From an uncultured Fibrobacterota bacterium (GTDB lineage Bacteria; Fibrobacterota; Fibrobacteria; Fibrobacterales; Fibrobacteraceae): 56,118 bases of DNA. Shown here piece by piece: positions 1 through 56,118 of this stretch. The translations under genes and the position numbers were made by a program. The stretch lies in the NCBI GenBank assembly GCA_903876665.1, contig CAIRAY010000013.1:1-56118 (forward strand), read 5' to 3'. The notes under the pieces are model-generated. The model did no database searches. It saw nothing but the letters and a program-made list of their open reading frames with translations, and was not told where the DNA came from. Position 1 is the stretch's first letter. Every line of letters starts with the position of its first letter.

Positions 1-3000
1 ACCGTCATCTCCTCCGATCCCGACGCCGGCGCGACGGCTCTATACAGCATCTCGGGCGGCGTGGATGCATCCAAATTCGCCATCGACGGCGCCACCGGAA
101 TCCTGATCTTCGTTGCCGCCCCCAACTTCGAGGCTCCCGGCGACGTGGGCACCGACAACGTGTACAACCTTACCGTGCAGGTCTCGGATGGCTTCCTTTC
201 CGCATCTCAGAATATCGCAGTCACGGTGACCGACGTGAACGAAGTGCCCGCCATCACCAGCGCCTCTGCAGTTAGCGTGGCCGAGAACCAGACCGCCGTT
301 CTCACCGTCACCTCGACCGATCCTGACGCCGGCGCCACAGCCTTGTACAGCATCTCGGGCGGGGTGGATGCATCCAAATTCGCCATCGCTGGCGCCACCG
401 GAATCCTGACTTTCGTTGCCGCTCCTGACTTCGAGGCTCCCGGCGACGTGGGTGCAAACAACGTGTACAACATCACCGTGCAGGTTTCGGACGGCACGCT
501 ATCTGCGACGCAGAACCTCGCCGTCACCGTGACCAATGTGAACGAGGCTCCTGTCATCACCTCCCTGGCTTCCGCCACTATTGCCGAGAACCAGACCGCC
601 GTCCTCACCGTCACCTCTACCGACCTGGACGGCGGCGCTCGCACCTATACCCTGAGCGGCGGCGCGGACCAGGCCCGCTTCGCCATCAACGCCGTGACCG
701 GCGCCCTGACTTTTGCGCCCGCCCCCGACTTCGAGCTGCCCGCTGATGCCAACGCCGACAATCGTTACCTGGTCCAGGTGACCGCCGACGACGGCCTGGG
801 CGGCACGGTCTCGCAAATAATTACCGTCGATGTCACCAATGTGAACGACAACGCCCCGGTCATTTCGAGCAACGGTGCCCTGGCCACGGCCGATGTCAAC
901 GTGGCCGAAAACACTACCGCGGTCACCGTCGTGTCCGCCACGGACGCAGACGGCTCTACTCCGACCTTCGCCCTCAACGGCGGCGCGGATGCATCTAAAT
1001 TCACCATTGACGCAACCACGGGTGTTCTTTCATTCGCAACTGCCCCCGATTTCGAAACCGCCCTCGATGCCGACGCCGGCAACGACTACGTGGTCGTGGT
1101 GCGCGCCACCGACGGCCTTAATTCGGATGACCAGATCCTGACCGTGCATGTCACCAATGTGAACGAATCTCCCGTGATCACCAGCCTGCCGACCATGATC
1201 GTAAACGAGAACCAGTCCACCGCCCTGACCGTGCAGTCCTTCGACGTGGACGGTGGCGCTCCTGCCTACGGCATCACCGGCGGCGTGGATGCCTCCAGGT
1301 TCACCGTCGATGTCGCTACGGGCGTCCTTTCCTTTGTGTCCGCGCCTGACTTCGAGATTCCCGGCGACGCCAATGCGGACAACCAGTATCAGGTCCAGGT
1401 AAGCGCGGACGACGGCCTGGGTGGCACGGGCTCGCAGGCCGTGACCGTGATCGTGTCCAGCGTGAACGAGGCGCCGACCAACATTCTCCTCTCCAACGCC
1501 ACGGTCCTTGAGAACGCTCCGGTGAATGCCGTCGTGGGCGTCCTGACCGCCACGGACCCCGACCAGGCGCACACCGCGCAGACCAACGCCTTCACCCTGC
1601 CCGCGGGCATGGACGACAATGCGCTCTTCAATGTCAGCGGAAGCAACCTGCGTGCGACGGCCGCGTTCGATTTCGAGACCCGGTCCGCCTACGTGGTCAC
1701 CGTCCGCGTTGCCGACCAGGGCGGGCTTTCCTTCGACAAGCAGCTGTCCGTCACGGTCGCCAACGTGAACGAGCTCCCCGTGATCACCTCCGCGACGGCC
1801 GTCAGCGTGCCTGAAAACCAGACGGCCGTCCTCGTCGTCGCCAGCACCGATGTGGACGGAGGCGTTCCTGCATACAGCATCTCGGGCGGAGCCGACCAGA
1901 CGCGCTTCGCCATCGATGCCGCGACCGGCGTCCTTGCATTCGCCGACGCTCCGGATTTTGAAAATTCCGGCGACGTGGGCGCAGACAATGTGTACAATGT
2001 CCAGGTCAGCGCGAACGACGGCCTGGGCGGCGTGACGGCCCAGAACCTCGCCGTCACCGTGACCAATGTGAACGAGGCCCCTGCCATCACTTCGGACGGC
2101 GCATTGGCCACCGCCGTTGTCGGTATTCCAGAGAACGCTGCTTCCGTTACCACGGTTACTGCCACGGATCCGGATGCCGGAACCACGTTGGAATATAGCC
2201 TTGCGGGCGGTGCGGACCAGGCCCTGTTCCAGATCGGCGCCTCTTCGGGCCAGCTCGCTTTTGTCTCCGCACCGGATTATGAATCGGGCGACACGTCCTA
2301 TCAGGTTATGGTCCGGGTCACGGACGGCGTGCTCGCCGACACCCAGACCGTCACCGTCGCCATCGGCAACGTAAACGACAACGCTCCGGTCGCCCTGGAC
2401 GACACGCTGACTGTCGCGGAAGACACCGCGGTAGGGTCGCTGATCGGAACCGTCAGCGCCACGGATGCGGACGGTGCGCTCAACGCCCTGGCCTACTCCA
2501 TCGTTTCGGGCAACACAGCAAACGCCTTCGCCATCGGCTCCGCCACGGGTGCAATTACCCTGACCCAGTCCCTGGATTTTGAGACCCTGGCGGCCTACGT
2601 CCTTTCTGTCCGGGTTACCGATGGCGTCAACAGCGACACCACCCTGGTCCATGTCGATGTGACCGACGTGTTCGAGTTCGACTCCATTCCTGCAGGCATC
2701 GTGCTTGTGCCGGACAGCCTGCGTCTGCTGGTCGGGGTAGATTCTCTGTTGCGCGTAATTGTCCGCAATGCCGCCGGCGACACGCTCGCGGTGCAGGCTT
2801 CCGACCTCTCCTGGTCCTCGACCCTTTCCGGCGTTGCCACGGTGACGGGCGGAACGGTGTCCACGCAGGACGTAGGTACGGCCTCGGTCGTCGTGGCTCT
2901 CGGATCCCTGCGCGACACCTGCCGGGTCACGGTGGCCGGCGCCGACACCCTCGTTCCACCAAGTAAGGACACCAGCGACGTCATCATCGGCGGTGGCATC

Positions 3001-4908
3001 GAAGTCGAAGTCGTGCCCGCCGACACCGCCCTGCGCGTGAAGGGCAAGCCCTACGATCCAGGCATGCTTGACGGCTTCGCCATCCTGGGCAAGGGCGTGA
3101 GCTTCCTGGATTCGCTTGGCAACTCCACGAGCCTGCTGGGTGCGGTCAAGGTGAAGATCCCTCTCGATTCCTCCGATCTGCCCGCCGGAGTCGACCTGAA
3201 GAATGCTGCCGTCTTTGTTGATGTCGAAGGTAAATTGCCAATGCGCCTCGACAACTACCTAGCAAGCGGAGGAAAAATGGAATTCTTGACAAGCCAGCTC
3301 TCCCGCTTCTTCGTGGCCGCCGATACCTTGCCTCCCAAGGTCGCCATCGACCGGGCCAGCGAGGTGTTGGGCGAGCAGGAGGATGCGCAGATCGACTTCT
3401 CCTTCGAGGACAACATTGCCAATTCCCAGGTCGAACTGTTGTGGAAGGTCGGCGGAGACACGACCACGCACAGTCGCATCCTCAGCGGAAGCGATTTGGA
3501 TGGACAGGTCGCCCTGGCCTACTCCGACCTGCGTAGCCGTGGCGCCATGGCCTGGCTCAAAGCTTTCGACGGGACTAACGAGACCAAGACCTCCGTGGTG
3601 GATGTCATCCAGGAAGTTCCCCACCTCGTTATGGAGCACGTGATGCCCCTGGACGGCTACGACATGTTCTCGGTGCCTTTCATGAAAGACTCGATGGATG
3701 TGCTGGGTCTGCTTGAAGCCCAGCTCGGGCCATACAACCCCAAGAAGTGGCGTGCCTACGAGATCGATACGGCCTCCTTCAAGGAAGTCACCGAGGAGAA
3801 CAATTCCACGGCATCTGCGGGCAGGGCCTACTGGCTACGTACCAAGGACCTCGCTCCCAACTTCGCTTTCGATTCATTGAAGACATACCCGGTCTCCAAA
3901 CCCGTCGAGGTGGTTTTGCATCCGGGCTGGAACTCTATTTCCACGCCGCACGACTATGACGTCTCGTGGAGCGCCGTCAAGGCCGCCACCGGTGCGGATA
4001 CATCCAAACTATCGGGCATCTATGGCTTTGATCCAGAAACCAAGACCTGGAGCATGCCTGACACCACCAAGCGCCTCAAGGTGTGGTCCGGTTACCTGGT
4101 GAAGAACCTCGAGGACACGAGCGTGGTGGTCAAGGTTCCCAACCTGGAATGGAGCGCCACGAACGGCCTGGCCAAGACCTCGGCGGTCGCATCGGCCGTC
4201 TCCCGCTTCACCATCCGTGCGAGCCAACAGGGACTTGAGCCCGGCGTTGCATACGCCGGAATTTCTGCGCTGGCCAAGGTGGGCGTGGACGCGCAGGACT
4301 TCCTGCTGCCCCCCGTTCCTGGCGTGCGCCTGTCGGTCTATTTCAAGCACACGGACTGGGGCAAGTATTCGGGCAAATACATGAGCGACATGCAGCCCGC
4401 TTCGGACTCCGTGCAGTCCTGGGACTTCCAGGTGGGCGGGTTCGCGCCCAATCAGGTGATGCATCTTGACCTTGATGGCTCCGTGCCCGCGGGCTCGCGT
4501 GCCTGGGTCGTGGACCAGAAGAACGGGCGCGTCACGGAATGGACCTCATCGGGCCTGGATGTGGCTGCCGGAGCCGAGACCTCGCGGCAGTTCAGCCTGG
4601 TCCTTTCCAAGACAGCCCCCGCCGAACGGTTCGTGGCCCGCCTGCTCCCCGGAACCCACGCCGAGGTCGAAGTCTTTGGGCGCGAGGTGGTGTGGAGCAT
4701 CCCCGAGAGCCTTGGTCGCGGCATGGTGCAAATCAGCGTGGTCGGAGTCAACGGCCAGTTCGGCCCCATTATTGCCAAGGAACTGCAGGACCCCGGCGTG
4801 TACCGCGCAGCCCTTCCCGCAGGCATGTTGCGAGGCGCAGGTTATCGCATCGTGATGCATATGAACAACAAGGTTGTATCCAAAGCGGTCAATCTGCATC
4901 TGCACTAG
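1..4908 (+). CDS. Cadherin-repeat giant surface protein, 5'-truncated
   Basis: The frame is open from base 1 with no start, so the N-terminus and signal peptide lie outside the window; 1635 residues are visible. About nine cadherin-like units of roughly 100 residues occupy the first ~890 residues, each closing with a motif of the type VTVTNVNEAP and carrying DxD/DxE-type sites expected to bind Ca2+. A BIG2-like Ig fold (about residues 895-975, SDLSWSS...GTASVVV) follows, then ~650 residues without a domain I recognise. The last ~70 residues end in a GVYRAALPAG...GYRIVMHMNN pattern resembling the type IX secretion C-terminal sorting fold. Role inferred: a secreted adhesin or cell-surface protein. 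The first units are nearly identical at DNA level, suggesting recent internal duplication. Family assignment is firm; binding target unknown. Confidence 0.85.
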   Translation, partial: TVISSDPDAGATALYSISGGVDASKFAIDGATGILIFVAAPNFEAPGDVGTDNVYNLTVQVSDGFLSASQNIAVTVTDVNEVPAITSASAVSVAENQTAVLTVTSTDPDAGATALYSISGGVDASKFAIAGATGILTFVAAPDFEAPGDVGANNVYNITVQVSDGTLSATQNLAVTVTNVNEAPVITSLASATIAENQTAVLTVTSTDLDGGARTYTLSGGADQARFAINAVTGALTFAPAPDFELPADANADNRYLVQVTADDGLGGTVSQIITVDVTNVNDNAPVISSNGALATADVNVAENTTAVTVVSATDADGSTPTFALNGGADASKFTIDATTGVLSFATAPDFETALDADAGNDYVVVVRATDGLNSDDQILTVHVTNVNESPVITSLPTMIVNENQSTALTVQSFDVDGGAPAYGITGGVDASRFTVDVATGVLSFVSAPDFEIPGDANADNQYQVQVSADDGLGGTGSQAVTVIVSSVNEAPTNILLSNATVLENAPVNAVVGVLTATDPDQAHTAQTNAFTLPAGMDDNALFNVSGSNLRATAAFDFETRSAYVVTVRVADQGGLSFDKQLSVTVANVNELPVITSATAVSVPENQTAVLVVASTDVDGGVPAYSISGGADQTRFAIDAATGVLAFADAPDFENSGDVGADNVYNVQVSANDGLGGVTAQNLAVTVTNVNEAPAITSDGALATAVVGIPENAASVTTVTATDPDAGTTLEYSLAGGADQALFQIGASSGQLAFVSAPDYESGDTSYQVMVRVTDGVLADTQTVTVAIGNVNDNAPVALDDTLTVAEDTAVGSLIGTVSATDADGALNALAYSIVSGNTANAFAIGSATGAITLTQSLDFETLAAYVLSVRVTDGVNSDTTLVHVDVTDVFEFDSIPAGIVLVPDSLRLLVGVDSLLRVIVRNAAGDTLAVQASDLSWSSTLSGVATVTGGTVSTQDVGTASVVVALGSLRDTCRVTVAGADTLVPPSKDTSDVIIGGGIEVEVVPADTALRVKGKPYDPGMLDGFAILGKGVSFLDSLGNSTSLLGAVKVKIPLDSSDLPAGVDLKNAAVFVDVEGKLPMRLDNYLASGGKMEFLTSQLSRFFVAADTLPPKVAIDRASEVLGEQEDAQIDFSFEDNIANSQVELLWKVGGDTTTHSRILSGSDLDGQVALAYSDLRSRGAMAWLKAFDGTNETKTSVVDVIQEVPHLVMEHVMPLDGYDMFSVPFMKDSMDVLGLLEAQLGPYNPKKWRAYEIDTASFKEVTEENNSTASAGRAYWLRTKDLAPNFAFDSLKTYPVSKPVEVVLHPGWNSISTPHDYDVSWSAVKAATGADTSKLSGIYGFDPETKTWSMPDTTKRLKVWSGYLVKNLEDTSVVVKVPNLEWSATNGLAKTSAVASAVSRFTIRASQQGLEPGVAYAGISALAKVGVDAQDFLLPPVPGVRLSVYFKHTDWGKYSGKYMSDMQPASDSVQSWDFQVGGFAPNQVMHLDLDGSVPAGSRAWVVDQKNGRVTEWTSSGLDVAAGAETSRQFSLVLSKTAPAERFVARLLPGTHAEVEVFGREVVWSIPESLGRGMVQISVVGVNGQFGPIIAKELQDPGVYRAALPAGMLRGAGYRIVMHMNNKVVSKAVNLHLH
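61..666 (+). repeat. Tandem 303-bp cadherin-unit duplication
   Basis: The cadherin unit starting at GTGGATGCATCC (61) recurs at 364 with exact 303-bp (101-codon) spacing and only scattered substitutions, including shared runs such as GATGCATCCAAATTCGCCAT and CTTCGAGGCTCCCGGCGACG. Later units in the same gene are much more diverged at DNA level. This indicates recent duplication or gene conversion within the coding array. Confidence 0.8.
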
Positions 4909-4910
4909 GA

Positions 4911-5160
4911 AGTGGAACAGAGAAGAGTGCAAAGTGGAAAGTGAACAGCCTGCATCTCTGCACGACACCCTAGTGGAAAACGGAAAATGGCGGGCGAATT
5001 TCCCTGAAAGAGAATACATTTCGCAATTTTCCACTTAATAGTGACCGTTCCGCCCAGGCGGAATACGGGAACTTATACACCCCTGTGTATTCCGTTACCA
5101 ACCTATCCCGTGACCCGTGTTTTAACTTTCCATTTGTATCCCAGTTCCCTGCACTTTCCG
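4911..5160. repeat. Dispersed AGTGGAAAGT inverted-repeat element, copy A
   Basis: This fills most of the 381-bp gap between the cadherin gene and the GH9 gene. A 99-nt core (4937-5035) begins GAAAGTGAACAGCCTGC and ends TTTTCCACT; it matches copy B at 26458-26556 in 96 of 99 positions by eye. A second block shared with copy B (from GACCCGTG at 5112 to CAGTTCC near 5148) lies about 75 bp downstream. The stretch between the blocks carries small hairpins (CCGCC/GGCGG, TACAC/GTGTA). The remainder (5160-5283) shows no gene or clear terminator. Confidence 0.8.
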
Positions 5161-5289
5161 CTTTTCACTCCGGAACTTATGGACTGTGTGTACCGGAACT
5201 TCGGACCCCATAGGTTAGATGCATATTCCGTATACGAAGATGTGAATCCATTCATTGACCGGAGTCATCCTTGGAATTAGTTTAAGGAC

Positions 5290-7353
5290 ATGAAAAATAT
5301 ATGTTCGCCCTTGGTGTTGCTTGCGATTTCCCTGGGGTTTTCTGCCAATGTTTATGTCGACCAGGTCGGGTACGACAAGGATTTTTCCAAAAAGGCCATT
5401 GTGGAAGGGCAAGCTTCCATGGCGGGCTCCACCTTCCTAGTGAAGCAAAACGGAACGATGGTTTTTAGCGGAACACTTAGCACTGCGCAGTCTTTGAGTG
5501 ACTGGTCCAGTCAGCCCTATTTCATTGCGGATTTCAGTGCATTGACCACTGCGGGAACCTATACCCTTGAAGTTACGGAAAATGGTTCCACTAAAGCATC
5601 CCGTTCTTTTGCGGTGGGTGCGAATGTAATTACCGATGCCACCTTGTCCAAATTGATGGACTATTTTTTGGCGGACCGTGCCGATCGCTCCGATGTATGG
5701 GCAAAAGATGTCGCCATTGTAAAGTATGGTGATTATTCTGGCAAGACTTACAATGTCCGGGGTGGCTGGTACGATGCCGCAGGCGATGTGAGCAAGTATT
5801 TAAGCCACTTGTCCTACGCAAATTACCTGAATCCCCAGCAGACTCCCATGACGGTGTGGACTCTGGCCTTTGCCAAAGAAAGGATCCCCGCGCTTTTGGG
5901 GTCCAAGGGCTTGACGAGTGCGGTACAGCAGGAAGCGCTCTGGGGTGCGGACTTCCTTTTGCGCATGTTGGATGCGGATGGCTATTTCTACACCACCGTT
6001 TTTGATGGCTGGACTGGGTTTATGGCGGATCGCCAAATCTGTTCCTTTACGGGTTCTGCAGGAACGAAAAATGTGAATTACAAGGCAGCCTTTCGGGAAG
6101 GTGGCGGTATGGCCATTGCAGCCCTGGCTCGTGTTTCTGCTTGGGGTAAGGCTGGCGATTCGAGCTCGGCCGCATATTTAACGGGTGCCGAGCGCGCATA
6201 CGCCCATCTGAAGGCCAAGACCGTCAATGGAGTTTGTGAGTATTGCGATGATCAAAAAGAAAATACCATCGACGATTATGCCGCCTTGATGGCTGCCGCA
6301 GAGCTCTATAAGGCAACCAAGAATGTCGCCTATTTGGAAGATGCGCGCACCCGCGCAGGGATGCTGGCAGGACGCATTTCGTCAGAAGGGTTTTTCTACT
6401 CAGATTACGCAGGAACACGTCCCTTCTGGCATGCTGCCGAAGCCGGTCTTCCCCTGGTGGCACTCACCCGCTACATTGAGGTGGAGCATTCCGAGCCCTC
6501 AAATCCTCTGATCAAAACGAATATGGCCAAGCACTTGGCTTATCTGCAATCCGTGACAACAAATGTTGTGAATCCGTTTGGATATGCCCGCCAAACCTTC
6601 AAAACAGGTGGAGTGGTTCAATCGGGCTTCTTTATTCCCCACGACAATGAATCTAACTATTGGTGGCAGGGCGAAAATGCGCGCCTCGCTTCCCTAACTG
6701 CCGCAGCCTTCTATGCCGGCCGGCTTTTGAATTACAGCGCAAGCTCTCCGGGCAAGGTTCCCACCGCAATTGCGAGTTATGGCTATGATCAGCTTCATTG
6801 GATTCTGGGGCGCAATCCCAAGGACATGAGCTTTATGCAAGGTGTGGGTCAGGTATTTGCGCCCGGCTATTCCGGAGCGAGTGGAAAGGCTGGCCATTTG
6901 ACTGGCGGTGTGGTTAACGGCATTACGGGAGTGAGTACCGATGGAACTGGACTAACCTATAAGTCAGGTTCCGATTTCATTTCAGGCAATGAGTGGGAAA
7001 GCTGGCGCTGGACGGAGCAGTGGCTACCCCATTCCACGTGGTTCCTAATGGCCTTGGCGACCATAAGTGACGAATCTCCTTTATTGCCGGTGGGGATTAG
7101 TTCCAAACCGGGAGCCATTGTCAATCGTGATTTAGATTTTCACGCATTCGTTGCAGGAAGTAGCCTGGAGGTGGCTTTTGCTCTGGCTCCAACGCACGCA
7201 GTTGCTTTGCGCCTAGTCGACTTGAAGGGCCAGACCATGGTCTCCCAAACTCTGCAGGCCGGGGTCTCCCGTGTGGTCATTCCCCTGACTGGAGCCATGC
7301 GTGGCGTTCATATCCTTTCCGTAGAGGGCAAGGCCAGCCGGATTATTTTTTAA
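5290..7353 (+). CDS. Secreted GH9 endoglucanase with CelD-type N-terminal Ig domain
   Basis: This 687-residue protein should hydrolyse beta-1,4-glucan by inversion. Residues 1-19 are a signal peptide (MKNICSPLVLLAISLGFSA). A CelD_N-like immunoglobulin domain spans about 20-108 and the (alpha/alpha)6 GH9 catalytic domain about 115-600. The aspartate motif is GGWYDAAGDVSKY (D162, D166), with one more residue between the aspartates than the common DAGD; the acid-glutamate region is SGNEWESWRW (E568/E570). The final ~75 residues (GVSRVVIPL...GVHILSVEG) resemble a type IX sorting tail. A purine-rich AAGGA lies only 1 nt before the ATG, so the start rests on the signal peptide. The 3' end overlaps the convergent metalloprotease gene by 11 bp. 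Substrate preference within GH9 is not readable. Confidence 0.9.
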   Translation: MKNICSPLVLLAISLGFSANVYVDQVGYDKDFSKKAIVEGQASMAGSTFLVKQNGTMVFSGTLSTAQSLSDWSSQPYFIADFSALTTAGTYTLEVTENGSTKASRSFAVGANVITDATLSKLMDYFLADRADRSDVWAKDVAIVKYGDYSGKTYNVRGGWYDAAGDVSKYLSHLSYANYLNPQQTPMTVWTLAFAKERIPALLGSKGLTSAVQQEALWGADFLLRMLDADGYFYTTVFDGWTGFMADRQICSFTGSAGTKNVNYKAAFREGGGMAIAALARVSAWGKAGDSSSAAYLTGAERAYAHLKAKTVNGVCEYCDDQKENTIDDYAALMAAAELYKATKNVAYLEDARTRAGMLAGRISSEGFFYSDYAGTRPFWHAAEAGLPLVALTRYIEVEHSEPSNPLIKTNMAKHLAYLQSVTTNVVNPFGYARQTFKTGGVVQSGFFIPHDNESNYWWQGENARLASLTAAAFYAGRLLNYSASSPGKVPTAIASYGYDQLHWILGRNPKDMSFMQGVGQVFAPGYSGASGKAGHLTGGVVNGITGVSTDGTGLTYKSGSDFISGNEWESWRWTEQWLPHSTWFLMALATISDESPLLPVGISSKPGAIVNRDLDFHAFVAGSSLEVAFALAPTHAVALRLVDLKGQTMVSQTLQAGVSRVVIPLTGAMRGVHILSVEGKASRIIF

Positions 7354-8356
7354 AAAGCCAGGGTAGCCAGCGGGTTCTCGAAATTGCGGCAATCCAGGCG
7401 ATTAGCGGAGTCAACAAAGCAAAAATCAGGAACACGATGGCCACCCGCTCCAGGGAGGTATTTACAAATTCCTCCGCAATGCGACTGAAATCCATCCAAT
7501 GGCCACCTCCTTTGGCTTCTTCATAGAGGTACCGGTGTTCTTCGCTGGTCAGCAATCGATAAGCGAACCGGGCGCTGTGCAACCACATGATGCTTCCCAC
7601 CAAGCTGTATACAAAGCGCTCTCCTGTAGCGACAATCGAAACTCCGGCGATGGCCCGATAAATAAAGACTCCCATGATCAATAATTCCATTCCGTGGCCC
7701 GCAGCTAGGCCTACAATCTCATGAACCATCAGAAAGGCCGTTGCTAATTGCAGGATCATGAAGCCTGCGGCGAGTTTCTGCAGACGCGAATAATTGCGCA
7801 GGTACCAAACGCCCAGGCCTTCGACCAGCATAAGACCCCAAAACACCTGCAGGCTTCGCTCCTGGTGCATGGTGACGCCGCCACCATAATTGAAATCGAA
7901 TGCGGGGATGCTGGGGTAGCCGTAGAGCCAGTAGGCAAAGGCGTGACCCATTTCGTGGACCGGAACCAGGATGAAGGAGAATCCGTATTCGAGCATAGGG
8001 AAAAACAAAAATATGATCAACCCCGCAAAGATTCCTCCCACCAAGGAGGGCCAAGCGGGACCCTTGGCAACCGGAGTCATCAGAAGTATGTCCTCATGGT
8101 CCTCGGGCTCCTCCGGAAGTGTCTGTGGTTCGGAATCAGAGTTCTCCTGGATGCATGTTCCCCCCATGGATACCAGTAGCCGTCGCGCCTCGATGAGCTG
8201 CATTCCGCTTAAATGTCCGAGTGGAATGGGCGTGTCTTTCTGAATGTGGGACTTGACCTGTTCCGGGGTCCATTGGAGGGAAATCGCAAGTAGTGCCAGG
8301 CGGGAATCTGCGTGTGATTCTTTGGGGAGCCGAAAAAGAAGTGGACTAGTTGTCAT
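7343..8356 (-). CDS. Membrane-embedded HExxH protein, M50-like metalloprotease
   Basis: This 337-residue integral membrane protein carries VPVHEMGHAFAYW, a zinc-type HExxH (H134, E135, H138) at the end of the first hydrophobic segment (about 104-131), followed by several more membrane segments. That arrangement resembles M50-type intramembrane proteases or related putative Zn peptidases. The N-terminal ~70 residues are soluble and look like a small helical module (LAISLQWTPEQVKSHIQK...IEARRLLVSMGG) reminiscent of ribosomal protein L7/L12 C-terminal-like adaptors; that comparison is tentative. An acidic linker (PEEPEDHEDI) joins the halves. The third metal ligand expected in M50 is not obvious, so activity is unproven. 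It ends 11 bp inside the convergent GH9 gene. Confidence 0.6.
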   Translation of the reverse strand: MTTSPLLFRLPKESHADSRLALLAISLQWTPEQVKSHIQKDTPIPLGHLSGMQLIEARRLLVSMGGTCIQENSDSEPQTLPEEPEDHEDILLMTPVAKGPAWPSLVGGIFAGLIIFLFFPMLEYGFSFILVPVHEMGHAFAYWLYGYPSIPAFDFNYGGGVTMHQERSLQVFWGLMLVEGLGVWYLRNYSRLQKLAAGFMILQLATAFLMVHEIVGLAAGHGMELLIMGVFIYRAIAGVSIVATGERFVYSLVGSIMWLHSARFAYRLLTSEEHRYLYEEAKGGGHWMDFSRIAEEFVNTSLERVAIVFLIFALLTPLIAWIAAISRTRWLPWLFKK

Positions 8357-8393
8357 GTCCCAAATCTATACTGGCTAGGGGCGGAACGGAGGG

Positions 8394-9674
8394 TCAGGCG
8401 GGTTTTTTGGGAGTCCGGTTTTTCAGCAAAAGAGCTCGAATCGTAGCAATCTGCTGCTTCAGGCGCGAGAAGCGTTCGCCTTCCAATTTGGGCGTGGCAA
8501 TCATGCGTTTGGAGAGGGGACTCATCCAGGCTCCATTGGGTTGCTTGAAGCCAAAGTGAAGATGGGGGCCTGTGGAGCGGCCAGTGCTGCCCACGCGACC
8601 CACGATTTGACGGGATCCTACGCGTTGTCCTTTGGAAACGCTCCGACTCGAAAGGTGAAGATACCAGCTCGAGGTGTTGTCCTTGTGGCGCACGGCGACC
8701 TTGTTTCCGCTGGCGGGGTCAAATCCGCTTTCGATCACGATTCCTTCAGCAACGCTGAAAACGGGGGTTCCGGCGGGTGAGGAATAGTCAACGCCCCAAT
8801 GCATTTCACGCCGCCCCAGAACGGGATGAAGGCGCATGCCAAAGGCAGAGCTGATGTGGAGACGGTCGAGGGGGTAACGGAGTCCTGAAAATACCAGGGC
8901 CTCGCCCGATTCGGTGTAGTGGGCGTTGAATGTGCTTTTGGGGTCCCCGTCATCGTAGTGGAAGGCTTCGTGGAACCCTGCGCTTTTGCCCCGAAAACTG
9001 GCGTATACCACCTGACCCTCAATCCAAATGCTATCCTGGAAAACCCGCTCCTCAATGAGCACTTCGAACTGGTCGCCAGGGTGTGCATTTGTGCTGAAAG
9101 AAACCTTGCACATCAGAACGCCATTGACCACCTGAACCATGCGGGAGTTGATTCCGACCTTGCGCAAGGTCGCATCTAGGCTGGATCCATTTTCAAGGAC
9201 TCCTTTATAGAGGCGATGGCGAAGGGTGGTTGGTTTATCCATCTTCTTGTATACAAGGCTGTCGTTTGATCCCAGAATCAGGAAGTGGGCCAGGGCGGGA
9301 TTGGGGGAATAACGGAAGGTCAGGACCCTTTGCAAGTTATCGGGATCCAGGCCAACCTGAAATTTTTCTCCCACCCGGAGTTTCGTCAATTCCACGGAGT
9401 CCGAGAGTGCTGAAATAATCTTGATGATGTTTTTATTGTCAAGCTTCGCCTGTTGCATGACCTGGAAAAGGCCTTCCCCGGGCTTAATTGTTGCGGTGAC
9501 GATGACGGGGATGTTGCGGTGGAGCTTGCGCTCCGAGTTTTCTACCTGCAAAAGGCTATCCAGAAGCTGTCTGAGCTCTGGTGCGCTGAGGTCTTCCAGA
9601 GGACGTTCCTTTTTCCCGCACCCCAAGAGGAGAGCGCACGTACACAGGGCCGGAATAAGGATTCGGTTCAGCAT
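8394..9674 (-). CDS. M23 family lipoprotein peptidoglycan endopeptidase
   Basis: This 426-residue protein is predicted to cleave peptide cross-links of murein in the periplasm. A lipoprotein signal ends in the lipobox LLLGC (C19). Residues ~55-115 form a LysM/OapA-like region (PVIVTATIKPGEGLFQVMQQ). The LytM/M23 catalytic domain is at ~275-380 with HWGVD (H292, D296) and HLHFGF (H371, H373), the full zinc ligand and base set. The layout matches MepM/YebA-type murein DD-endopeptidases. It is followed by the opposite-facing start of the metalloprotease operon and preceded by the tetR gene 41 bp away on the same strand. Confidence 0.88.
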   Translation of the reverse strand: MLNRILIPALCTCALLLGCGKKERPLEDLSAPELRQLLDSLLQVENSERKLHRNIPVIVTATIKPGEGLFQVMQQAKLDNKNIIKIISALSDSVELTKLRVGEKFQVGLDPDNLQRVLTFRYSPNPALAHFLILGSNDSLVYKKMDKPTTLRHRLYKGVLENGSSLDATLRKVGINSRMVQVVNGVLMCKVSFSTNAHPGDQFEVLIEERVFQDSIWIEGQVVYASFRGKSAGFHEAFHYDDGDPKSTFNAHYTESGEALVFSGLRYPLDRLHISSAFGMRLHPVLGRREMHWGVDYSSPAGTPVFSVAEGIVIESGFDPASGNKVAVRHKDNTSSWYLHLSSRSVSKGQRVGSRQIVGRVGSTGRSTGPHLHFGFKQPNGAWMSPLSKRMIATPKLEGERFSRLKQQIATIRALLLKNRTPKKPA

Positions 9675-9715
9675 GAAAGAACTAAGATAAAGTAATCGTT
9701 GAAAAATGCAAGAGT

Positions 9716-10327
9716 TTAGAGAAGAAAAAGGCTTAGCAGACCGGCGCGGTGTTGTTCCCGTCCTCCTTGCAAAAAGCCAAGACGGCCGTACTCGAAAAGA
9801 TGGTACGCCATGGTTACAAAGGTGACTGAAAGTTCCATGGGATCTTTACCCTTCACGCTTGCGTTGGCAATTCCTTCTGCAAAAAAAGGTGCGAAGGATG
9901 CGTGGAATTGCTTAACATAGGTCAGCATGGGACTTTCTGCGTAACGTGCTTTGCTGATCTGTTCCTCGAAATAATCCAGGACCCCCACAAGGCCTGCTTC
10001 GGACTCCAGCGAAAGAAGGGTGAGGTCTACCAGCTGGGAAAAGCGCTCCGGAAAAGGGCGGGAAATGTCGTTCAGGATCGGATCTGCTTGTTCCAGGAAG
10101 TGCTGCCGGTAAGTATCCACCACCACCCAGATCAATTCGTCGCGGTTAGAGAAATAATTGTAAAGGGAGCCTTTGCTTAGGCCCGAAAGGCTCGCCACTT
10201 CGTCCATGGAAAGGTTAACGACTCCCTTTTGGGCGATGAGTTGCGCGCAGGCCTGCAGGATTTCAATGCGAACCTGTTGTCGCAGCTGTTCTCTGCGGGC
10301 TTCTTTGCGCTCAATGGATGTTGGCAT
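9716..10327 (-). CDS. TetR family transcriptional regulator
   Basis: This 203-residue protein has the N-terminal TetR helix-turn-helix (about residues 20-62: ILQACAQLIAQKGV, MDEVASLSGLSKGSLYNYF). The C-terminal ligand-binding helical domain is unassigned. It starts 9 bp after the fabH stop on the same strand, so it is probably the last gene of a fapR-fabH-tetR operon and may respond to a lipid or acyl-CoA signal. That role is inferred from position only. Confidence 0.85.
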   Translation of the reverse strand: MPTSIERKEARREQLRQQVRIEILQACAQLIAQKGVVNLSMDEVASLSGLSKGSLYNYFSNRDELIWVVVDTYRQHFLEQADPILNDISRPFPERFSQLVDLTLLSLESEAGLVGVLDYFEEQISKARYAESPMLTYVKQFHASFAPFFAEGIANASVKGKDPMELSVTFVTMAYHLFEYGRLGFLQGGREQHRAGLLSLFLL

Positions 10328-10336
10328 TCGAGTGGG

Positions 10337-11269
10337 TTACCAGCGAATGACTGCGCCGGCCCATGCGAGCCCAGCACCAAAAGCGACCAGCATCACCGCG
10401 TCACCCTTTTTGAATTTGCCGGCATCGGCGAATTCATTCAAGGCGATTCCCACGGAGGAGGATGAAGTGTTTCCATACTTTTCGATGGTGAGCAAAATGC
10501 GCTCGAAAGGAATCCCGACTTTGTCTGCAATGGCTTCAAACATGCGGGCGTTGGCCTGATGGGGGACCAAATAGTAGGGCTCGTCGCCCAGATTGGCTTT
10601 GACCTTCAAGGAGGCGATCAGCTGAGGAAGTTTTGTTTGCACAAAGCGGTAAATATTTTTGCCATCTTGCCAGAAGAATCCATTTGTATCGCGGTCGCCC
10701 ATAGTGAGCATATTTGCGCCCGAGGAATCGGATCCCATTTCGGTGGCAATAATTTCGTGTTCGTAGTCGTCAGCAGAAAGCTGGATTGCAGAGGCGCCAT
10801 CTCCGAATAGCACGCAATTGTTGCGATCGGTGTAATCCATGTAGGCGGTCATTTTTTCGGTAGCGGCGATCACGGCGTTTTTGGAGCGGCCAGCCTCAAT
10901 CATGCTCTGTGCGAGGATCATGCCTGCAATCAGGCCGGTGCAAGCGATATTGATGTCCAGTACCACCGCATTGGGAAGGGACGCTTTGTTGGCGATTTGG
11001 GCAGACTGGGTCGGATAAATATTGTTGGGAGAACCACAGCTCGTGATGAGCAAATCCACGCCAGCACGCTCGGATTCGGGTATGCAGTTCTGGACAGCCT
11101 TGGTCCCCATATCGGCGGTGGTTTCGTCCCGGGCGATGCGGCGCTCCCGAATGCCGGTGCGACTCATGATCCACTCGTCGTTGGTGTCTACCATCTTCGA
11201 TAAATCATCATTGCTCAAAATATGAGCGGGTGCGTAGTGGCCGATGGACTTGATTCCAACTTTCTTCAT
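10337..11269 (-). CDS. fabH: Beta-ketoacyl-ACP synthase III
   Basis: This enzyme condenses acetyl-CoA (or another acyl-CoA) with malonyl-ACP to begin each fatty acid chain in the cytoplasm. The 310 residues match the family length. The catalytic triad is complete: C110 in NIACTGLIAG, H237 in VPHQANARM, N267 in YGNTSSSSVG. The glycine-rich GDGASA motif is present at ~157-162. Its ATG overlaps the upstream fapR stop by 4 nt (ATGA), indicating translational coupling, and tetR follows after 9 bp. The pairing with FapR suggests malonyl-CoA-responsive control. Confidence 0.95.
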   Translation of the reverse strand: MKKVGIKSIGHYAPAHILSNDDLSKMVDTNDEWIMSRTGIRERRIARDETTADMGTKAVQNCIPESERAGVDLLITSCGSPNNIYPTQSAQIANKASLPNAVVLDINIACTGLIAGMILAQSMIEAGRSKNAVIAATEKMTAYMDYTDRNNCVLFGDGASAIQLSADDYEHEIIATEMGSDSSGANMLTMGDRDTNGFFWQDGKNIYRFVQTKLPQLIASLKVKANLGDEPYYLVPHQANARMFEAIADKVGIPFERILLTIEKYGNTSSSSVGIALNEFADAGKFKKGDAVMLVAFGAGLAWAGAVIRW

Positions 11270-11889
11270 GGGTTGTCTCCGTTGCTTTCTGTGCGGACCA
11301 GGCCGAGTCGCCGGGCCACGCGTTCATTCAAACTGTAAACGAGGAAATGTCCTTTGAACACCACGCTACGCGGTGTTTTGAGAATCACTTCGACTTCTTT
11401 TTTCCAATGGTTTTTTTTGAGGACCCGGGCTTTGCCGAGGATTTTTTCGCCCACCCATGCCGAGGCGGTGAATTGCACCGTGGCTTGGGCGGTCAGAGTA
11501 TATTCTGCATTGACGATTGCCGCGGCGAGGCTATTGGCCTGGGCAAATAAGGTGTGGCCCCGGATGATTCCGCCCTTGGGGAATGCCATGTCGACAGTGG
11601 TCTCAAGCAGGCTGATTCCTTCGATGTCCAGCTCCACTTCAAGGAGTTCTCCGATCACTTCGCTTTCGGCCACGCCCTTGGGTTTGGCTGCAAGGGTCTC
11701 CGCGATTTCGCGGTAGCGCTTACGCACGTCTGGGATTCCCAGGGCCTTGCGGTCTGCGCGAATGGTATGGATGGAAACATTGAGGAGCTCGGCCAATTCA
11801 TGGTCGAGGACGTAGGAGCTTTTCTCGACTTCGCGAACAATCTGGTCTTGGCGACCAGCGGCGGAGAGGGGTGTCTTACGAGAATTCAT
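11266..11889 (-). CDS. fapR: FapR-like malonyl-CoA-responsive lipid regulator
   Basis: This 207-residue protein has a DeoR-type winged HTH at ~14-60 (DHELAELLNVSIHTIRADRKALGIPDVRKR), closely matching the FapR pattern, and a C-terminal hotdog-fold domain (~75-195, including GHTLFAQANSLAAAIVNAEYTLTAQA), the part that binds malonyl-CoA in Bacillus FapR. It overlaps fabH by 4 nt. FapR is best known from Firmicutes, so an orthologue here is noteworthy; the assignment rests on the HTH-hotdog order and the fabH neighbour. There is no Shine-Dalgarno before the ATG, and the predicted promoter would leave only a few nucleotides of leader. Confidence 0.82.
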   Translation of the reverse strand: MNSRKTPLSAAGRQDQIVREVEKSSYVLDHELAELLNVSIHTIRADRKALGIPDVRKRYREIAETLAAKPKGVAESEVIGELLEVELDIEGISLLETTVDMAFPKGGIIRGHTLFAQANSLAAAIVNAEYTLTAQATVQFTASAWVGEKILGKARVLKKNHWKKEVEVILKTPRSVVFKGHFLVYSLNERVARRLGLVRTESNGDNP

Positions 11890-11900
11890 AGATAACGCGT

Positions 11901-11930
11901 AATATATAATATGACAAGGTCATATGACAA
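11901..11930 (-). promoter_or_regulatory. fapR promoter with 17-bp inverted-repeat operator
   Basis: A perfect inverted repeat ATATGAC-AAG-GTCATAT occupies 11909-11925. On the minus strand TTGTCA (11930-11925) and TATATT (11906-11901) form a -35/-10 pair with 18-bp spacing, and the palindrome fills the spacer. The fapR ATG is at 11889, so the mRNA would be almost leaderless. The 17-bp length equals that of the known FapR operator, although the sequence differs from the Bacillus consensus as I recall it. Autoregulation by FapR is inferred. Confidence 0.55.
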
Positions 11931-12008
11931 TGGGAAAATCCAGGAAAGGCAAAAGAGAGTTGGATTTTCTTAAATTTCCCTCAGAATTCTCATTTTCTGG
12001 AATTTCCA

Positions 12009-12539
12009 ATGAAAAACCAAATTTTCCCCTTTGCGGGCAACCAGCCAAAAATTGGAGCCCGCGTACTCATAGCCCCAGGTGCGTGCATCATTGGTCGGGT
12101 GACTCTGGGCGACGATGTTTCGGTATTTCCCAATGTTGTGCTTCGCGGAGACATCAATTCCATCGTAATTGGCAACCGCACCAACATCCAGGACAACGCG
12201 ACGGTGCATTTGGCAGACGGTTTCGGGGTCGTGGTAGGGGAGAATGTGACCATTGGCCACAACGCCGTGGTTCATGCCTGTACTATTGAAAGTTGCTGCA
12301 CCATCGGGATGGGGGCGATTGTTATGGATGGGGCGATTATCCGGAAAAACTCCATTGTGGGGGCAGGGTCTTTGGTGACTGGTGGGTCTGATTTCCCCGA
12401 AGGGTCCTTGATCCTAGGCTCTCCGGCAAAAGTCAAGCGGCCTCTTACTGCCACGGAGATTGCAGGAAACCTGACTGCAGCAGGCAAATATGTTGCGGTA
12501 AAGGATGAATTGCTGAAGTCTTTCCTGGCCCCGAGTTGA
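12009..12539 (+). CDS. Gamma-carbonic anhydrase family hexapeptide-repeat protein
   Basis: This 176-residue left-handed beta-helix protein has successive [LIV]Gxxxx hexapeptides from ~15 to 150. The metal-site histidines of the gamma-CA/YrdA/PaaY family are visible in NATVHL and GHNAVVHAC. The family binds Zn, Fe or Ni as trimers; many members hydrate CO2 weakly or act on other substrates. It diverges from fapR and lies upstream of the propionate operon, whose decarboxylase releases CO2, so a role in CO2/bicarbonate balance is possible but only positional. The start was chosen at the ATG giving MKNQIFPFAGNQPKIG; no ribosome-binding site is evident. Confidence 0.85.
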   Translation: MKNQIFPFAGNQPKIGARVLIAPGACIIGRVTLGDDVSVFPNVVLRGDINSIVIGNRTNIQDNATVHLADGFGVVVGENVTIGHNAVVHACTIESCCTIGMGAIVMDGAIIRKNSIVGAGSLVTGGSDFPEGSLILGSPAKVKRPLTATEIAGNLTAAGKYVAVKDELLKSFLAPS

Positions 12540-12563
12540 CTCTTCGGTCAAAAATGCTAAGTT
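12536..12563 (+). promoter_or_regulatory. Predicted sigma70-type promoter
   Basis: TTGACT (12536-12541), a 16-bp spacer and TAAGTT (12558-12563) with a TGC extension just upstream form a good extended -10 promoter. It overlaps the stop codon of the carbonic anhydrase gene and would start transcription near 12570, at the 5' side of the structured region described next. Confidence 0.5.
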
Positions 12564-12564
12564 A

Positions 12565-12685
12565 GGGACTCGTCGCAATCGGAACAGGTCGTCGTCACCT
12601 GTCCCAGTGGGGGCTTTACGCTTACTTTCAAGTAGGAAGAATTCCCTTATAAAATCAGGGAATAATCGACCTGTTTGCGAAATTT
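12565..12685 (+). ncRNA. Candidate structured RNA or leader before the propionate operon
   Basis: Two incompatible foldings are readable. Locally, GGAACAGGT (12581-12589) pairs with ACCTGTCCC (12597-12605) around loop CGTCGTC, with one mismatch. Alternatively AACAGGTCG (12583-12591) pairs with CGACCTGTT (12667-12675), extended by TCGCA/TGCGA (12573-12577 with 12676-12680). Inside, ATTCCCT/AGGGAAT (12641-12647, 12657-12663) forms a further hairpin. Strong upstream promoter, long-range closing stem and switching geometry suggest an independent small RNA or a regulatory leader. A possible second promoter (TTGCGA 12675-12680, TATATT 12700-12705) lies at its 3' end, favouring a separate RNA. I could not match it to tmRNA, SRP, RNase P, 6S or a named riboswitch. 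Confidence 0.35.
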
Positions 12686-12746
12686 CCAAATAGAAATCCT
12701 ATATTTCCGCCGAGTCATTCATCCATTCTTTTCGGCGCTTTGGCAC

Positions 12747-14249
12747 ATGAACGCAACACTAAAATCCCTCGTCTCCACTCCCCAGGCCCTCGCAGCTCTC
12801 ATCAAAAACGGCGAAGTCATTGGGGTCTCCGGCTTTACTCCCTCGGGCTATCCCAAGGTGATTCCAACCGCCCTGGCCGAACGGGGAAAAGCCCTCAAGG
12901 CTGACGGCGTCGATTTCGGAATTTCTTTGTATACTGGCGCATCCGTTGGTGATGAATGCGATGGAGCCCTCGCCCGCGCAGGCATCATGAAGGTTCGCAT
13001 GCCTTACCAGTCCAACAAGGACTTGCGTAACGGCATCAACAACGGGACCATCCAATATTTCGACCAGCATCTTTCCCACATGGCCAAGCTTGTGCGTCAA
13101 GGCTCGGTTCCTCGTCCAACCACTGCGATCATCGAAGCGGTTGACGTCGAAGTCCATGGCGACAAGGCCCGCGTGTTCCTCGCCGGTTCCGGTGGCTGTT
13201 CCGCAACTTACATGCTGGTTGCCGACCGCATCTTTATCGAACTGAATTCCCATTACGGATTGGCCCTGAAGGGCTTTCACGATATCTACATCCCCGAGTC
13301 CCAGCCATTTGTAGATGTGATTCCTCTGAAATCACCTTCCGACCGCATCGGCAAGCCCTATGTGGAAGTGGCACTTTCCAAGATTCAAGGTATCGTCGAA
13401 ACGAACATGCCTGACAAAATGGGCGGTTTCGAACCCGTGGATGCCGAGTCCGCAGCCATTGCGGCCCACATTCTGGACTTCTTGGCTTTTGAGCGCAAGC
13501 ATGGCCGCCTTCCCGAGGGCCTGCCATACCAGTCCGGTGTGGGCAACGTGGCAAACGCCGTGCTTGCCGCCATGGCCAAGGATCCCAACCAAAAGCCATT
13601 GTCCCTCTACACCGAGGTGATTCAAGACTCCGTTTTCGAAATCATCGAAAATGACAAGCTGATCATTGCTTCCGGCGCCTCGCTTACTTTCTCGATCGCT
13701 GGCCAGCAGAAGTTCAAGGACAACATTGAAAAATGGCGTGACAAGTTCGTGATCCGCCAACAAGAGATTTCCAACAACCCCGAGCTGGTCCGTCGCCTCG
13801 GGACCATTTCCATGAATACCGCCATCGAGATGGATATTTTCGGCAATGTGAATTCCACGCACATCATGGGCACCCAGATGATGAATGGAATCGGGGGCTC
13901 CGGCGACTTTGCCCGTAACGCCTACCTTCCCATTTTCATGACCTCCTCCACCGCGAAAGACCGGGCCATCAGCTGCATCGTTCCCATGGTCAGCCATACG
14001 GATCACCATGAGCACTCCACCCAGATTTTCGTGACCGAACGCGGTCTCTGCGATCTGCGTGGTCTGGCTCCAGTGCCACGCGCCCGCAAGGTTATCGAAA
14101 TTTGTGCCCATCCCGACTACCAGCCTCTCCTCACCGAGTACCTGGACTATGGTCTCAAGAATGCCAAGGGCAAGCATACTCCGCATACCCTGTCCCGCGC
14201 CTTCGAATTCCACACGCGCTTCTTGGAAACAGGAACGATGAAACTTTAA
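12747..14249 (+). CDS. scpC: Propionyl-CoA:succinate CoA-transferase
   Basis: This family I CoA-transferase moves CoA from propionyl-CoA to succinate, releasing propionate and regenerating succinyl-CoA. It is 500 residues long. The catalytic glutamate lies in YTEVIQDSV (E290 from this start) and the family signature GIGGSGDFARNAY occurs near 385-397. The frame extends upstream to 12675, but the ATG at 12747 (MNATLKSLVSTPQ) gives the normal family N-terminus. The following genes encode the rest of the methylmalonyl-CoA route, favouring propionyl-CoA:succinate over acetyl-CoA:succinate transfer; succinyl-CoA:acetate transfer remains an alternative. Cytoplasmic; no clear ribosome-binding site. 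Confidence 0.85.
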   Translation: MNATLKSLVSTPQALAALIKNGEVIGVSGFTPSGYPKVIPTALAERGKALKADGVDFGISLYTGASVGDECDGALARAGIMKVRMPYQSNKDLRNGINNGTIQYFDQHLSHMAKLVRQGSVPRPTTAIIEAVDVEVHGDKARVFLAGSGGCSATYMLVADRIFIELNSHYGLALKGFHDIYIPESQPFVDVIPLKSPSDRIGKPYVEVALSKIQGIVETNMPDKMGGFEPVDAESAAIAAHILDFLAFERKHGRLPEGLPYQSGVGNVANAVLAAMAKDPNQKPLSLYTEVIQDSVFEIIENDKLIIASGASLTFSIAGQQKFKDNIEKWRDKFVIRQQEISNNPELVRRLGTISMNTAIEMDIFGNVNSTHIMGTQMMNGIGGSGDFARNAYLPIFMTSSTAKDRAISCIVPMVSHTDHHEHSTQIFVTERGLCDLRGLAPVPRARKVIEICAHPDYQPLLTEYLDYGLKNAKGKHTPHTLSRAFEFHTRFLETGTMKL

Positions 14250-14255
14250 AAGACA

Positions 14256-14360
14256 AGTGGAGAGTTCTAGAGTTTGATAGTGGAAAGTTGCCACAAGCAT
14301 CTCTTTATAAAAGGCCGCTTGAAGCAGTTTTCCACTTTAAAACTTTCCACTTTAAAACTT
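14256..14360. repeat. Dispersed AGTGGAAAGT inverted-repeat element, variant E
   Basis: Left modules AGTGGAGAGT (14256) and AGTGGAAAGTTG (14279-14290) face right modules TTTTCCACTTT (14328) and AACTTTCCACTTT (14341). It occupies the scpC-mce gap within the propionate operon, so any processing or pausing in it would affect the stoichiometry of the operon. The centre is unrelated to the core of copies A to C. Confidence 0.6.
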
Positions 14361-14373
14361 AAAAGGATTTTAC

Positions 14374-14781
14374 ATGCTTAAAAAAATCGACCATATCGGA
14401 ATTGCCGTTGCTTCCATCGAAGAAGCCCGCAAATACTACGAAGGCGTCCTTGGCCTCAAGCTTGACCGCATCGAAGATGTTCCTTCGCAGAAGGTGAAGA
14501 CCGCATTCTTTGATATTGGTGGAGTGTGGCTCGAGTTGCTTGAGCCCACCGCTGAAGATTCCCCTGTGGGAAAATTCCTGGCGGACCGGCCAGCCGGTGG
14601 CATTCATCATCTCGCCTTCCTCTCGGACGATGTGGCACAAGAACTAAATGCAGCAAAAGAAAAGGGCGTGCGGCTGGTGGATGAAGTTCCCCGCGCTGGT
14701 GCCGGAAAGATGGACATCGGATTCTTACATCCAAAGTTCACAGCAGGTGTTTTGACCGAGTTTTGCACCCCCCAGAAATAA
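14374..14781 (+). CDS. mce: Methylmalonyl-CoA epimerase
   Basis: This 135-residue glyoxalase-fold (VOC) enzyme interconverts the (R)- and (S)-methylmalonyl-CoA epimers between mutase and decarboxylase. Metal-ligand positions are visible: H7 in KIDHIGIAV, the glutamate of VWLELLEP, the histidines of GGIHHLAF and a terminal glutamate in LTEFC. The ribosome-binding site AAAAGGA lies 6 nt before the ATG. mmdA starts 14 bp downstream, and scpC lies upstream across the repeat element. Confidence 0.94.
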   Translation: MLKKIDHIGIAVASIEEARKYYEGVLGLKLDRIEDVPSQKVKTAFFDIGGVWLELLEPTAEDSPVGKFLADRPAGGIHHLAFLSDDVAQELNAAKEKGVRLVDEVPRAGAGKMDIGFLHPKFTAGVLTEFCTPQK

Positions 14782-14795
14782 GTTAAGGAGCAATT

Positions 14796-16346
14796 ATGGC
14801 AATCCGCAAGGAATTACTCGAAGAACTGAAGCGTCGCCGCGAAGAGGCTCTTGCCTGCGGTGGGCGCGACAAGATCGAGAAGCGCCACCAGAAAGGACAG
14901 TTGTGCGCACGCGAGCGCATCGATATCCTTTTTGACGATGATTCCTTCCAAGAATCCGGGATGCATGTCGACCATGCTGCCGGTGATGGAGCCGAAGCCA
15001 AGCGCATGCCTGGTGATGGTGTCATTACCGGGATAGGCAATGTGGATGGCCGTCCTGTTGCCACCTTCTCCCAGGATTTCACAGTAAGCGGTGGTGCTCT
15101 CGGACGTATGCACGCCAAGAAGATTTGCGACATGATGGATTCCGCCGGTCGCTTGGGTCTGCCCATCGTCGCCATTAACGATTCCGGTGGAGCCCGCATT
15201 CAGGAGGGAGTCAATTCCCTTTCCGGTTACGGACAAGTGTTCTTTCGCAATGTGGAATTTTCCGGGGTAATCCCTCAGATTGCCGTGATTGCGGGTCCAT
15301 GTGCCGGCGGTGCCGCATATAGCCCTGCTCTTATGGATTTCCTGATCATGACGCGCAAGGGTGCCCAGATGTTTATCTGCGGTCCCGATGTAATAAAAGC
15401 GTCCACGGGTCAAGAAGCTCCGATTGATCAATTTGGCTCTGCCCAGGCCCACGCATCAGTGAGTGGTAATATCCACTTTATCGCCGAAGACGACCAAGAT
15501 GCCCTGGCCATTACACGTAAACTACTTTCCTACTTGCCTCTCAACAATATGCAGGATCCTCCCCATGTGATTCCTGCCACTCTGCAGTCCGAGCTGGACG
15601 AAGGCATGTGCGAGCTTTTGCCGGAAGATTCCCGTCATTCGCTGGATGTCATGCAAGTGATCCATCGCTTGGTCGACGGAGGTGACTTCCTGGAAGTGCA
15701 GAAGGAATTTGCCAAGAATTTGGTCATTGGATTTGCACGTATCGAAGGAATGGTGATCGGAATTGTCGCTAATCAGCCGACTGTCAAGGCGGGCACCCTC
15801 GATATTGACTCCTCGGACAAGGGCGCACGCTTTATCCGTTTTTGCAATGCATTCAACATTCCGTTGGTCACCTTGGTCGATGTTCCCGGCTTCATGCCAG
15901 GGCTTGCCCAGGAGCGTGGCGGCATCATCCGGCACGGCGCCAAGATGTTGTTTGCTTATGCGGCCGCCACCGTTCCTAAAATCACCGTGATTCTGCGCAA
16001 GGCCTATGGCGGAGCCTACTTGGCCATGTGCTCCAAGGACATGGGCGCTGACTTTGTATTCGCCTGGCCCACAGCCGAAATTGCGGTGATGGGTGCCGAA
16101 GGCGCGGTCAAGGTCCTGTACAAAAAAGAAATCGAGTCGGCAGCGGATCCCAAGGCCAAAGAGCAGGAATTGCTGAAGACCTATCGCGACAAATTCGCCT
16201 CGCCTTACCAGGCAGCGGAAACAGGCATGATTACCGATGTGATCGATCCCGGGGAAACCCGCGGCAAGGTTGCGTTGTCCCTGCGTTACGGGCTGACCAA
16301 GCGCGTTACGCGTCCACCTAAGAAACATGGATTGATACCCCTATGA
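14796..16346 (+). CDS. mmdA: Methylmalonyl-CoA decarboxylase alpha subunit (carboxyltransferase)
   Basis: This 516-residue carboxyltransferase of the propionyl-CoA carboxylase beta / MmdA family transfers the carboxyl group from methylmalonyl-CoA to biotin on the carrier subunit. Both crotonase-like halves are present; the N half has SGGARIQEGVNSLSGYGQ and GPCAGGAAYSPAL, the C half has RKAYGGAYLAMCSKDMGAD and FAWPTAEIAVMGAEGA. No biotin carboxylase gene is nearby, while a membrane beta subunit is, so the complex should act as a Na+-pumping decarboxylase rather than an ATP-driven carboxylase. AAGGAG precedes the start. The stop overlaps the next ATG by 4 nt. Confidence 0.93.
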   Translation: MAIRKELLEELKRRREEALACGGRDKIEKRHQKGQLCARERIDILFDDDSFQESGMHVDHAAGDGAEAKRMPGDGVITGIGNVDGRPVATFSQDFTVSGGALGRMHAKKICDMMDSAGRLGLPIVAINDSGGARIQEGVNSLSGYGQVFFRNVEFSGVIPQIAVIAGPCAGGAAYSPALMDFLIMTRKGAQMFICGPDVIKASTGQEAPIDQFGSAQAHASVSGNIHFIAEDDQDALAITRKLLSYLPLNNMQDPPHVIPATLQSELDEGMCELLPEDSRHSLDVMQVIHRLVDGGDFLEVQKEFAKNLVIGFARIEGMVIGIVANQPTVKAGTLDIDSSDKGARFIRFCNAFNIPLVTLVDVPGFMPGLAQERGGIIRHGAKMLFAYAAATVPKITVILRKAYGGAYLAMCSKDMGADFVFAWPTAEIAVMGAEGAVKVLYKKEIESAADPKAKEQELLKTYRDKFASPYQAAETGMITDVIDPGETRGKVALSLRYGLTKRVTRPPKKHGLIPL

Positions 16347-16813
16347 ACAATACCGATACCGTTCAGGCAGTGGTGGAGGCGGTCCAGACCGCGCTCCCTC
16401 TCTCCAATGACACTCTGAAGGCTGCGGTTGCGGCCAACGCCGAAAAGGTGATGACCTTGGGCGATGCCCTCCATTCCCAAAACGCTGTCATTATTTTGAT
16501 CGGCGTGTTGGTGACACTGGTGCTAGTGATTGTAACCATGGTTCAGTGGCGCATGTTGGGTGTATTGCAGCAGATGACAGTGGCCAAAAATGCTCCGGCT
16601 TCGGCCCCAGCTCAACAGCTGGCTCCTGTCCAGGCAGTGGCTCCATCCACAATTCACCCCGGTCTTTCTGACGAGAAGCTCTTCGCCATCATCACGGCGG
16701 CAGTGCATTCCATGGGCGACAATCTCAAGGTTGTCCAGTTCAAGCCTACAGATACGACAAACTGGACCAACCAGGGTCGTTCCGATCTTCATTCAATGCG
16801 CAAAGTCGCCTAA
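16343..16813 (+). CDS. Methylmalonyl-CoA decarboxylase delta-like (OadG-type) membrane subunit
   Basis: This 156-residue protein has one membrane helix (about residues 50-70, AVIILIGVLVTLVLVIVTMV), a short N-terminal segment and an Ala/Pro/Gln-rich linker before a C-terminal cytosolic domain. This resembles delta/OadG subunits that anchor the carboxyltransferase and biotin carrier to the membrane pump. It overlaps mmdA by 4 nt and precedes the biotin carrier by 13 bp. Sequence similarity in this family is weak, so the role rests on topology and position. Confidence 0.75.
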   Translation: MNNTDTVQAVVEAVQTALPLSNDTLKAAVAANAEKVMTLGDALHSQNAVIILIGVLVTLVLVIVTMVQWRMLGVLQQMTVAKNAPASAPAQQLAPVQAVAPSTIHPGLSDEKLFAIITAAVHSMGDNLKVVQFKPTDTTNWTNQGRSDLHSMRKVA

Positions 16814-16826
16814 GCAAGGATCCACA

Positions 16827-17216
16827 ATGAAAACGCTCCGCATCACTCTCGAAGGCCGTTCCTACGATGTAACGGTTCAAGTTCTCGATGGCCAGTCCGC
16901 TCCGGCTCCAGTCGCTGCACCTGCCCCTGTCGCCGCACCCGCTCCAGTAGCGGCTGCACCTGTAGCTGTGGCTGCTCCCGTGGCTGCCGCTCCTGTGAGC
17001 GGAGGCCAGCCGGTTACCGCTCCCATGGCAGGTTTGCTGCTTAAGCTGAATGTGAAGGTCGGTGATTCCGTTACCGTGGGCCAGGAAGTCGCCATTCTCG
17101 AAGCCATGAAAATGGAATCCGGAATTCCAACCCCCGTCTCTGGAAAGGTTGTCGCGATTCTGGCCAAGCAGGGCGATTCCCTGGCGGAAGGCCAAGCTAT
17201 TCTTCAAGTCGCCTAA
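16827..17216 (+). CDS. mmdC: Biotin carboxyl carrier subunit (gamma)
   Basis: This 129-residue carrier shuttles CO2 from the carboxyltransferase to the membrane beta subunit. The C-terminal biotinyl domain has EAMKMES with K95 as the biotin attachment site. It is preceded by a long flexible Ala/Pro linker (APVAAPAPVAAPAP type, ~28-65). The same frame is open upstream to 16590 inside the previous gene, but the ATG at 16827 has AAGGA 6 nt upstream and gives the standard N-terminus MKTLRITLEGRSYDV. Confidence 0.93.
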   Translation: MKTLRITLEGRSYDVTVQVLDGQSAPAPVAAPAPVAAPAPVAAAPVAVAAPVAAAPVSGGQPVTAPMAGLLLKLNVKVGDSVTVGQEVAILEAMKMESGIPTPVSGKVVAILAKQGDSLAEGQAILQVA

Positions 17217-17238
17217 ATTTTAAAACGAGGCAAAACGC

Positions 17239-19173
17239 ATGAGTCAACTGAATTTGCAGGCTGATTTTCCACCAGTTTCAACCGAAGACTGGGAGAAGGC
17301 CATTGTCGCGGACCTTAAGGGTGCCGACTATGCCAAGAAACTAATTTGGAGCACCTGGGAAGGCATTAATGTCAAGCCCTATTACCGTGCAGAAGATCTC
17401 AAGGACCTCACCTGGTTGTTGGAGAATCTTCCCGGGGAATTCCCCTACGCCCGTGGCTCCAAGACGCTTGCAAACAATTGGGAAGTGCGTGCCGAAATTT
17501 TCGAATCCGACATTTCCAAAGCCAATGCGGCAGCTCTTCGCAACCTGAGCCGTGGCGCTGATGGCGTCAGCTTCTCCGTCGTTTGCCGTGATGGCAAAGT
17601 ATTCGGACAGAATGTGCAGAGTCAAAGCGACTTTGACGTCCTCCTCGCTGGAATTGATCTCGCGAAGACTGCGATTCATCTCGACTTCTCCGGCCATGCC
17701 AAAAAAGCCTTCACCTACCTCAGCACCTTGGCAGAAAAGCAGGGTGTTCTGGGTTCGGTAAAGGGCTCCCTGGTTCATGATCCCATCCAGAAGCTGGCCG
17801 CAACCGGCAAGCTTGGTTACGACAAGGCCGGCATCCGCAAGGCTGTCGCCGAGCTGGCCATCGAGGTTTCTAAAAAGGCTCCAGGTATCCGTTGCATCAC
17901 GGTCCAGACCCATGCTTACCACAATGCTGGCGCAACCAATGTGCAGGAACTGGCCATCGCAATCGCTGCCGGTGTGGAATACATGGACGCCCTCACCGAT
18001 GCCGGAATGAGCGGTGTTGACGCAGCTAAATCCATTGGATTCAGCTTCTCCGTCGGCGCCAATTACTTCTTTGAAATTGCCAAGATCCGCGCGTTCCGCG
18101 TTCTTTGGGCTGCGATCCTCAAGGAATACAAAGCCGAAAATGTGGCGCCTTATGTTCATGGCCGCACTTCCATGTGGAATGCGACCATGTTCGACCCCAA
18201 TGTGAATATGTTGCGTGCAACCACCGAAGCCATGTCCGCCGTGATTGCTGGCGTGGATGCCCTGACTGTGGTTCCTTACGATGCCGTATTCCGCACTCCG
18301 GACGAATTCAGTTACCGCATTGCCCGTAACACCCAGCTGGTGCTCAAGAGCGAATGCGCGCTCCAGCGTCTGGTTGATCCCGGTGCAGGAAGCTACTACA
18401 TCGAATCCACCACCGGAACCATGGCCGCCAAAGCCCTGGAAATGGTGAAGGCGCTGGAAGCCAAGGGTGGAATCATTTCCGCACTGGTCGATGGAAGCTT
18501 GCAAAAAGAGATCGCCGATGTGCAGACCAAGAAAGAAAAGGCCATCATCGCCCGGCGCGAAGTGTTCCTGGGAACCAACCAGTACCCCAATCTCAACGAG
18601 ACCATCAGTCAAAACATCAACATTCCTCAGGGTATCGCCTTGAAGGACGAGGGAGCTCATACGGGTTCCTGCTGCTGTAAGAAAGATGGTTGCAGTCTCG
18701 AAGTCAAGCCCCTCCAAATCCGTCGTGGTGCTGAAGTGTTTGAGACCATGCGTCTCAAGACCGAAGCCTTCGCCAAGAAGACCGGCTCTGCGCCTAAGGT
18801 ATTCCTTTGGACCACGGGTAACTTGGCCATGCGCCTGGCCCGTGCGACCTTCATCAAGAACTTCTACGGCTGCGCTGGCTTCACCTCCATCGACACCAAT
18901 GGCATCAAGACTGCAGAAGAGGGCATTGCCGTCGCCCAGAAGTACAATCCCGAGTTCATCGTGATTTGCTCCAAGGACGAAGAATATGTCGACATCGCAA
19001 ATGCGGTGGTCGGTCCCATCAAGAAGGCCTTCCCCAAGGCCACAGTTGTGATCGCGGGTTATCCCGAAGAGCAGCTCGAAGCCCTCAAAGCAGCTGGCAT
19101 TGACGAATTTGTGCATGCCCGCACCAATGTCGTGGAATACCTCACTGCAGCACAAGCCAAGCTGGGAGTTTAA
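17239..19173 (+). CDS. mutA: Methylmalonyl-CoA mutase small (non-catalytic) subunit
   Basis: This 644-residue partner of MutB forms the heterodimer that rearranges succinyl-CoA to (R)-methylmalonyl-CoA. It has the TIM-barrel domain (~30-430) and a C-terminal cobalamin-domain remnant (~500-644) that lacks the DxHxxG cobalt-binding motif, as expected of the beta subunit. Unusually, the linker between the domains holds a cysteine cluster, [10 protein letters not shown] (C478, C479, C480, C485), which I do not recall from typical MutA proteins. MutB begins 2 bp after the stop. Confidence 0.93.
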
Positions 19174-19175
19174 TC

Positions 19176-21332
19176 ATGCGTCCAAACCTTTCTGATCTAA
19201 AATATCAACAATCCAGCACCAAGTCTTTTGAGCAGTGGTCCAAGGACACCGTCGGCCTCGACAAGTCCAGCTGGATGACCGCCGAACAGATTCCCGTAGC
19301 TCCCGTTTATGGATTGCCTACCCTGAAGGGCATGCAACATCTCCAATACGCGGCCGGTCTGCCTCCATTCCTGCGCGGTCCTTATAGCACCATGTATGTG
19401 ATGAAGCCTTGGACCGTGCGCCAGTACGCCGGTTTCTCCACGGCTGCTGAATCCAATGCCTTCTACCGTCGCAACTTGGCTTCGGGCCAAATGGGACTTT
19501 CGGTGGCGTTTGACTTGGCCACGCACCGTGGCTACGATGCCGACCATGGTCGCGTTGTGGGCGATGTGGGCAAGGCAGGCGTGAGCATTTGCTCCGTAGA
19601 AGACATGAAAGTGCTCTTCGACCAAATCCCGCTCGACAAGATGTCCGTTTCCATGACCATGAATGGCGCAGTGCTTCCGATCCTCGCCTTCTACATCGTT
19701 GCGGCACAAGAGCAGGGCGTCACCCTGGACAAGCTTTCGGGCACCATCCAGAACGACATCCTCAAAGAATTCATGGTGCGCAACACCTACATCTACCCAC
19801 CGCTTCCATCCATGCAGATCATTGCCGACATCTTCTCGTACACATCGAAGAACATGCCGAAGTACAATTCGATCTCCATCTCCGGCTACCACATGCAGGA
19901 AGCTGGCGCAACCGCTGATATCGAACTGGCCTACACCCTCGCGGACGGCTGGGAATACCTGCGCACCGGCGTGGCCACCGGCATGAGCATTGATGACTTT
20001 GCTCCTCGCCTTTCCTTCTTCTGGGCGATCGGCATGAATCACTTCATGGAAATCGCCAAGATGCGTGCCGGCCGTTTGCTGTGGGCCAAGATCGTGAAGA
20101 CCTTTGGACCTAAGAATCCAAAGTCCCTCGCCTTGCGTACCCATTCCCAGACTTCGGGCTGGTCCCTCACCGAGCAGGATCCGTTCAACAATATCGTCCG
20201 CACCGCTGTCGAAGCCATGGCTGCCGGCCTGGGTCACACCCAGTCCTTGCACACAAACGCTCTCGATGAAGCCATCGCCTTGCCCACCGAATTTTCGGCG
20301 CGCATCGCCCGCAACACCCAGATCTACCTGCAAGAAGAGACCGGCATTTGCAAGGTCGTGGATCCATGGGCTGGTTCCTACTATGTGGAGCAACTCACGC
20401 AGGAGCTGGTCGAAAAGGCCTGGGCCCTGATCGAAGAAGTGGAATCCCTGGGTGGTATGGCCAAGGCCATCGAAACCGGCGTTCCCAAAATGCGCATCGA
20501 AGAAGCGGCTGCCCGCAAACAAGCCCGCATCGATTCGGGCAATGATGCCATCATCGGCGTCAATCAGTACCGTTTGGAAAAGGAAGACCCCATCGACATC
20601 CTCGAAGTCGACAATACGGCGGTCCGCATTTCCCAGATCGAACGCCTGAACCAGATGAAGGCCAGCCGCAACACCGCAGAAGCCAAGGCTGCCTGCGAAG
20701 CCATCACCGAATGCATGAAGACCGGCAAGGGCAATCTGCTCGAGCTGGCCGTGGACGCCGCCCGCAAGCGTGCGACCCTGGGCGAAATTTCAAGCGCGGT
20801 GGAAGCCGTAGCAGGGAGGTACAACGCCGTGATTCGTTCCATCTCCGGAATCTATTCCTCGGAAATCGGTGAGAATCCAGAATTTGCCGAAGCCCGCAAA
20901 ATGGCCGATGAATTCACCAAGCTCGAAGGCCGTCGTCCTCGCATCATGATCGCCAAAATGGGTCAGGATGGACATGACCGTGGAGCGAAAGTGGTTGCGA
21001 CCTCCTACGCCGACATGGGCTTCGATGTGGACATTGGACCTCTGTTCCAGACTCCGGAAGAGTCCGCCAAGCAAGCCGTCGAAAACGATGTGCATGTCGT
21101 GGGCGTGAGCTCCCTGGCTGCTGGCCATAAGACTCTGGTGCCCTCCGTGATTGCCGAGCTCAAGAAGCTCGGTCGCGAAGACATCATCGTGGTGGCGGGC
21201 GGAGTGATTCCTGCGCAAGACTATGATTACCTGTACAAGGCTGGCGTGGCGGCGGTTTTTGGCCCCGGCACTCCCATTGCACAATCGGCAAAAGCCACCC
21301 TTAAAGTGTTGCTCGACAACGCAAAGGCATAA
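19176..21332 (+). CDS. mutB: Methylmalonyl-CoA mutase large catalytic subunit
   Basis: This 718-residue adenosylcobalamin-dependent mutase is normal in length. The substrate-binding barrel covers ~35-560 and the B12 domain ~585-718. The cobalt-ligating motif DGHDRG (D598, H600, G603) is intact, with the downstream [10 protein letters not shown] and VVAGGVIP nucleotide-loop motifs. It works with MutA and the epimerase to feed the decarboxylase. It begins 2 bp after mutA and is followed 12 bp later by mmdB, so a single transcript is likely. No reactivation chaperone (MeaB/ArgK) is present in the window. Confidence 0.97.
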
Positions 21333-21344
21333 AGGAAACAAAGA

Positions 21345-22586
21345 ATGGAAAACTTTCATGTTCTCAGTCTGTTTGAAGGGGTAAGCGCCCTATTGCAGAT
21401 GCCGATTTCGGTAGCAATCGGGCGCATCGTGCTGGTTCTACTTGGCTTCCTCATGATCTACCTGGGTCGCAAGGGAACTTTGGAACCCCTGCTCATGATT
21501 CCTATGGGTTTGGGCATGGCGACCATCAATGTCAGCACCATGTTCTTTGATCCACTCAATTTGCATCATGGCCTAGGCAATTTGTTTGTGGAGCCCCAGG
21601 CTGGTGCGACCACCGATGCGGTAAGGAATGCTGCGGATCTGATGACCATCATGCAAATTGATTGGCTTCAGCCCATCTATACCTTCACCTTCTCCAACGG
21701 CCTGATCGCCTGCTTTGTGTTCATGGGCATCGGCTCCCTTCTTGACATCGGTTATGTGATTGCCCGTCCTTTCTCCTCCATGCTGATCGCCCTGTTTGCG
21801 GAACTCGGAACAGTCTTTACACTCCCAATTGCTGAGTTCTTTGGCTTCTCCACCAAACAAGCGGCTGCAATTTCTTCGGTTGGTGGTGCCGATGGTCCCA
21901 TGGTTCTCGTAACATCGCTAAAGCTTGCTCCTGAATTGTTTGTACCGATTGCGATTGTAGCTTACCTTTACCTGGGCTTGGCTTACGGTGCATTCCCCTA
22001 CTTAGTTCGGGCCTTGATTCCCAAGCATATCCGTTCCATTAAAATGGATCCACCCAAGGGCATTGCGGACATTTCCAGTGGGAAAAAGATCGCGATTGCG
22101 GTTGTTGCTTGTGTTGTGCTTTGCTTCTTGTTGCCAGTGGCTGCACCCCTGATTTTCTGCTTATTCTTTGGGGTGGTGATCCGTGAATCCGGGATCCGGC
22201 AGTTTGTGGAGCTTTTGCAAGGTCCGGTCCTGTATTTGTCCACCATGTTCTTGGGCATGACCCTTGGCATTCTTTGCGATGCCGGAACCATCATGGATCC
22301 AAAGGTCCTCCCGCTTCTCTTGCTCGGCATGTTCTCCCTGACTCTTTCAGGTGTGGGTGGAATCATGGGTGGCTATGTGATGTACTTCATCACCAAGGGT
22401 AAGTACAATCCAGTGATTGGTATCGCAGGCGTCAGTTGTGTGCCAAGTACCGCCAAGGTTGCCCAGAAGATTGTCTCCAAGGATAATCCTTTCTCCATGA
22501 TCATGCCATATGCATTGGGCGCCAATGTGACCGGTGTGATCACTACGGCCATCATTACCGGCCTTTTCATCAACCTGTTGAAGTAA
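21345..22586 (+). CDS. mmdB: Na+-pumping methylmalonyl-CoA decarboxylase beta subunit
   Basis: This 413-residue OadB/MmdB/GcdB-family membrane protein decarboxylates carboxybiotin and exports Na+. About ten membrane segments are visible. The signature SSVGGADGPMVLVTSLKL carries the conserved aspartate D183 (D203 in Klebsiella OadB numbering, from memory). The late signature GVSCVPSTAKVAQK and the ending ALGANVTGVITTAI are also typical. AAAGGA precedes the start. The stop codon overlaps the AAGGAG ribosome-binding site of the next small gene. Confidence 0.94.
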   Translation: MENFHVLSLFEGVSALLQMPISVAIGRIVLVLLGFLMIYLGRKGTLEPLLMIPMGLGMATINVSTMFFDPLNLHHGLGNLFVEPQAGATTDAVRNAADLMTIMQIDWLQPIYTFTFSNGLIACFVFMGIGSLLDIGYVIARPFSSMLIALFAELGTVFTLPIAEFFGFSTKQAAAISSVGGADGPMVLVTSLKLAPELFVPIAIVAYLYLGLAYGAFPYLVRALIPKHIRSIKMDPPKGIADISSGKKIAIAVVACVVLCFLLPVAAPLIFCLFFGVVIRESGIRQFVELLQGPVLYLSTMFLGMTLGILCDAGTIMDPKVLPLLLLGMFSLTLSGVGGIMGGYVMYFITKGKYNPVIGIAGVSCVPSTAKVAQKIVSKDNPFSMIMPYALGANVTGVITTAIITGLFINLLK

Positions 22587-22596
22587 GGAGTCAAGT

Positions 22597-22728
22597 ATGC
22601 ATGGAATCACAGTCTCACTCGTGACCTACGGAATTGCCATCGTAATCGGCTTTTTTATCGCGACGCTTATTTGGGCGTTGCCCAAGTTGATCAATCTTTT
22701 GCCCCATGGCGAAGACAAGAAAGACTAG
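22597..22728 (+). CDS. 43-residue single-span membrane protein, candidate extra decarboxylase subunit
   Basis: This short gene encodes MHGITVSLVTYGIAIVIGFF followed by IATLIWALPKLINLLPHGED and a KKD end. One membrane helix spans about residues 8-28, with a short charged C-terminus. Coding evidence is strong: AAGGAG (22585-22590) lies 6 nt before the ATG and overlaps the mmdB stop, and the operon terminator follows 26 bp after the stop. By position and size it could serve like the small epsilon subunit of the Veillonella decarboxylase, but I see no diagnostic motif and infer the role only from context. Confidence 0.72.
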   Translation: MHGITVSLVTYGIAIVIGFFIATLIWALPKLINLLPHGEDKKD

Positions 22729-22754
22729 CTCTAGGATAGTCCATATCAAAAGTC

Positions 22755-22786
22755 AAGAAGGCGCGCCCCAAGGTGCGCCTTCTTCT
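22755..22786 (+). terminator. Terminator of the propionate operon
   Basis: A 13-bp stem AAGAAGGCGCGCC (22755-22767) with GGTGCGCCTTCTT (22772-22784) encloses loop CCAA, with one G-T pair near the loop. The T-rich tract is part of the 3' arm. It lies just after the 43-residue gene and before nhaD. Confidence 0.75.
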
Positions 22787-22892
22787 GTAACCAGAATGTA
22801 AAAGTCCGATTTGGCCGAAAGATGCCTCTACCGCTTTACCCTGCGGGGATATAGATTTATGCCAATCTTTCACATCTTCCCCAAGGGGCTCC

Positions 22893-24170
22893 ATGGTTAC
22901 CATTGCCATAATCTTTGTGCTCGCGTATCTGATGATCGCGCTCGAGCACCCCATCAAAATCAATAAGTCGGCCATTGCGCTGATTGCCGCAGGCCTCATG
23001 TGGACTGTTTGGTCCATGGTTTCCCCTGCTGGAACCGAGCATGTGGTGGAGCAGCTGACCGAAAAGCTCGCGGAAACCGCGGCAATTGTATTCTTTTTGA
23101 TCGGTGCCATGACCATTGTGGAAGTAACCGATGCCCATGGTGGTTTCGAAGTCATTACCAGCCGTATCAAGGCTACCAAGCTCATTAGCCTGCTCTGGGT
23201 CATTGCCTTTATTGCCTTCTTTCTTTCTGCGATTTTGGACAACATGACCACCACCATTGTGATGGTGACCCTCATGAAGCGCTTGTTGAAAGAGCACAAG
23301 GAACGCCTATTTTTCGCTGGTGTCATCATTATTGCCGCCAACGCTGGTGGTGCCTGGACTCCGATCGGTGACGTGACCACAACCATGCTTTGGATTGGTG
23401 GACAGATCACCACTTTAGCCATCATGAAGGGCTTGCTCATTCCTTCGCTGGTGAATGTCTTGATTCCTTTGATCGTTACCAGCTTCTTCCTCAAGGGGAA
23501 TGTGGTTCCTCCCGAAAAGGTGGAATCCAATGGCGTAGTCACCTCCCAGTTTGAAAAGAATCTGATGTTCTTTATGGGCATGGGTTCCCTGATATTTGTT
23601 CCGATTTTCAAGTCCATCACTCACTTGCCTCCCTACATTGGCATTTTGCTCGCTCTAGGTGTTCTTTGGTTTGTAGGTGAGCTTCTGCACCGTAACAAGT
23701 CCGAGGAAGACAAGGATCATTTGACCTTGGCCAAGGCACTCAAGCGTATTGATATGGCTTCGGTGGTATTCTTTATTGGTATTTTGCTTGCGGTGGCTAC
23801 CATGTCCGCCAATGGCCAGCTTCCTGCTCTCGCCGAATGGCTTGCCGCGAAAATTGGCAACCAAGATATCATCGTGATCGTCATTGGTCTTGTGTCTGCC
23901 GTAGTGGACAATATTCCTTTGGTGGCTGCCTCCATGGGCATGTATCCTCTGGAGCAGTTCCCTGCCGATTCGAAAATCTGGGAATTCATGGCCTATTGTG
24001 CCGGTACCGGTGGCTCGATCCTGGTGATCGGTTCGGCTGCAGGTGTGGCTGCCATGGGACTCGAAAAGATCAACTTCCTCTGGTACGCCAAGAAGATCGC
24101 CCCAATCGCCCTGCTGGGCTACTTCGGTGGCATTGTGGCCTACCTGGTGCAGTATAGTCTGCTCCACTAA
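22893..24170 (+). CDS. nhaD: NhaD-type Na+/H+ antiporter
   Basis: This 425-residue inner-membrane protein of the NhaD / ion transporter superfamily has about twelve hydrophobic spans. Family-type motifs include SAILDNMTTTIVMV, NAGGAWTPIGDVTTTMLW and SAVVDNIPLVAASMGMYP, paired half-membrane loops with D-N and TPIGD signatures. AAGGGG lies 4 nt before the ATG. It exchanges Na+ for H+, so beside a Na+-pumping decarboxylase it could convert the sodium gradient to a proton gradient or recycle Na+. It has its own terminator and probably its own promoter. Confidence 0.9.
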   Translation: MVTIAIIFVLAYLMIALEHPIKINKSAIALIAAGLMWTVWSMVSPAGTEHVVEQLTEKLAETAAIVFFLIGAMTIVEVTDAHGGFEVITSRIKATKLISLLWVIAFIAFFLSAILDNMTTTIVMVTLMKRLLKEHKERLFFAGVIIIAANAGGAWTPIGDVTTTMLWIGGQITTLAIMKGLLIPSLVNVLIPLIVTSFFLKGNVVPPEKVESNGVVTSQFEKNLMFFMGMGSLIFVPIFKSITHLPPYIGILLALGVLWFVGELLHRNKSEEDKDHLTLAKALKRIDMASVVFFIGILLAVATMSANGQLPALAEWLAAKIGNQDIIVIVIGLVSAVVDNIPLVAASMGMYPLEQFPADSKIWEFMAYCAGTGGSILVIGSAAGVAAMGLEKINFLWYAKKIAPIALLGYFGGIVAYLVQYSLLH

Positions 24171-24191
24171 TCGGTCTACGATTTAAAAAAG

Positions 24192-24221
24192 AAGCTCCTG
24201 GGATGACCGGGGGCTTTTTTT
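24192..24221 (+). terminator. Rho-independent terminator of nhaD
   Basis: Stem AAGCTCCTGG (24192-24201) pairs fully, allowing two G-T pairs, with CCGGGGGCTT (24207-24216) around loop GATGA and is followed by a run of seven T. Confidence 0.88.
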
Positions 24222-24245
24222 GTGGAAAGGGGAGGGTGGGATATC

Positions 24246-24366
24246 AGTGAAAAGTGAAAAGTTTAAAGTGGAAAGTCGGGGGGAATCGTTCTGGGTCATT
24301 CTCGCGACCCTAGGATTGTGATAGAATAGGTGCAAACTCTACACTTTTCACTTTACACTTTTCACT
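24246..24366. repeat. Dispersed inverted-repeat element, variant D
   Basis: Left arm from AGTGAAAAGTGAAAAGT (24246) and right arm ending CTTTACACTTTTCACT (24366) are inverted repeats of 26 bp with about 22 matches; the outer 11 bp are perfect. The ~69-bp centre (24272-24340) is unrelated to copies A to C. It lies between the nhaD terminator and queA. Confidence 0.6.
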
Positions 24367-24413
24367 AAAAAAGGTGCCGAGCAAAGATTCAACTGATTTT
24401 CTAAATTCCCCTC

Positions 24414-25463
24414 GTGTCCATCTCTTACAATCTCTCCGACTATGACTTTGAATTTCCGCCTGCGTTGATTGCGCAGAGGACGGCGGGCAAGGGTCGTACC
24501 CGGATTTTGCATGTTCCGAAAGATGGGAGTGCTTCACGTTTAATGCCCGCTGTGCAGATCGTGGATTTGTTCCGCGCTGGGGATTGCCTGGTGGTCAACA
24601 ACACCAAAGTAATTCCCGCCCGCCTGTTCGGATACAAGAAGTCCGGTGGCGCAGCAGAGGTTCTGCTGATTCAGGCGCTACCCGCCAGTGAGCTGAACGA
24701 AGCACGCTGGGAAGCCTTTGTGCGCCCAGGCCGCTCGTTTCGCATCGGTTCCGTTCTGGAGATTGCCGGAGTGGAGTGTGCGGTGGAATCCGTGAAAGAA
24801 GATGGTTCCCGGATTTTGCGCTTTGGGGTAAGCCCAGAAAAGTTTCAGGATGTACTGGAAACCAAGGGCCATGTTCCCTTGCCTCCCTACATTGAGCGGG
24901 AAGACGATGAGTCGGATCGGCTAGCCTACCAAACCGTCTTTGCTAAACACGCAGGCGCGGTCGCTGCGCCCACGGCAAGCCTTCATTTTTCGGAAGAAAT
25001 GCTGGAAGCCCTGCGCGCCAAAGGCGTGCACATTGCCGAAGTGACTTTGCATGTGGGTCCGGGAACCTTTCAAAATATTCAGGTCCAGGATTTCCGGGAA
25101 CATCGGATGCATGGGGAGCGTTTTGTCCTCGACGCAGAATCTGCAAATACGATCAACCAGTGCAAGGCTGCTGGTGGGCGAATCATCACCGTGGGAACCA
25201 CCAGTACCCGGGTGCTGGAAACCGTGGCGACGGATTCCGGCGTGTTGTGTGCAAGTACGGGAGAGACGCGCGCTTTCATTTATCCAGGCGTGAAATTCAA
25301 AATAGTCGACGGCATGCTCACCAATTTTCACTGGCCTCGCTCGTCCCTGATCCTTCTGGTTTCGGCCATGCTGGGGCGGGAACGGACTCTTGAGGCCTAC
25401 CGTTTTGCCGTGCAGGCGGAGCTACAGCTGTTTTCCTATGGCGATGGGATGCTGATTTTATAA
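24414..25463 (+). CDS. queA: S-adenosylmethionine:tRNA ribosyltransferase-isomerase
   Basis: QueA transfers the ribosyl moiety of SAM to preQ1-modified tRNA to form epoxyqueuosine at the wobble position. The 349 residues match family length, with the N-terminal LSDYDFEFPPALIAQ, the DCLVVNNTKVIPARLFG block, TASLHFSEEMLEALRAKG and the C-terminal TNFHWPRSSLILLVSAMLG. The start is GTG at 24414; no in-frame ATG restores the conserved N-terminus. The other queuosine genes are not in the window. Confidence 0.95.
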   Translation: MSISYNLSDYDFEFPPALIAQRTAGKGRTRILHVPKDGSASRLMPAVQIVDLFRAGDCLVVNNTKVIPARLFGYKKSGGAAEVLLIQALPASELNEARWEAFVRPGRSFRIGSVLEIAGVECAVESVKEDGSRILRFGVSPEKFQDVLETKGHVPLPPYIEREDDESDRLAYQTVFAKHAGAVAAPTASLHFSEEMLEALRAKGVHIAEVTLHVGPGTFQNIQVQDFREHRMHGERFVLDAESANTINQCKAAGGRIITVGTTSTRVLETVATDSGVLCASTGETRAFIYPGVKFKIVDGMLTNFHWPRSSLILLVSAMLGRERTLEAYRFAVQAELQLFSYGDGMLIL

Positions 25464-25589
25464 AAACACCCCGTTTCCTGCGAAATTTTGAGGGGTAAAA
25501 TAATCAAGCAGGGAAATTTGTGGCTCTGGTGCTTTTCCTTTGGCAGGAGTCTATATTAAAAGCATCCTTTTCTGTGGCTTGGGTTTTTA

Positions 25590-26432
25590 GTGCGTCTCTC
25601 CTTCGTTCGGTCTCTCCTTCTTCTTTCCATTTTTTGGATTGCTTCCGCCTCGGCTTCGGCTGGGTCGGAATGGCTTGCGCGTGGAGACCTCTACTACGCA
25701 CAACGTGCAGTTGGGGCCCATGCAGACCGCGCGGACCGGGTCCGGACCCTCAATGCCGTGAATGCCTATCGGCTAGCCATGGCGGACCAGGCTGTTCAGA
25801 AGGTTGCCGCAGTGCGCCTTTTGCGGGCTCTCTATTTCCAGGGGTGCTTTGCCTATATAGATGGCAATGACCGTTTGCGTTCTTTTTCGGAGGCAAAATC
25901 CGTTGGCGAGCAAATGGTCTCTAAGTACCCCAATGACCCGGATTTAGCTTATTGGTACACGGTGAATTTGTCTTTGTGGGCTAAAGAAAGTGGCCCCATT
26001 GCGGCTGTGCGTTCAGGAGTGGCAGAAACCATCCGCAAAGTGACGGAATCTGCGGCAGTGTCCAATCGGAGCGCCCGTGCAAACCCGGCTTTGGCCGGGG
26101 TCTACCAGGTTCTGGGACGCATGCACCACCTTTTGCCACGCATTCCCTTTCTTTTGCCTTGGCCAGACAAAACCCTGGCAGAAAAATACCTGGCCCTCGC
26201 GACTCGTCTCGATCCGGCCAACTTGTCGAATCCATTGTTCCTAGCGGAATTTTACCGCGACCAGGGACGCTTCGAAGATGCCCGCCGAGTCATTGTTCCT
26301 TTCAAGAATAGTTTGCCCCGGCAGGGCCAGGAGATGGAAGACCGTCGCAACATCTGGAAGCTTCGGGATCTGGAAGCCAGCCTCCGCTTGACGGGTGATC
26401 CGGAGCGCGTCGCCATGGCGGATGTGAAGTAG
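25590..26432 (+). CDS. Secreted TPR-like protein of unknown function
   Basis: This 280-residue protein starts at GTG with a signal peptide (MRLSFVRSLLLLSIFWIASASASA). The remainder is alpha-helical with TPR-like helical pairs, clearest near the end (ADPANLSNPLFLAEFYRDQGRFEDARRV type spacing around residues 205-235). The segment ARANPALAGVYQVLGRMHHLLPRIPFLLPWPD recalls TRAP-associated extracytoplasmic T-component proteins, but this is tentative. It stands alone between queA and a repeat element. Periplasmic scaffold or binding role is an inference. Confidence 0.6.
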   Translation: MRLSFVRSLLLLSIFWIASASASAGSEWLARGDLYYAQRAVGAHADRADRVRTLNAVNAYRLAMADQAVQKVAAVRLLRALYFQGCFAYIDGNDRLRSFSEAKSVGEQMVSKYPNDPDLAYWYTVNLSLWAKESGPIAAVRSGVAETIRKVTESAAVSNRSARANPALAGVYQVLGRMHHLLPRIPFLLPWPDKTLAEKYLALATRLDPANLSNPLFLAEFYRDQGRFEDARRVIVPFKNSLPRQGQEMEDRRNIWKLRDLEASLRLTGDPERVAMADVK

Positions 26433-26435
26433 GGA

Positions 26436-26640
26436 AGAGAGTTGAAAGTGGAAAGTTGAAAGTGAACAGCCTGCATCTCTGCACGACACCCTAGTGGAAA
26501 ACGGAAAGTTGCGGGCGAATTTCCCTGAAAGAGAATACATTTCGCAACTTTCCACTTTCCACTAACCAAGCTCTCCTGCGACCCGTGCTGTTAACTTTCC
26601 ACTTGTATTCCAGTTCCACAACTTTCCACTTGTATCTCCC
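26436..26640. repeat. Dispersed AGTGGAAAGT inverted-repeat element, copy B
   Basis: The 99-nt core (26458-26556) differs from copy A at three positions by eye. It is bounded by a perfect 12-bp inverted repeat: AGTGGAAAGTTG (26447-26458) and CAACTTTCCACT (26545-26556). The downstream block GACCCGTG...CAGTTCC shared with copy A lies at about 26579-26617, followed by another CAACTTTCCACTTGTAT. It sits between convergently transcribed genes. Confidence 0.85.
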
Positions 26641-26654
26641 CTTCCGCACCCATC

Positions 26655-27473
26655 CTAAATAAACAGCACGGTGTTGAGTTTGGAGCGGTATTCCCAAGTG
26701 AGTTCATGTTTGGGTCCTAGGACTCCAAATAGCGTGAGCATGGCTTTGCGGGCTGCGCCATCTCTCCAGTTCTTGTTGGCCTGGGTGATTTGCAGAAAAT
26801 CTTCCAGGGCTTCGCGGTATTGGCCTTGCAATGCAAATCCGCAAGCATTTTGATATTGAAGGTCGATAGGGTCTGTGATGTCCTTTTTTGCACATTCCTG
26901 GTGGAAGTCCATGAGCTCACCGAGTGCCTTTGCTTCGCGGAAAAAATCATCACCTTCGGAAAATTGGCGAAGAATTGCCTTGGCATCTTCCGTGGAGCCA
27001 GAGTCCACCAAGGCCTTCGCTTTGCAATAGAGGACCTTTTTGTCCGTGGGTTTTTGCGAAAGCAATTGATCGAGGATTGGCATGGCAAGGTCTGTGTTTC
27101 CTTGTTGCAGAAGGCTTTCGGCTTCAAGCAAGGCCAGATCAAATTCGGAAAGGAAAAATTTGGAAAGCCGCTTGCGCAAGGCCACTTCGGTCACGCTTCC
27201 GGTGACCATGTCCACCATTTTCCCTTTGGAAAAAACCCGTAGGTCCGGGAGGGCGGTCAAGCGGAAATGGGCGGCTAGTTGCTGATTTTTTTCGACATCG
27301 ATCCGCGCCAGCACAAAATCCATTTCGCGGGAAAGGAGTTCAAGATTGGGGCCCTGCGGGCTGCCGGGTCTGCCCCCCACCAAAAAGAATTCCACCACAA
27401 CAGGGCGCTCCATGGATCCATGGATAACCGTATCTTCAAAGTTTTCAAGGGTGACTTCAATGGTCGCGCTCAT
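26655..27473 (-). CDS. CnoX/YbbN-like thioredoxin-fold TPR protein without CXXC
   Basis: This 272-residue cytoplasmic protein pairs an N-terminal thioredoxin fold (~5-110, with the beta-strand PVVVEFF and cis-Pro-type ALPDLRVFSKG) with C-terminal TPR-like helices (~115-255), the architecture of the chaperone-holdase YbbN/CnoX. At the usual WCxxC position it reads VGGRPGSPQGP, so both redox cysteines are missing; a holdase or scaffold function is more likely than disulfide exchange. It diverges from the small gene at 27521 with under 50 bp between starts, so their promoters may overlap. Confidence 0.75.
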   Translation of the reverse strand: MSATIEVTLENFEDTVIHGSMERPVVVEFFLVGGRPGSPQGPNLELLSREMDFVLARIDVEKNQQLAAHFRLTALPDLRVFSKGKMVDMVTGSVTEVALRKRLSKFFLSEFDLALLEAESLLQQGNTDLAMPILDQLLSQKPTDKKVLYCKAKALVDSGSTEDAKAILRQFSEGDDFFREAKALGELMDFHQECAKKDITDPIDLQYQNACGFALQGQYREALEDFLQITQANKNWRDGAARKAMLTLFGVLGPKHELTWEYRSKLNTVLFI

Positions 27474-27520
27474 TTTTTTGTACCTCGGCTAATATGTTAG
27501 GAAAATGTAGTTTTACATGG

Positions 27521-27688
27521 ATGACAGAGATTTACTTGACACTGGATGAAGCAAAGCGGCAAAAAGTCGATGCAATGCTTGCCGTGGTTTTTCAACACCA
27601 CCGCAAGCTTGGGCACCCCTTAATCATGAAGCTGTATTTGCTAAAACGTGAGGAATTGTCGAAGCAGGTGATGGAGGGAGCCCTATGA
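27521..27688 (+). CDS. Small protein coupled to HDOD gene, unknown
   Basis: The frame opens at 27494, but the ATG at 27521 gives a cleaner 55-residue product (MTEIYLTLDEAKRQKVDAML...). It is charged, largely helical and has no signal or membrane span. Its stop overlaps the ATG of the HDOD gene by 4 nt, so the two are probably made together. I do not recognise a family. No clear ribosome-binding site is visible. Confidence 0.5.
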   Translation: MTEIYLTLDEAKRQKVDAMLAVVFQHHRKLGHPLIMKLYLLKREELSKQVMEGAL

Positions 27689-28587
27689 CCACTCTGAACT
27701 ATTTGCTCGACCACCCCAAACTGAACGAGCGCATCAATAGCCTAGGGCGTCCGCTTGAGGTCCCGGTTCTGCCGGACCTGTATGTTAAATTGCGTGATTT
27801 GATCAACAGTCCCACGGGGAACTCCCAGAAGGCCTCTGAGCTGATCTCCAAGGATCCCTCGCTGGTCATGAAGGTCATCAAGACAGTGAATTCTCCGGCC
27901 TATGGTCTACGCCAGAATGTGAATAAGCTGGATCAGGCCGTAACTCTGCTTGGGTTTAACGAGATTTCCAATCTGGTTCTTGCCGCGACGGTCCTCAAAC
28001 AGTTTCCTGTGCGCCCTGGGGATCGTCTTTTGAACCTGAAAAAATTCTGGGAACATTCCATTGGCGTAGCGGTCATGACGCGCGTCCTGATGAAGCATAG
28101 CCGGAAAATAATTGGCACAACCGCTGAGGAGGCCTTTATTTCGGGGTTGATTCACGATGTGGGCAAGCTGATTCTGTATCAATCCTTTCCGACGGAGTTT
28201 ACCCAGGCCATGGGTTTTTGTCGGAGTGAGCAGATGTCTCTGGTGGACGCCGAGGAGCGGGTTTTCGGGTTTACCCATCAAGATATCGGTGCCTACGTAG
28301 CTGATTCCTGGGGCTTCTCCCGCAATATGGTCAAAGCCATCGAGCTACACAACACCCCCTATATGCTGGACTCCAGTGACGACAGTTTCGTCTTTGTGTC
28401 CTTAATTCATATTGCCAATATTTTGGCGCATTTTCAGGGGTTCGGAAATTCCGGGGATCCATTCCTGCCAGCGTTCCATTTTAACTGCTGCGATGCTTTG
28501 GACCTCAACGTCGCTGAACTAGAGTCCATTTTGGAACGGGGAAAAGATTCCTTCGACCAGATCAACGGCGTGATGAATGTAGGCTAA
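27685..28587 (+). CDS. HDOD domain signalling protein
   Basis: This 300-residue protein has an HDOD domain (~20-220), with the fold-typical segments PTGNSQKASELISKDPSLVMKV in the first half, TLLGFNEISNLVLAATVL, and FISGLIHDVGKLILYQ where an HD pair (HDVGK) is retained. HDOD proteins act as regulatory relatives of HD phosphohydrolases, often in c-di-GMP or chemotaxis networks. The C-terminal ~70 residues are unassigned. It is translationally coupled to the preceding small gene and ends overlapping the convergent SRPBCC gene by 4 nt. Confidence 0.87.
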   Translation: MTTLNYLLDHPKLNERINSLGRPLEVPVLPDLYVKLRDLINSPTGNSQKASELISKDPSLVMKVIKTVNSPAYGLRQNVNKLDQAVTLLGFNEISNLVLAATVLKQFPVRPGDRLLNLKKFWEHSIGVAVMTRVLMKHSRKIIGTTAEEAFISGLIHDVGKLILYQSFPTEFTQAMGFCRSEQMSLVDAEERVFGFTHQDIGAYVADSWGFSRNMVKAIELHNTPYMLDSSDDSFVFVSLIHIANILAHFQGFGNSGDPFLPAFHFNCCDALDLNVAELESILERGKDSFDQINGVMNVG

Positions 28588-29135
28588 TTATTTGCGGATT
28601 TCAAAGCCTGCAGCACGGACGTTGCGCCCATGTTGTTTACGGGGAAAAACTTGGCGGACAGTCGGTAAAACGGGGCGACTAAAATCGTAGTGGACGCAAT
28701 GGTGATCCGGGTGCTATCAGGGGGCACCGGTTCTAGGCGGATGACCCACTTGGACTGGAAGGTTTTCCGTTCGGAAACAACTTCCAGCTGAATGGAATCC
28801 GGAATCACCAAAGACAGGATTCTGAATTTGTCGACACCTCGAGTCCTAATTTCGTTCCAGGCCATTACTCCGTCAGAGTCCGAGGCTTGAACCATCACGG
28901 CCCGCAGGCTGGGACGCCACTCGGGGTATTTTTGTACATCGCGTAGTTTATTCCACAACTCGGGCTGGGGCATGGCGACTGTGACGCTTGATTCGCTACG
29001 TTGCTCGGCCGGGAGTTTAGATGCATAAAACCACCCGAAAGCCAGCAAGATCAGTAACGCAATCACTATGCCGGCAAACACCTGCATGCCCCGTGCGGGA
29101 CGGGGTTTGGGGGGGGTATAGTCAAATTCAGACAT
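28584..29135 (-). CDS. Membrane-anchored SRPBCC (START-like) protein
   Basis: This 183-residue protein has a cytosolic N-terminus rich in Pro and Arg, one membrane helix (~18-42, MQVFAGIVIALLILLAFGWF) and a SRPBCC/polyketide-cyclase-like domain (~50-183) with the recognisable start PQPELWNKLRDVQKYPEWRP. The fold binds hydrophobic ligands; no substrate is predictable. It is the last gene of the TPM-unknown-LemA-SRPBCC cluster, 8 bp after lemA. Confidence 0.72.
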   Translation of the reverse strand: MSEFDYTPPKPRPARGMQVFAGIVIALLILLAFGWFYASKLPAEQRSESSVTVAMPQPELWNKLRDVQKYPEWRPSLRAVMVQASDSDGVMAWNEIRTRGVDKFRILSLVIPDSIQLEVVSERKTFQSKWVIRLEPVPPDSTRITIASTTILVAPFYRLSAKFFPVNNMGATSVLQALKSANN

Positions 29136-29143
29136 GAAAAGAC

Positions 29144-29755
29144 TTAATTGAATTTGACTTGGGGTGCGTCTTGGGCGGTGGCTTTGGCTTCAAAAGGAAC
29201 ATAGGGAGTGACCCCCATGAAGCCAGCCACAATGCGCATGGGGAACTGGCGAATCAGGGTGTTGAATGCCTGGATGGCTTCGTTGTAGCGCATGCGCTCC
29301 ACAGAAATGCGGTTTTCGGTACCTTCGAGCTGAACCATCATATTGTTGAATTGTTCGTTGGCTTTCAGGTCGGGGTATTTTTCGGCAACCATCATGAGTC
29401 GTTGCAGGCCACCCGCAAAAGTGGTTTGAGCGGCTTGGAACCGTTGCATGGCTGCGGGGTCGCGCAACATATTTTCGTCGAGCTTCACGACGCCGCCCAT
29501 TTGGGAGCGGGCCTCGGCGACCATGGCCAGAGTGCTGGACTCGTGTTTGGCGTACCCTTCCACCGTGGCGGCGAGGTTGGGGATGAGGTCCGAACGACGC
29601 TGGTACTGGTTTTGCACTTGGGCCCATTTGGCCTTGACGCCTTCTTCGGCGGCGATGACGGAGTTGTACATGCCCATGGTTTTGAGTGCGCCGATTCCAA
29701 GAATCAGAATACCCAAGCCAAATAGAATGGCCATGATGATTAGGGCTTTTTTCAT
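29144..29755 (-). CDS. lemA: LemA family membrane protein
   Basis: This 203-residue protein has an N-terminal membrane helix (~4-26) and the LemA coiled-helical domain with signatures NSVIAAEEGVKAKWAQVQNQYQRRSDLIPNL split over ~31-62, and RMRYNEAIQAFNTLIRQFP near 157-175. LemA proteins often neighbour TPM-domain proteins, as here, and their biochemical role is unsettled. The start overlaps the stop of the preceding gene by 4 nt. Confidence 0.93.
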   Translation of the reverse strand: MKKALIIMAILFGLGILILGIGALKTMGMYNSVIAAEEGVKAKWAQVQNQYQRRSDLIPNLAATVEGYAKHESSTLAMVAEARSQMGGVVKLDENMLRDPAAMQRFQAAQTTFAGGLQRLMMVAEKYPDLKANEQFNNMMVQLEGTENRISVERMRYNEAIQAFNTLIRQFPMRIVAGFMGVTPYVPFEAKATAQDAPQVKFN

Positions 29756-30432
29756 GAGGGAACCTCCATGCGGTCGATTGATTTTAAAATGGTTTCTATG
29801 CCTAAAATGTAGTCACCTACGAGCCAGCGTAGTTCCTTGACATCCTTAGGTGGATTGACGAGGCGCGAAAAAAGGTTGCCCAGTTGCCAGGTTTGGTCGA
29901 TGGTCTCAAGGCACTGGGAACGGCCTTGCGGGAAACGGCCGGCCTGAGTGAGCCAAAAGATCCCCAGGAACACAGTGTCAAACTGGGGAAGCGTGGCGGC
30001 GATCATGGATTGCATGTCCTTGCTGGACTGGCTATGAATGGCCGCTTCGCGCCGCAGGTGGATCAGGTAGCCACGGAGTTCCCGTTCACACTGGTGCCGT
30101 AGGGAGGCGAGGTCCGGAGTGAATCCGGTGAGGGGGAATTCCCCTGCAAGCACGGTGTGGCGATGGGACAATTCCAAGAATTCTAGGGGAAAAGTATCGG
30201 CTGCGGAAAAAACCATTTCGGGGCTAAAAATATAGGCCAAGGAGGCTTTGGCTTTACTCAGAATTTTGAGGAAGGGTGCAAAGTCGGGAAGGTCCTTGGG
30301 ATTGTTGGAATGCAAGAATACGGATACGCGCCAATTCTGATGGAATAGGCAAATCAGATTGTCGCCAAAGAGAGTTTGTGCGCAAGGGGCGATTTCCTGC
30401 TGCCAATGTGCTTGAGATTTGAAAAACATCAT
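29752..30432 (-). CDS. Unknown protein in TPM-LemA cluster
   Basis: This 226-residue protein has no signal peptide or obvious membrane span. The N-terminal half (CAQTLFGDNLICLFHQNWRV...FAPFLKILSKAKASLAYIF) loosely recalls nucleotidyltransferase-like folds, but no catalytic GS..DxD is visible, so I leave it unnamed. The C-terminal half is helical. It lies between the TPM gene (31 bp upstream) and lemA (4-nt overlap), so it probably belongs to the same operon and process. Confidence 0.6.
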   Translation of the reverse strand: MMFFKSQAHWQQEIAPCAQTLFGDNLICLFHQNWRVSVFLHSNNPKDLPDFAPFLKILSKAKASLAYIFSPEMVFSAADTFPLEFLELSHRHTVLAGEFPLTGFTPDLASLRHQCERELRGYLIHLRREAAIHSQSSKDMQSMIAATLPQFDTVFLGIFWLTQAGRFPQGRSQCLETIDQTWQLGNLFSRLVNPPKDVKELRWLVGDYILGIETILKSIDRMEVPS

Positions 30433-30463
30433 AATACCTGTGAGTCCAATTTACGAAAATCAG

Positions 30464-31258
30464 CTACCAGCTTCCACCGGATCCGCCACCACCAAAGCTT
30501 CCGCCACCAAACCCGCCTCCGAAGCTGCCTCCACCGGAGCCACCTCCGCCGGATCTCGAATGCCCGCTGGAAATGCCACCGAATCCACCCCCGAAGCCTG
30601 CCATCCCCGTTCCCACATGGGCGCCACGTCGTCCCCGGCCCAAAAGGAGGAAGATCAAAATCAAGAAAATGAAGGGGTGCTTCATGAGGAAGCTGACTAT
30701 GGAACGGGAAGATTCATTTTGTGGAGCGGTCCCCATTTGTTGCAGGAGCGACGCCGAAGTCAAGATTGAATCGAGGGGAATGTTCTTGCCGATAGCCACT
30801 TTCTGCGCAATGGCCTGGGCCGCTCCCAGAAGACCCAAGTCGAAGCGTCCTTTGCGGAATGCGGGCACCATGATCTGTTGTTGGATTTGATTCGTTTCCA
30901 AATCGGTGAGGTAGTCTTCGGAGCCATAGCCGACCTCAATGCTGCGCTTCTTCTGGGTCACGGCGACAAAAATCAATGCCGCCTCCGAGCTCTCCTTGGA
31001 GCCCAAGCCCCAGGCGGTTCCGAGATTCACGGCCACATCGCGATAATCCTCCGGGCCGATATCCTGGATTACTGCAATGGCCAAAGAAAAATTGGCCTTG
31101 CGATAGAGGGCTTCCGCCAGCTGGTTGAAGCCTTGCTCCTGTTGCGCGCTCAAAAGGTCAGGCTCGTCCAGAACATAGGAATTCACGGGCCGGGGCGGGA
31201 TAGTGTACGCATACGCCATGCCGACCAGAAGGGAGAGTGTAAGGAGGAATCGAATCAC
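30464..31258 (-). CDS. TPM domain (YgcG-like) secreted or membrane protein
   Basis: The frame begins at TTG (31279), but GTG at 31258 gives the best signal peptide (VIRFLLTLSLLVGMAYA). The TPM domain lies at ~25-150 (VLDEPDLLSAQQEQGFNQLAEAL, SIEVGYGSEDYLTD). A membrane span (~180-200, HPFIFLILIFLLLG) is followed by a glycine/serine-rich tail (GGGGSGGGSFGGGFGGGSF) ending in GGSGGSW, typical of the family. TPM proteins commonly co-occur with LemA. The transposase gene reads toward it from 74 bp upstream. Confidence 0.87.
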   Translation of the reverse strand: MIRFLLTLSLLVGMAYAYTIPPRPVNSYVLDEPDLLSAQQEQGFNQLAEALYRKANFSLAIAVIQDIGPEDYRDVAVNLGTAWGLGSKESSEAALIFVAVTQKKRSIEVGYGSEDYLTDLETNQIQQQIMVPAFRKGRFDLGLLGAAQAIAQKVAIGKNIPLDSILTSASLLQQMGTAPQNESSRSIVSFLMKHPFIFLILIFLLLGRGRRGAHVGTGMAGFGGGFGGISSGHSRSGGGGSGGGSFGGGFGGGSFGGGGSGGSW

Positions 31259-31307
31259 AAAGCAAAGGTAGGAAAACAAGGGGAGGAAAACTACTGCGTG
31301 AGCATTT

Positions 31308-31343
31308 CCTGCAGGGCAAACGCATTAAAAATCACCCTGCAGG
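31308..31343. repeat. 9-bp inverted repeat at transposase 3' end
   Basis: CCTGCAGGG (31308-31316) and CCCTGCAGG (31335-31343) flank an 18-nt spacer and include the transposase stop codon. It could form a transcript hairpin or be part of an element end; I found no matching sequence at the other side of the cassette. Confidence 0.4.
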
Positions 31344-32459
31344 CTCAACCATGGTCATGATGGATTGATGCCAAAATTGCTGGTTGTGGGTACATGCAAG
31401 GCGCTTCCTTCTCATGCTCATGTTCTTTTTTCGGGGATTGGGATGCTCGCTGTGTTTCAGCTGGTTCAGTGCGATCCTGTTCAGCAACGAGAAGTTTTGG
31501 GCTGCGTTTTTTACGCTTTTCAAGCTTGCATCCTCCCCGAACGTGACGTCCAGTTGCCAATGAAGCTTGTTCTCTACACCCCAATGCTCCCGTACCGCGT
31601 CATTGATTTTTGCTGCATCAGGCGGCAATGATGATATGTAGTACCTCGTGTCCTGAGTCTTCTGGCCGGTTTTCTTCATGAAACGCGTCGACTCGATCCT
31701 GACGAGCGTCCTGAGTCCCGGCCATTGCTTGGCATCTTCGATGCATCTCAAGTCCGACTGCACGAAGCAGACGCGCGTTTCCACCCGTCCGTGCCCCGAA
31801 TCGATTTTGGTATCGGTCGCCTCAGATCCCAGATGGCCAAAGGATTCTTCTATTTGCTCAAGCAGACGCCCCTGGTTGCCTTTGGTGGAAAGCAGGTAGT
31901 CTGCCCCCCGCTCCCGGATTTTCTCCGCGATTCCTTTCTGACATCCCATGGCATCGATCGTCACAATGCAGCCTTTCAGAATGAGCATGGAAAGGAGCTC
32001 CGGAATCGCCTTGATTTCGTTGGTCTTTTCGTTCACCTTGACCTGGCCAAGCACCATCCCGTTTTTGCTGGCCCACGCACTCACCATATGGACCAGTGGC
32101 TTGGCGCCACCTTCTCCGGAACCCCGCAGGCTCTTGCCGTCGATGGCGACCACCTCGCCTTCGGTGAGTTTGACAACCTCCTGCGTCCAGCGCAAGAAGC
32201 GTTCCTCCATCTGCTTGGGGTCGAGAAGGGAAAATACCCTGTTGAACGTGTCGTGCGACGGGATCCCGTTCTTCAGGCCAAGCAACCCGGTGAGCCAGTC
32301 CTCGAAGACCTCGCAGGTATCCTCAACGTCATCCCAGCTTGTGGCCCCTCCCATGACCGCGATCAGCGCAAGGGAGATCACGTGGCTCAGCTCATGCAGG
32401 CGCTTCCTTTTCATCCGCGGGTCGGGCATGTCGGAAAAATGTCTGATGGGGCCGATCAT
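31332..32459 (-). CDS. ISAs1 family transposase
   Basis: This 375-residue DDE transposase appears full length for the family. An N-terminal DDE_Tnp_1-associated region (FSDMPDPRMKRKRLHELSHV) precedes the catalytic core with D107 (VVAIDGKSLRG), D169 (VTIDAMGCQK) and E296 in HWGVENKLHWQLDV. Its ATG overlaps the stop of the upstream AbrB-like gene by 4 nt. Terminal inverted repeats and target duplications were not identified by eye, so the element borders are unknown. The catalytic residues are intact, so it could be active. Confidence 0.92.
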   Translation of the reverse strand: MIGPIRHFSDMPDPRMKRKRLHELSHVISLALIAVMGGATSWDDVEDTCEVFEDWLTGLLGLKNGIPSHDTFNRVFSLLDPKQMEERFLRWTQEVVKLTEGEVVAIDGKSLRGSGEGGAKPLVHMVSAWASKNGMVLGQVKVNEKTNEIKAIPELLSMLILKGCIVTIDAMGCQKGIAEKIRERGADYLLSTKGNQGRLLEQIEESFGHLGSEATDTKIDSGHGRVETRVCFVQSDLRCIEDAKQWPGLRTLVRIESTRFMKKTGQKTQDTRYYISSLPPDAAKINDAVREHWGVENKLHWQLDVTFGEDASLKSVKNAAQNFSLLNRIALNQLKHSEHPNPRKKNMSMRRKRLACTHNQQFWHQSIMTMVEPAG

Positions 32460-32698
32460 GGCTTCCTTCTTTGCTTCTTAAGCTTTGCCTTCGGATCCGC
32501 ATCGGTGCGCGTGCGCTCTTCAAGCTTGTTCGTACTGCCCGTGCGCCGCAATACCAGGGTCTTTTTGTCCTCGATGGTCCATTCGACCACCTCGCCTTTC
32601 TCGAAGTCGAGCGCCTTGGCCAAGGCTCCAGGAAAGTTCACATACCACTGGTTGCCCTTGTCGCGGGCGATGAGCTGGATCGTCGTCGGGTATCCCAT
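32456..32698 (-). CDS. AbrB/MazE-like DNA-binding protein coupled to transposase
   Basis: This 80-residue protein resembles a swapped-hairpin AbrB domain (~1-52: TTIQLIARDKGNQWYVNFP, ALDFEKGEVVEWTIED) with a basic C-terminal tail (KAKLKKQRRKP). The ribosome-binding site AGGAG lies 6 nt before the ATG. The 4-nt overlap with the transposase implies coupled expression. A perfect 30-bp palindrome lies 9 bp upstream, a plausible self-operator. Inferred role: repressor controlling transposase expression; no toxin gene is present beside it. Confidence 0.75.
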   Translation of the reverse strand: MGYPTTIQLIARDKGNQWYVNFPGALAKALDFEKGEVVEWTIEDKKTLVLRRTGSTNKLEERTRTDADPKAKLKKQRRKP

Positions 32699-32707
32699 TT
32701 TTAACTC

Positions 32708-32737
32708 CTATAATCTATGGATATCCATAGATTATAG
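32708..32737 (-). promoter_or_regulatory. Perfect 30-bp palindromic operator of the AbrB-transposase pair
   Basis: The half-site CTATAATCTATGGAT is followed immediately by its exact reverse complement. Read on the minus strand it contains TATAAT suited to a -10 box, so a bound protein would block the promoter. The end of the palindrome also merges with the AGGAG ribosome-binding site, so in RNA form the hairpin could hide it. Confidence 0.65.
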
Positions 32738-32750
32738 AAAAATTCAACAC

Positions 32751-32779
32751 AAAAAAGAAGGCTCCGCGTTCGCGGAGCC
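32751..32779 (-). terminator. Terminator of the Ton-system operon
   Basis: On the minus strand the stem GGCTCCGC / GCGGAGCC (32760-32779) with loop GAAC is followed by TTCTTTTTT (32759-32751). It lies about 30 bp after the TPR gene stop and separates the long Ton operon from the transposase cassette. Confidence 0.85.
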
Positions 32780-32809
32780 CATAAATAGCGTCTGCTGGCT
32801 ATTAAGATT

Positions 32810-33880
32810 TTAATGCGTTTGCCCTAGCATTTCCTGGTAGTTCTCCACTTCGCTCTTCAGAGAATAATCGTTGGGAGCAAAACGCTGGGCGGTTTTTAGA
32901 TAGGCGATGCTTTGGTTTAACAATTTACGTTGTTCAAATTCATAGGCCAAGTTGCGCAGGCCTTGAATGGCTTCGGCGTTACCATTCTCGCCCGCCTTGA
33001 CATAAGCCTGTTCTGCCCGATCCCACCATTTCGATTCGAAGGCCAGGTTGCCCAGGAAGATGGCTGCGTCAGAAAACTTGGGATTGATCAAAAGAGCTTT
33101 CTCCAGATAGTCCATGGCGAGGAAGGGGTTACCGTCTTCAGATGTGATATCGGCCATTTTATAGAGGAGTTCGGTGTTTTCAGGTTGGAGTGCCAAGGCT
33201 TCGCGCCAGGCGTTGCTTGCGTCCTGAAGGCGGTTGGAAGTGCGAAAAATATCTCCAAGATAAACAAGGAAATCTATTTCCTGAGGATTGCGGGAGTAGC
33301 CCTCGCGAATGAGGTTGGCCGCCCGGTCCACTTCATCCATGCCCAGAAGGACTTCAGAAAGCTGGTAGATGAGACTTGGATCGTCGGGATCGAGTCTACG
33401 GGCATTCTCTAGGGCGCGTTGAGTTCCCACTTGGTCGCCGGTTCGTATATAGGCTTCAGCCAGGTATAGCCAGGCAGAGGTATTGTCAGGATCGAGACGC
33501 AGCGCACGGTGGTAGGCCGCGATGCTTTCCGGGAAAGCGCCTAGTCGGTAAAGGACGGCGGCCAGGTTGAAAAGCGCGGGAGAAAATTCTCCCTTGGACC
33601 AATTTACTGCCTTGCGGTAGGCTCCCGCAGCCTCGGAAAACTGATCCAATTGGTAGAGGCAGTTGGCGGTGTTGAAGGCGCTGGCGACAGGGTCTGCGCC
33701 CCGGTCCTCGGCTTTGCGGTACAGGAGCACCGCTTGGGCAAATTTACCCGAAGCGTAGAGGGCATTGGCGCGGTCCATGAGGGCAAGGCCGGCTTGGGTT
33801 GAGCGGTTCTGCGGAGTACCTGCCGGGGCTGCAAAAAGCAAGGCCGGAAGGAATGCAAAAATGAGGAGAAATTTGCTCAT
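32810..33880 (-). CDS. Periplasmic TPR protein of TonB2-type system
   Basis: The frame extends upstream to 33979, but the ATG at 33880 has an AGGAA-type ribosome-binding site and gives a signal peptide (MSKFLLIFAFLPALLFAAPA). The rest of the 356 residues is a string of about eight TPR units (e.g. ANALYASGKFAQAVLLYRKA, NCLYQLDQFSEAAGAYRKAV). A TPR gene closes the TtpC/TonB2 clusters of other Gram-negative bacteria, and this one closes the operon here just before its terminator. Confidence 0.85.
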   Translation of the reverse strand: MSKFLLIFAFLPALLFAAPAGTPQNRSTQAGLALMDRANALYASGKFAQAVLLYRKAEDRGADPVASAFNTANCLYQLDQFSEAAGAYRKAVNWSKGEFSPALFNLAAVLYRLGAFPESIAAYHRALRLDPDNTSAWLYLAEAYIRTGDQVGTQRALENARRLDPDDPSLIYQLSEVLLGMDEVDRAANLIREGYSRNPQEIDFLVYLGDIFRTSNRLQDASNAWREALALQPENTELLYKMADITSEDGNPFLAMDYLEKALLINPKFSDAAIFLGNLAFESKWWDRAEQAYVKAGENGNAEAIQGLRNLAYEFEQRKLLNQSIAYLKTAQRFAPNDYSLKSEVENYQEMLGQTH

Positions 33881-33917
33881 GGATTCATTCCTGATGAGAT
33901 GGGTCGAATCATTGGGC

Positions 33918-34553
33918 TTAGTCCCTGAATTTGACTTCAAAAGGTTGCTCAAGTCCGCAGAAGGGAACTGGGTTTCCATCCTTGCGTGCGGGTTCGAATT
34001 TCGCTCGAATCAAGGCTTGGCGGCCTGCCTCGCCTAGGCCCATGCCTGCCGGAGATTCTTGCACAATGCGAACATCGTAGACCTTCCCATTGGCATCGAC
34101 ACAAAAAGATAATCGACAATTGGCATCTATTTCAGATTCCCGAATTGCCTGAGGTGCTTGGAATGAGGGCGAACCTCGCATGGCGGGTTTCTCATCCACA
34201 TCGCCATTCAGCGCTCCATCGGCGCCACCCCCAGGTGAACGGAGGAGTTCGGATGAAATATTTGCGCCTCCGGTACTGCCCCCAACGGCTCCCAGATCCA
34301 TAGCAAAGCGTGGACCTGCCTTGACCGTGCGCTGATTGCTGGTAGAGCGCCGGGGTTGAGTTTTTGCTCTCTGCTCGGGTGGCTTCTGTTCGGGCTGCAG
34401 TTGTTTGGTCAAGGCAACTTCCGTCTTGACATATTTACGGGTCAATCCCTCACCCTTGATCCACACATTCAAAAGCGGAATGGAAACCAGTAGCGTGAAG
34501 CTTGCAATAACCGCAAGGATCGCTACAATAATTGTTCGGAGGGTGCGTAGCAT
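33918..34553 (-). CDS. tonB: TonB-like energy transducer
   Basis: This 211-residue protein has an N-terminal membrane anchor (~8-32, TIIVAILAVIASFTLLVSIP), a periplasmic linker with PEQKPPEQR and Gly/Ser-rich stretches, and a C-terminal TonB/AgmX-like domain (~140-211: CRLSFCVDANGKVYDVRIVQ, ALIRAKFEPARKDG). It should couple the proton-motive force to an outer-membrane receptor. It follows exbD by 3 bp. The Pro/Lys linker is shorter than in classical TonB. Confidence 0.85.
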   Translation of the reverse strand: MLRTLRTIIVAILAVIASFTLLVSIPLLNVWIKGEGLTRKYVKTEVALTKQLQPEQKPPEQRAKTQPRRSTSNQRTVKAGPRFAMDLGAVGGSTGGANISSELLRSPGGGADGALNGDVDEKPAMRGSPSFQAPQAIRESEIDANCRLSFCVDANGKVYDVRIVQESPAGMGLGEAGRQALIRAKFEPARKDGNPVPFCGLEQPFEVKFRD

Positions 34554-34556
34554 GGA

Positions 34557-34964
34557 TTACTGGGCCAAGGCGGCGATGGAGACTTTTTTGACCCCGGATA
34601 CATTGCAGGCATCCATGACCTGGACCAGCATTCCGGTCTGGGATGCTTTGTCTGCAATCAGTACGGCTTCCCGATCCGGATTACGCTGAATGATCTGACT
34701 CAGGATATCCTTCATGGCTGCCATGTCCACCTGGCGCTCATTGATATGGATAGTCCCCTCGCGGGTGATGGCGATCAGAATGTTCTCCTTCTCCAGCATG
34801 GCCGCGCTCTGGGCCTGGGGCTTGGTGATTTCTACGCCCGTTTCGCGGGTAAAGGTCGATGTGACCACAAAGAAGATCAGCAGGATGAACACCATGTCGA
34901 TCAACGGAGACATATCCAGGTCGACTTTGCGGCGCTTGAGCGGGGGAAGGCCAAAATCATCCAT
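34557..34964 (-). CDS. exbD: ExbD/TolR family proton-channel component
   Basis: This 135-residue protein has one membrane helix (~20-42) bearing the functionally required aspartate D23 in MSPLIDMVFILLIFF, then a periplasmic domain ending in GVKKVSIAALAQ. It overlaps the upstream exbB by 8 nt. With ExbB it forms the proton channel driving TonB. Confidence 0.95.
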   Translation of the reverse strand: MDDFGLPPLKRRKVDLDMSPLIDMVFILLIFFVVTSTFTRETGVEITKPQAQSAAMLEKENILIAITREGTIHINERQVDMAAMKDILSQIIQRNPDREAVLIADKASQTGMLVQVMDACNVSGVKKVSIAALAQ

Positions 34965-35598
34965 GAGAAACCTCCGTACGGGTACTGGACCAATGCTTGA
35001 TCAGTGTCATTCCCAGTTCCATCTGTTGTTTTACCCAGGAGCTCCGCTCTTCGGCACGGCGCAGGAGTAGTAGCATGGGAAAGGCAATGAGAAGGCCTGA
35101 CTGGGTGGTAATGAGGGCCTCGGAAATTCCATCGGCAAGTAGTACGGGATTCGAATTCCCGTACAGGGTAATCACGTCGAATGTGGCCACCATTCCCGTG
35201 ACGGTTCCGAGCAGCCCGAGCAGGGGCGCCGTAGCTGCTAGCACCGAGGCTAGATGCACCCCTTGGTCCAGTTCCAATAATTTGGCGCGAACTTGCACCG
35301 CCATGGTGACCCGCAAATGGTGATCGGACCATTCAGGATGTTCCAAAGCCAAATACAGCTGATGCGAGACCATTCCTCGATTTGCCTTCAAATATTTACG
35401 GACCGCATCGATGTCTCCTGCATTGAGAAGCTCACTGAAGCGATGAATGAAGAGACTGAAATCCCTGCGGTAGAAGTCCCGTCCCAGACGGTCGACCAAC
35501 TTGAAGACAAAAAAGAAACCCAATGCTCCCACCAGAAAGATGGGAAACATGACCGGACCACCGGATTTGATCAGGTAGTAAATGGTATCAATAATCAT
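34957..35598 (-). CDS. exbB: ExbB/TolQ/MotA family proton-channel protein
   Basis: This 213-residue inner-membrane protein has three hydrophobic spans (~12-34, ~108-130, ~145-170). The family signature APLLGLLGTVTGMVATF and the following LADGISEALITTQSGLLIAFP are intact. It overlaps the upstream ttpC by 4 nt and the downstream exbD by 8 nt. Confidence 0.93.
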   Translation of the reverse strand: MIIDTIYYLIKSGGPVMFPIFLVGALGFFFVFKLVDRLGRDFYRRDFSLFIHRFSELLNAGDIDAVRKYLKANRGMVSHQLYLALEHPEWSDHHLRVTMAVQVRAKLLELDQGVHLASVLAATAPLLGLLGTVTGMVATFDVITLYGNSNPVLLADGISEALITTQSGLLIAFPMLLLLRRAEERSSWVKQQMELGMTLIKHWSSTRTEVSHG

Positions 35599-37121
35599 GG
35601 CGCCTTCTCGTCGGCCTCAGGCCAAAGGCGGTTTGCCAGGGTGATGCTTTGGATGCCAAGCTGGCTGGTGATGATGTCCAGGCGCTCGGTGAGCCAGCCA
35701 TGCAGGAGCAATACGGGAATGGCGATCACCAGTCCCGTTTCGGTGGTGATTAGGGCTTCGGATATACCACCAGCGAGGACTTTGGCATCATTGGTGCCCA
35801 CTTCGGTGATGACTTTGAAAAGGGAAATCATACCGGTCACGGTACCCAGAAGGCCAAGTAAGGGGGCCGAAGATCCAAGTGCTCCGAGGAGTCCCATGCG
35901 CTGTTCCAGGCGAGGTTGTTCCCGTAAGAGACATTCCCGCAAAGCCTTTTCTGCGCCACTACGACTGCAGTTTTTCACATTGCCTAGAATGGCGGCCAAT
36001 GCGTTGCCCAGGCTTGTCTTTTGGGCCAGGGCCAGGGCGTGGGCTTCTTGCCATTTTTTCTGCTCCACCAGTCCGTCCAGGGCTTTCAGGAACTTTTTGG
36101 AAATGCCACCACGCCGGGTGAAGGTTATCCAGCGCTCGAGGGAAAGCAAAAGGGCCAGGATGGCCACCAGGGCCAAGGGGTACATGACAGGTCCACCGGC
36201 GCGGAAAAACTCCTTGGCCTTCTGTTTGGTCGTGAGTTCCTGGTTCTTGCGAGTGGTGGATTGGGCGCTCTTGTTTTGCAAAACATCGATGGAAATCCAG
36301 GCCTGTGGGTTTCCTTGTTGGACCTGCATTAAGCCTTCGCGCAAATCTTTTGCAAAAGATTCACTCAGGTCGGAGCGCCATTCAAAGACCTTACCCTGCA
36401 AGGTTCCTGTACGCTGCAGATTCTGCACGGCAGATCCACTGCGGGCGGCTTCGGCAAGGAAGATGGTTCCCAGTTTCAGGCGATAGACCGGGACTTCGGC
36501 TTGCATGCCTATTTGGCTATTTCGGTTGGTGAATTCCTGATCCAAAGTCAAAGCATAGCGTGAGGCCATGGTTTCAAAAAGGAGATCGACGGCTTTTCCG
36601 CTTTGGGTGGAGCCCGCGTCTAGGGCTTGGCGCGCCCTGGACAAGTTTAAATTACGCTGCTCCAGCTCAATTGGAAAATCGGCGGAGAGCTCGGTTGCGG
36701 CCTTGTCCACGGCCTGTTGCACCTGAACAGCCAGGTCATCGACGGATTTTCCTGCCAGTTCCGCCTTGTCCTTCATGTCCGCGGTGACGCTGCGTAATTG
36801 CACGAGCTCGTCATTGAGCCGGCTCAGGTCGGTGGCGGACCGGGAATAGCGCCCTTCAATACCGCGCACCTGCTCCTGATGATCCTGTACCAGGCGATTT
36901 TGGCGGTATCGTTCTTCCCAGCGCTTGGACTCCAGGGCTTCGATCCCGTCCAATTTTTCGGCCTTGATTTTTTTTAACGCTTCGACTTCCCGACGCAAGT
37001 TGTCGAGGATCATTTGTTGCCCGGCGAGCAACTCCTGTTCCTTTTCCTTTTTCGTTGCGGCGAAGAGGGGCTGGCCAAGCAAAAGGGCCAGGGAAATGGC
37101 AATCCAAAGATTCCTGTTCAT
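35595..37121 (-). CDS. ttpC: TtpC-type extended ExbB protein
   Basis: This 508-residue protein has a signal peptide (~1-21), a long periplasmic coiled coil (~22-285, including REVEALKKIKAEKLDGIEAL), and a C-terminal MotA/TolQ/ExbB domain with spans near 310-330, 410-435 and 455-480 and the signature APLLGLLGTVTGMISLF. This layout defines TtpC of Vibrio TonB2 systems, an additional channel-like subunit. It shares a TAATG junction with the upstream DUF3450 gene. Gene order DUF3450-ttpC-exbB-exbD-tonB-TPR matches that system. Confidence 0.88.
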   Translation of the reverse strand: MNRNLWIAISLALLLGQPLFAATKKEKEQELLAGQQMILDNLRREVEALKKIKAEKLDGIEALESKRWEERYRQNRLVQDHQEQVRGIEGRYSRSATDLSRLNDELVQLRSVTADMKDKAELAGKSVDDLAVQVQQAVDKAATELSADFPIELEQRNLNLSRARQALDAGSTQSGKAVDLLFETMASRYALTLDQEFTNRNSQIGMQAEVPVYRLKLGTIFLAEAARSGSAVQNLQRTGTLQGKVFEWRSDLSESFAKDLREGLMQVQQGNPQAWISIDVLQNKSAQSTTRKNQELTTKQKAKEFFRAGGPVMYPLALVAILALLLSLERWITFTRRGGISKKFLKALDGLVEQKKWQEAHALALAQKTSLGNALAAILGNVKNCSRSGAEKALRECLLREQPRLEQRMGLLGALGSSAPLLGLLGTVTGMISLFKVITEVGTNDAKVLAGGISEALITTETGLVIAIPVLLLHGWLTERLDIITSQLGIQSITLANRLWPEADEKAP

Positions 37122-37957
37122 TATTTGGACTCCTTGATATCAGACAGGGAAACGGGCAGGCGAACCATTTGTGGGGGCTTGCGGGCAAGCTTGACATCGA
37201 GAGCGAGCTTGACAGCCGCGCGTTCATTGAAGGTCAGGTTTTCTTTCCAGGTGTACTCCACAATTCCCTTGGTGTTTTTGCTGGGAACCAGGATCCCATA
37301 TTTGGATTCCTCCTCATCGGAATAAACGATCCACATATTGCCGATGCGGAGAATGCGGGCATTGACGGTTTCGCCATCGCTACGGATCATGGGGCGGTTC
37401 TGTACCACCACCTCGTCGCCAAAGCGGATTTCCTCCGCGTAGATTGCGCGCAATCGGGTGAGACCTTCTTCCGGTGATGCGTTTGCGTTTTCCAGGTCAC
37501 GCCGCAGGGCCCGCACGCGGTCAAGCCGTATGTCCCGATCCCAGGGCAAGCTGTGGCTGATCAAGCCTTCGAGGTCGGCGCAATGCTCCGCAAGTTTTTG
37601 ACCTACGGAGGAGCGGAAAGATTTGGCGATTTCTACGCGGGAGGAGTAGTTTCCTTGACTGCTTTTTTCAGATTGTAATTCCTTGGCCAAGGATGCAATG
37701 CGTGTGTTGAGCGCATCCAGTTCCCCTTTGCGCCGTTCCAGATCCTGCTGTTGCCGGGATTCGGTGATTCCAAAGCGTTTGGCTTCATCTTTGGCGATGG
37801 AGTCGGTCTGAGTGGCGCGAAAGTCCAACTTCTTGATTTCAGCTTGCAGTGCCGTTTTCTGGTTGCGGAAATCCTCGATGTCGGCTTGCAGATCTGACCA
37901 AGCCAGACTTGCACACAACACAAGGAAAAGGGGAATGCGGATGTGGAGTGAATTCAT
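37121..37957 (-). CDS. DUF3450 periplasmic coiled-coil protein
   Basis: This 278-residue protein has a signal peptide (MNSLHIRIPLFLVLCASLAWS), a coiled-coil half (~22-100) and a C-terminal beta-rich domain with IRIGNMWIVYSDEEESKYG. DUF3450 members consistently precede ttpC in TonB2-type clusters and are thought to be part of the energiser, though no activity is established. The gene starts 18 bp after the lipoprotein stop. Confidence 0.85.
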   Translation of the reverse strand: MNSLHIRIPLFLVLCASLAWSDLQADIEDFRNQKTALQAEIKKLDFRATQTDSIAKDEAKRFGITESRQQQDLERRKGELDALNTRIASLAKELQSEKSSQGNYSSRVEIAKSFRSSVGQKLAEHCADLEGLISHSLPWDRDIRLDRVRALRRDLENANASPEEGLTRLRAIYAEEIRFGDEVVVQNRPMIRSDGETVNARILRIGNMWIVYSDEEESKYGILVPSKNTKGIVEYTWKENLTFNERAAVKLALDVKLARKPPQMVRLPVSLSDIKESK

Positions 37958-37975
37958 TATGGATTCTCCGAGTGG

Positions 37976-39592
37976 TTAAATCTTGCATTGGGAATCAGAT
38001 TTGTGCGTAGCGCACCACTGGTCCCGGGCGTGGATAAGGGCGGGTGAAGTTTTATTTTGCAGGCGCATCCAGCTGACTAGTCCTGAGCCACAAGCGTAGG
38101 ATGTCTCGATGGGCCAACCCCCGTTGATGCACCAGTCCCATAATTCCTGCTTGCAGGCGGTTTCTTGGGTGCTCACCAGGCAATCGTTGCGGGGGATTTC
38201 GCACCAGGATTCACTAGGGAAGTCGCTGGCCATGCATTGGCGACGTTCTCCCATGGCTTGGGCGGAATCCAGAACGGACTGGTCGGTGTCGGGGAGCATC
38301 AGGGCATTCCAGGCGAGGCCCGAATCCAGGGCCGTTGCAATGGCCGTGGTGCGACAATCTGCGGCCGTAGAAAGGGAGTCCACGCAGAAGTCCCGCAGAC
38401 GCTCTTGGCAAGCGCCTTTGGAATCTTCCCAGTTGTTGGACCTGCAGGCCAGAATGGAGGTGCGGGAATAGGGCCAAACCACCGAACCAGGAAGCGCCCG
38501 GGTATGTAGGGTCAGGGAATCTACCACCATACCCACAAACACGCCTTGGCCATGGGTAATGTTGGATGTAGGGCGGATGCGACTGTCGTCTGCACCGCGG
38601 ATGCTATTGCTGACATAGGGCCAGTAATTGGAGTCCGTGGCAAAAAAGAAGAACTTGGTGTCGCCCACATAGAGATAAGCATTGCTGATAAATAATGTAT
38701 CCATCATGTTTGCCTCCCCAAAAACTTCGAGGCTTGGGGTGTAGTCCAGGCGATGGGTGTGGCCAAATTCCCACTTTTGTGTGGAGTCGGGGGGGCCTCC
38801 AAAAAAACCGTGGAAGGAGCTTGCCCCCTTGCCCGCATCATCCCCAAAAAACTGCGTGGTCAAAATGCCCCCGACATCTTCGGAGTAGTCGGTCACCACG
38901 GCATGGGCGTTTAAATCGAGGGGTGGGTTGAGAAGTATCAGCGTATCCTCTTCAGAGAATGGGGCGCGGGTCCTCCCGAGAATGGCGAACATAGTCAACT
39001 GATTTTTGAACAGGAACGCATCCCAGGCTGGGCGGTTCGTTTTGAATATTTCCAGACTGTCATTAAACAGGGCGTTGTATTCTGTGGGCAAATCAGGTGT
39101 GTTGAGGAAGGTGTCGGGCTGAGCAACTACCAAGGCCTGGACCTCTGCAATGTGAAAATGCGATGGCGTTTTGGTGGAGGCCGTATAGTGGGATGTCCTG
39201 GAGCTTCCCGAGCTGTCCCAAGAAACCACGATGTCAAGGCTGTAGGGTTTCCCGGGAGCGGGAAGCAAATTGGCTGGGCCCTCAAAGCAGTTGGGATTGG
39301 CGGTGCTTGGAATCAGGGAGACGGCAGAGTCATGGCCACTGAATTGTCCGGAAATTTGCACATGCGCACTGTCGTAAAATGCAAAGTCGTTGGACACGGT
39401 TTGGGTGATAGCCAATTGAGGCTGCAGGCAAACATTCTGCAGTGGCCAACCCGCCACTACATGGGCGTAGATCCATACTCCACGGTACACGGGGGGATCC
39501 TTGGGCCAAAAGTCCCATGGCCCTTGCACACAACCTGCCAGAAGCAGGACTGCGAACCAAAGCATAGAGCTGTACTTAGAAATAGTATTCAT
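37976..39592 (-). CDS. Cysteine-rich outer-membrane lipoprotein paired with TonB receptor
   Basis: This 538-residue protein has a lipoprotein signal with lipobox LLAGC (C21). The N-terminal ~130 residues look like a beta-sandwich resembling DUF4249-type partners of TonB receptors (VWIYAHVVAGWPLQNVCLQ); this is tentative. The last ~170 residues hold at least a dozen cysteines in pairs such as CQERLRDFC, WCEIPRNDC, ACKQELWDWC. It overlaps the receptor gene upstream by 17 bp, so the two are coexpressed. It probably sits on the outer membrane with the receptor; ligand unknown. Confidence 0.65.
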   Translation of the reverse strand: MNTISKYSSMLWFAVLLLAGCVQGPWDFWPKDPPVYRGVWIYAHVVAGWPLQNVCLQPQLAITQTVSNDFAFYDSAHVQISGQFSGHDSAVSLIPSTANPNCFEGPANLLPAPGKPYSLDIVVSWDSSGSSRTSHYTASTKTPSHFHIAEVQALVVAQPDTFLNTPDLPTEYNALFNDSLEIFKTNRPAWDAFLFKNQLTMFAILGRTRAPFSEEDTLILLNPPLDLNAHAVVTDYSEDVGGILTTQFFGDDAGKGASSFHGFFGGPPDSTQKWEFGHTHRLDYTPSLEVFGEANMMDTLFISNAYLYVGDTKFFFFATDSNYWPYVSNSIRGADDSRIRPTSNITHGQGVFVGMVVDSLTLHTRALPGSVVWPYSRTSILACRSNNWEDSKGACQERLRDFCVDSLSTAADCRTTAIATALDSGLAWNALMLPDTDQSVLDSAQAMGERRQCMASDFPSESWCEIPRNDCLVSTQETACKQELWDWCINGGWPIETSYACGSGLVSWMRLQNKTSPALIHARDQWCATHKSDSQCKI

Positions 39593-42017
39593 AGTTCAGC
39601 AGCACGGGGAAGAAGGGGAATTGGTAAATGGTGTTTTCCTGGGGAGGATTCTTGGAGGTGTCGTAGTTGTAGAGGAATACATTATCGTGATCCAATAAAT
39701 TCAGAATGGTCCAGGAGAAATTCCAGGTGCCTTCCCGGCCCACATCAATCACTTTGGCATCAATGCGGAAGTAGGGGGATTGCAACGACGTGTTCCGGTT
39801 TCCAAGGCGCACTGCGATGCCATCTTGGAATTCCGGACCGGGTCCACCGGCACCACCGTTGAGGCTCTGGTTGATGTCGGAAGTGTATTGGTAGCCCGCA
39901 TATTCCGTGTAGGGAAGGCCCGAGGCGTACTTGAGGGAGATGGAGCTGCGCCAGTATTTTGGATTGTTCTTAGCAAAAATGCCGTCGTTTCCGCTCCAGT
40001 TGATGGCGATGTCACCCTTGAACGCGTAGGGCTGGTGCCAATCCGGGTAATAGGGAACCGTGTCCCATTGTTCTTTCAGCACCGACCAGCCCTGGCTCCA
40101 GCTGAGGCCTCCCGAAACGATGCCTTCGTTTTTGCGCAGGGACGCTTCGTAGCCAAAGGAATAGCCCGAACCCTCCTTGAAGAGATCGGCAATGCTGTTC
40201 ATGGGGCGGCTCGCGTCGGTCTGGGCATTCACATCATAGACCACGAGGTGATTTTGGGTTTTGTAATAGCACTCGGTATTGAAGTTCCACACATCGAAAA
40301 GTCGTTCGCGCGTGTAGCCAAAGGTAGTGAGCAGGGAGCCCGTGGGCATTATGGTACGGCTGGTTGCCTTGCGCGAGGGGTAATAAAATTCGTTGAGGGT
40401 TTCTTGGTCCGAGAACATGATGGAATTCAGGTATTGCAAATAGTAACCAAGATGGGCATTGAACACATTGTAGTCCCCAAAACGGTACTGGCCGGAGAGG
40501 CGGGGTTCGATTCCAAAGTGCTGGGCCAAGTCCTGATAGTTGGCGCGGGCACCAAAGAGGATTTCCCAGGGGCCTGTCCGCCAGGTGTCTTGCAGGTAGA
40601 GGCTGTGCATCAATACCTTTGTGGTGTCCACATATTTGGAATCGGCAATTTCGACATTCTGGGTAAAGTTTACTTTGTCGTATTCCACGTCGTAGCCTGC
40701 GGTCACTTCGTGGTCCTCGGCAATGCCGTCCCGGTTGGTGATGGACTGCTTGAGTGCCACGGTAGAAATGGCGTTATAGATTCCAAAGATATCCCGCAGG
40801 CCAAAGGACTGGGAGAATTTGGAATAGGAGGCCGTGGCGGAATAATTCCACGTGTCGTCAAGTTTCCAGCGAAAATTGAGGGGAATAACGGTATTGCCCC
40901 AATCCAGCGCAATGGGGTCGAAATCGAGGATGTCGCTGCCCGAATAGAAGGAAAGCCCCAAGGAGCGCCCCTCGTCAAAGTCGTGCACAACGGAGCCCTG
41001 CAAGTCGGTGAAACGGTAATTCAGCTTAAAATCGATCACTTTGGTCGCGTTCAAAAGATCGAGGATTTGTTTGATGTAGGTGGCTCGACCGGCAAAAAGC
41101 CAGCGGGTGTCGTATTGTTTGCCTTCGGTGTGGATTTGAGTGGCAAAGGTGGAAATTTTAACGGAGGATTTGTCGAACCAAGCCTCTGTGCTGTCTGTGC
41201 CACCGGCCCTAGAGCGAATATCGACCACGGAGCTTAAGCGGTTGCCATACAAGGGCGCGAAGCCCGATTTGTAGAACTTGACTTCGTCCACGGCCTCGAC
41301 CAAAAAGGTCGAAAATAGACCGAAGAAGTGGACGGGAGAATAGACCACGGCGTTGTCGAGCAGAAATAAGTTTTGATCCGCGCCGCCACCGCGCACATAG
41401 ATTTTGGTGCTGAAGTCGGAACTGGCCACCACGCCCGGCAAAGCCTGGATGGAGCGAATCACGTCAGCTTCGGCAAGACCCGGCATGCGCTTGATGCGCT
41501 TGGCGGAAACCACGGATTCGCCCATGCGGCGCTTGGGTTTGCGGCGAAGTTGCACTACGACTTTTTTGAGCTGGGTTTTTTCGGTCCCGGAAGCCAGAAG
41601 GCTTGCTAGATCCACTGTATCCATAATGGACGCTGAGTCTGCGGAGGAATCCGGCAAAGATGCCGTTGTTTCCATAGTGGAGTCCGAAAACCAGGTGACC
41701 AGGTCATCCCCGGACACGACCAGGGAGAAGGTGGAGTCTTTGCCCAGGTATTTGATGGCGTAGCATTTTTCCAGGGCGGGGGCGTTGAAGCAAAGGTTCC
41801 AGAGGGTGTCCTGCGGGAGTTTTGCAGAAAAAGGCTTGCCATAGGTGACGGAGACGGTTTCTCCGGTTTCTAGGATGGATGCCTGCAGGGAATCCTTGCT
41901 CTGAAAAACGGGATCGGAAAGGGTGCATTTAAGGTGCAAGGGTCCTTGCGCCCACGTTGCGATTGCCAGTCCAAGGACGGACAGAGCGATGCGGGGTATT
42001 TTCCTTGCAAAATTCAT
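39576..42017 (-). CDS. TonB-dependent outer-membrane receptor
   Basis: The frame begins at 42068, but the ATG at 42017 gives a proper signal peptide (MNFARKIPRIALSVLGLAIATWA), 813 residues in all. An N-terminal ~110-residue extension precedes a plug domain (~150-270: SVVSAKRIKRMPGLAEADVI, KIYVRGGGADQNLFLLDNAV) and a 22-strand-type barrel ending in a C-terminal phenylalanine (LNYEYYF). It heads a minus-strand operon with its lipoprotein and a full Ton energiser. Substrate cannot be read from sequence. No Shine-Dalgarno is visible. Confidence 0.9.
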   Translation of the reverse strand: MNFARKIPRIALSVLGLAIATWAQGPLHLKCTLSDPVFQSKDSLQASILETGETVSVTYGKPFSAKLPQDTLWNLCFNAPALEKCYAIKYLGKDSTFSLVVSGDDLVTWFSDSTMETTASLPDSSADSASIMDTVDLASLLASGTEKTQLKKVVVQLRRKPKRRMGESVVSAKRIKRMPGLAEADVIRSIQALPGVVASSDFSTKIYVRGGGADQNLFLLDNAVVYSPVHFFGLFSTFLVEAVDEVKFYKSGFAPLYGNRLSSVVDIRSRAGGTDSTEAWFDKSSVKISTFATQIHTEGKQYDTRWLFAGRATYIKQILDLLNATKVIDFKLNYRFTDLQGSVVHDFDEGRSLGLSFYSGSDILDFDPIALDWGNTVIPLNFRWKLDDTWNYSATASYSKFSQSFGLRDIFGIYNAISTVALKQSITNRDGIAEDHEVTAGYDVEYDKVNFTQNVEIADSKYVDTTKVLMHSLYLQDTWRTGPWEILFGARANYQDLAQHFGIEPRLSGQYRFGDYNVFNAHLGYYLQYLNSIMFSDQETLNEFYYPSRKATSRTIMPTGSLLTTFGYTRERLFDVWNFNTECYYKTQNHLVVYDVNAQTDASRPMNSIADLFKEGSGYSFGYEASLRKNEGIVSGGLSWSQGWSVLKEQWDTVPYYPDWHQPYAFKGDIAINWSGNDGIFAKNNPKYWRSSISLKYASGLPYTEYAGYQYTSDINQSLNGGAGGPGPEFQDGIAVRLGNRNTSLQSPYFRIDAKVIDVGREGTWNFSWTILNLLDHDNVFLYNYDTSKNPPQENTIYQFPFFPVLLNYEYYF

Positions 42018-42260
42018 TGAACAGAAGGTAGGAAATATCCCGATAGATGAGGCATCAACTATCGACAATTAGTCGGTAAAAAGCGACTGTTGACCGGAGA
42101 AGGTGCTTGAAATCACAAGGGTTTTAGGGCAGGTGACACTTTGGGGGCATTGGGGTGTTGTACTGGGTTGATATGGAGAATCGGGCCTGGGGGCTTCGCA
42201 TGGTTTTGGGCTTTTCTATCTTTCGCCCATCAACCCCAACCTGAATCCTGAAGGTTATCC

Positions 42261-43463
42261 ATGTCGAATAAGGTTCTCATCATCGGCGCCGGTGGCGTCA
42301 GCAATGTAGTGGTCAAAAAATGCGCACAGAATAGTGCCGTTTTTGGTGAAATCCTGCTTGCCAGCCGTACCCTGGCCAAGTGTGATGCCATTGCCAAGGA
42401 CATCAAGAATATCCCCGTGCATACAGCCAAAGTCGATGCGGACAACTCGGAAGAGGTGGTGGCTCTAATTAAAGATTTCAAGCCCAAGCTGGTCATGAAT
42501 ATTGCGCTTCCTTATCAGGATTTGGCCATTATGGATGCCTGCCTCAAAACCGGCGTGGATTACCTGGATACGGCAAACTATGAGCCCAAGGATGTGGCCA
42601 AGTTCGAGTATTCTTGGCAGTGGGCCTACCACGAGCGCTTCAAGCAGGCCGGAATCATGGCCTTGCTCGGTTCCGGTTTCGATCCGGGCATGACCAATGT
42701 CTACACCGCCTACGCCAAAAAGCACTACTTTGACCGCATGGACACGCTGGACATTGTGGACTGCAATAACGGCGACCATGGCAAGGCCTTTGCCACCAAT
42801 TTCAATCCCGAAATCAACATCCGCGAAATTACCCAGAACGGACGCTTCTTTGAAAATGGCAGCTGGAAGGAAATTCCTCCTCTCTCCATCAAAGCTGACA
42901 TTGAATATCCCGAGGTGGCCAATCGTGGCTCCTATGTGTTGTTCCACGAAGAATTGGAATCCCTGGTCAAGCACTATCCTGAACTGAAACGCGCCCGATT
43001 CTGGATGACATTTGGTGATAATTATATCAAGCACCTTACGGTTCTGCAGAATGTGGGCATGACCAGCATCCAGCCGATCAAGTTCCAGGGTCACGATGTG
43101 ATTCCGCTGGAATTCCTCAAGGCTCTTCTTCCGGAACCATCAAGCCTGGGCGAAGGCTACTCGGGCAAGACTTGCATCGGGTGTCAGGTCGTGGGCGAAA
43201 AGGACGGAAAACCCCGGACGTATTTTGTCTATAATGTCTGTGACCATGCGGAATGCTTCAAGGAAGTCGGTGGCCAGGCCATCGCCTACACCACGGCTGT
43301 TCCTGCCATGCTCGGCGCATCCATGATGCTCACCGGCAAATGGCGTGGCCAGGGTGTGTTCAACATGGAACAATTCGACCCCGATCCCTTCATGGCCGAA
43401 ATTGGCAAATGGGGCCTCCCCTGGACGGAGCTCCACGGCGAAAAGGCAGTGTTGGTTCGCTAA
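42261..43463 (+). CDS. Carboxynorspermidine synthase / saccharopine dehydrogenase family
   Basis: This 400-residue NAD(P)-dependent enzyme has a Rossmann start VLIIGAGGVSNVVVKK, then LASRTLAKCDAIAKDI, and the mid-section GSGFDPGMTNVYTAYA typical of carboxynorspermidine dehydrogenase/synthase. That enzyme condenses aspartate-semialdehyde with diaminopropane or putrescine in the alternative polyamine route. The partner decarboxylase (nspC) is not in the window. A related saccharopine reductase role cannot be excluded. AAGG lies 7 nt before the ATG. Confidence 0.87.
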   Translation: MSNKVLIIGAGGVSNVVVKKCAQNSAVFGEILLASRTLAKCDAIAKDIKNIPVHTAKVDADNSEEVVALIKDFKPKLVMNIALPYQDLAIMDACLKTGVDYLDTANYEPKDVAKFEYSWQWAYHERFKQAGIMALLGSGFDPGMTNVYTAYAKKHYFDRMDTLDIVDCNNGDHGKAFATNFNPEINIREITQNGRFFENGSWKEIPPLSIKADIEYPEVANRGSYVLFHEELESLVKHYPELKRARFWMTFGDNYIKHLTVLQNVGMTSIQPIKFQGHDVIPLEFLKALLPEPSSLGEGYSGKTCIGCQVVGEKDGKPRTYFVYNVCDHAECFKEVGGQAIAYTTAVPAMLGASMMLTGKWRGQGVFNMEQFDPDPFMAEIGKWGLPWTELHGEKAVLVR

Positions 43464-44524
43464 ATCTTGGGAAGGGTGAGCCAGAAGGTGGAGCCCTTTC
43501 CTAGTCCTGCAGATTCCACCCGGATGGAGCCTTGGTGAATCTCGGCGATGCGGGAGACCAAAGCGAGCCCAATGCCGGTTCCTTCGGTTTTGTTATTCAG
43601 TTTTTGGAAAATTCCAAAGATGGCGTTTTGGTGCCTTGGGTCAATTCCAACTCCGTTGTCCTGCACAAAAATGTCCCAGGAGGAAGGAGTGGGGACCGCG
43701 CCGATTTGGATCAGGGGTGTTTCCGGGCCACGAAATTTCACGGAGTTTTCAATCAGGTTTTGAAACAGTTCGCGCAGGCGGTTCGAATCGCCCAGGACCG
43801 TGGGAAGATTATCCGCAATGGTGATTTTTACCCCGCTCATTTTCAAGAGGCCATCCGTAGTCTCAATGGCCCGTCTGACAATTTCGGACAAGGGCGTGGG
43901 AACAAAGGGGTCCGTCGATTTTCCAATCCTGGCCAGCCGTAGAATCCCCTGCAGCAATTCACCCATGTGCAATGCCGTTTTTTGAATGCGGTTCAAGCAC
44001 AGGTCTGCTTCTTCTGCGTTCCCCTCTGCCAGGGCTTCTTGAATCCCTTTGGCGAATCCCTGAATGGTGATCAAGGGGGCTTTCAGGTCATGGGAAACGG
44101 TGTAAGCAAAGCGTTGCAACTCATCGTTCTTGGCTTCGAGGGCGTTCAACGTAGTCACTTTCTGAACCTCGTCTTCGTGCCGGTTGGTCACATCGCGGGC
44201 CACCGCGAAAATTTGATTTCCGGCGGGGGTGGAGCGCCATTCGATATATCGGTACGAGCCATCCCGGTGCCGATAGCGGTTCACAAAATCAACCACCGGT
44301 TTTTGTGCAGAAAGGGTGGCGAGGGAGGCCAATGTTGCCTCCATGTCTTCCGGGTGGACCAGCGCTAAAAAAGAACTGCCCTCCAGTTCCGAAACGGGGT
44401 AGCCCAGTATGGTTTCCCAGGCTTTGTTCAGCTTGATGAAGTGGCCTTCCGTGTCCGCGATGCAGAGCAACTCGAGAGCAATCGAAAAGAATTGCTCCAG
44501 AGGATCCAGTGGGGGTACATTCAT
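43460..44524 (-). CDS. Cytoplasmic PAS sensor histidine kinase
   Basis: This 354-residue protein has a PAS domain (~8-115: CIADTEGHFIKLNKAWETILGY and RYRHRDGSYRYIEWRSTP), a HisKA dimerisation helix with phospho-acceptor H145 in FAYTVSHDLKAPL, and an HATPase_c domain (N-box FQNLIENSVKFRG, DNGVGID, GTGIGLAL). No membrane span is present, so it should sense an internal signal. No response regulator is adjacent. Its 3' end overlaps the convergent dehydrogenase gene by 4 nt. Confidence 0.92.
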   Translation of the reverse strand: MNVPPLDPLEQFFSIALELLCIADTEGHFIKLNKAWETILGYPVSELEGSSFLALVHPEDMEATLASLATLSAQKPVVDFVNRYRHRDGSYRYIEWRSTPAGNQIFAVARDVTNRHEDEVQKVTTLNALEAKNDELQRFAYTVSHDLKAPLITIQGFAKGIQEALAEGNAEEADLCLNRIQKTALHMGELLQGILRLARIGKSTDPFVPTPLSEIVRRAIETTDGLLKMSGVKITIADNLPTVLGDSNRLRELFQNLIENSVKFRGPETPLIQIGAVPTPSSWDIFVQDNGVGIDPRHQNAIFGIFQKLNNKTEGTGIGLALVSRIAEIHQGSIRVESAGLGKGSTFWLTLPKI

Positions 44525-44596
44525 CTTCTGATCCTACCAAAGGTAAAGGAATTTGTCCAGCAAAGGAGCCGGAAAAGAATATGTGGCTTTTGGGGG

Positions 44597-44824
44597 TTAC
44601 AGCCCTAGTTCGCTTGGGTCCTGTTCCAAAGCCTTCAGTCTTTCGGCTTCCTTCTTCATGGATTCCTCTACCAGGGATTCCGCCTTGGCCGGGGCGTTCA
44701 TCAGGTTAGTTTCTCCCAGTGTGGATTGGACTTCGGGGGCAACGGGGGCTTTGATGTTGGACATCAGCAGGTATGCGACAATCAGAACGGCAAGCAAAGC
44801 ACCGAGTAGGAAAATGCCTTTCAT
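44597..44824 (-). CDS. Small single-span membrane protein after tsaE
   Basis: This 75-residue protein has an N-terminal membrane helix (GIFLLGALLAVLIVAYLLM) followed by a charged, probably helical tail (SLVEESMKKEAERLKALEQD). It overlaps the tsaE stop by 4 nt, indicating coupled translation. I recognise no family. Confidence 0.62.
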   Translation of the reverse strand: MKGIFLLGALLAVLIVAYLLMSNIKAPVAPEVQSTLGETNLMNAPAKAESLVEESMKKEAERLKALEQDPSELGL

Positions 44825-45255
44825 GGGGTCTCCTTTTTGCGTAAATCGATTACGCGGATTTTTCGGGTTTCATCATCGATTCGTTCCAATTGAACTTCGT
44901 AATGCACGCCCACATCGAGGCCGTGCAGGCGTTCGGGCCATTCGATCAGCGTGATTCCCTCGCTGAAGGAATAATGCTCCACGCCAATTTCGTGCAGGTC
45001 CGCATGGGGGGCTAGGCGGTATAGGTCCAGGTGGAATATGGGCGGGTCGTTTGGGTATTCGTGGACCAGTGCATAGGAAGGGCTATGCACGCCGCCAGTG
45101 AATCCTAGTCCGCGGGCGATTCCCCGGCTGACCACGGTTTTTCCTGCACCTAAATTTCCTCGCAAGGCCACTACATCGCCACGATTCAGTTGTCGCGAAA
45201 AGTCCTCGGCCCAGCGCAGGGTCTCCTCTTCGGAGTGGGTGATGGTTTCGGTCAT
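44821..45255 (-). CDS. tsaE: tRNA threonylcarbamoyladenosine synthesis ATPase
   Basis: TsaE supplies ATP hydrolysis to the TsaB-TsaD complex forming t6A in tRNA. This 144-residue protein has the Walker A motif GNLGAGKT (~33-40), the family segment SPSYALVHEYPN and the DLYRL motif, plus LIEWPERL. TsaB and TsaD are not in the window. Confidence 0.95.
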   Translation of the reverse strand: MTETITHSEEETLRWAEDFSRQLNRGDVVALRGNLGAGKTVVSRGIARGLGFTGGVHSPSYALVHEYPNDPPIFHLDLYRLAPHADLHEIGVEHYSFSEGITLIEWPERLHGLDVGVHYEVQLERIDDETRKIRVIDLRKKETP

Positions 45256-45270
45256 ATTCTTCAGACTTTA

Positions 45271-45347
45271 GTCACCCTCGCGCAGTCGAGGGTCTTGGAT
45301 GAATGGTCACAACCGTTCCGACAGATCCTCGTCTGCGCGAGGATGAC
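45271..45347. repeat. Pair of GTCAYCC palindromic repeats, inverted
   Basis: Copy 1 (45271-45294) reads GTCACCCTCG-CGCAGT-CGAGGGTC; copy 2 (45324-45347) is the reverse-strand version with ATCCTCG/CGAGGAT arms. Each forms a 7-bp hairpin ending in GTCA. They lie upstream of tsaE and the fibro-slime gene, which diverge. Confidence 0.75.
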
Positions 45348-45481
45348 CATGGATTAACGCCAAAATTTTGGGAACTCGATGTCCGCTTCGCAAAGCATCT
45401 TAATGTCTCTGCTCTCTAAATATACCCTGTATCGGGGGGCACTTCAAATGGTTTTAATTACCTTTACCGGCAGGAGAAATC

Positions 45482-47605
45482 ATGAAATCGAAAAGCCTAA
45501 TCCGTCACCTTACTTGGGTCCTCGTCCTACTTCTGGCGGGGTTCACTGCCACAAACGCCGCCGTGACTTGTTCCGACAAGGTGATCCATGTCAAGGTGCC
45601 TGCAAATTGGAGCACGCTCTACTACTTTACGGGCGGGATATTCACCTCGGTTCCGGCTTCGGCACGGCTTAATGGCTGGTATTCCTTCAGCATGACGGGT
45701 GGACTGGGAAGCACCTTCATTTTTGGTGCGGGAAATACATATAGTAATCTCTGGATTACCAAGAATACGAAAGGAGCCACGGCCATCAACGGTTTCAATA
45801 GCCGGGACTACCAGGGTGATGTGTTCAACTGTTCGGAAATCACCGGAACCGATGCGTACTTCTATGAAGATTTGAACAATCCGGGGCAAACTCTGGTATC
45901 CGCAATGCCCCCTAGGGTCCAGACGGTTTTCTTTTTGCTCCCCGACGATGCCGCCTGGCTCCAGGGGCGTCCTCAGATCATCGTAAATGGGGGAACACCT
46001 GAAACCATGCATCCGGACCCGGACCGCTGTGGCTGGTTCCAATACACGTTTTTAAATGAATCCCGCTCCCTCGCCAACATTCTCTTTACCCTGGATTCAG
46101 ATCCCTCGAATATCCTGGGTGCCGAGGGAAGCAATGCCTCCTCCGCGACTCCTATCGATTTGGCCGCTAAATTTTCTGCCCTGCCCAGCGGAGGGACTGA
46201 ACTTTTCTTTAATCCTGAAGAAGGGGCCTTAGGTTGGTTCCCCACCGATCCCGGGGATGTGCGGCAATGCGGCTTCAATTTGGCGGCCGTGCTCTACGAT
46301 ACGGATGCCTCATTGCATGGGGCGTTCTCCTGTGATAATTATCCGAATTATGCAGCGACCGCCTGCTCCACTGCCGTGACCTATTTTGTGGCGGGAAAAA
46401 TTCCTTGCATCGGCGTGACCCGGGGAATCGTGCAACCCACGCTGAACTCGGCTTCCAGGCTCCCCACCTACAATCCATCCAGTGGCTGTTTCGAAAGTGC
46501 CACAAAATTTGACCAGCTCTTCCGCGCGACCCCCAATGTGAACAAAAAAGCCTGCTATGATTTGAACTTCCAGCGGGCAACGGATGGCTTGTGGGAATAC
46601 GATTCGTACAATGAGCCATCCCAAGGGTTTTTCCCGCTCGAGGCAGAACCAAATTCCGGCACGGGAACCAAGCGCACCGCCTATGGCGCCATCAAGCTGG
46701 GTACAGGCGCCACGGGAACGCTCAACTGGGGTTCGATCAATCCAGCTACGGGCATTCCCTTCATCGATACCCGACCCACTGCCAACGGGGAATATGATAT
46801 GGGAACCAATCCGGATATTTACGATAATTCCGCTTGGGGGGCTTGCACCAATACCTCGATTTCAGGAACTTGCCGTGTTTCCGGCACCAAGAACCAGCAT
46901 TTTTGCATGGAGTCCCATAGCGACTTTGTGTACCGGGCGGGTCAAACCTTTTCGGTGCGTGGAGATGATGACATTTGGGTGTTTATCAACAATAAATTGG
47001 TCGTGGATTTGGGTGGAACGCACATGGCTGCCCCGGGTGTTGTGAAATTGGACACCATGGGCTTGACCCCAGGCACTAGCTATAAATTTGATTTTTTCCA
47101 ATGCGACCGACGCACGGACATGTCGAATCTTCGCATCCATTCCAACATTCTTTTTAGTCAACAGGGGCAAGGCCTGTACGCTGAATTGACTCCGCCGGGA
47201 ACCTATAAAATCATGAAGCAGGCGGGCGGAAGCGACTGTGCCGCCATGTTGAATCCGGGATCTGGCCCCATTGATGGATCCCTGCTGGATCTGAACTATT
47301 TCCTCACCCAGTCCTCGGGCGATAGTGTGCAGACCTATACCGGGCAGGCGGCCTGGTTTGGCGGGATAAAAATCGCTGCGGGGACGGTCACCATTGATAC
47401 ATCCAAATTTGCAGGCCTTGCCCCAGGTCGCTATCGCCTCAATATTTGGGAAGTGAGTGTGCCAATCTCAAAAGTGATAATTAATATCAGCATTGGAGAT
47501 GCCTCCAATGCCCTGTTGCCCAAGGGAAAATCGCTTATCGGCAAAAAGAGCTCCAAGAGTGGGAAAACTCCCCGCGACCTTTTGGGTCGCAAGCCTCGAA
47601 AATAG
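45482..47605 (+). CDS. Fibro-slime domain secreted protein
   Basis: This 707-residue protein has a signal peptide (~1-27, LTWVLVLLLAGFTATNAA). The fibro-slime domain occupies ~330-570 and contains the PA14-like calcium-loop signature RGDDDIWVFINNKLVVDLGG followed by HMAAPGVVKLD and YKFDFFQCDRRTDMSNL. Such proteins are characteristic of Fibrobacter cell surfaces and are associated with adhesion to cellulose and extracellular slime. The N-terminal ~300 residues are beta-rich with cysteines, and the C-terminus ends in a basic tail (KKSSKSGKTPRDLLGRKPRK). GCAGGAGA precedes the ATG. Confidence 0.9.
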   Translation: MKSKSLIRHLTWVLVLLLAGFTATNAAVTCSDKVIHVKVPANWSTLYYFTGGIFTSVPASARLNGWYSFSMTGGLGSTFIFGAGNTYSNLWITKNTKGATAINGFNSRDYQGDVFNCSEITGTDAYFYEDLNNPGQTLVSAMPPRVQTVFFLLPDDAAWLQGRPQIIVNGGTPETMHPDPDRCGWFQYTFLNESRSLANILFTLDSDPSNILGAEGSNASSATPIDLAAKFSALPSGGTELFFNPEEGALGWFPTDPGDVRQCGFNLAAVLYDTDASLHGAFSCDNYPNYAATACSTAVTYFVAGKIPCIGVTRGIVQPTLNSASRLPTYNPSSGCFESATKFDQLFRATPNVNKKACYDLNFQRATDGLWEYDSYNEPSQGFFPLEAEPNSGTGTKRTAYGAIKLGTGATGTLNWGSINPATGIPFIDTRPTANGEYDMGTNPDIYDNSAWGACTNTSISGTCRVSGTKNQHFCMESHSDFVYRAGQTFSVRGDDDIWVFINNKLVVDLGGTHMAAPGVVKLDTMGLTPGTSYKFDFFQCDRRTDMSNLRIHSNILFSQQGQGLYAELTPPGTYKIMKQAGGSDCAAMLNPGSGPIDGSLLDLNYFLTQSSGDSVQTYTGQAAWFGGIKIAAGTVTIDTSKFAGLAPGRYRLNIWEVSVPISKVIINISIGDASNALLPKGKSLIGKKSSKSGKTPRDLLGRKPRK

Positions 47606-47616
47606 ATGTCATGAAT

Positions 47617-48456
47617 CTACAATAGGACCGGAGCCAAGTCTTCGGTCATGTTTTCGATCAAATCCATTTCGGGATGATGCGTCATGGCTTGAGGGGATCC
47701 GGAAATGCCCGTGAACTGCAAAGTGGCGTCATCGCCTTTCCAATGCAAAAGCGCTTCGCCTCCGCACACTCGGCAATACAGGGTTTCTCCTTCCCGGGAA
47801 TTGCTGGGAATTACAATGGTGGGCCCGCATTTGGGGCAAGTCAATAAAGGGATCCCATCTTCCGAATGGCCCACGATATGGGTGAGGTAGCCCTTATGGC
47901 CCAGCTCCAGGAATTGGTTGGCCAGGTCGTGGTCAAATTGGGTTCCGGCATTCATCTGGATGATTTCAAGAGCCTTTTGAATCGACATGCCCTGTCGATA
48001 GGACCGGGTGCTGGTCATGGCGTCAAAGGCGTCGCATATACCCACAACCCTGGAAACCCAGGGGATTTCTAGGCCTTCGAGTCCTTGGGGGTAACCCCGG
48101 CCCGAGGGCATTTCGTGGTGCCCAATCACCGCATCCAGGGCAAAGGAGGCTAGGGGATGGCGCTGGAGCATGCGTGCCCCTACTGCCGGGTGGGTCTTTA
48201 TAATTTCATACTCGCCTTCGGTGAGCTTTCCTGGTTTTCCCAAAACATTGTCGGGGAGGGAAATTTTACCAATGTCGTGAATAAAGCCACCGAGCTCGGC
48301 CAAGGCCTGCTGTTGCCGGGTGGCTTGGCTTGCAGAGCCAAGAAGCCTTGCATATTGGGACACGCGCCACAGGTGACCCCCGGTATAGGGATCCCGGGCC
48401 TCCACAAAGGAAGCCATGACTAGGAGCGATTTGATGATTTGGCCATTTTCCGTCAT
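47617..48456 (-). CDS. HD-GYP phosphodiesterase-like protein with zinc ribbon
   Basis: This 279-residue protein has an HD-GYP domain (~5-185) with HDIGK (H60, D61), GHHEMPSGRGYPQGL (H113, H114; GYP at 121-123) and GICDAFDAMTSTRSYR. HD-GYP enzymes degrade cyclic di-GMP. A C-terminal zinc ribbon follows (C207, C210 in CPKCG; C228, C231 in CRVCGG), which is uncommon after HD-GYP as far as I recall. A diguanylate cyclase gene lies 6 kb away, so c-di-GMP signalling is plausible. Confidence 0.87.
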   Translation of the reverse strand: MTENGQIIKSLLVMASFVEARDPYTGGHLWRVSQYARLLGSASQATRQQQALAELGGFIHDIGKISLPDNVLGKPGKLTEGEYEIIKTHPAVGARMLQRHPLASFALDAVIGHHEMPSGRGYPQGLEGLEIPWVSRVVGICDAFDAMTSTRSYRQGMSIQKALEIIQMNAGTQFDHDLANQFLELGHKGYLTHIVGHSEDGIPLLTCPKCGPTIVIPSNSREGETLYCRVCGGEALLHWKGDDATLQFTGISGSPQAMTHHPEMDLIENMTEDLAPVLL

Positions 48457-48521
48457 ATAGGGATTATAACCTTTGTGATGGGAAATGTCGAGGAAGGGGT
48501 TTTGGGGTCGGCCTTCGATCC

Positions 48522-48697
48522 GTCACCCTGGCCCCAAAAGGGGGTGGGCTCGTAATGCTGTCGTCACCCTCGCGCCGGCGAGGGTCCTGGAGCTAGACCC
48601 TCGCCTACGCGAGGGTGACGAAATCCCGCATGGATGGGATCATGGTAGATCCCCGTCTGCGCGGGGATGACCGGGATGTTGCCTGCGCGAGGGTGAC
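48522..48697. repeat. Cluster of GTCAYCC palindromic repeats
   Basis: Three full copies (48563-48586 plus; 48596-48619 minus; 48648-48671 minus), a half copy (48680-48697) and a diverged copy (about 48522-48548) of the same ~24-nt hairpin family as at 45271. Arms vary together (CCCTCG/CGAGGG, CCCCG/CGGGG), which preserves pairing. They fill the serS to HD-GYP gap. Confidence 0.75.
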
Positions 48698-48710
48698 GAT
48701 TGGGCCCCGC

Positions 48711-49991
48711 TTAAGCCTGGGGTGCTTCGATCCGCTCGAGGCCACCCATGTAGGGGCGTAGAACTTCTGGAATGACGAGCGAGCCGTCCGCCTGCTGGTA
48801 ATGATCGCAGATCGCCACCATGACGCGGGGGGTCGCTAGACCGGAGCCGTTCAGGGTGTGGACCAGTGCGTTCTTTCCGTTGATTTTGGACTTGATCCCG
48901 GCCCGGCGGGCTTGGAAATCCTCGAAGTTCGACACGGAGCTCACTTCCAGCCAGCGTTTTTCTACCGGTGCCCAGACTTCGAGATCGTAGCACTTGGAGG
49001 CTCCGAAGCCCATGTCGCCCTTGCAAAGCAGGATGGTACGGAAGTGCAGGCCCAGCATTTTCAGGAGTTCTTCGGAATAGCTGACGATCTGTTCGTGGTC
49101 GTCGTAGCTCTTGTCGGGGTGTGAGAAATACACCATCTCGACCTTGTTGAACTGGTGCAGGCGCAAGAGTCCACGGGTGTCCTTGCCGTAGCTGCCGGCT
49201 TCGCGACGGAAGCAGGCGGAATAGGCGCACAGCTTGAGGGGAAGCTTCTCTTCGGGGATGAATTCATCCGCGTACATGTTGGTTAGGGGAACTTCGGCGG
49301 TGGGGATGAGGAACAGGTCATCATCCTTGTCGCAGCGGTACATGTCTTCTTCAAATTTGGGCAATTGGCCCGTGCCCTTCATGGAATTGCGGGTAACCAG
49401 GTAGGGAGGAACGATTTCTTCGAATCCCCATTTCTGGGTGTGCTGGTCCAAAAAAAACTGGATCAGGGCGCGCTCGAGGCGGGCACCCAGGCCACGGTAG
49501 ATTGGAAATCCGGAGCCGGAAATTTTGGAGCCACGGTCAAAGTCAAAGATGCCGAGCTTGTCGCCCAGGGTTTTGTGTTCGGTGGGCTCAAAGTCGTGGG
49601 TTTTGGGGGTTCCCCAGGTCCGGACAACCACATTTTCTTCGGGAGTCTTGCCTTCGGGGCAGGTGTGGTGGGGCAGATTGGGGATGTGCAATAGCAAATT
49701 CGTCTGTTCGTCTTCCACTGCGCGGATCTGGGTGTCGAGCTCCGAGATGCGCTCGCCCACTTTGCGCATTTCTTCCATGATGGCCGTGGCGTCTTCGCCC
49801 TTTTTCTTGAGCTCGCCGATCTGCTTGGAAACCGTGTTGCGATTGGACTTGAGGGTCTCCACTTCAGTCATCAGCTTGCGACGCTGGACATCGAGCTCGA
49901 GCACGGAAGAAATGCTGATCTGGGAGTTCTTCTTGGCCGTTTCGGTCTGGTAGAATTCAGGATTTTCGCGGATAAGCTTGATGTCGAGCAT
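48711..49991 (-). CDS. serS: Seryl-tRNA synthetase
   Basis: This class II synthetase charges tRNA-Ser. The open frame begins at 50057, but the ATG at 49991 (MLDIKLIRENPEFYQ) is the family start, giving 426 residues; GAGG lies upstream. The N-terminal coiled-coil arm spans ~30-100. Motif 2 (FRREAGSYGKDTRGLLRLHQF) and motif 3 (the segment GSLVIPEVLRPYMGG) are intact. Confidence 0.97.
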   Translation of the reverse strand: MLDIKLIRENPEFYQTETAKKNSQISISSVLELDVQRRKLMTEVETLKSNRNTVSKQIGELKKKGEDATAIMEEMRKVGERISELDTQIRAVEDEQTNLLLHIPNLPHHTCPEGKTPEENVVVRTWGTPKTHDFEPTEHKTLGDKLGIFDFDRGSKISGSGFPIYRGLGARLERALIQFFLDQHTQKWGFEEIVPPYLVTRNSMKGTGQLPKFEEDMYRCDKDDDLFLIPTAEVPLTNMYADEFIPEEKLPLKLCAYSACFRREAGSYGKDTRGLLRLHQFNKVEMVYFSHPDKSYDDHEQIVSYSEELLKMLGLHFRTILLCKGDMGFGASKCYDLEVWAPVEKRWLEVSSVSNFEDFQARRAGIKSKINGKNALVHTLNGSGLATPRVMVAICDHYQQADGSLVIPEVLRPYMGGLERIEAPQA

Positions 49992-50065
49992 GGAGAACCT
50001 CGTAAATAGGGTAGGGGAAATGTAAAAAAAGAATGATGAGGGGGGATCTCTTTGCACGGTCCTTT

Positions 50066-50270
50066 AGTGGAAAGTGGAAAGTGGAAAGTGGAAAATGGAA
50101 AGTGGAAAGTAAACAGCCCGCGTCCCAGCACGAAACCTTAGTGGAAAACGGAAAGTTTCGACGCTTCTTTTCTAATTCTGGGACAACCTTTTGCAACTCT
50201 CCACTTTCCACTTGTATTTCTCCCCCCGTTCCACAACTTTCCACTTTCAAATTTTCACACTTTCCGTTTG
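50066..50270. repeat. Dispersed AGTGGAAAGT inverted-repeat element, copy C
   Basis: Left side is a short tandem run of GTGGAAA units (50066-50110), then a 101-nt core (50105-50205) with the same start as copies A and B (GAAAGTAAACAGCC...AGTGGAAAACGGAAAGTT) and the same end (GCAACTCTCCACT), but a replaced centre. Further TTTCCACTTGTAT modules run to about 50270. It fills most of the 336-bp gap between divergently transcribed serS and the second receptor; the remainder shows no gene. Confidence 0.78.
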
Positions 50271-50327
50271 TATTCATACCCCCGCACTTTCCACTTGCCC
50301 CCCTTCCCTTTTTCTAGTTTATTCCCA

Positions 50328-52670
50328 ATGCGTTTGCTTGCCATTATTCTTTTGCTGGTTTCGGTGTCGTCTTTTGCTGTTCCCCTTTTGGGGGTGGTTC
50401 TCGAAGACGGGACGGACCGTCCCATTCCGTATTGCGAAATTCTTTACGCCTCGGGCAAGCCCCTAGGCCAGGCGGACCGGCGGGGACGCTTTGAATTGGA
50501 AGTCGAGCGGCGAAGCGCTTCCCTTCTGGTGGTGCGACCCGGCTACGACACCGCGAAGGTGGAATTGCAGGATTATGTGGACCTTCTGGATGTGGTGATC
50601 ACTTTGCGTTCCAGTGTCCAAGAGCTCGGACAGACCACGGTGCGGGCCAAGGTTACTCCCAAATGGCGCGATGACCGGGAAGTTTCGGTGGCGCGCCTTG
50701 AGGACGCTGCGGGCCTGCGTTTTGACGTGGCGGAGCACCTGAGTCAGCTACCGGGCATGTCGGGCCAGCGTGATTTCAGCTCCGCCCTTTCCTATGATGG
50801 ATCCCGGCCCGAAGAGGTGGCCTATCATCTCGGGGGCGTTCGCGTTCCCAATATGCGCCATCTCGATGTGGGGTTTCCAGGTAATCTTTCCGTGATCAAT
50901 CCGCATATCCTGCGCGGAGTCGAGGTGCGGGACCATTACGGCGAAGGCCCGGCCCAGCAAGGGCTGGCTTCCTCCATCCAATTTGCGCAAGCTCCAGGAA
51001 GCGAAGATGAATTCAAGCTACGGGGTTCCATGGGAACCACCATGCGCGAGGTGACTATCACGGGGCCCTGGATCTTCTGGGATGCCTTTACCATCAGCTT
51101 CCGCTGGCTTGATCCTTCCATGCTGAAAAATATGGGCGAAAAATTCTTCACCGAATTCAAAAAACGCGACGCAGCTTGCGGGGGTTCGGCTGCCGAGTGC
51201 CAGGCTCCCGAATCCAAAAACCCCTTTTCCCTCAGTGCCTGGGACTTGTATTCCCATTTCTCCGGCAAGGATTCCAGTGGTGCCAAATGGGCTTTGACCA
51301 CCTTGATGTCCCGCGATGAATACCAGGTGAATCAGGATACCTCCCTGGTGGTCGACTCGGTCAACAGCGCCACCTTGATCGGAGGTGATCAGGCTTACAA
51401 CGCGATCATTGGTGAATATGCCGGAGCGGATGGACTTGCCTGGCACACGGGTTGGATTCAGGAGAGCGTCGCGGATACTCTGCGCGACACCACGGGATTC
51501 CGCAGTGATTCCAATGTGCAAGGAGATGACTCCTTTCGCAACTTTATCGATGCAGGACGTCGTTCCCAAACTCATTATGTGATAGGCGCGGATGATTTGC
51601 TTTCCAAGAAATTATTGGGCGCCGATGTCTCTTGGGCGGCCGAATATGAGCGCACCCAGTCGGACCGCACTTGGATGGACTACAACCGGTCCCGCGAGGG
51701 GGCGTTGTCGGGTAATTTCTTGGAAGCCTTGGGGCGCCTGGCGTGGAAGGGCGCAAAGAATAAAGTGATCGTGGGTGCGGGACTTTCCTCGCTGATTACG
51801 GGTGGTCAAATGCCCATTGCCTCCGTGGATTGGGATCGCAAACTGGATTCAGCTTTTGGTCTGCATGTCTTTAGTGGGGGGGCCTGGCGCAGTCAATACA
51901 CGGTGCGCAACGATGGGCGCGAAGTGGTTGGCTTCTTGAATTCGGGCGCATCGGGCAAATTGGGCATGGGTGTCGATACCCGCACCATCAAAGCCAGCAT
52001 TCATGGATTTGGGCGCTACTACCCCGATCCGGAATTCCCCGAACCCAAAGGTTTCTGGCATTACAAAGAACAGGCACAGGCCGACATGGCTTGGGTCAGC
52101 GGACTTTCGGGAACCGCGGAATACCGGACCTCGCACCATTTTTCCTTGCAGAGCAACCTCTCCTCCGTATATGGCGAATACGCCATGCAAGGCGGTTCCA
52201 GCATAACTTGGCCGGCGAATGTCCGCCTAGAAATGTCCACTCATCTGCGCCTGTATCCGCGCACCGATTCCTTAATTTCTGTGATCGTCTCTCACCGGGC
52301 CGCATGGCATCGGCCCCTGTATTCCTATACCATCCAGCTCGCAGATGCGGTGCAACAAGGGACTCGAACCATTCATGAATCGGGCATGTACACGGATTTA
52401 TTCCGTACCGATGTGCGGGTCAATCTGGATTTGAAAAGCGCCTGGAAGCCCCTCGAAAGCGTACGCTTTTTTCTGGAGGCCGACAATGTCTTTGAGCCCC
52501 TGGGAATGACTGCACTAACCTGGCTGGGTTCAGACAACGCCCGCGAGCGCTCCCAGGTGGTATTGGACGCGGACGGCAATTCCGACAACGGAATCGAACT
52601 GGTTCCCTTTATGGCCAAGGGTATGGGACTTTATGTGCAATTTGGCGTCGAAGGCAATCTTGGGATTTAG
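50328..52670 (+). CDS. TonB-dependent receptor with carboxypeptidase-like N-terminal domain
   Basis: The start is ATG 50328 (MRLLAIILLLVSVSSFA signal peptide), 780 residues; the frame is open upstream into the repeat. A CarboxypepD_reg-like domain (~20-95: LLGVVLEDGTDRPIPYCEI, GRFELEVERRSASLLVV) precedes the plug (~120-230: DVAEHLSQLPGMSGQRDFSS, EVAYHLGGVRVPNM) and a long barrel. It stands alone, so it probably relies on the Ton energiser encoded at 33-38 kb or another. Ligand unknown. Confidence 0.85.
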   Translation: MRLLAIILLLVSVSSFAVPLLGVVLEDGTDRPIPYCEILYASGKPLGQADRRGRFELEVERRSASLLVVRPGYDTAKVELQDYVDLLDVVITLRSSVQELGQTTVRAKVTPKWRDDREVSVARLEDAAGLRFDVAEHLSQLPGMSGQRDFSSALSYDGSRPEEVAYHLGGVRVPNMRHLDVGFPGNLSVINPHILRGVEVRDHYGEGPAQQGLASSIQFAQAPGSEDEFKLRGSMGTTMREVTITGPWIFWDAFTISFRWLDPSMLKNMGEKFFTEFKKRDAACGGSAAECQAPESKNPFSLSAWDLYSHFSGKDSSGAKWALTTLMSRDEYQVNQDTSLVVDSVNSATLIGGDQAYNAIIGEYAGADGLAWHTGWIQESVADTLRDTTGFRSDSNVQGDDSFRNFIDAGRRSQTHYVIGADDLLSKKLLGADVSWAAEYERTQSDRTWMDYNRSREGALSGNFLEALGRLAWKGAKNKVIVGAGLSSLITGGQMPIASVDWDRKLDSAFGLHVFSGGAWRSQYTVRNDGREVVGFLNSGASGKLGMGVDTRTIKASIHGFGRYYPDPEFPEPKGFWHYKEQAQADMAWVSGLSGTAEYRTSHHFSLQSNLSSVYGEYAMQGGSSITWPANVRLEMSTHLRLYPRTDSLISVIVSHRAAWHRPLYSYTIQLADAVQQGTRTIHESGMYTDLFRTDVRVNLDLKSAWKPLESVRFFLEADNVFEPLGMTALTWLGSDNARERSQVVLDADGNSDNGIELVPFMAKGMGLYVQFGVEGNLGI

Positions 52671-52687
52671 GTATTCCCATGAACGGT

Positions 52688-52837
52688 GATGCCCGTGCCG
52701 GGCATGACAAAACAATCGGGCATGACAAAACAATCGGGCATGACAAAACAATCGGGCATGACAAAACAATCGGGCATGACAAAACAATCGGGCATGACAA
52801 AACAATCGGGCATGACAAAACAACCGGGCATGACAAG
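52688..52837. repeat. 18-bp tandem array seeded by a GTCAYCC-like palindrome
   Basis: Seven consecutive units of GGGCATGACAAAACAATC (first at 52700, last full unit 52808-52825 with one change) and a partial eighth end at 52837. The array begins inside a palindrome ATGCCCG-TGC-CGGGCAT (52689-52705), a relative of the ~24-nt hairpin family. The unit is six codons, so the array stays open in all frames and would encode GHDKTI repeats if translated. It lies between the receptor and the dipeptidase gene. Confidence 0.9.
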
Positions 52838-52906
52838 TCTACCGAGCACGGGCCCTATGGCAACAAGACAGCTGGTCACGACCGACTGTTCGGTGATTAC
52901 ATCCAA

Positions 52907-53590
52907 GTGTTGCGATTCCTTTTTGTTTTTCTCCTTGCAACGACCGCCTTTGCCTCAGACTATTGTGCCCAGATGCGCTTATGGGTGCAGGCAATGGAGC
53001 GGGATTCCAATGCGGTGGAAATCACCGGCTGGCAAGGGCTCACGGTAGAATTGCGCTATGCTGACACAATAAATATTACCGGGAAAAACATCTACTGCTC
53101 GGAAAAACGGGCCTGGGCGCATCGGGATATTGCATACAAACTCCAGAAAGCCATTGCCTTGGTACAAAAAGAACACCCGGGAAATAAGCTGCACCTTTGG
53201 GATGCCGCGCGCCCCCTCTTTGCCCAGGCAGTCCTGCGCGAAGCCATCCGCGGGAAAGGGCTCTCGGACTATGTGAGTAGCGCGACCAAGGGGTCTTTGC
53301 ATAATTTTGGTATGGCGCTGGACCTCACGGCGGAGAATCCGGATGGAACCCTTCTGGACATGGGCACGGATTTCGACTCCTTTTCCCCAGCGGCAGGAGC
53401 CAGCCGTCGCATGGAAGATAGCCTCGTCGTGGCGGGGGAATTAACGGCCCGCCAGGTGGCCAACCGCAGGATCATGCGTAGCATCCTTCAGCGTGCAGGC
53501 TTGATCCAGCTGCCCTCGGAGTGGTGGCACTTCAATGGGGCGCGCTCGGCCTGGGTCTATGAAAACATGCAAATGCTGGGAGTGCGGTAG
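52907..53590 (+). CDS. VanX-type D-Ala-D-Ala dipeptidase (M15D)
   Basis: The frame is open from 52679 through the tandem repeat, but a signal peptide (VLRFLFVFLLATTAFA) begins at GTG 52907, the preferred start (TTG 52910 is an alternative); no strong ribosome-binding site is visible. The 227-residue product has the zinc motif SLHNFGMALDL and the catalytic EWWHFN. The M15D family cleaves D-Ala-D-Ala dipeptide in the periplasm; such enzymes recycle peptidoglycan, and no other van gene is present, so resistance is not implied. Confidence 0.87.
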   Translation: MLRFLFVFLLATTAFASDYCAQMRLWVQAMERDSNAVEITGWQGLTVELRYADTINITGKNIYCSEKRAWAHRDIAYKLQKAIALVQKEHPGNKLHLWDAARPLFAQAVLREAIRGKGLSDYVSSATKGSLHNFGMALDLTAENPDGTLLDMGTDFDSFSPAAGASRRMEDSLVVAGELTARQVANRRIMRSILQRAGLIQLPSEWWHFNGARSAWVYENMQMLGVR

Positions 53591-53616
53591 GGGCTTTCCT
53601 TTTTTCCAGCCCGCAA

Positions 53617-54000
53617 TTATTCCGTTTTCAATTTGATTCCCATCTTTCCCGACAATAGTTCCATATGTCTATCTGTGGAAAATATTCCCATATGATTTTG
53701 CTTTGCATTTTGAGCGATGACAATGTCAAGGAGTCCCAACTTATTAATCCCAGACTTTAAACAAAAATATTGAATATCCAGGACACTTTCCCAGTCAATG
53801 CTTAATTCAAGGCAGGGAATACCAGACAGACACTCAACAAAAGCCGATTCTTTTTTCAATCTTGCCGAAGGAATGATTTCGGCCAAAATGATTGGATTTA
53901 CATAGGCTAAGTCATCAATAAATAGCTTCGTCATAGAATCAACATGCCGGCCTTTGATCGCAAAGTCAATCCAAACACAGCTGTCGATTACATATTTCAT
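53617..54000 (-). CDS. vapC: VapC-like PIN domain toxin
   Basis: This 127-residue PIN-domain protein has the acidic site residues D6 (MKYVIDSCVW), a glutamate in NPIILAEIIPS, and a C-terminal GLLDIVIAQNAK...FSTDRHME, the pattern of a Mg2+-dependent RNase. Its start overlaps the vapB stop by 4 nt. Confidence 0.88.
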   Translation of the reverse strand: MKYVIDSCVWIDFAIKGRHVDSMTKLFIDDLAYVNPIILAEIIPSARLKKESAFVECLSGIPCLELSIDWESVLDIQYFCLKSGINKLGLLDIVIAQNAKQNHMGIFSTDRHMELLSGKMGIKLKTE

Positions 54001-54191
54001 TTTCTATTTCTTGTCGCATTCAAATCAACATCAAGCTTTACTTTCCCGGCCATGGTAAGTAGCTTCATTCGCTTCTTGAATGCAACCGCAATTTTCATAG
54101 ATTCGTTTATGGTTCCAGTCTTGGTTGATTCTCCGACCCATTTTAATGCATCAGCCATAAGACGGTCATTTAGATCTACCGTAGTTCTCAT
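53997..54191 (-). CDS. vapB: VapB-like antitoxin
   Basis: This 64-residue protein begins with a ribbon-helix-helix type segment (MRTTVDLNDRLMADALKWVG, TINESMKIAVAF) of the VapB family and ends with a toxin-binding tail (KVKLDVDLNATRNRK). AGAGGT lies 6 nt upstream. The 4-nt overlap with vapC and upstream repeats suggest an autoregulated toxin-antitoxin operon. Confidence 0.87.
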   Translation of the reverse strand: MRTTVDLNDRLMADALKWVGESTKTGTINESMKIAVAFKKRMKLLTMAGKVKLDVDLNATRNRK

Positions 54192-54202
54192 CGTATTACC
54201 TC

Positions 54203-54236
54203 TTTATGCATATAATATAGTCGTTTATTTATGCAT
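54203..54236 (-). promoter_or_regulatory. vapBC operator-promoter with repeated TTTATGCAT
   Basis: TTTATGCAT occurs at 54203-54211 and again at 54228-54236, each with a palindromic ATGCAT, centres 25 bp apart. On the minus strand a TATATT/TATTAT -10 candidate lies between. The arrangement suits cooperative binding of the VapB/VapC complex; binding itself is inferred. Confidence 0.5.
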
Positions 54237-54352
54237 TGAACCTGGCATGTAAATTGGGGTTTCCGTTTAGGTGTTTTGACGATTTTGTCTTTTTAGAATG
54301 CGGAAGCCATGGGGGTTCCGCAGCTGCATTGATGCGGATAATCCGCCTGTAA

Positions 54353-55270
54353 TCACCCCGCTTGGGCGCACACCTGGTTTCTTCCGGCCCGCTTGGCCTG
54401 GTAGAGCAGTGTGTCGGAAACAGAAATCAGGTTGTCCAGGTCCGTGGCGCCGGCGCCTTGGACTCCCGCGAGCCCAAGTGAAATGGTTATGGGAATTCGC
54501 ACATCATCCCAAACAAAACGGTGGGATTCAAAGGTTTTGCGTACGCGCTCGGCAAAGGCGAGTGCCTGTTTGGGATCGATGCCCGTGAGCAGGAAAACAA
54601 ATTCTTCACCGCCCCAGCGGGCCAGGAGGTCCTCTTCGCGACGGAGCTTGTCGAGCAGGGCCGCACCTTCGCGCAGCACAAAGTCGCCGGCGGGGTGGCC
54701 CCAGGTGTCGTTGACCTTTTTGAAATGGTCCACATCGAGGAGAATCGCATGAATCCAGCGGTTGGTGCGTTTGGCGGCGGACAACTCGGAACGGGAGCGC
54801 TCCAGGAAAAAGCGGCGGTTGGGGATGCGGGTCAGGGCGTCCGTGGTGGCGGCTTCGAAGAGCGCCTTCTCCTGCTCGATTTCGGACTGGTCCTTGAAGT
54901 CCACCCGCAGAATAACTTTGCCCAACTGCAGCCGGTTGTCAGGCCCCAGTTCCATCAGGGTGATTTGCCCGCCGTCCACGAAGGTCCCGTTGGTGGAGGC
55001 GAGGTCCTTGATCCAAATTTGCCCGTTCTGACACCAGATTTCGCAATGCTCGCGGGAAATCAACTCGTCGGGAATGGTGATGTCCGCCTCCTTGCTGCGA
55101 CCCAGGATCAGGTGCTTTTCGCTGAGGGCAAAGCGCTGGTGCATTTCGGTGGGGAAAAGGACCACCAGGTAGGGCGTCGAGAGGCTGAGAATCTGCCGGG
55201 TTACCCCCGAAGAGATGACGGTGCCATCCTGAGACTGGGCAAAAGCGATATGTGAGGAAATCATAGGCAA
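54353..55270 (-). CDS. FHA-GGDEF diguanylate cyclase
   Basis: This 305-residue cytoplasmic protein has an FHA phosphothreonine-binding domain (~44-123: LILGRSKEADITI, SREHCEIW, DLASTNGTFVDGG) and a GGDEF domain (~140-300) with the active loop RWGGEEFVFLL (GGEEF 220-224) and the inhibitory I-site RxxD (R211-D214) five residues before it. It should make cyclic di-GMP from two GTP, with output perhaps tied to Ser/Thr kinase activity. MPMISS contains a second in-frame ATG (55264); either could start the protein. Confidence 0.93.
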   Translation of the reverse strand: MPMISSHIAFAQSQDGTVISSGVTRQILSLSTPYLVVLFPTEMHQRFALSEKHLILGRSKEADITIPDELISREHCEIWCQNGQIWIKDLASTNGTFVDGGQITLMELGPDNRLQLGKVILRVDFKDQSEIEQEKALFEAATTDALTRIPNRRFFLERSRSELSAAKRTNRWIHAILLDVDHFKKVNDTWGHPAGDFVLREGAALLDKLRREEDLLARWGGEEFVFLLTGIDPKQALAFAERVRKTFESHRFVWDDVRIPITISLGLAGVQGAGATDLDNLISVSDTLLYQAKRAGRNQVCAQAG

Positions 55271-55655
55271 AAGATACTTTCAAAAAGGGAAAATTTTGTT
55301 GGATCTAACCTATAGAAATTTGGGGGTGGGCAAACTCTCAATACCAGAGAAAAAGTCCATTTTATGATCCGGAAATAACAGACTCCAATAATCTTTGGAA
55401 TATTTCTTTTTTGGATGAAGGATGCTATGGTTGATTTTCCCTCGATCTTCTGCATGGGCGTATGGTTCGTTTTCCGTCATCCACTTTGTGCGGAAACAAA
55501 TGGTAGCAATAAATTTTCCTGGAAAATATCATAATGTCAGAGATGTTGTTGTTTTTGTATTCGTAATTCCCTCGGTTAATGTAAATGTAAATATCTGTTT
55601 GTTTTCAACAAATCGATGAATGTTTACGCTCTCTGGTATGTATTCGTAACTCAGA
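55271..55655. other. AT-rich intergenic region without a clear gene
   Basis: These 385 bp separate the diguanylate cyclase from the pilin-like gene and are visibly more A+T-rich than the rest of the window. I see no convincing gene, tRNA or terminator. A short open frame on the plus strand (55422-55619) lacks a ribosome-binding site and has a low-complexity VNVNVN composition. Confidence 0.6.
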
Positions 55656-56015
55656 TTACCACACCGCCCCGTGCAAACAAACTGCACTAGTTCCTTTGCG
55701 GAGCCTTGCCTGCCATTCCACCATATGCTGTCCAGAAATAATTTTGCATTTCACATCCAAACTATCAATGTCTGGAAATGCCTTGGCTATCGAATCCTGA
55801 ATTGCGAAGCACGATCGCTTCGGCATGCTGTCCAGACTCAGTTTATGAACCAATGCCCGTAGCGGCATTGAATTAGCGACAAGTCCAGAGCGCTCCCGGT
55901 TTTCGATGCTGCGCTTCCATGCCGTGTGGAGGATGCCCATGGCCATTAGTGCCACAATTCCTGAAAGGAGCAGGGCAACGGAGAGTTCGATCAGGGTGAA
56001 TCCCTTCCTATTCAT
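55656..56015 (-). CDS. Type IV pilin / type II pseudopilin-like protein
   Basis: This 119-residue protein starts with a class III signal (MNRKGFTLIELSVALLLSG): prepilin peptidase would cut after G5, leaving methylated F6, and E10 (the +5 glutamate) is present. The N-terminal helix is followed by a short globular domain with three cysteines. Short size and its downstream position in a pilin cluster suggest a minor pilin or pseudopilin. Its ATG overlaps the preceding gene's end by 8 bp. Confidence 0.82.
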   Translation of the reverse strand: MNRKGFTLIELSVALLLSGIVALMAMGILHTAWKRSIENRERSGLVANSMPLRALVHKLSLDSMPKRSCFAIQDSIAKAFPDIDSLDVKCKIISGQHMVEWQARLRKGTSAVCLHGAVW

Positions 56016-56118
56016 GGAAACACCCCACGCTGGAGGCTACGGTATCCCTTGCATTGCGGAGCGCCATGGCATGGATGCAGTGCTCCGTGCCGATGCTTTC
56101 CACTTCATAGCGGATTTC
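56008..56118 (-). CDS. Partial C-terminus of an upstream pilin-like gene
   Basis: Reading the minus strand from the window edge, 36 residues (EIRYEVESIGTEHCIHAMAL then RNARDTVASSVGCFHE) precede a TAG at 56010-56008. The frame overlaps the start of the pilin gene by 8 bp, as expected for a cotranscribed minor-pilin cluster. The 5' part lies outside the window, so the identity is a guess from context. Confidence 0.5.
   Translation of the reverse strand, partial: EIRYEVESIGTEHCIHAMALRNARDTVASSVGCFHE

Follow-up and report, generated by a model that had tools for sequence, protein, structure and literature searches.

Short inverted 7-mer insertions in a Fibrobacterota genome and their probable relation to a mobile element with a PF05635 gene

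Five intergenic sites in a 56,118-nucleotide stretch of DNA from an uncultured Fibrobacterota bacterium (the window) carry the same kind of inverted repeat, which raises the question of what these sequences are and how they came to be there. We report that the five sites form part of a family of short inverted-7-mer insertions with many copies and that they probably are gene-less (MITE-like) derivatives of a widespread mobile element in which a gene for a PF05635 four-helix-bundle protein ("23S rRNA-intervening sequence protein", IVP) is located between such arms. An earlier note on this DNA, which read the sites as a MITE- or REP-like element or as structured RNA or DNA-binding sites, is partly supported, and the essential point, a PF05635 gene between arms of this type, sits outside the window.

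The window copies and their family in the host genome

The copies in the window are given below; either orientation is compatible with the sequence of copy E and its strand is left as '.'.

4910..5169, + strand: copy A; 7-mer arm, AACAGCC module, central module and right module, with a second mini-element nested inside
about 5037..5090, + strand: the mini-element nested in copy A, AATAGTGACCGTTCCGC...GCGGAATACGGGAACTTATACACCCCTGTGTA, right end by eye
14253..14362, + strand: copy D; short, diverged and IVP-less
24246..24366, strand '.': copy E; lacks the A/B/C core and has 7-mer arms of the AGTGAAAAGT type in inverted orientation
26431..26642, + strand: copy B; full element
50065..50283, + strand: copy C; six 7-mers form the left array, followed by a centre unlike that of A and B and by right modules

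Matches to AGTGGAAAGT with at most one mismatch number 33 in the window compared to 2.85 (sd 1.58) in shuffled sequences, with none of 100 shuffles reaching 33, and 31 of the 33 fall in the five sites (the strays are at 6880 and 56095). The inverted AGTGGAAAGT/ACTTTCCACT architecture described in the earlier note is thus real. Direct reading confirmed three differences between copies A and B across a 99-nt core; the element length had been set too short, and is mostly about 110-320 nt. Treating the five sites as one family holds for the architecture and the 7-mers, but copies D and E have little or no A/B/C core (in the core comparison D yields a 38-nt stretch and E nothing). Inverted arrays of one tandem 7-mer are present on both sides in the window copies and, by reading, in most of the family loci. 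As had been claimed, the five copies are without any gene, PF05635 included, and they are therefore termed derivatives rather than members with the gene.

At least 52 loci of this mosaic repeat family were collected in the 4.3-Mb genome; the number is a lower bound, since 100 of the 180 AGTGGAAAGT places were listed and the loci on contigs after C114 come from matches to the 137-nt copy B sequence only. With the latter sequence we obtained 51 matches in its own genome (40 of the 80 first-look candidates were scored), and 12 others show at least 90% identity over at least 99 nt. The genome-wide number of AGTGGAAAGT occurrences, 180, compares with 11 for the reversed control, and 292 near-matches fall inside the 52 loci or no more than 60 nt from them (10.2 kb), vs 27 in the other 226.5 kb fetched; isolated AGTGGAAAGT places outside the locus count are C34:77819, C43:64673, C51:22963, C55:9717, C76:5786 and 9888, and C110:8293. 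The nested mini-element has 22 matches genome-wide, that of copy A included. The earlier note had made its reading depend on further copies, and the whole-genome searches with the core and with the 7-mer gave many. Among 60 related genomes, this one included, the core beyond the 7-mers is present in this genome only and in five others the match is confined to the 7-mers (query positions 2-41); no description of the window's repeat family was found in the literature searched.

The number of 7-mer units differs between copies, and the element ends vary accordingly. A varying unit count fits simple tandem-repeat slippage, with inverted purine/pyrimidine runs arising by chance; however, a non-repetitive core is common to copies at unrelated loci at 90-96%, and across IVP loci (see below) the same 7-mer is kept on both arms, inverted. 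The shared core together with the matching inverted arms refutes slippage in the main, and we regard it as extremely unlikely. A mosaic of palindromic units in intergenic space would also be expected for REP/BIME elements spread by a RAYT (Y1) transposase, but the units here are 7-mer arrays and not palindromes of 20-40 nt as described for REPs (PMC3733652), and PF01797 had no match in the genome (92.9% complete) in a search that was positive in five of 14 control genomes. A RAYT/REP origin, very unlikely in our estimate, was therefore rejected, and of the earlier MITE- or REP-like reading the MITE-like part stands (multicopy, gene-less, empty-site alleles) whereas the REP-like part, in the RAYT sense, does not.

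Position behind stop codons and empty sites in relatives

The family is multicopy and mosaic, its members mostly start behind a co-directional stop codon, and it is missing from two of the same junctions in relatives. Specifically, in 35 of the 52 loci the 5' edge falls between -26 and +23 nt of a stop codon read in the same direction, as do 15.6% of intergenic positions (p 8e-17; loci were oriented by a motif rule and frames called mechanically); the remaining 17 do not begin at such a codon. Copies A, B and D are located at the stop of a co-directional gene: a large ORF ends at 4908 and the 5' edge of copy A is 1 nt past its stop codon; copy B begins at the stop codon of the gene at 25590-26432 and ends approximately 12 nt short of a convergent thioredoxin/TPR gene; and copy D follows an acetyl-CoA hydrolase/transferase gene (12675-14249) and precedes a gene at 14374-14781, which we take to encode methylmalonyl-CoA epimerase (MCE). 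The exceptions are copy E, which starts 76 nt behind a stop codon, upstream of a queuosine synthesis gene (24414-25463), and copy C, which has a minus-strand gene (48711-50057; by eye, serS-like) on one side and, diverging from it, a plus-strand ORF (50268-52670) on the other, and therefore is not behind a stop codon.

The earlier note had called for a comparison of orthologous loci, and this revealed empty sites at two junctions. The acyl-CoA transferase|MCE junction, the site of copy D, is 124 nt here and 15 nt in the relative G006 (an MCE match was present in 11 of 45 genomes and eight loci were read besides that of this genome, of which only G006 has the same upstream gene and a clear gap). 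At the lysS|lolE junction, 230 nt here, the gap is 1-28 nt in 13 of the 20 relatives with lysS upstream; the 21 loci, this genome included, comprise these 13 gaps, five IVP elements, two IVP-less 7-mer elements (this genome and, by eye, G007) and one locus with an 86-nt gap and neither. Concerning the sampling, lolE matches were present in 44 genomes, 14 of which yielded no locus, and for nine of the 30 lolE loci no lysS was resolved upstream.

MITEs are short, gene-less, multicopy elements with inverted ends that are mobilised in trans. The present family is likewise short, gene-less and multicopy, with inverted ends and empty-site alleles at the two junctions; it differs in that no parental transposase, fixed terminal repeat or target duplication was found for it. 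In the comparison of this genome with G006, which are not near-identical strains, no target-site duplication was clear by eye, and exact element ends were likewise not found. Insertion between a stop and a start codon would leave both neighbour genes intact, and the element could therefore ride in respiratory and other operons.

IVP genes between inverted 7-mer arrays

The genome has three PF05635 matches, on contigs C16, C38 and C191, and none on the window contig, C13. The one at C38:6290-6752 (E 4.6e-23) is located between short arms of the window's 7-mer family; on its right side, 36 nt of the flank are 97% identical to the IVP-less copy at lysS|lolE. It is the sole IVP copy seen with AGTGGAA arms. 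The inverted match at this locus is only 15 nt (score 25, below the strict threshold of 33, see below) and the AACAGCC core common to the IVP-less copies is missing, and therefore the direction of derivation, from the IVP form to the IVP-less form, is one that we infer. The window copies may have arisen through loss of the IVP gene, and the IVP-less copies would then have multiplied in trans.

IVP genes of many phyla are commonly bounded by inverted tandem 7-mer arrays, each locus with its own 7-mer. For the best 80 of 582 confirmed IVP loci, every one of the 80 scored for inverted arms, the median inverted-match score was 35.5, compared to 18 for 147 shifted controls (maximum 30) and 17 for 400 cross-paired arms. 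Above the 99th centile of the cross-pairs (33, the strict threshold) were 43 of the 80 loci vs none of the 147 shifted controls; the other 37 fall short of it. For the 43 loci the identity at lag 7 was 0.553, and lag 7 was best in 36. In Fibrobacterota, 17 of 21 loci (aligned and scored out of 30 listed) score above all 40 controls. The 7-mer differs between lineages yet is the same, in inverted order, on both arms of a locus, and similarity of the 7-mers tracks that of the IVP proteins only weakly (below 50% identity, rho 0.094 with p 0.005; 61 loci, 1830 pairs). A clear 7-mer was obtained for 62 of the 80 loci, which were used for the pairing and stop-codon tests below. The upstream frame is co-directional in 63 of 68 cases and both neighbours are in 48 of 58. 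A general 7-mer pattern gave 1103 matches in 60 genomes vs 368 for the reversed control (above control in 36, below in eight, equal in 16; in this genome 13 vs 11, barely above), with a greater excess in IVP-bearing genomes (median 8 vs 1, p 0.0045); the reversed control is itself a 7-mer and this excess is therefore supporting only. In a plasmid search 41 of 72,556 records had IVP matches.

The family could instead consist of ordinary MITEs of a DDE-transposase IS whose transposase binds at the terminal inverted repeats, with an IVP gene carried along by chance at one locus. Multicopy, gene-less sequences with inverted ends and empty sites in relatives would agree with this, as would the DDE transposase gene in the window and the short arms at the C38 locus. 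However, the IS in the window has other 18-bp terminal repeats (AGGGCAAACGCATTAAAA), on which ground this IS, the only one compared, was rejected as parent; the family ends vary in 7-mer number with no target duplication by eye; and IVP genes with 7-mer arms are present in many phyla, for which a chance passenger fails to account. Ordinary MITEs are hence unlikely.

Further support for derivation from an IVP-bearing element comes from one junction in one genus, nuoC|nuoD, where some genomes lack the element, others have it in one of three 7-mer dialects, and one retains it with an internal deletion in the IVP gene. In 60 genomes 45 junctions were resolved: 23 are short, 21 bear an IVP gene, and one (L300) is decayed, with arms and a truncated IVP gene. 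The 15 junctions without a call comprise eight lacking the nuoC pattern and seven in which the nuoC end was present and the start of nuoD was not recognised. Two of the latter, L317 and L318, begin with GGCAATA-type arrays. The IVP tree for this genus is without the L286 IVP.

The sites could also be cis-acting RNA elements that selection keeps between genes, whether terminators or hairpins that serve processing or insulate translation, in which the 7-mer arrays form the stem or bind a protein; the location directly behind stop codons, in gene direction, would agree with this. Moreover, four of the five window copies fold better than shuffles (z -4.28 for B, -3.29 for C, -5.69 for D and -4.78 for E); copy A does not (z -0.96, 37 of 200 shuffles as good). 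The left arrays of 28 of the 62 IVP loci close all three reading frames vs 5.7% of shuffled arrays, but a stop codon within the 7-mer is weakly enriched (37 of 62 vs 30 from letter shuffles, p 0.018) and 25 of the 62 hold none, so that all-frame stop codons as the reason for the 7-nt unit were rejected save as a weak hint. Against selected RNA elements are also that the same junctions are empty in relatives and that near-identical copies are located beside unrelated genes. Changes in the IVP arms show no G-U excess (74 G-U vs 92 A-C, p 0.19; 70 of 80 loci past the score filter), and therefore an RNA hairpin under selection is not supported and sense-strand RNA pairing was rejected as the source of the arm symmetry. 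The Rfam search of the window gave no family at gathering score, rRNA included, on which ground a known RNA family was rejected. Taken together, cis-acting RNA elements appear improbable, and for the structured-RNA option of the earlier note there remains the folding of four copies, set against the G-U and Rfam results.

Relation to known systems and a possible element class

The selfish, scattered intervening sequences of 23S rRNA genes, as described in PMC4990558, have an S23/IVP ORF inside terminal inverted repeats that form a stem, and RNase III excision has been reported for them. An IVP gene between inverted repeats is what the present elements have in common with these; the host sites here are, in contrast, gaps between protein genes, the arms are tandem 7-mer arrays and the window copies are ORF-less. 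A location in rRNA genes does not apply to the window copies, which lie between protein-coding frames in a window without rRNA by Rfam.

Heptameric repeats, GGGAATC in Xanthomonas and GGGGA(C/T)T in Nostoc, are treated as G-quadruplex-forming in PMC4692102, which counts 70 inverted pairs in one Xanthomonas genome and 75 in another and gives average distances of 28 nt behind the next 5' ORF and 160 nt from the downstream ORF. The present arrays are similarly intergenic 7-mers in inverted pairs close behind a 5' ORF; the main text of that paper does not use 'four helix', '23S' or 'S23', and the IVP link, the dialects and the empty sites come from the present analysis. Among the IVP loci, L188 and L199 have arms made of GGGACCG arrays. 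Many intergenic tandem 7-mers are also known as the TAACTGA repeats of Beggiatoaceae, for which translational regulation was proposed (PMC4679880); unlike ours these are direct, with one inverted case, and the main text is without 'four helix', '23S' and 'intervening'.

With respect to function, PF05635 proteins have been called functionally uncharacterised, and a resemblance to Avd, a protein of diversity-generating retroelements, is remarked on in PMC10053308. Two of three IVP proteins tested match Avd models (NF033474, PF22296) weakly, below curated cut-offs. As a distant relative of this accessory protein, the IVP protein is a putative recogniser of the 7-mer arrays. A diversity-generating retroelement differs in that reverse transcriptase is not consistently found with IVP: a PF00078 match of any kind is present in 16 of 29 IVP genomes (weak IVP matches such as G016 included, overlap counted by hand) and absent from 13, and therefore an Avd-like partnership with a reverse transcriptase in the same genome is not general and a required reverse transcriptase was rejected. 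In this genome the reverse transcriptase matches are on C191, beside the weak PF05635 match, and C137, with none at C16 or C38.

We tentatively suggest, as a possibility that falls somewhat short of an even chance, an element class across bacterial phyla, perhaps archaea, hidden as 'four helix bundle protein' genes. Such a 500-nt unit (7-mer array, IVP gene, inverted array) would home into operon stop/start junctions, respiratory ones included, switch the 7-mer of both arms together, and shed the gene-less copies behind many unexplained inverted heptamer repeats, its mobilising protein being without a known transposase, recombinase or nuclease fold. If IVP is indeed the gene of a heptad-armed mobile element, this would unite selfish rRNA intervening sequences, intergenic heptamer repeats of several phyla and small orphan genes interrupting operons such as nuo and sdh. 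A testable system is at hand in the single junction that in one genus is empty, filled in three versions or decayed, and PF05635 has solved relatives (2gsc and 2rld).

Heptamer-array copies in the window and across the genome

The earlier note had described five dispersed inverted-repeat sites of one architecture in the window. All five are real and well above chance, near-matches to AGTGGAAAGT numbering 33 in the window against 2.85 expected; three copies are full members, one is short and diverged, and copy E has no more than the architecture and the 7-mers in common with them. The copies, and a second mini-element nested in copy A, are as follows.

Repeat elements in the window
4910-5169, copy A, full member
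5037-5090, second mini-element, also at 21 other places in the genome and nested in several 7-mer elements
14253-14362, copy D, short diverged member
24246-24366, copy E, only architecture and 7-mers in common with the family
26431-26642, copy B, full member
50065-50283, copy C, full member

The basic unit of these copies is a tandem 7-mer, AGTGGAA (variants include AGTTGAA and AGTGAAA), which is oriented one way in the left arm and the opposite way in the right, and four of the five copies fold better than their shuffles.

The window is contig C13 of an assembly of 192 contigs and 4.32 Mb (G000), and the genome-wide search proposed in the earlier note confirmed the dispersal: the copy B sequence gave 51 matches, 12 other copies share 90% identity or more with it over no fewer than 99 nt, and the AGTGGAAAGT module occurs 180 times (reversed control, 11). 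At least 52 family loci were collected, a lower bound because the pattern places, from which some loci were added by hand, came from the first 100 of the 180; the set includes C93:50653, which consists mainly of the second mini-element. Of the AGTGGAAAGT-type near-matches in the sequence examined, 292 fall within the 10.2 kb in or near the 52 loci, against 27 in the other 226.5 kb. Read side by side, the copies are mosaics of modules, sometimes doubled, with a left module (7-mers, AACAGCC and a 21-nt segment), a middle module with several interchangeable centres, and a right module similar to the inverted left one except that its 21-nt segment differs. At least four contigs (C95, C122, C155 and C176) are cut off within an element. 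The full core was found in G000 only when 60 related genomes including G000 were compared; five others match in the 7-mer part alone.

The 5' edge lies between -26 and +23 nt from the stop codon of a long frame in the same direction at 35 of the 52 loci, compared with 15.6% of intergenic positions (p 8e-17), and the 3' edge falls at the stop codon of an oppositely directed frame at 18 of 52 (p 6e-4), 12 of which are also in the 5'-edge list. In these counts the genes are mechanical frames, and loci were oriented by a motif rule that can err on odd copies. The position is a strong tendency rather than a law, since copy C sits between divergent genes.

The second mini-element is a unit of approximately 54 nt in which two hairpins can be made out by eye (AATAGTGACCGTTCCGC....GCGGA.TACGG...), and of its 22 genome matches 20 are exact to the pattern. 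Apart from its presence or absence, the family copies are collinear as judged by eye, and thus the 7-mer family itself serves as an empty or filled target. The hairpin tip varies among copies (CCCAGG, CTTCAG and CTGTGG).

IVP genes between inverted 7-mer arms

At one locus, C38:6290-6752, 7-mers of the window family flank a gene of about 300 nt. Its product matches PF05635, the 23S rRNA-intervening sequence protein (IVP), with 83 bits (cut-off 33.8). The right flank of the gene is 97% identical over 36 nt to the IVP-less copy at the lysS|lolE junction; with each other, the two flanks share a short inverted match (15 nt). Of the 60 related genomes, 29 have a PF05635 match, 28 of them above the cut-off. 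The inspected IVP flanks hinted at inverted arrays of other 7-mers, and therefore 80 IVP loci were tested. Their best flank-to-flank inverted match had a median score of 35.5, against 18 when the same layout was shifted by 950 nt (n=147, maximum 30) and 17 when the paired flanks came from different loci. The 99th centile of the different-locus pairs was exceeded by 43 of the 80 and by none of the 147 shifted controls. In those 43 the identity was 0.553 at lag 7 and 0.24-0.32 at other lags, with 7 the best lag in 36. By record titles they come from Cyanobacteria, Pseudomonadota, Bacteroidota, Acidobacteriota, Planctomycetota, Chloroflexota and Bacillota; in the sole archaeal assembly (L136, Methanophagales) an array of 7-mers is present, but the locus scores 29, below the threshold. 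Among Fibrobacterota loci, 17 of 21 scored above all 40 controls.

The loose consensus of the IVP-locus 7-mers (62 loci) is G[GT]G[AG]N[TC]A, with which the window 7-mer, read as GTGGAAA, agrees at six of seven positions. Purines predominate in most 5' arms (median fraction 0.675; at least 0.6 in 54/70 and below 0.5 in 5/70; control, at least 0.6 in 17/70). RNA pairing of the arms found no support in G-U counts. Another 7-mer dialect, GGGGTTA/GGGAATA, occurs in G000 as well; it comes with a separate IVP gene at C16, and by eye an array of this dialect closely follows a stop codon at C35:2933-2960.

With the IVP gene set as forward and neighbours taken as mechanical frames, 63/68 upstream neighbours within 400 nt point forward, and both neighbours do so in 48/58 cases. 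Junctions seen repeatedly are nuoC|nuoD in Rhizobiales, sdhA|sdhB in Bacteroidota and lysS|lolE in Fibrobacter, with the genes named by the look of their translated ends.

Junctions with and without the element

Comparison of orthologous loci, as suggested in the earlier note, covered two junctions of this family and revealed empty sites at both. At the lysS|lolC/E-like junction 30 loci from G000 and related genomes were read, 21 with lysS directly upstream. The spacing is 1-28 nt in 13 of these; five have an element with an IVP gene, two a 7-mer element without it (G000, 230 nt; G007, 273 nt, by eye), and in G010 the 86-nt gap holds neither. At the second, between acetyl-CoA hydrolase/transferase and methylmalonyl-CoA epimerase-like genes, the gap is 124 nt in the window (copy D) and 15 nt in G006. 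Insertion is the simplest reading of the gap differences at these two junctions.

The nuoC|nuoD junction was resolved in 45 of 60 genomes sampled from one genus, that of L138, and the nuoC stop codon lies within the array or at its edge. Without an IVP gene, 23 junctions are 64-78 nt long; two of them (L289 and L308) keep the right arm alone, in the GGCAATA dialect, apparently a scar of element loss. An IVP gene is present in 21, with the dialects GGCAATA (8), GTGAGTA (5) and GCGAATA (8, with GTGAGTA units mixed in), and by eye the two arms agree in dialect. The remaining locus, L300, retains both arms around an internally deleted IVP gene and is the intermediate expected on the way to an IVP-less element. 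The short and filled junctions form no clean before/after pair because the short ones hold sequence of their own that is absent from the filled.

The proteins form one clade per dialect (support 0.98-0.99); identity is 80-92% among proteins of one dialect and 53-55% across dialects. The clade that unites them (31 proteins, midpoint-rooted) includes nine other alphaproteobacterial proteins, and hence both an old residence at the site with a change of 7-mers and repeated homing are possible.

A putative mobile unit, and other features

The simplest account joining these observations is a mobile unit in which two inverted 7-mer arrays enclose an IVP gene. Such a unit would settle between stop and start codons, and its gene-less derivatives, the window family among them, would multiply in trans. 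Loss of the gene with retention of the arms has its example in L300, and we infer the same for the window family. The IVP protein may recognise the arrays; the one hint is that in protein pairs below 50% identity, protein and 7-mer similarity correlate weakly (rho 0.094, p 0.005), a correlation that common descent could explain too.

The rRNA intervening sequences with S23 protein (PMC4990558), heptamer repeats of Xanthomonas and Nostoc (PMC4692102), TAACTGA repeats (PMC4679880) and the Avd resemblance of PF05635 (PMC10053308) have been described. A link of IVP genes to heptad arms or operon junctions was not found in the portions of the open-licence PubMed Central literature covered, and an account in a subscription journal or preprint is possible. 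IVP proteins and Avd, a retroelement accessory protein, are distant relatives (weak matches to Avd models for two of three IVP proteins tested), and IVP elements do not require a reverse transcriptase in the same genome. In G000 a weak PF05635 match directly adjoins a reverse transcriptase (C191:4604-6227), likely a diversity-generating retroelement with Avd.

The window also holds an insertion sequence (31313-32825) with perfect 18-bp terminal repeats and a DDE transposase (PF13808, PF01609), which we take to be ISAs1-like; a small ORF inside its terminal repeats (32456-32698, minus strand) has an AbrB/MazE-type DNA-binding look by eye. Finally, a tandem repeat at approximately 52700-52830, at the start of ORF 52679-53590, encodes repeated GHDKTI hexapeptides.
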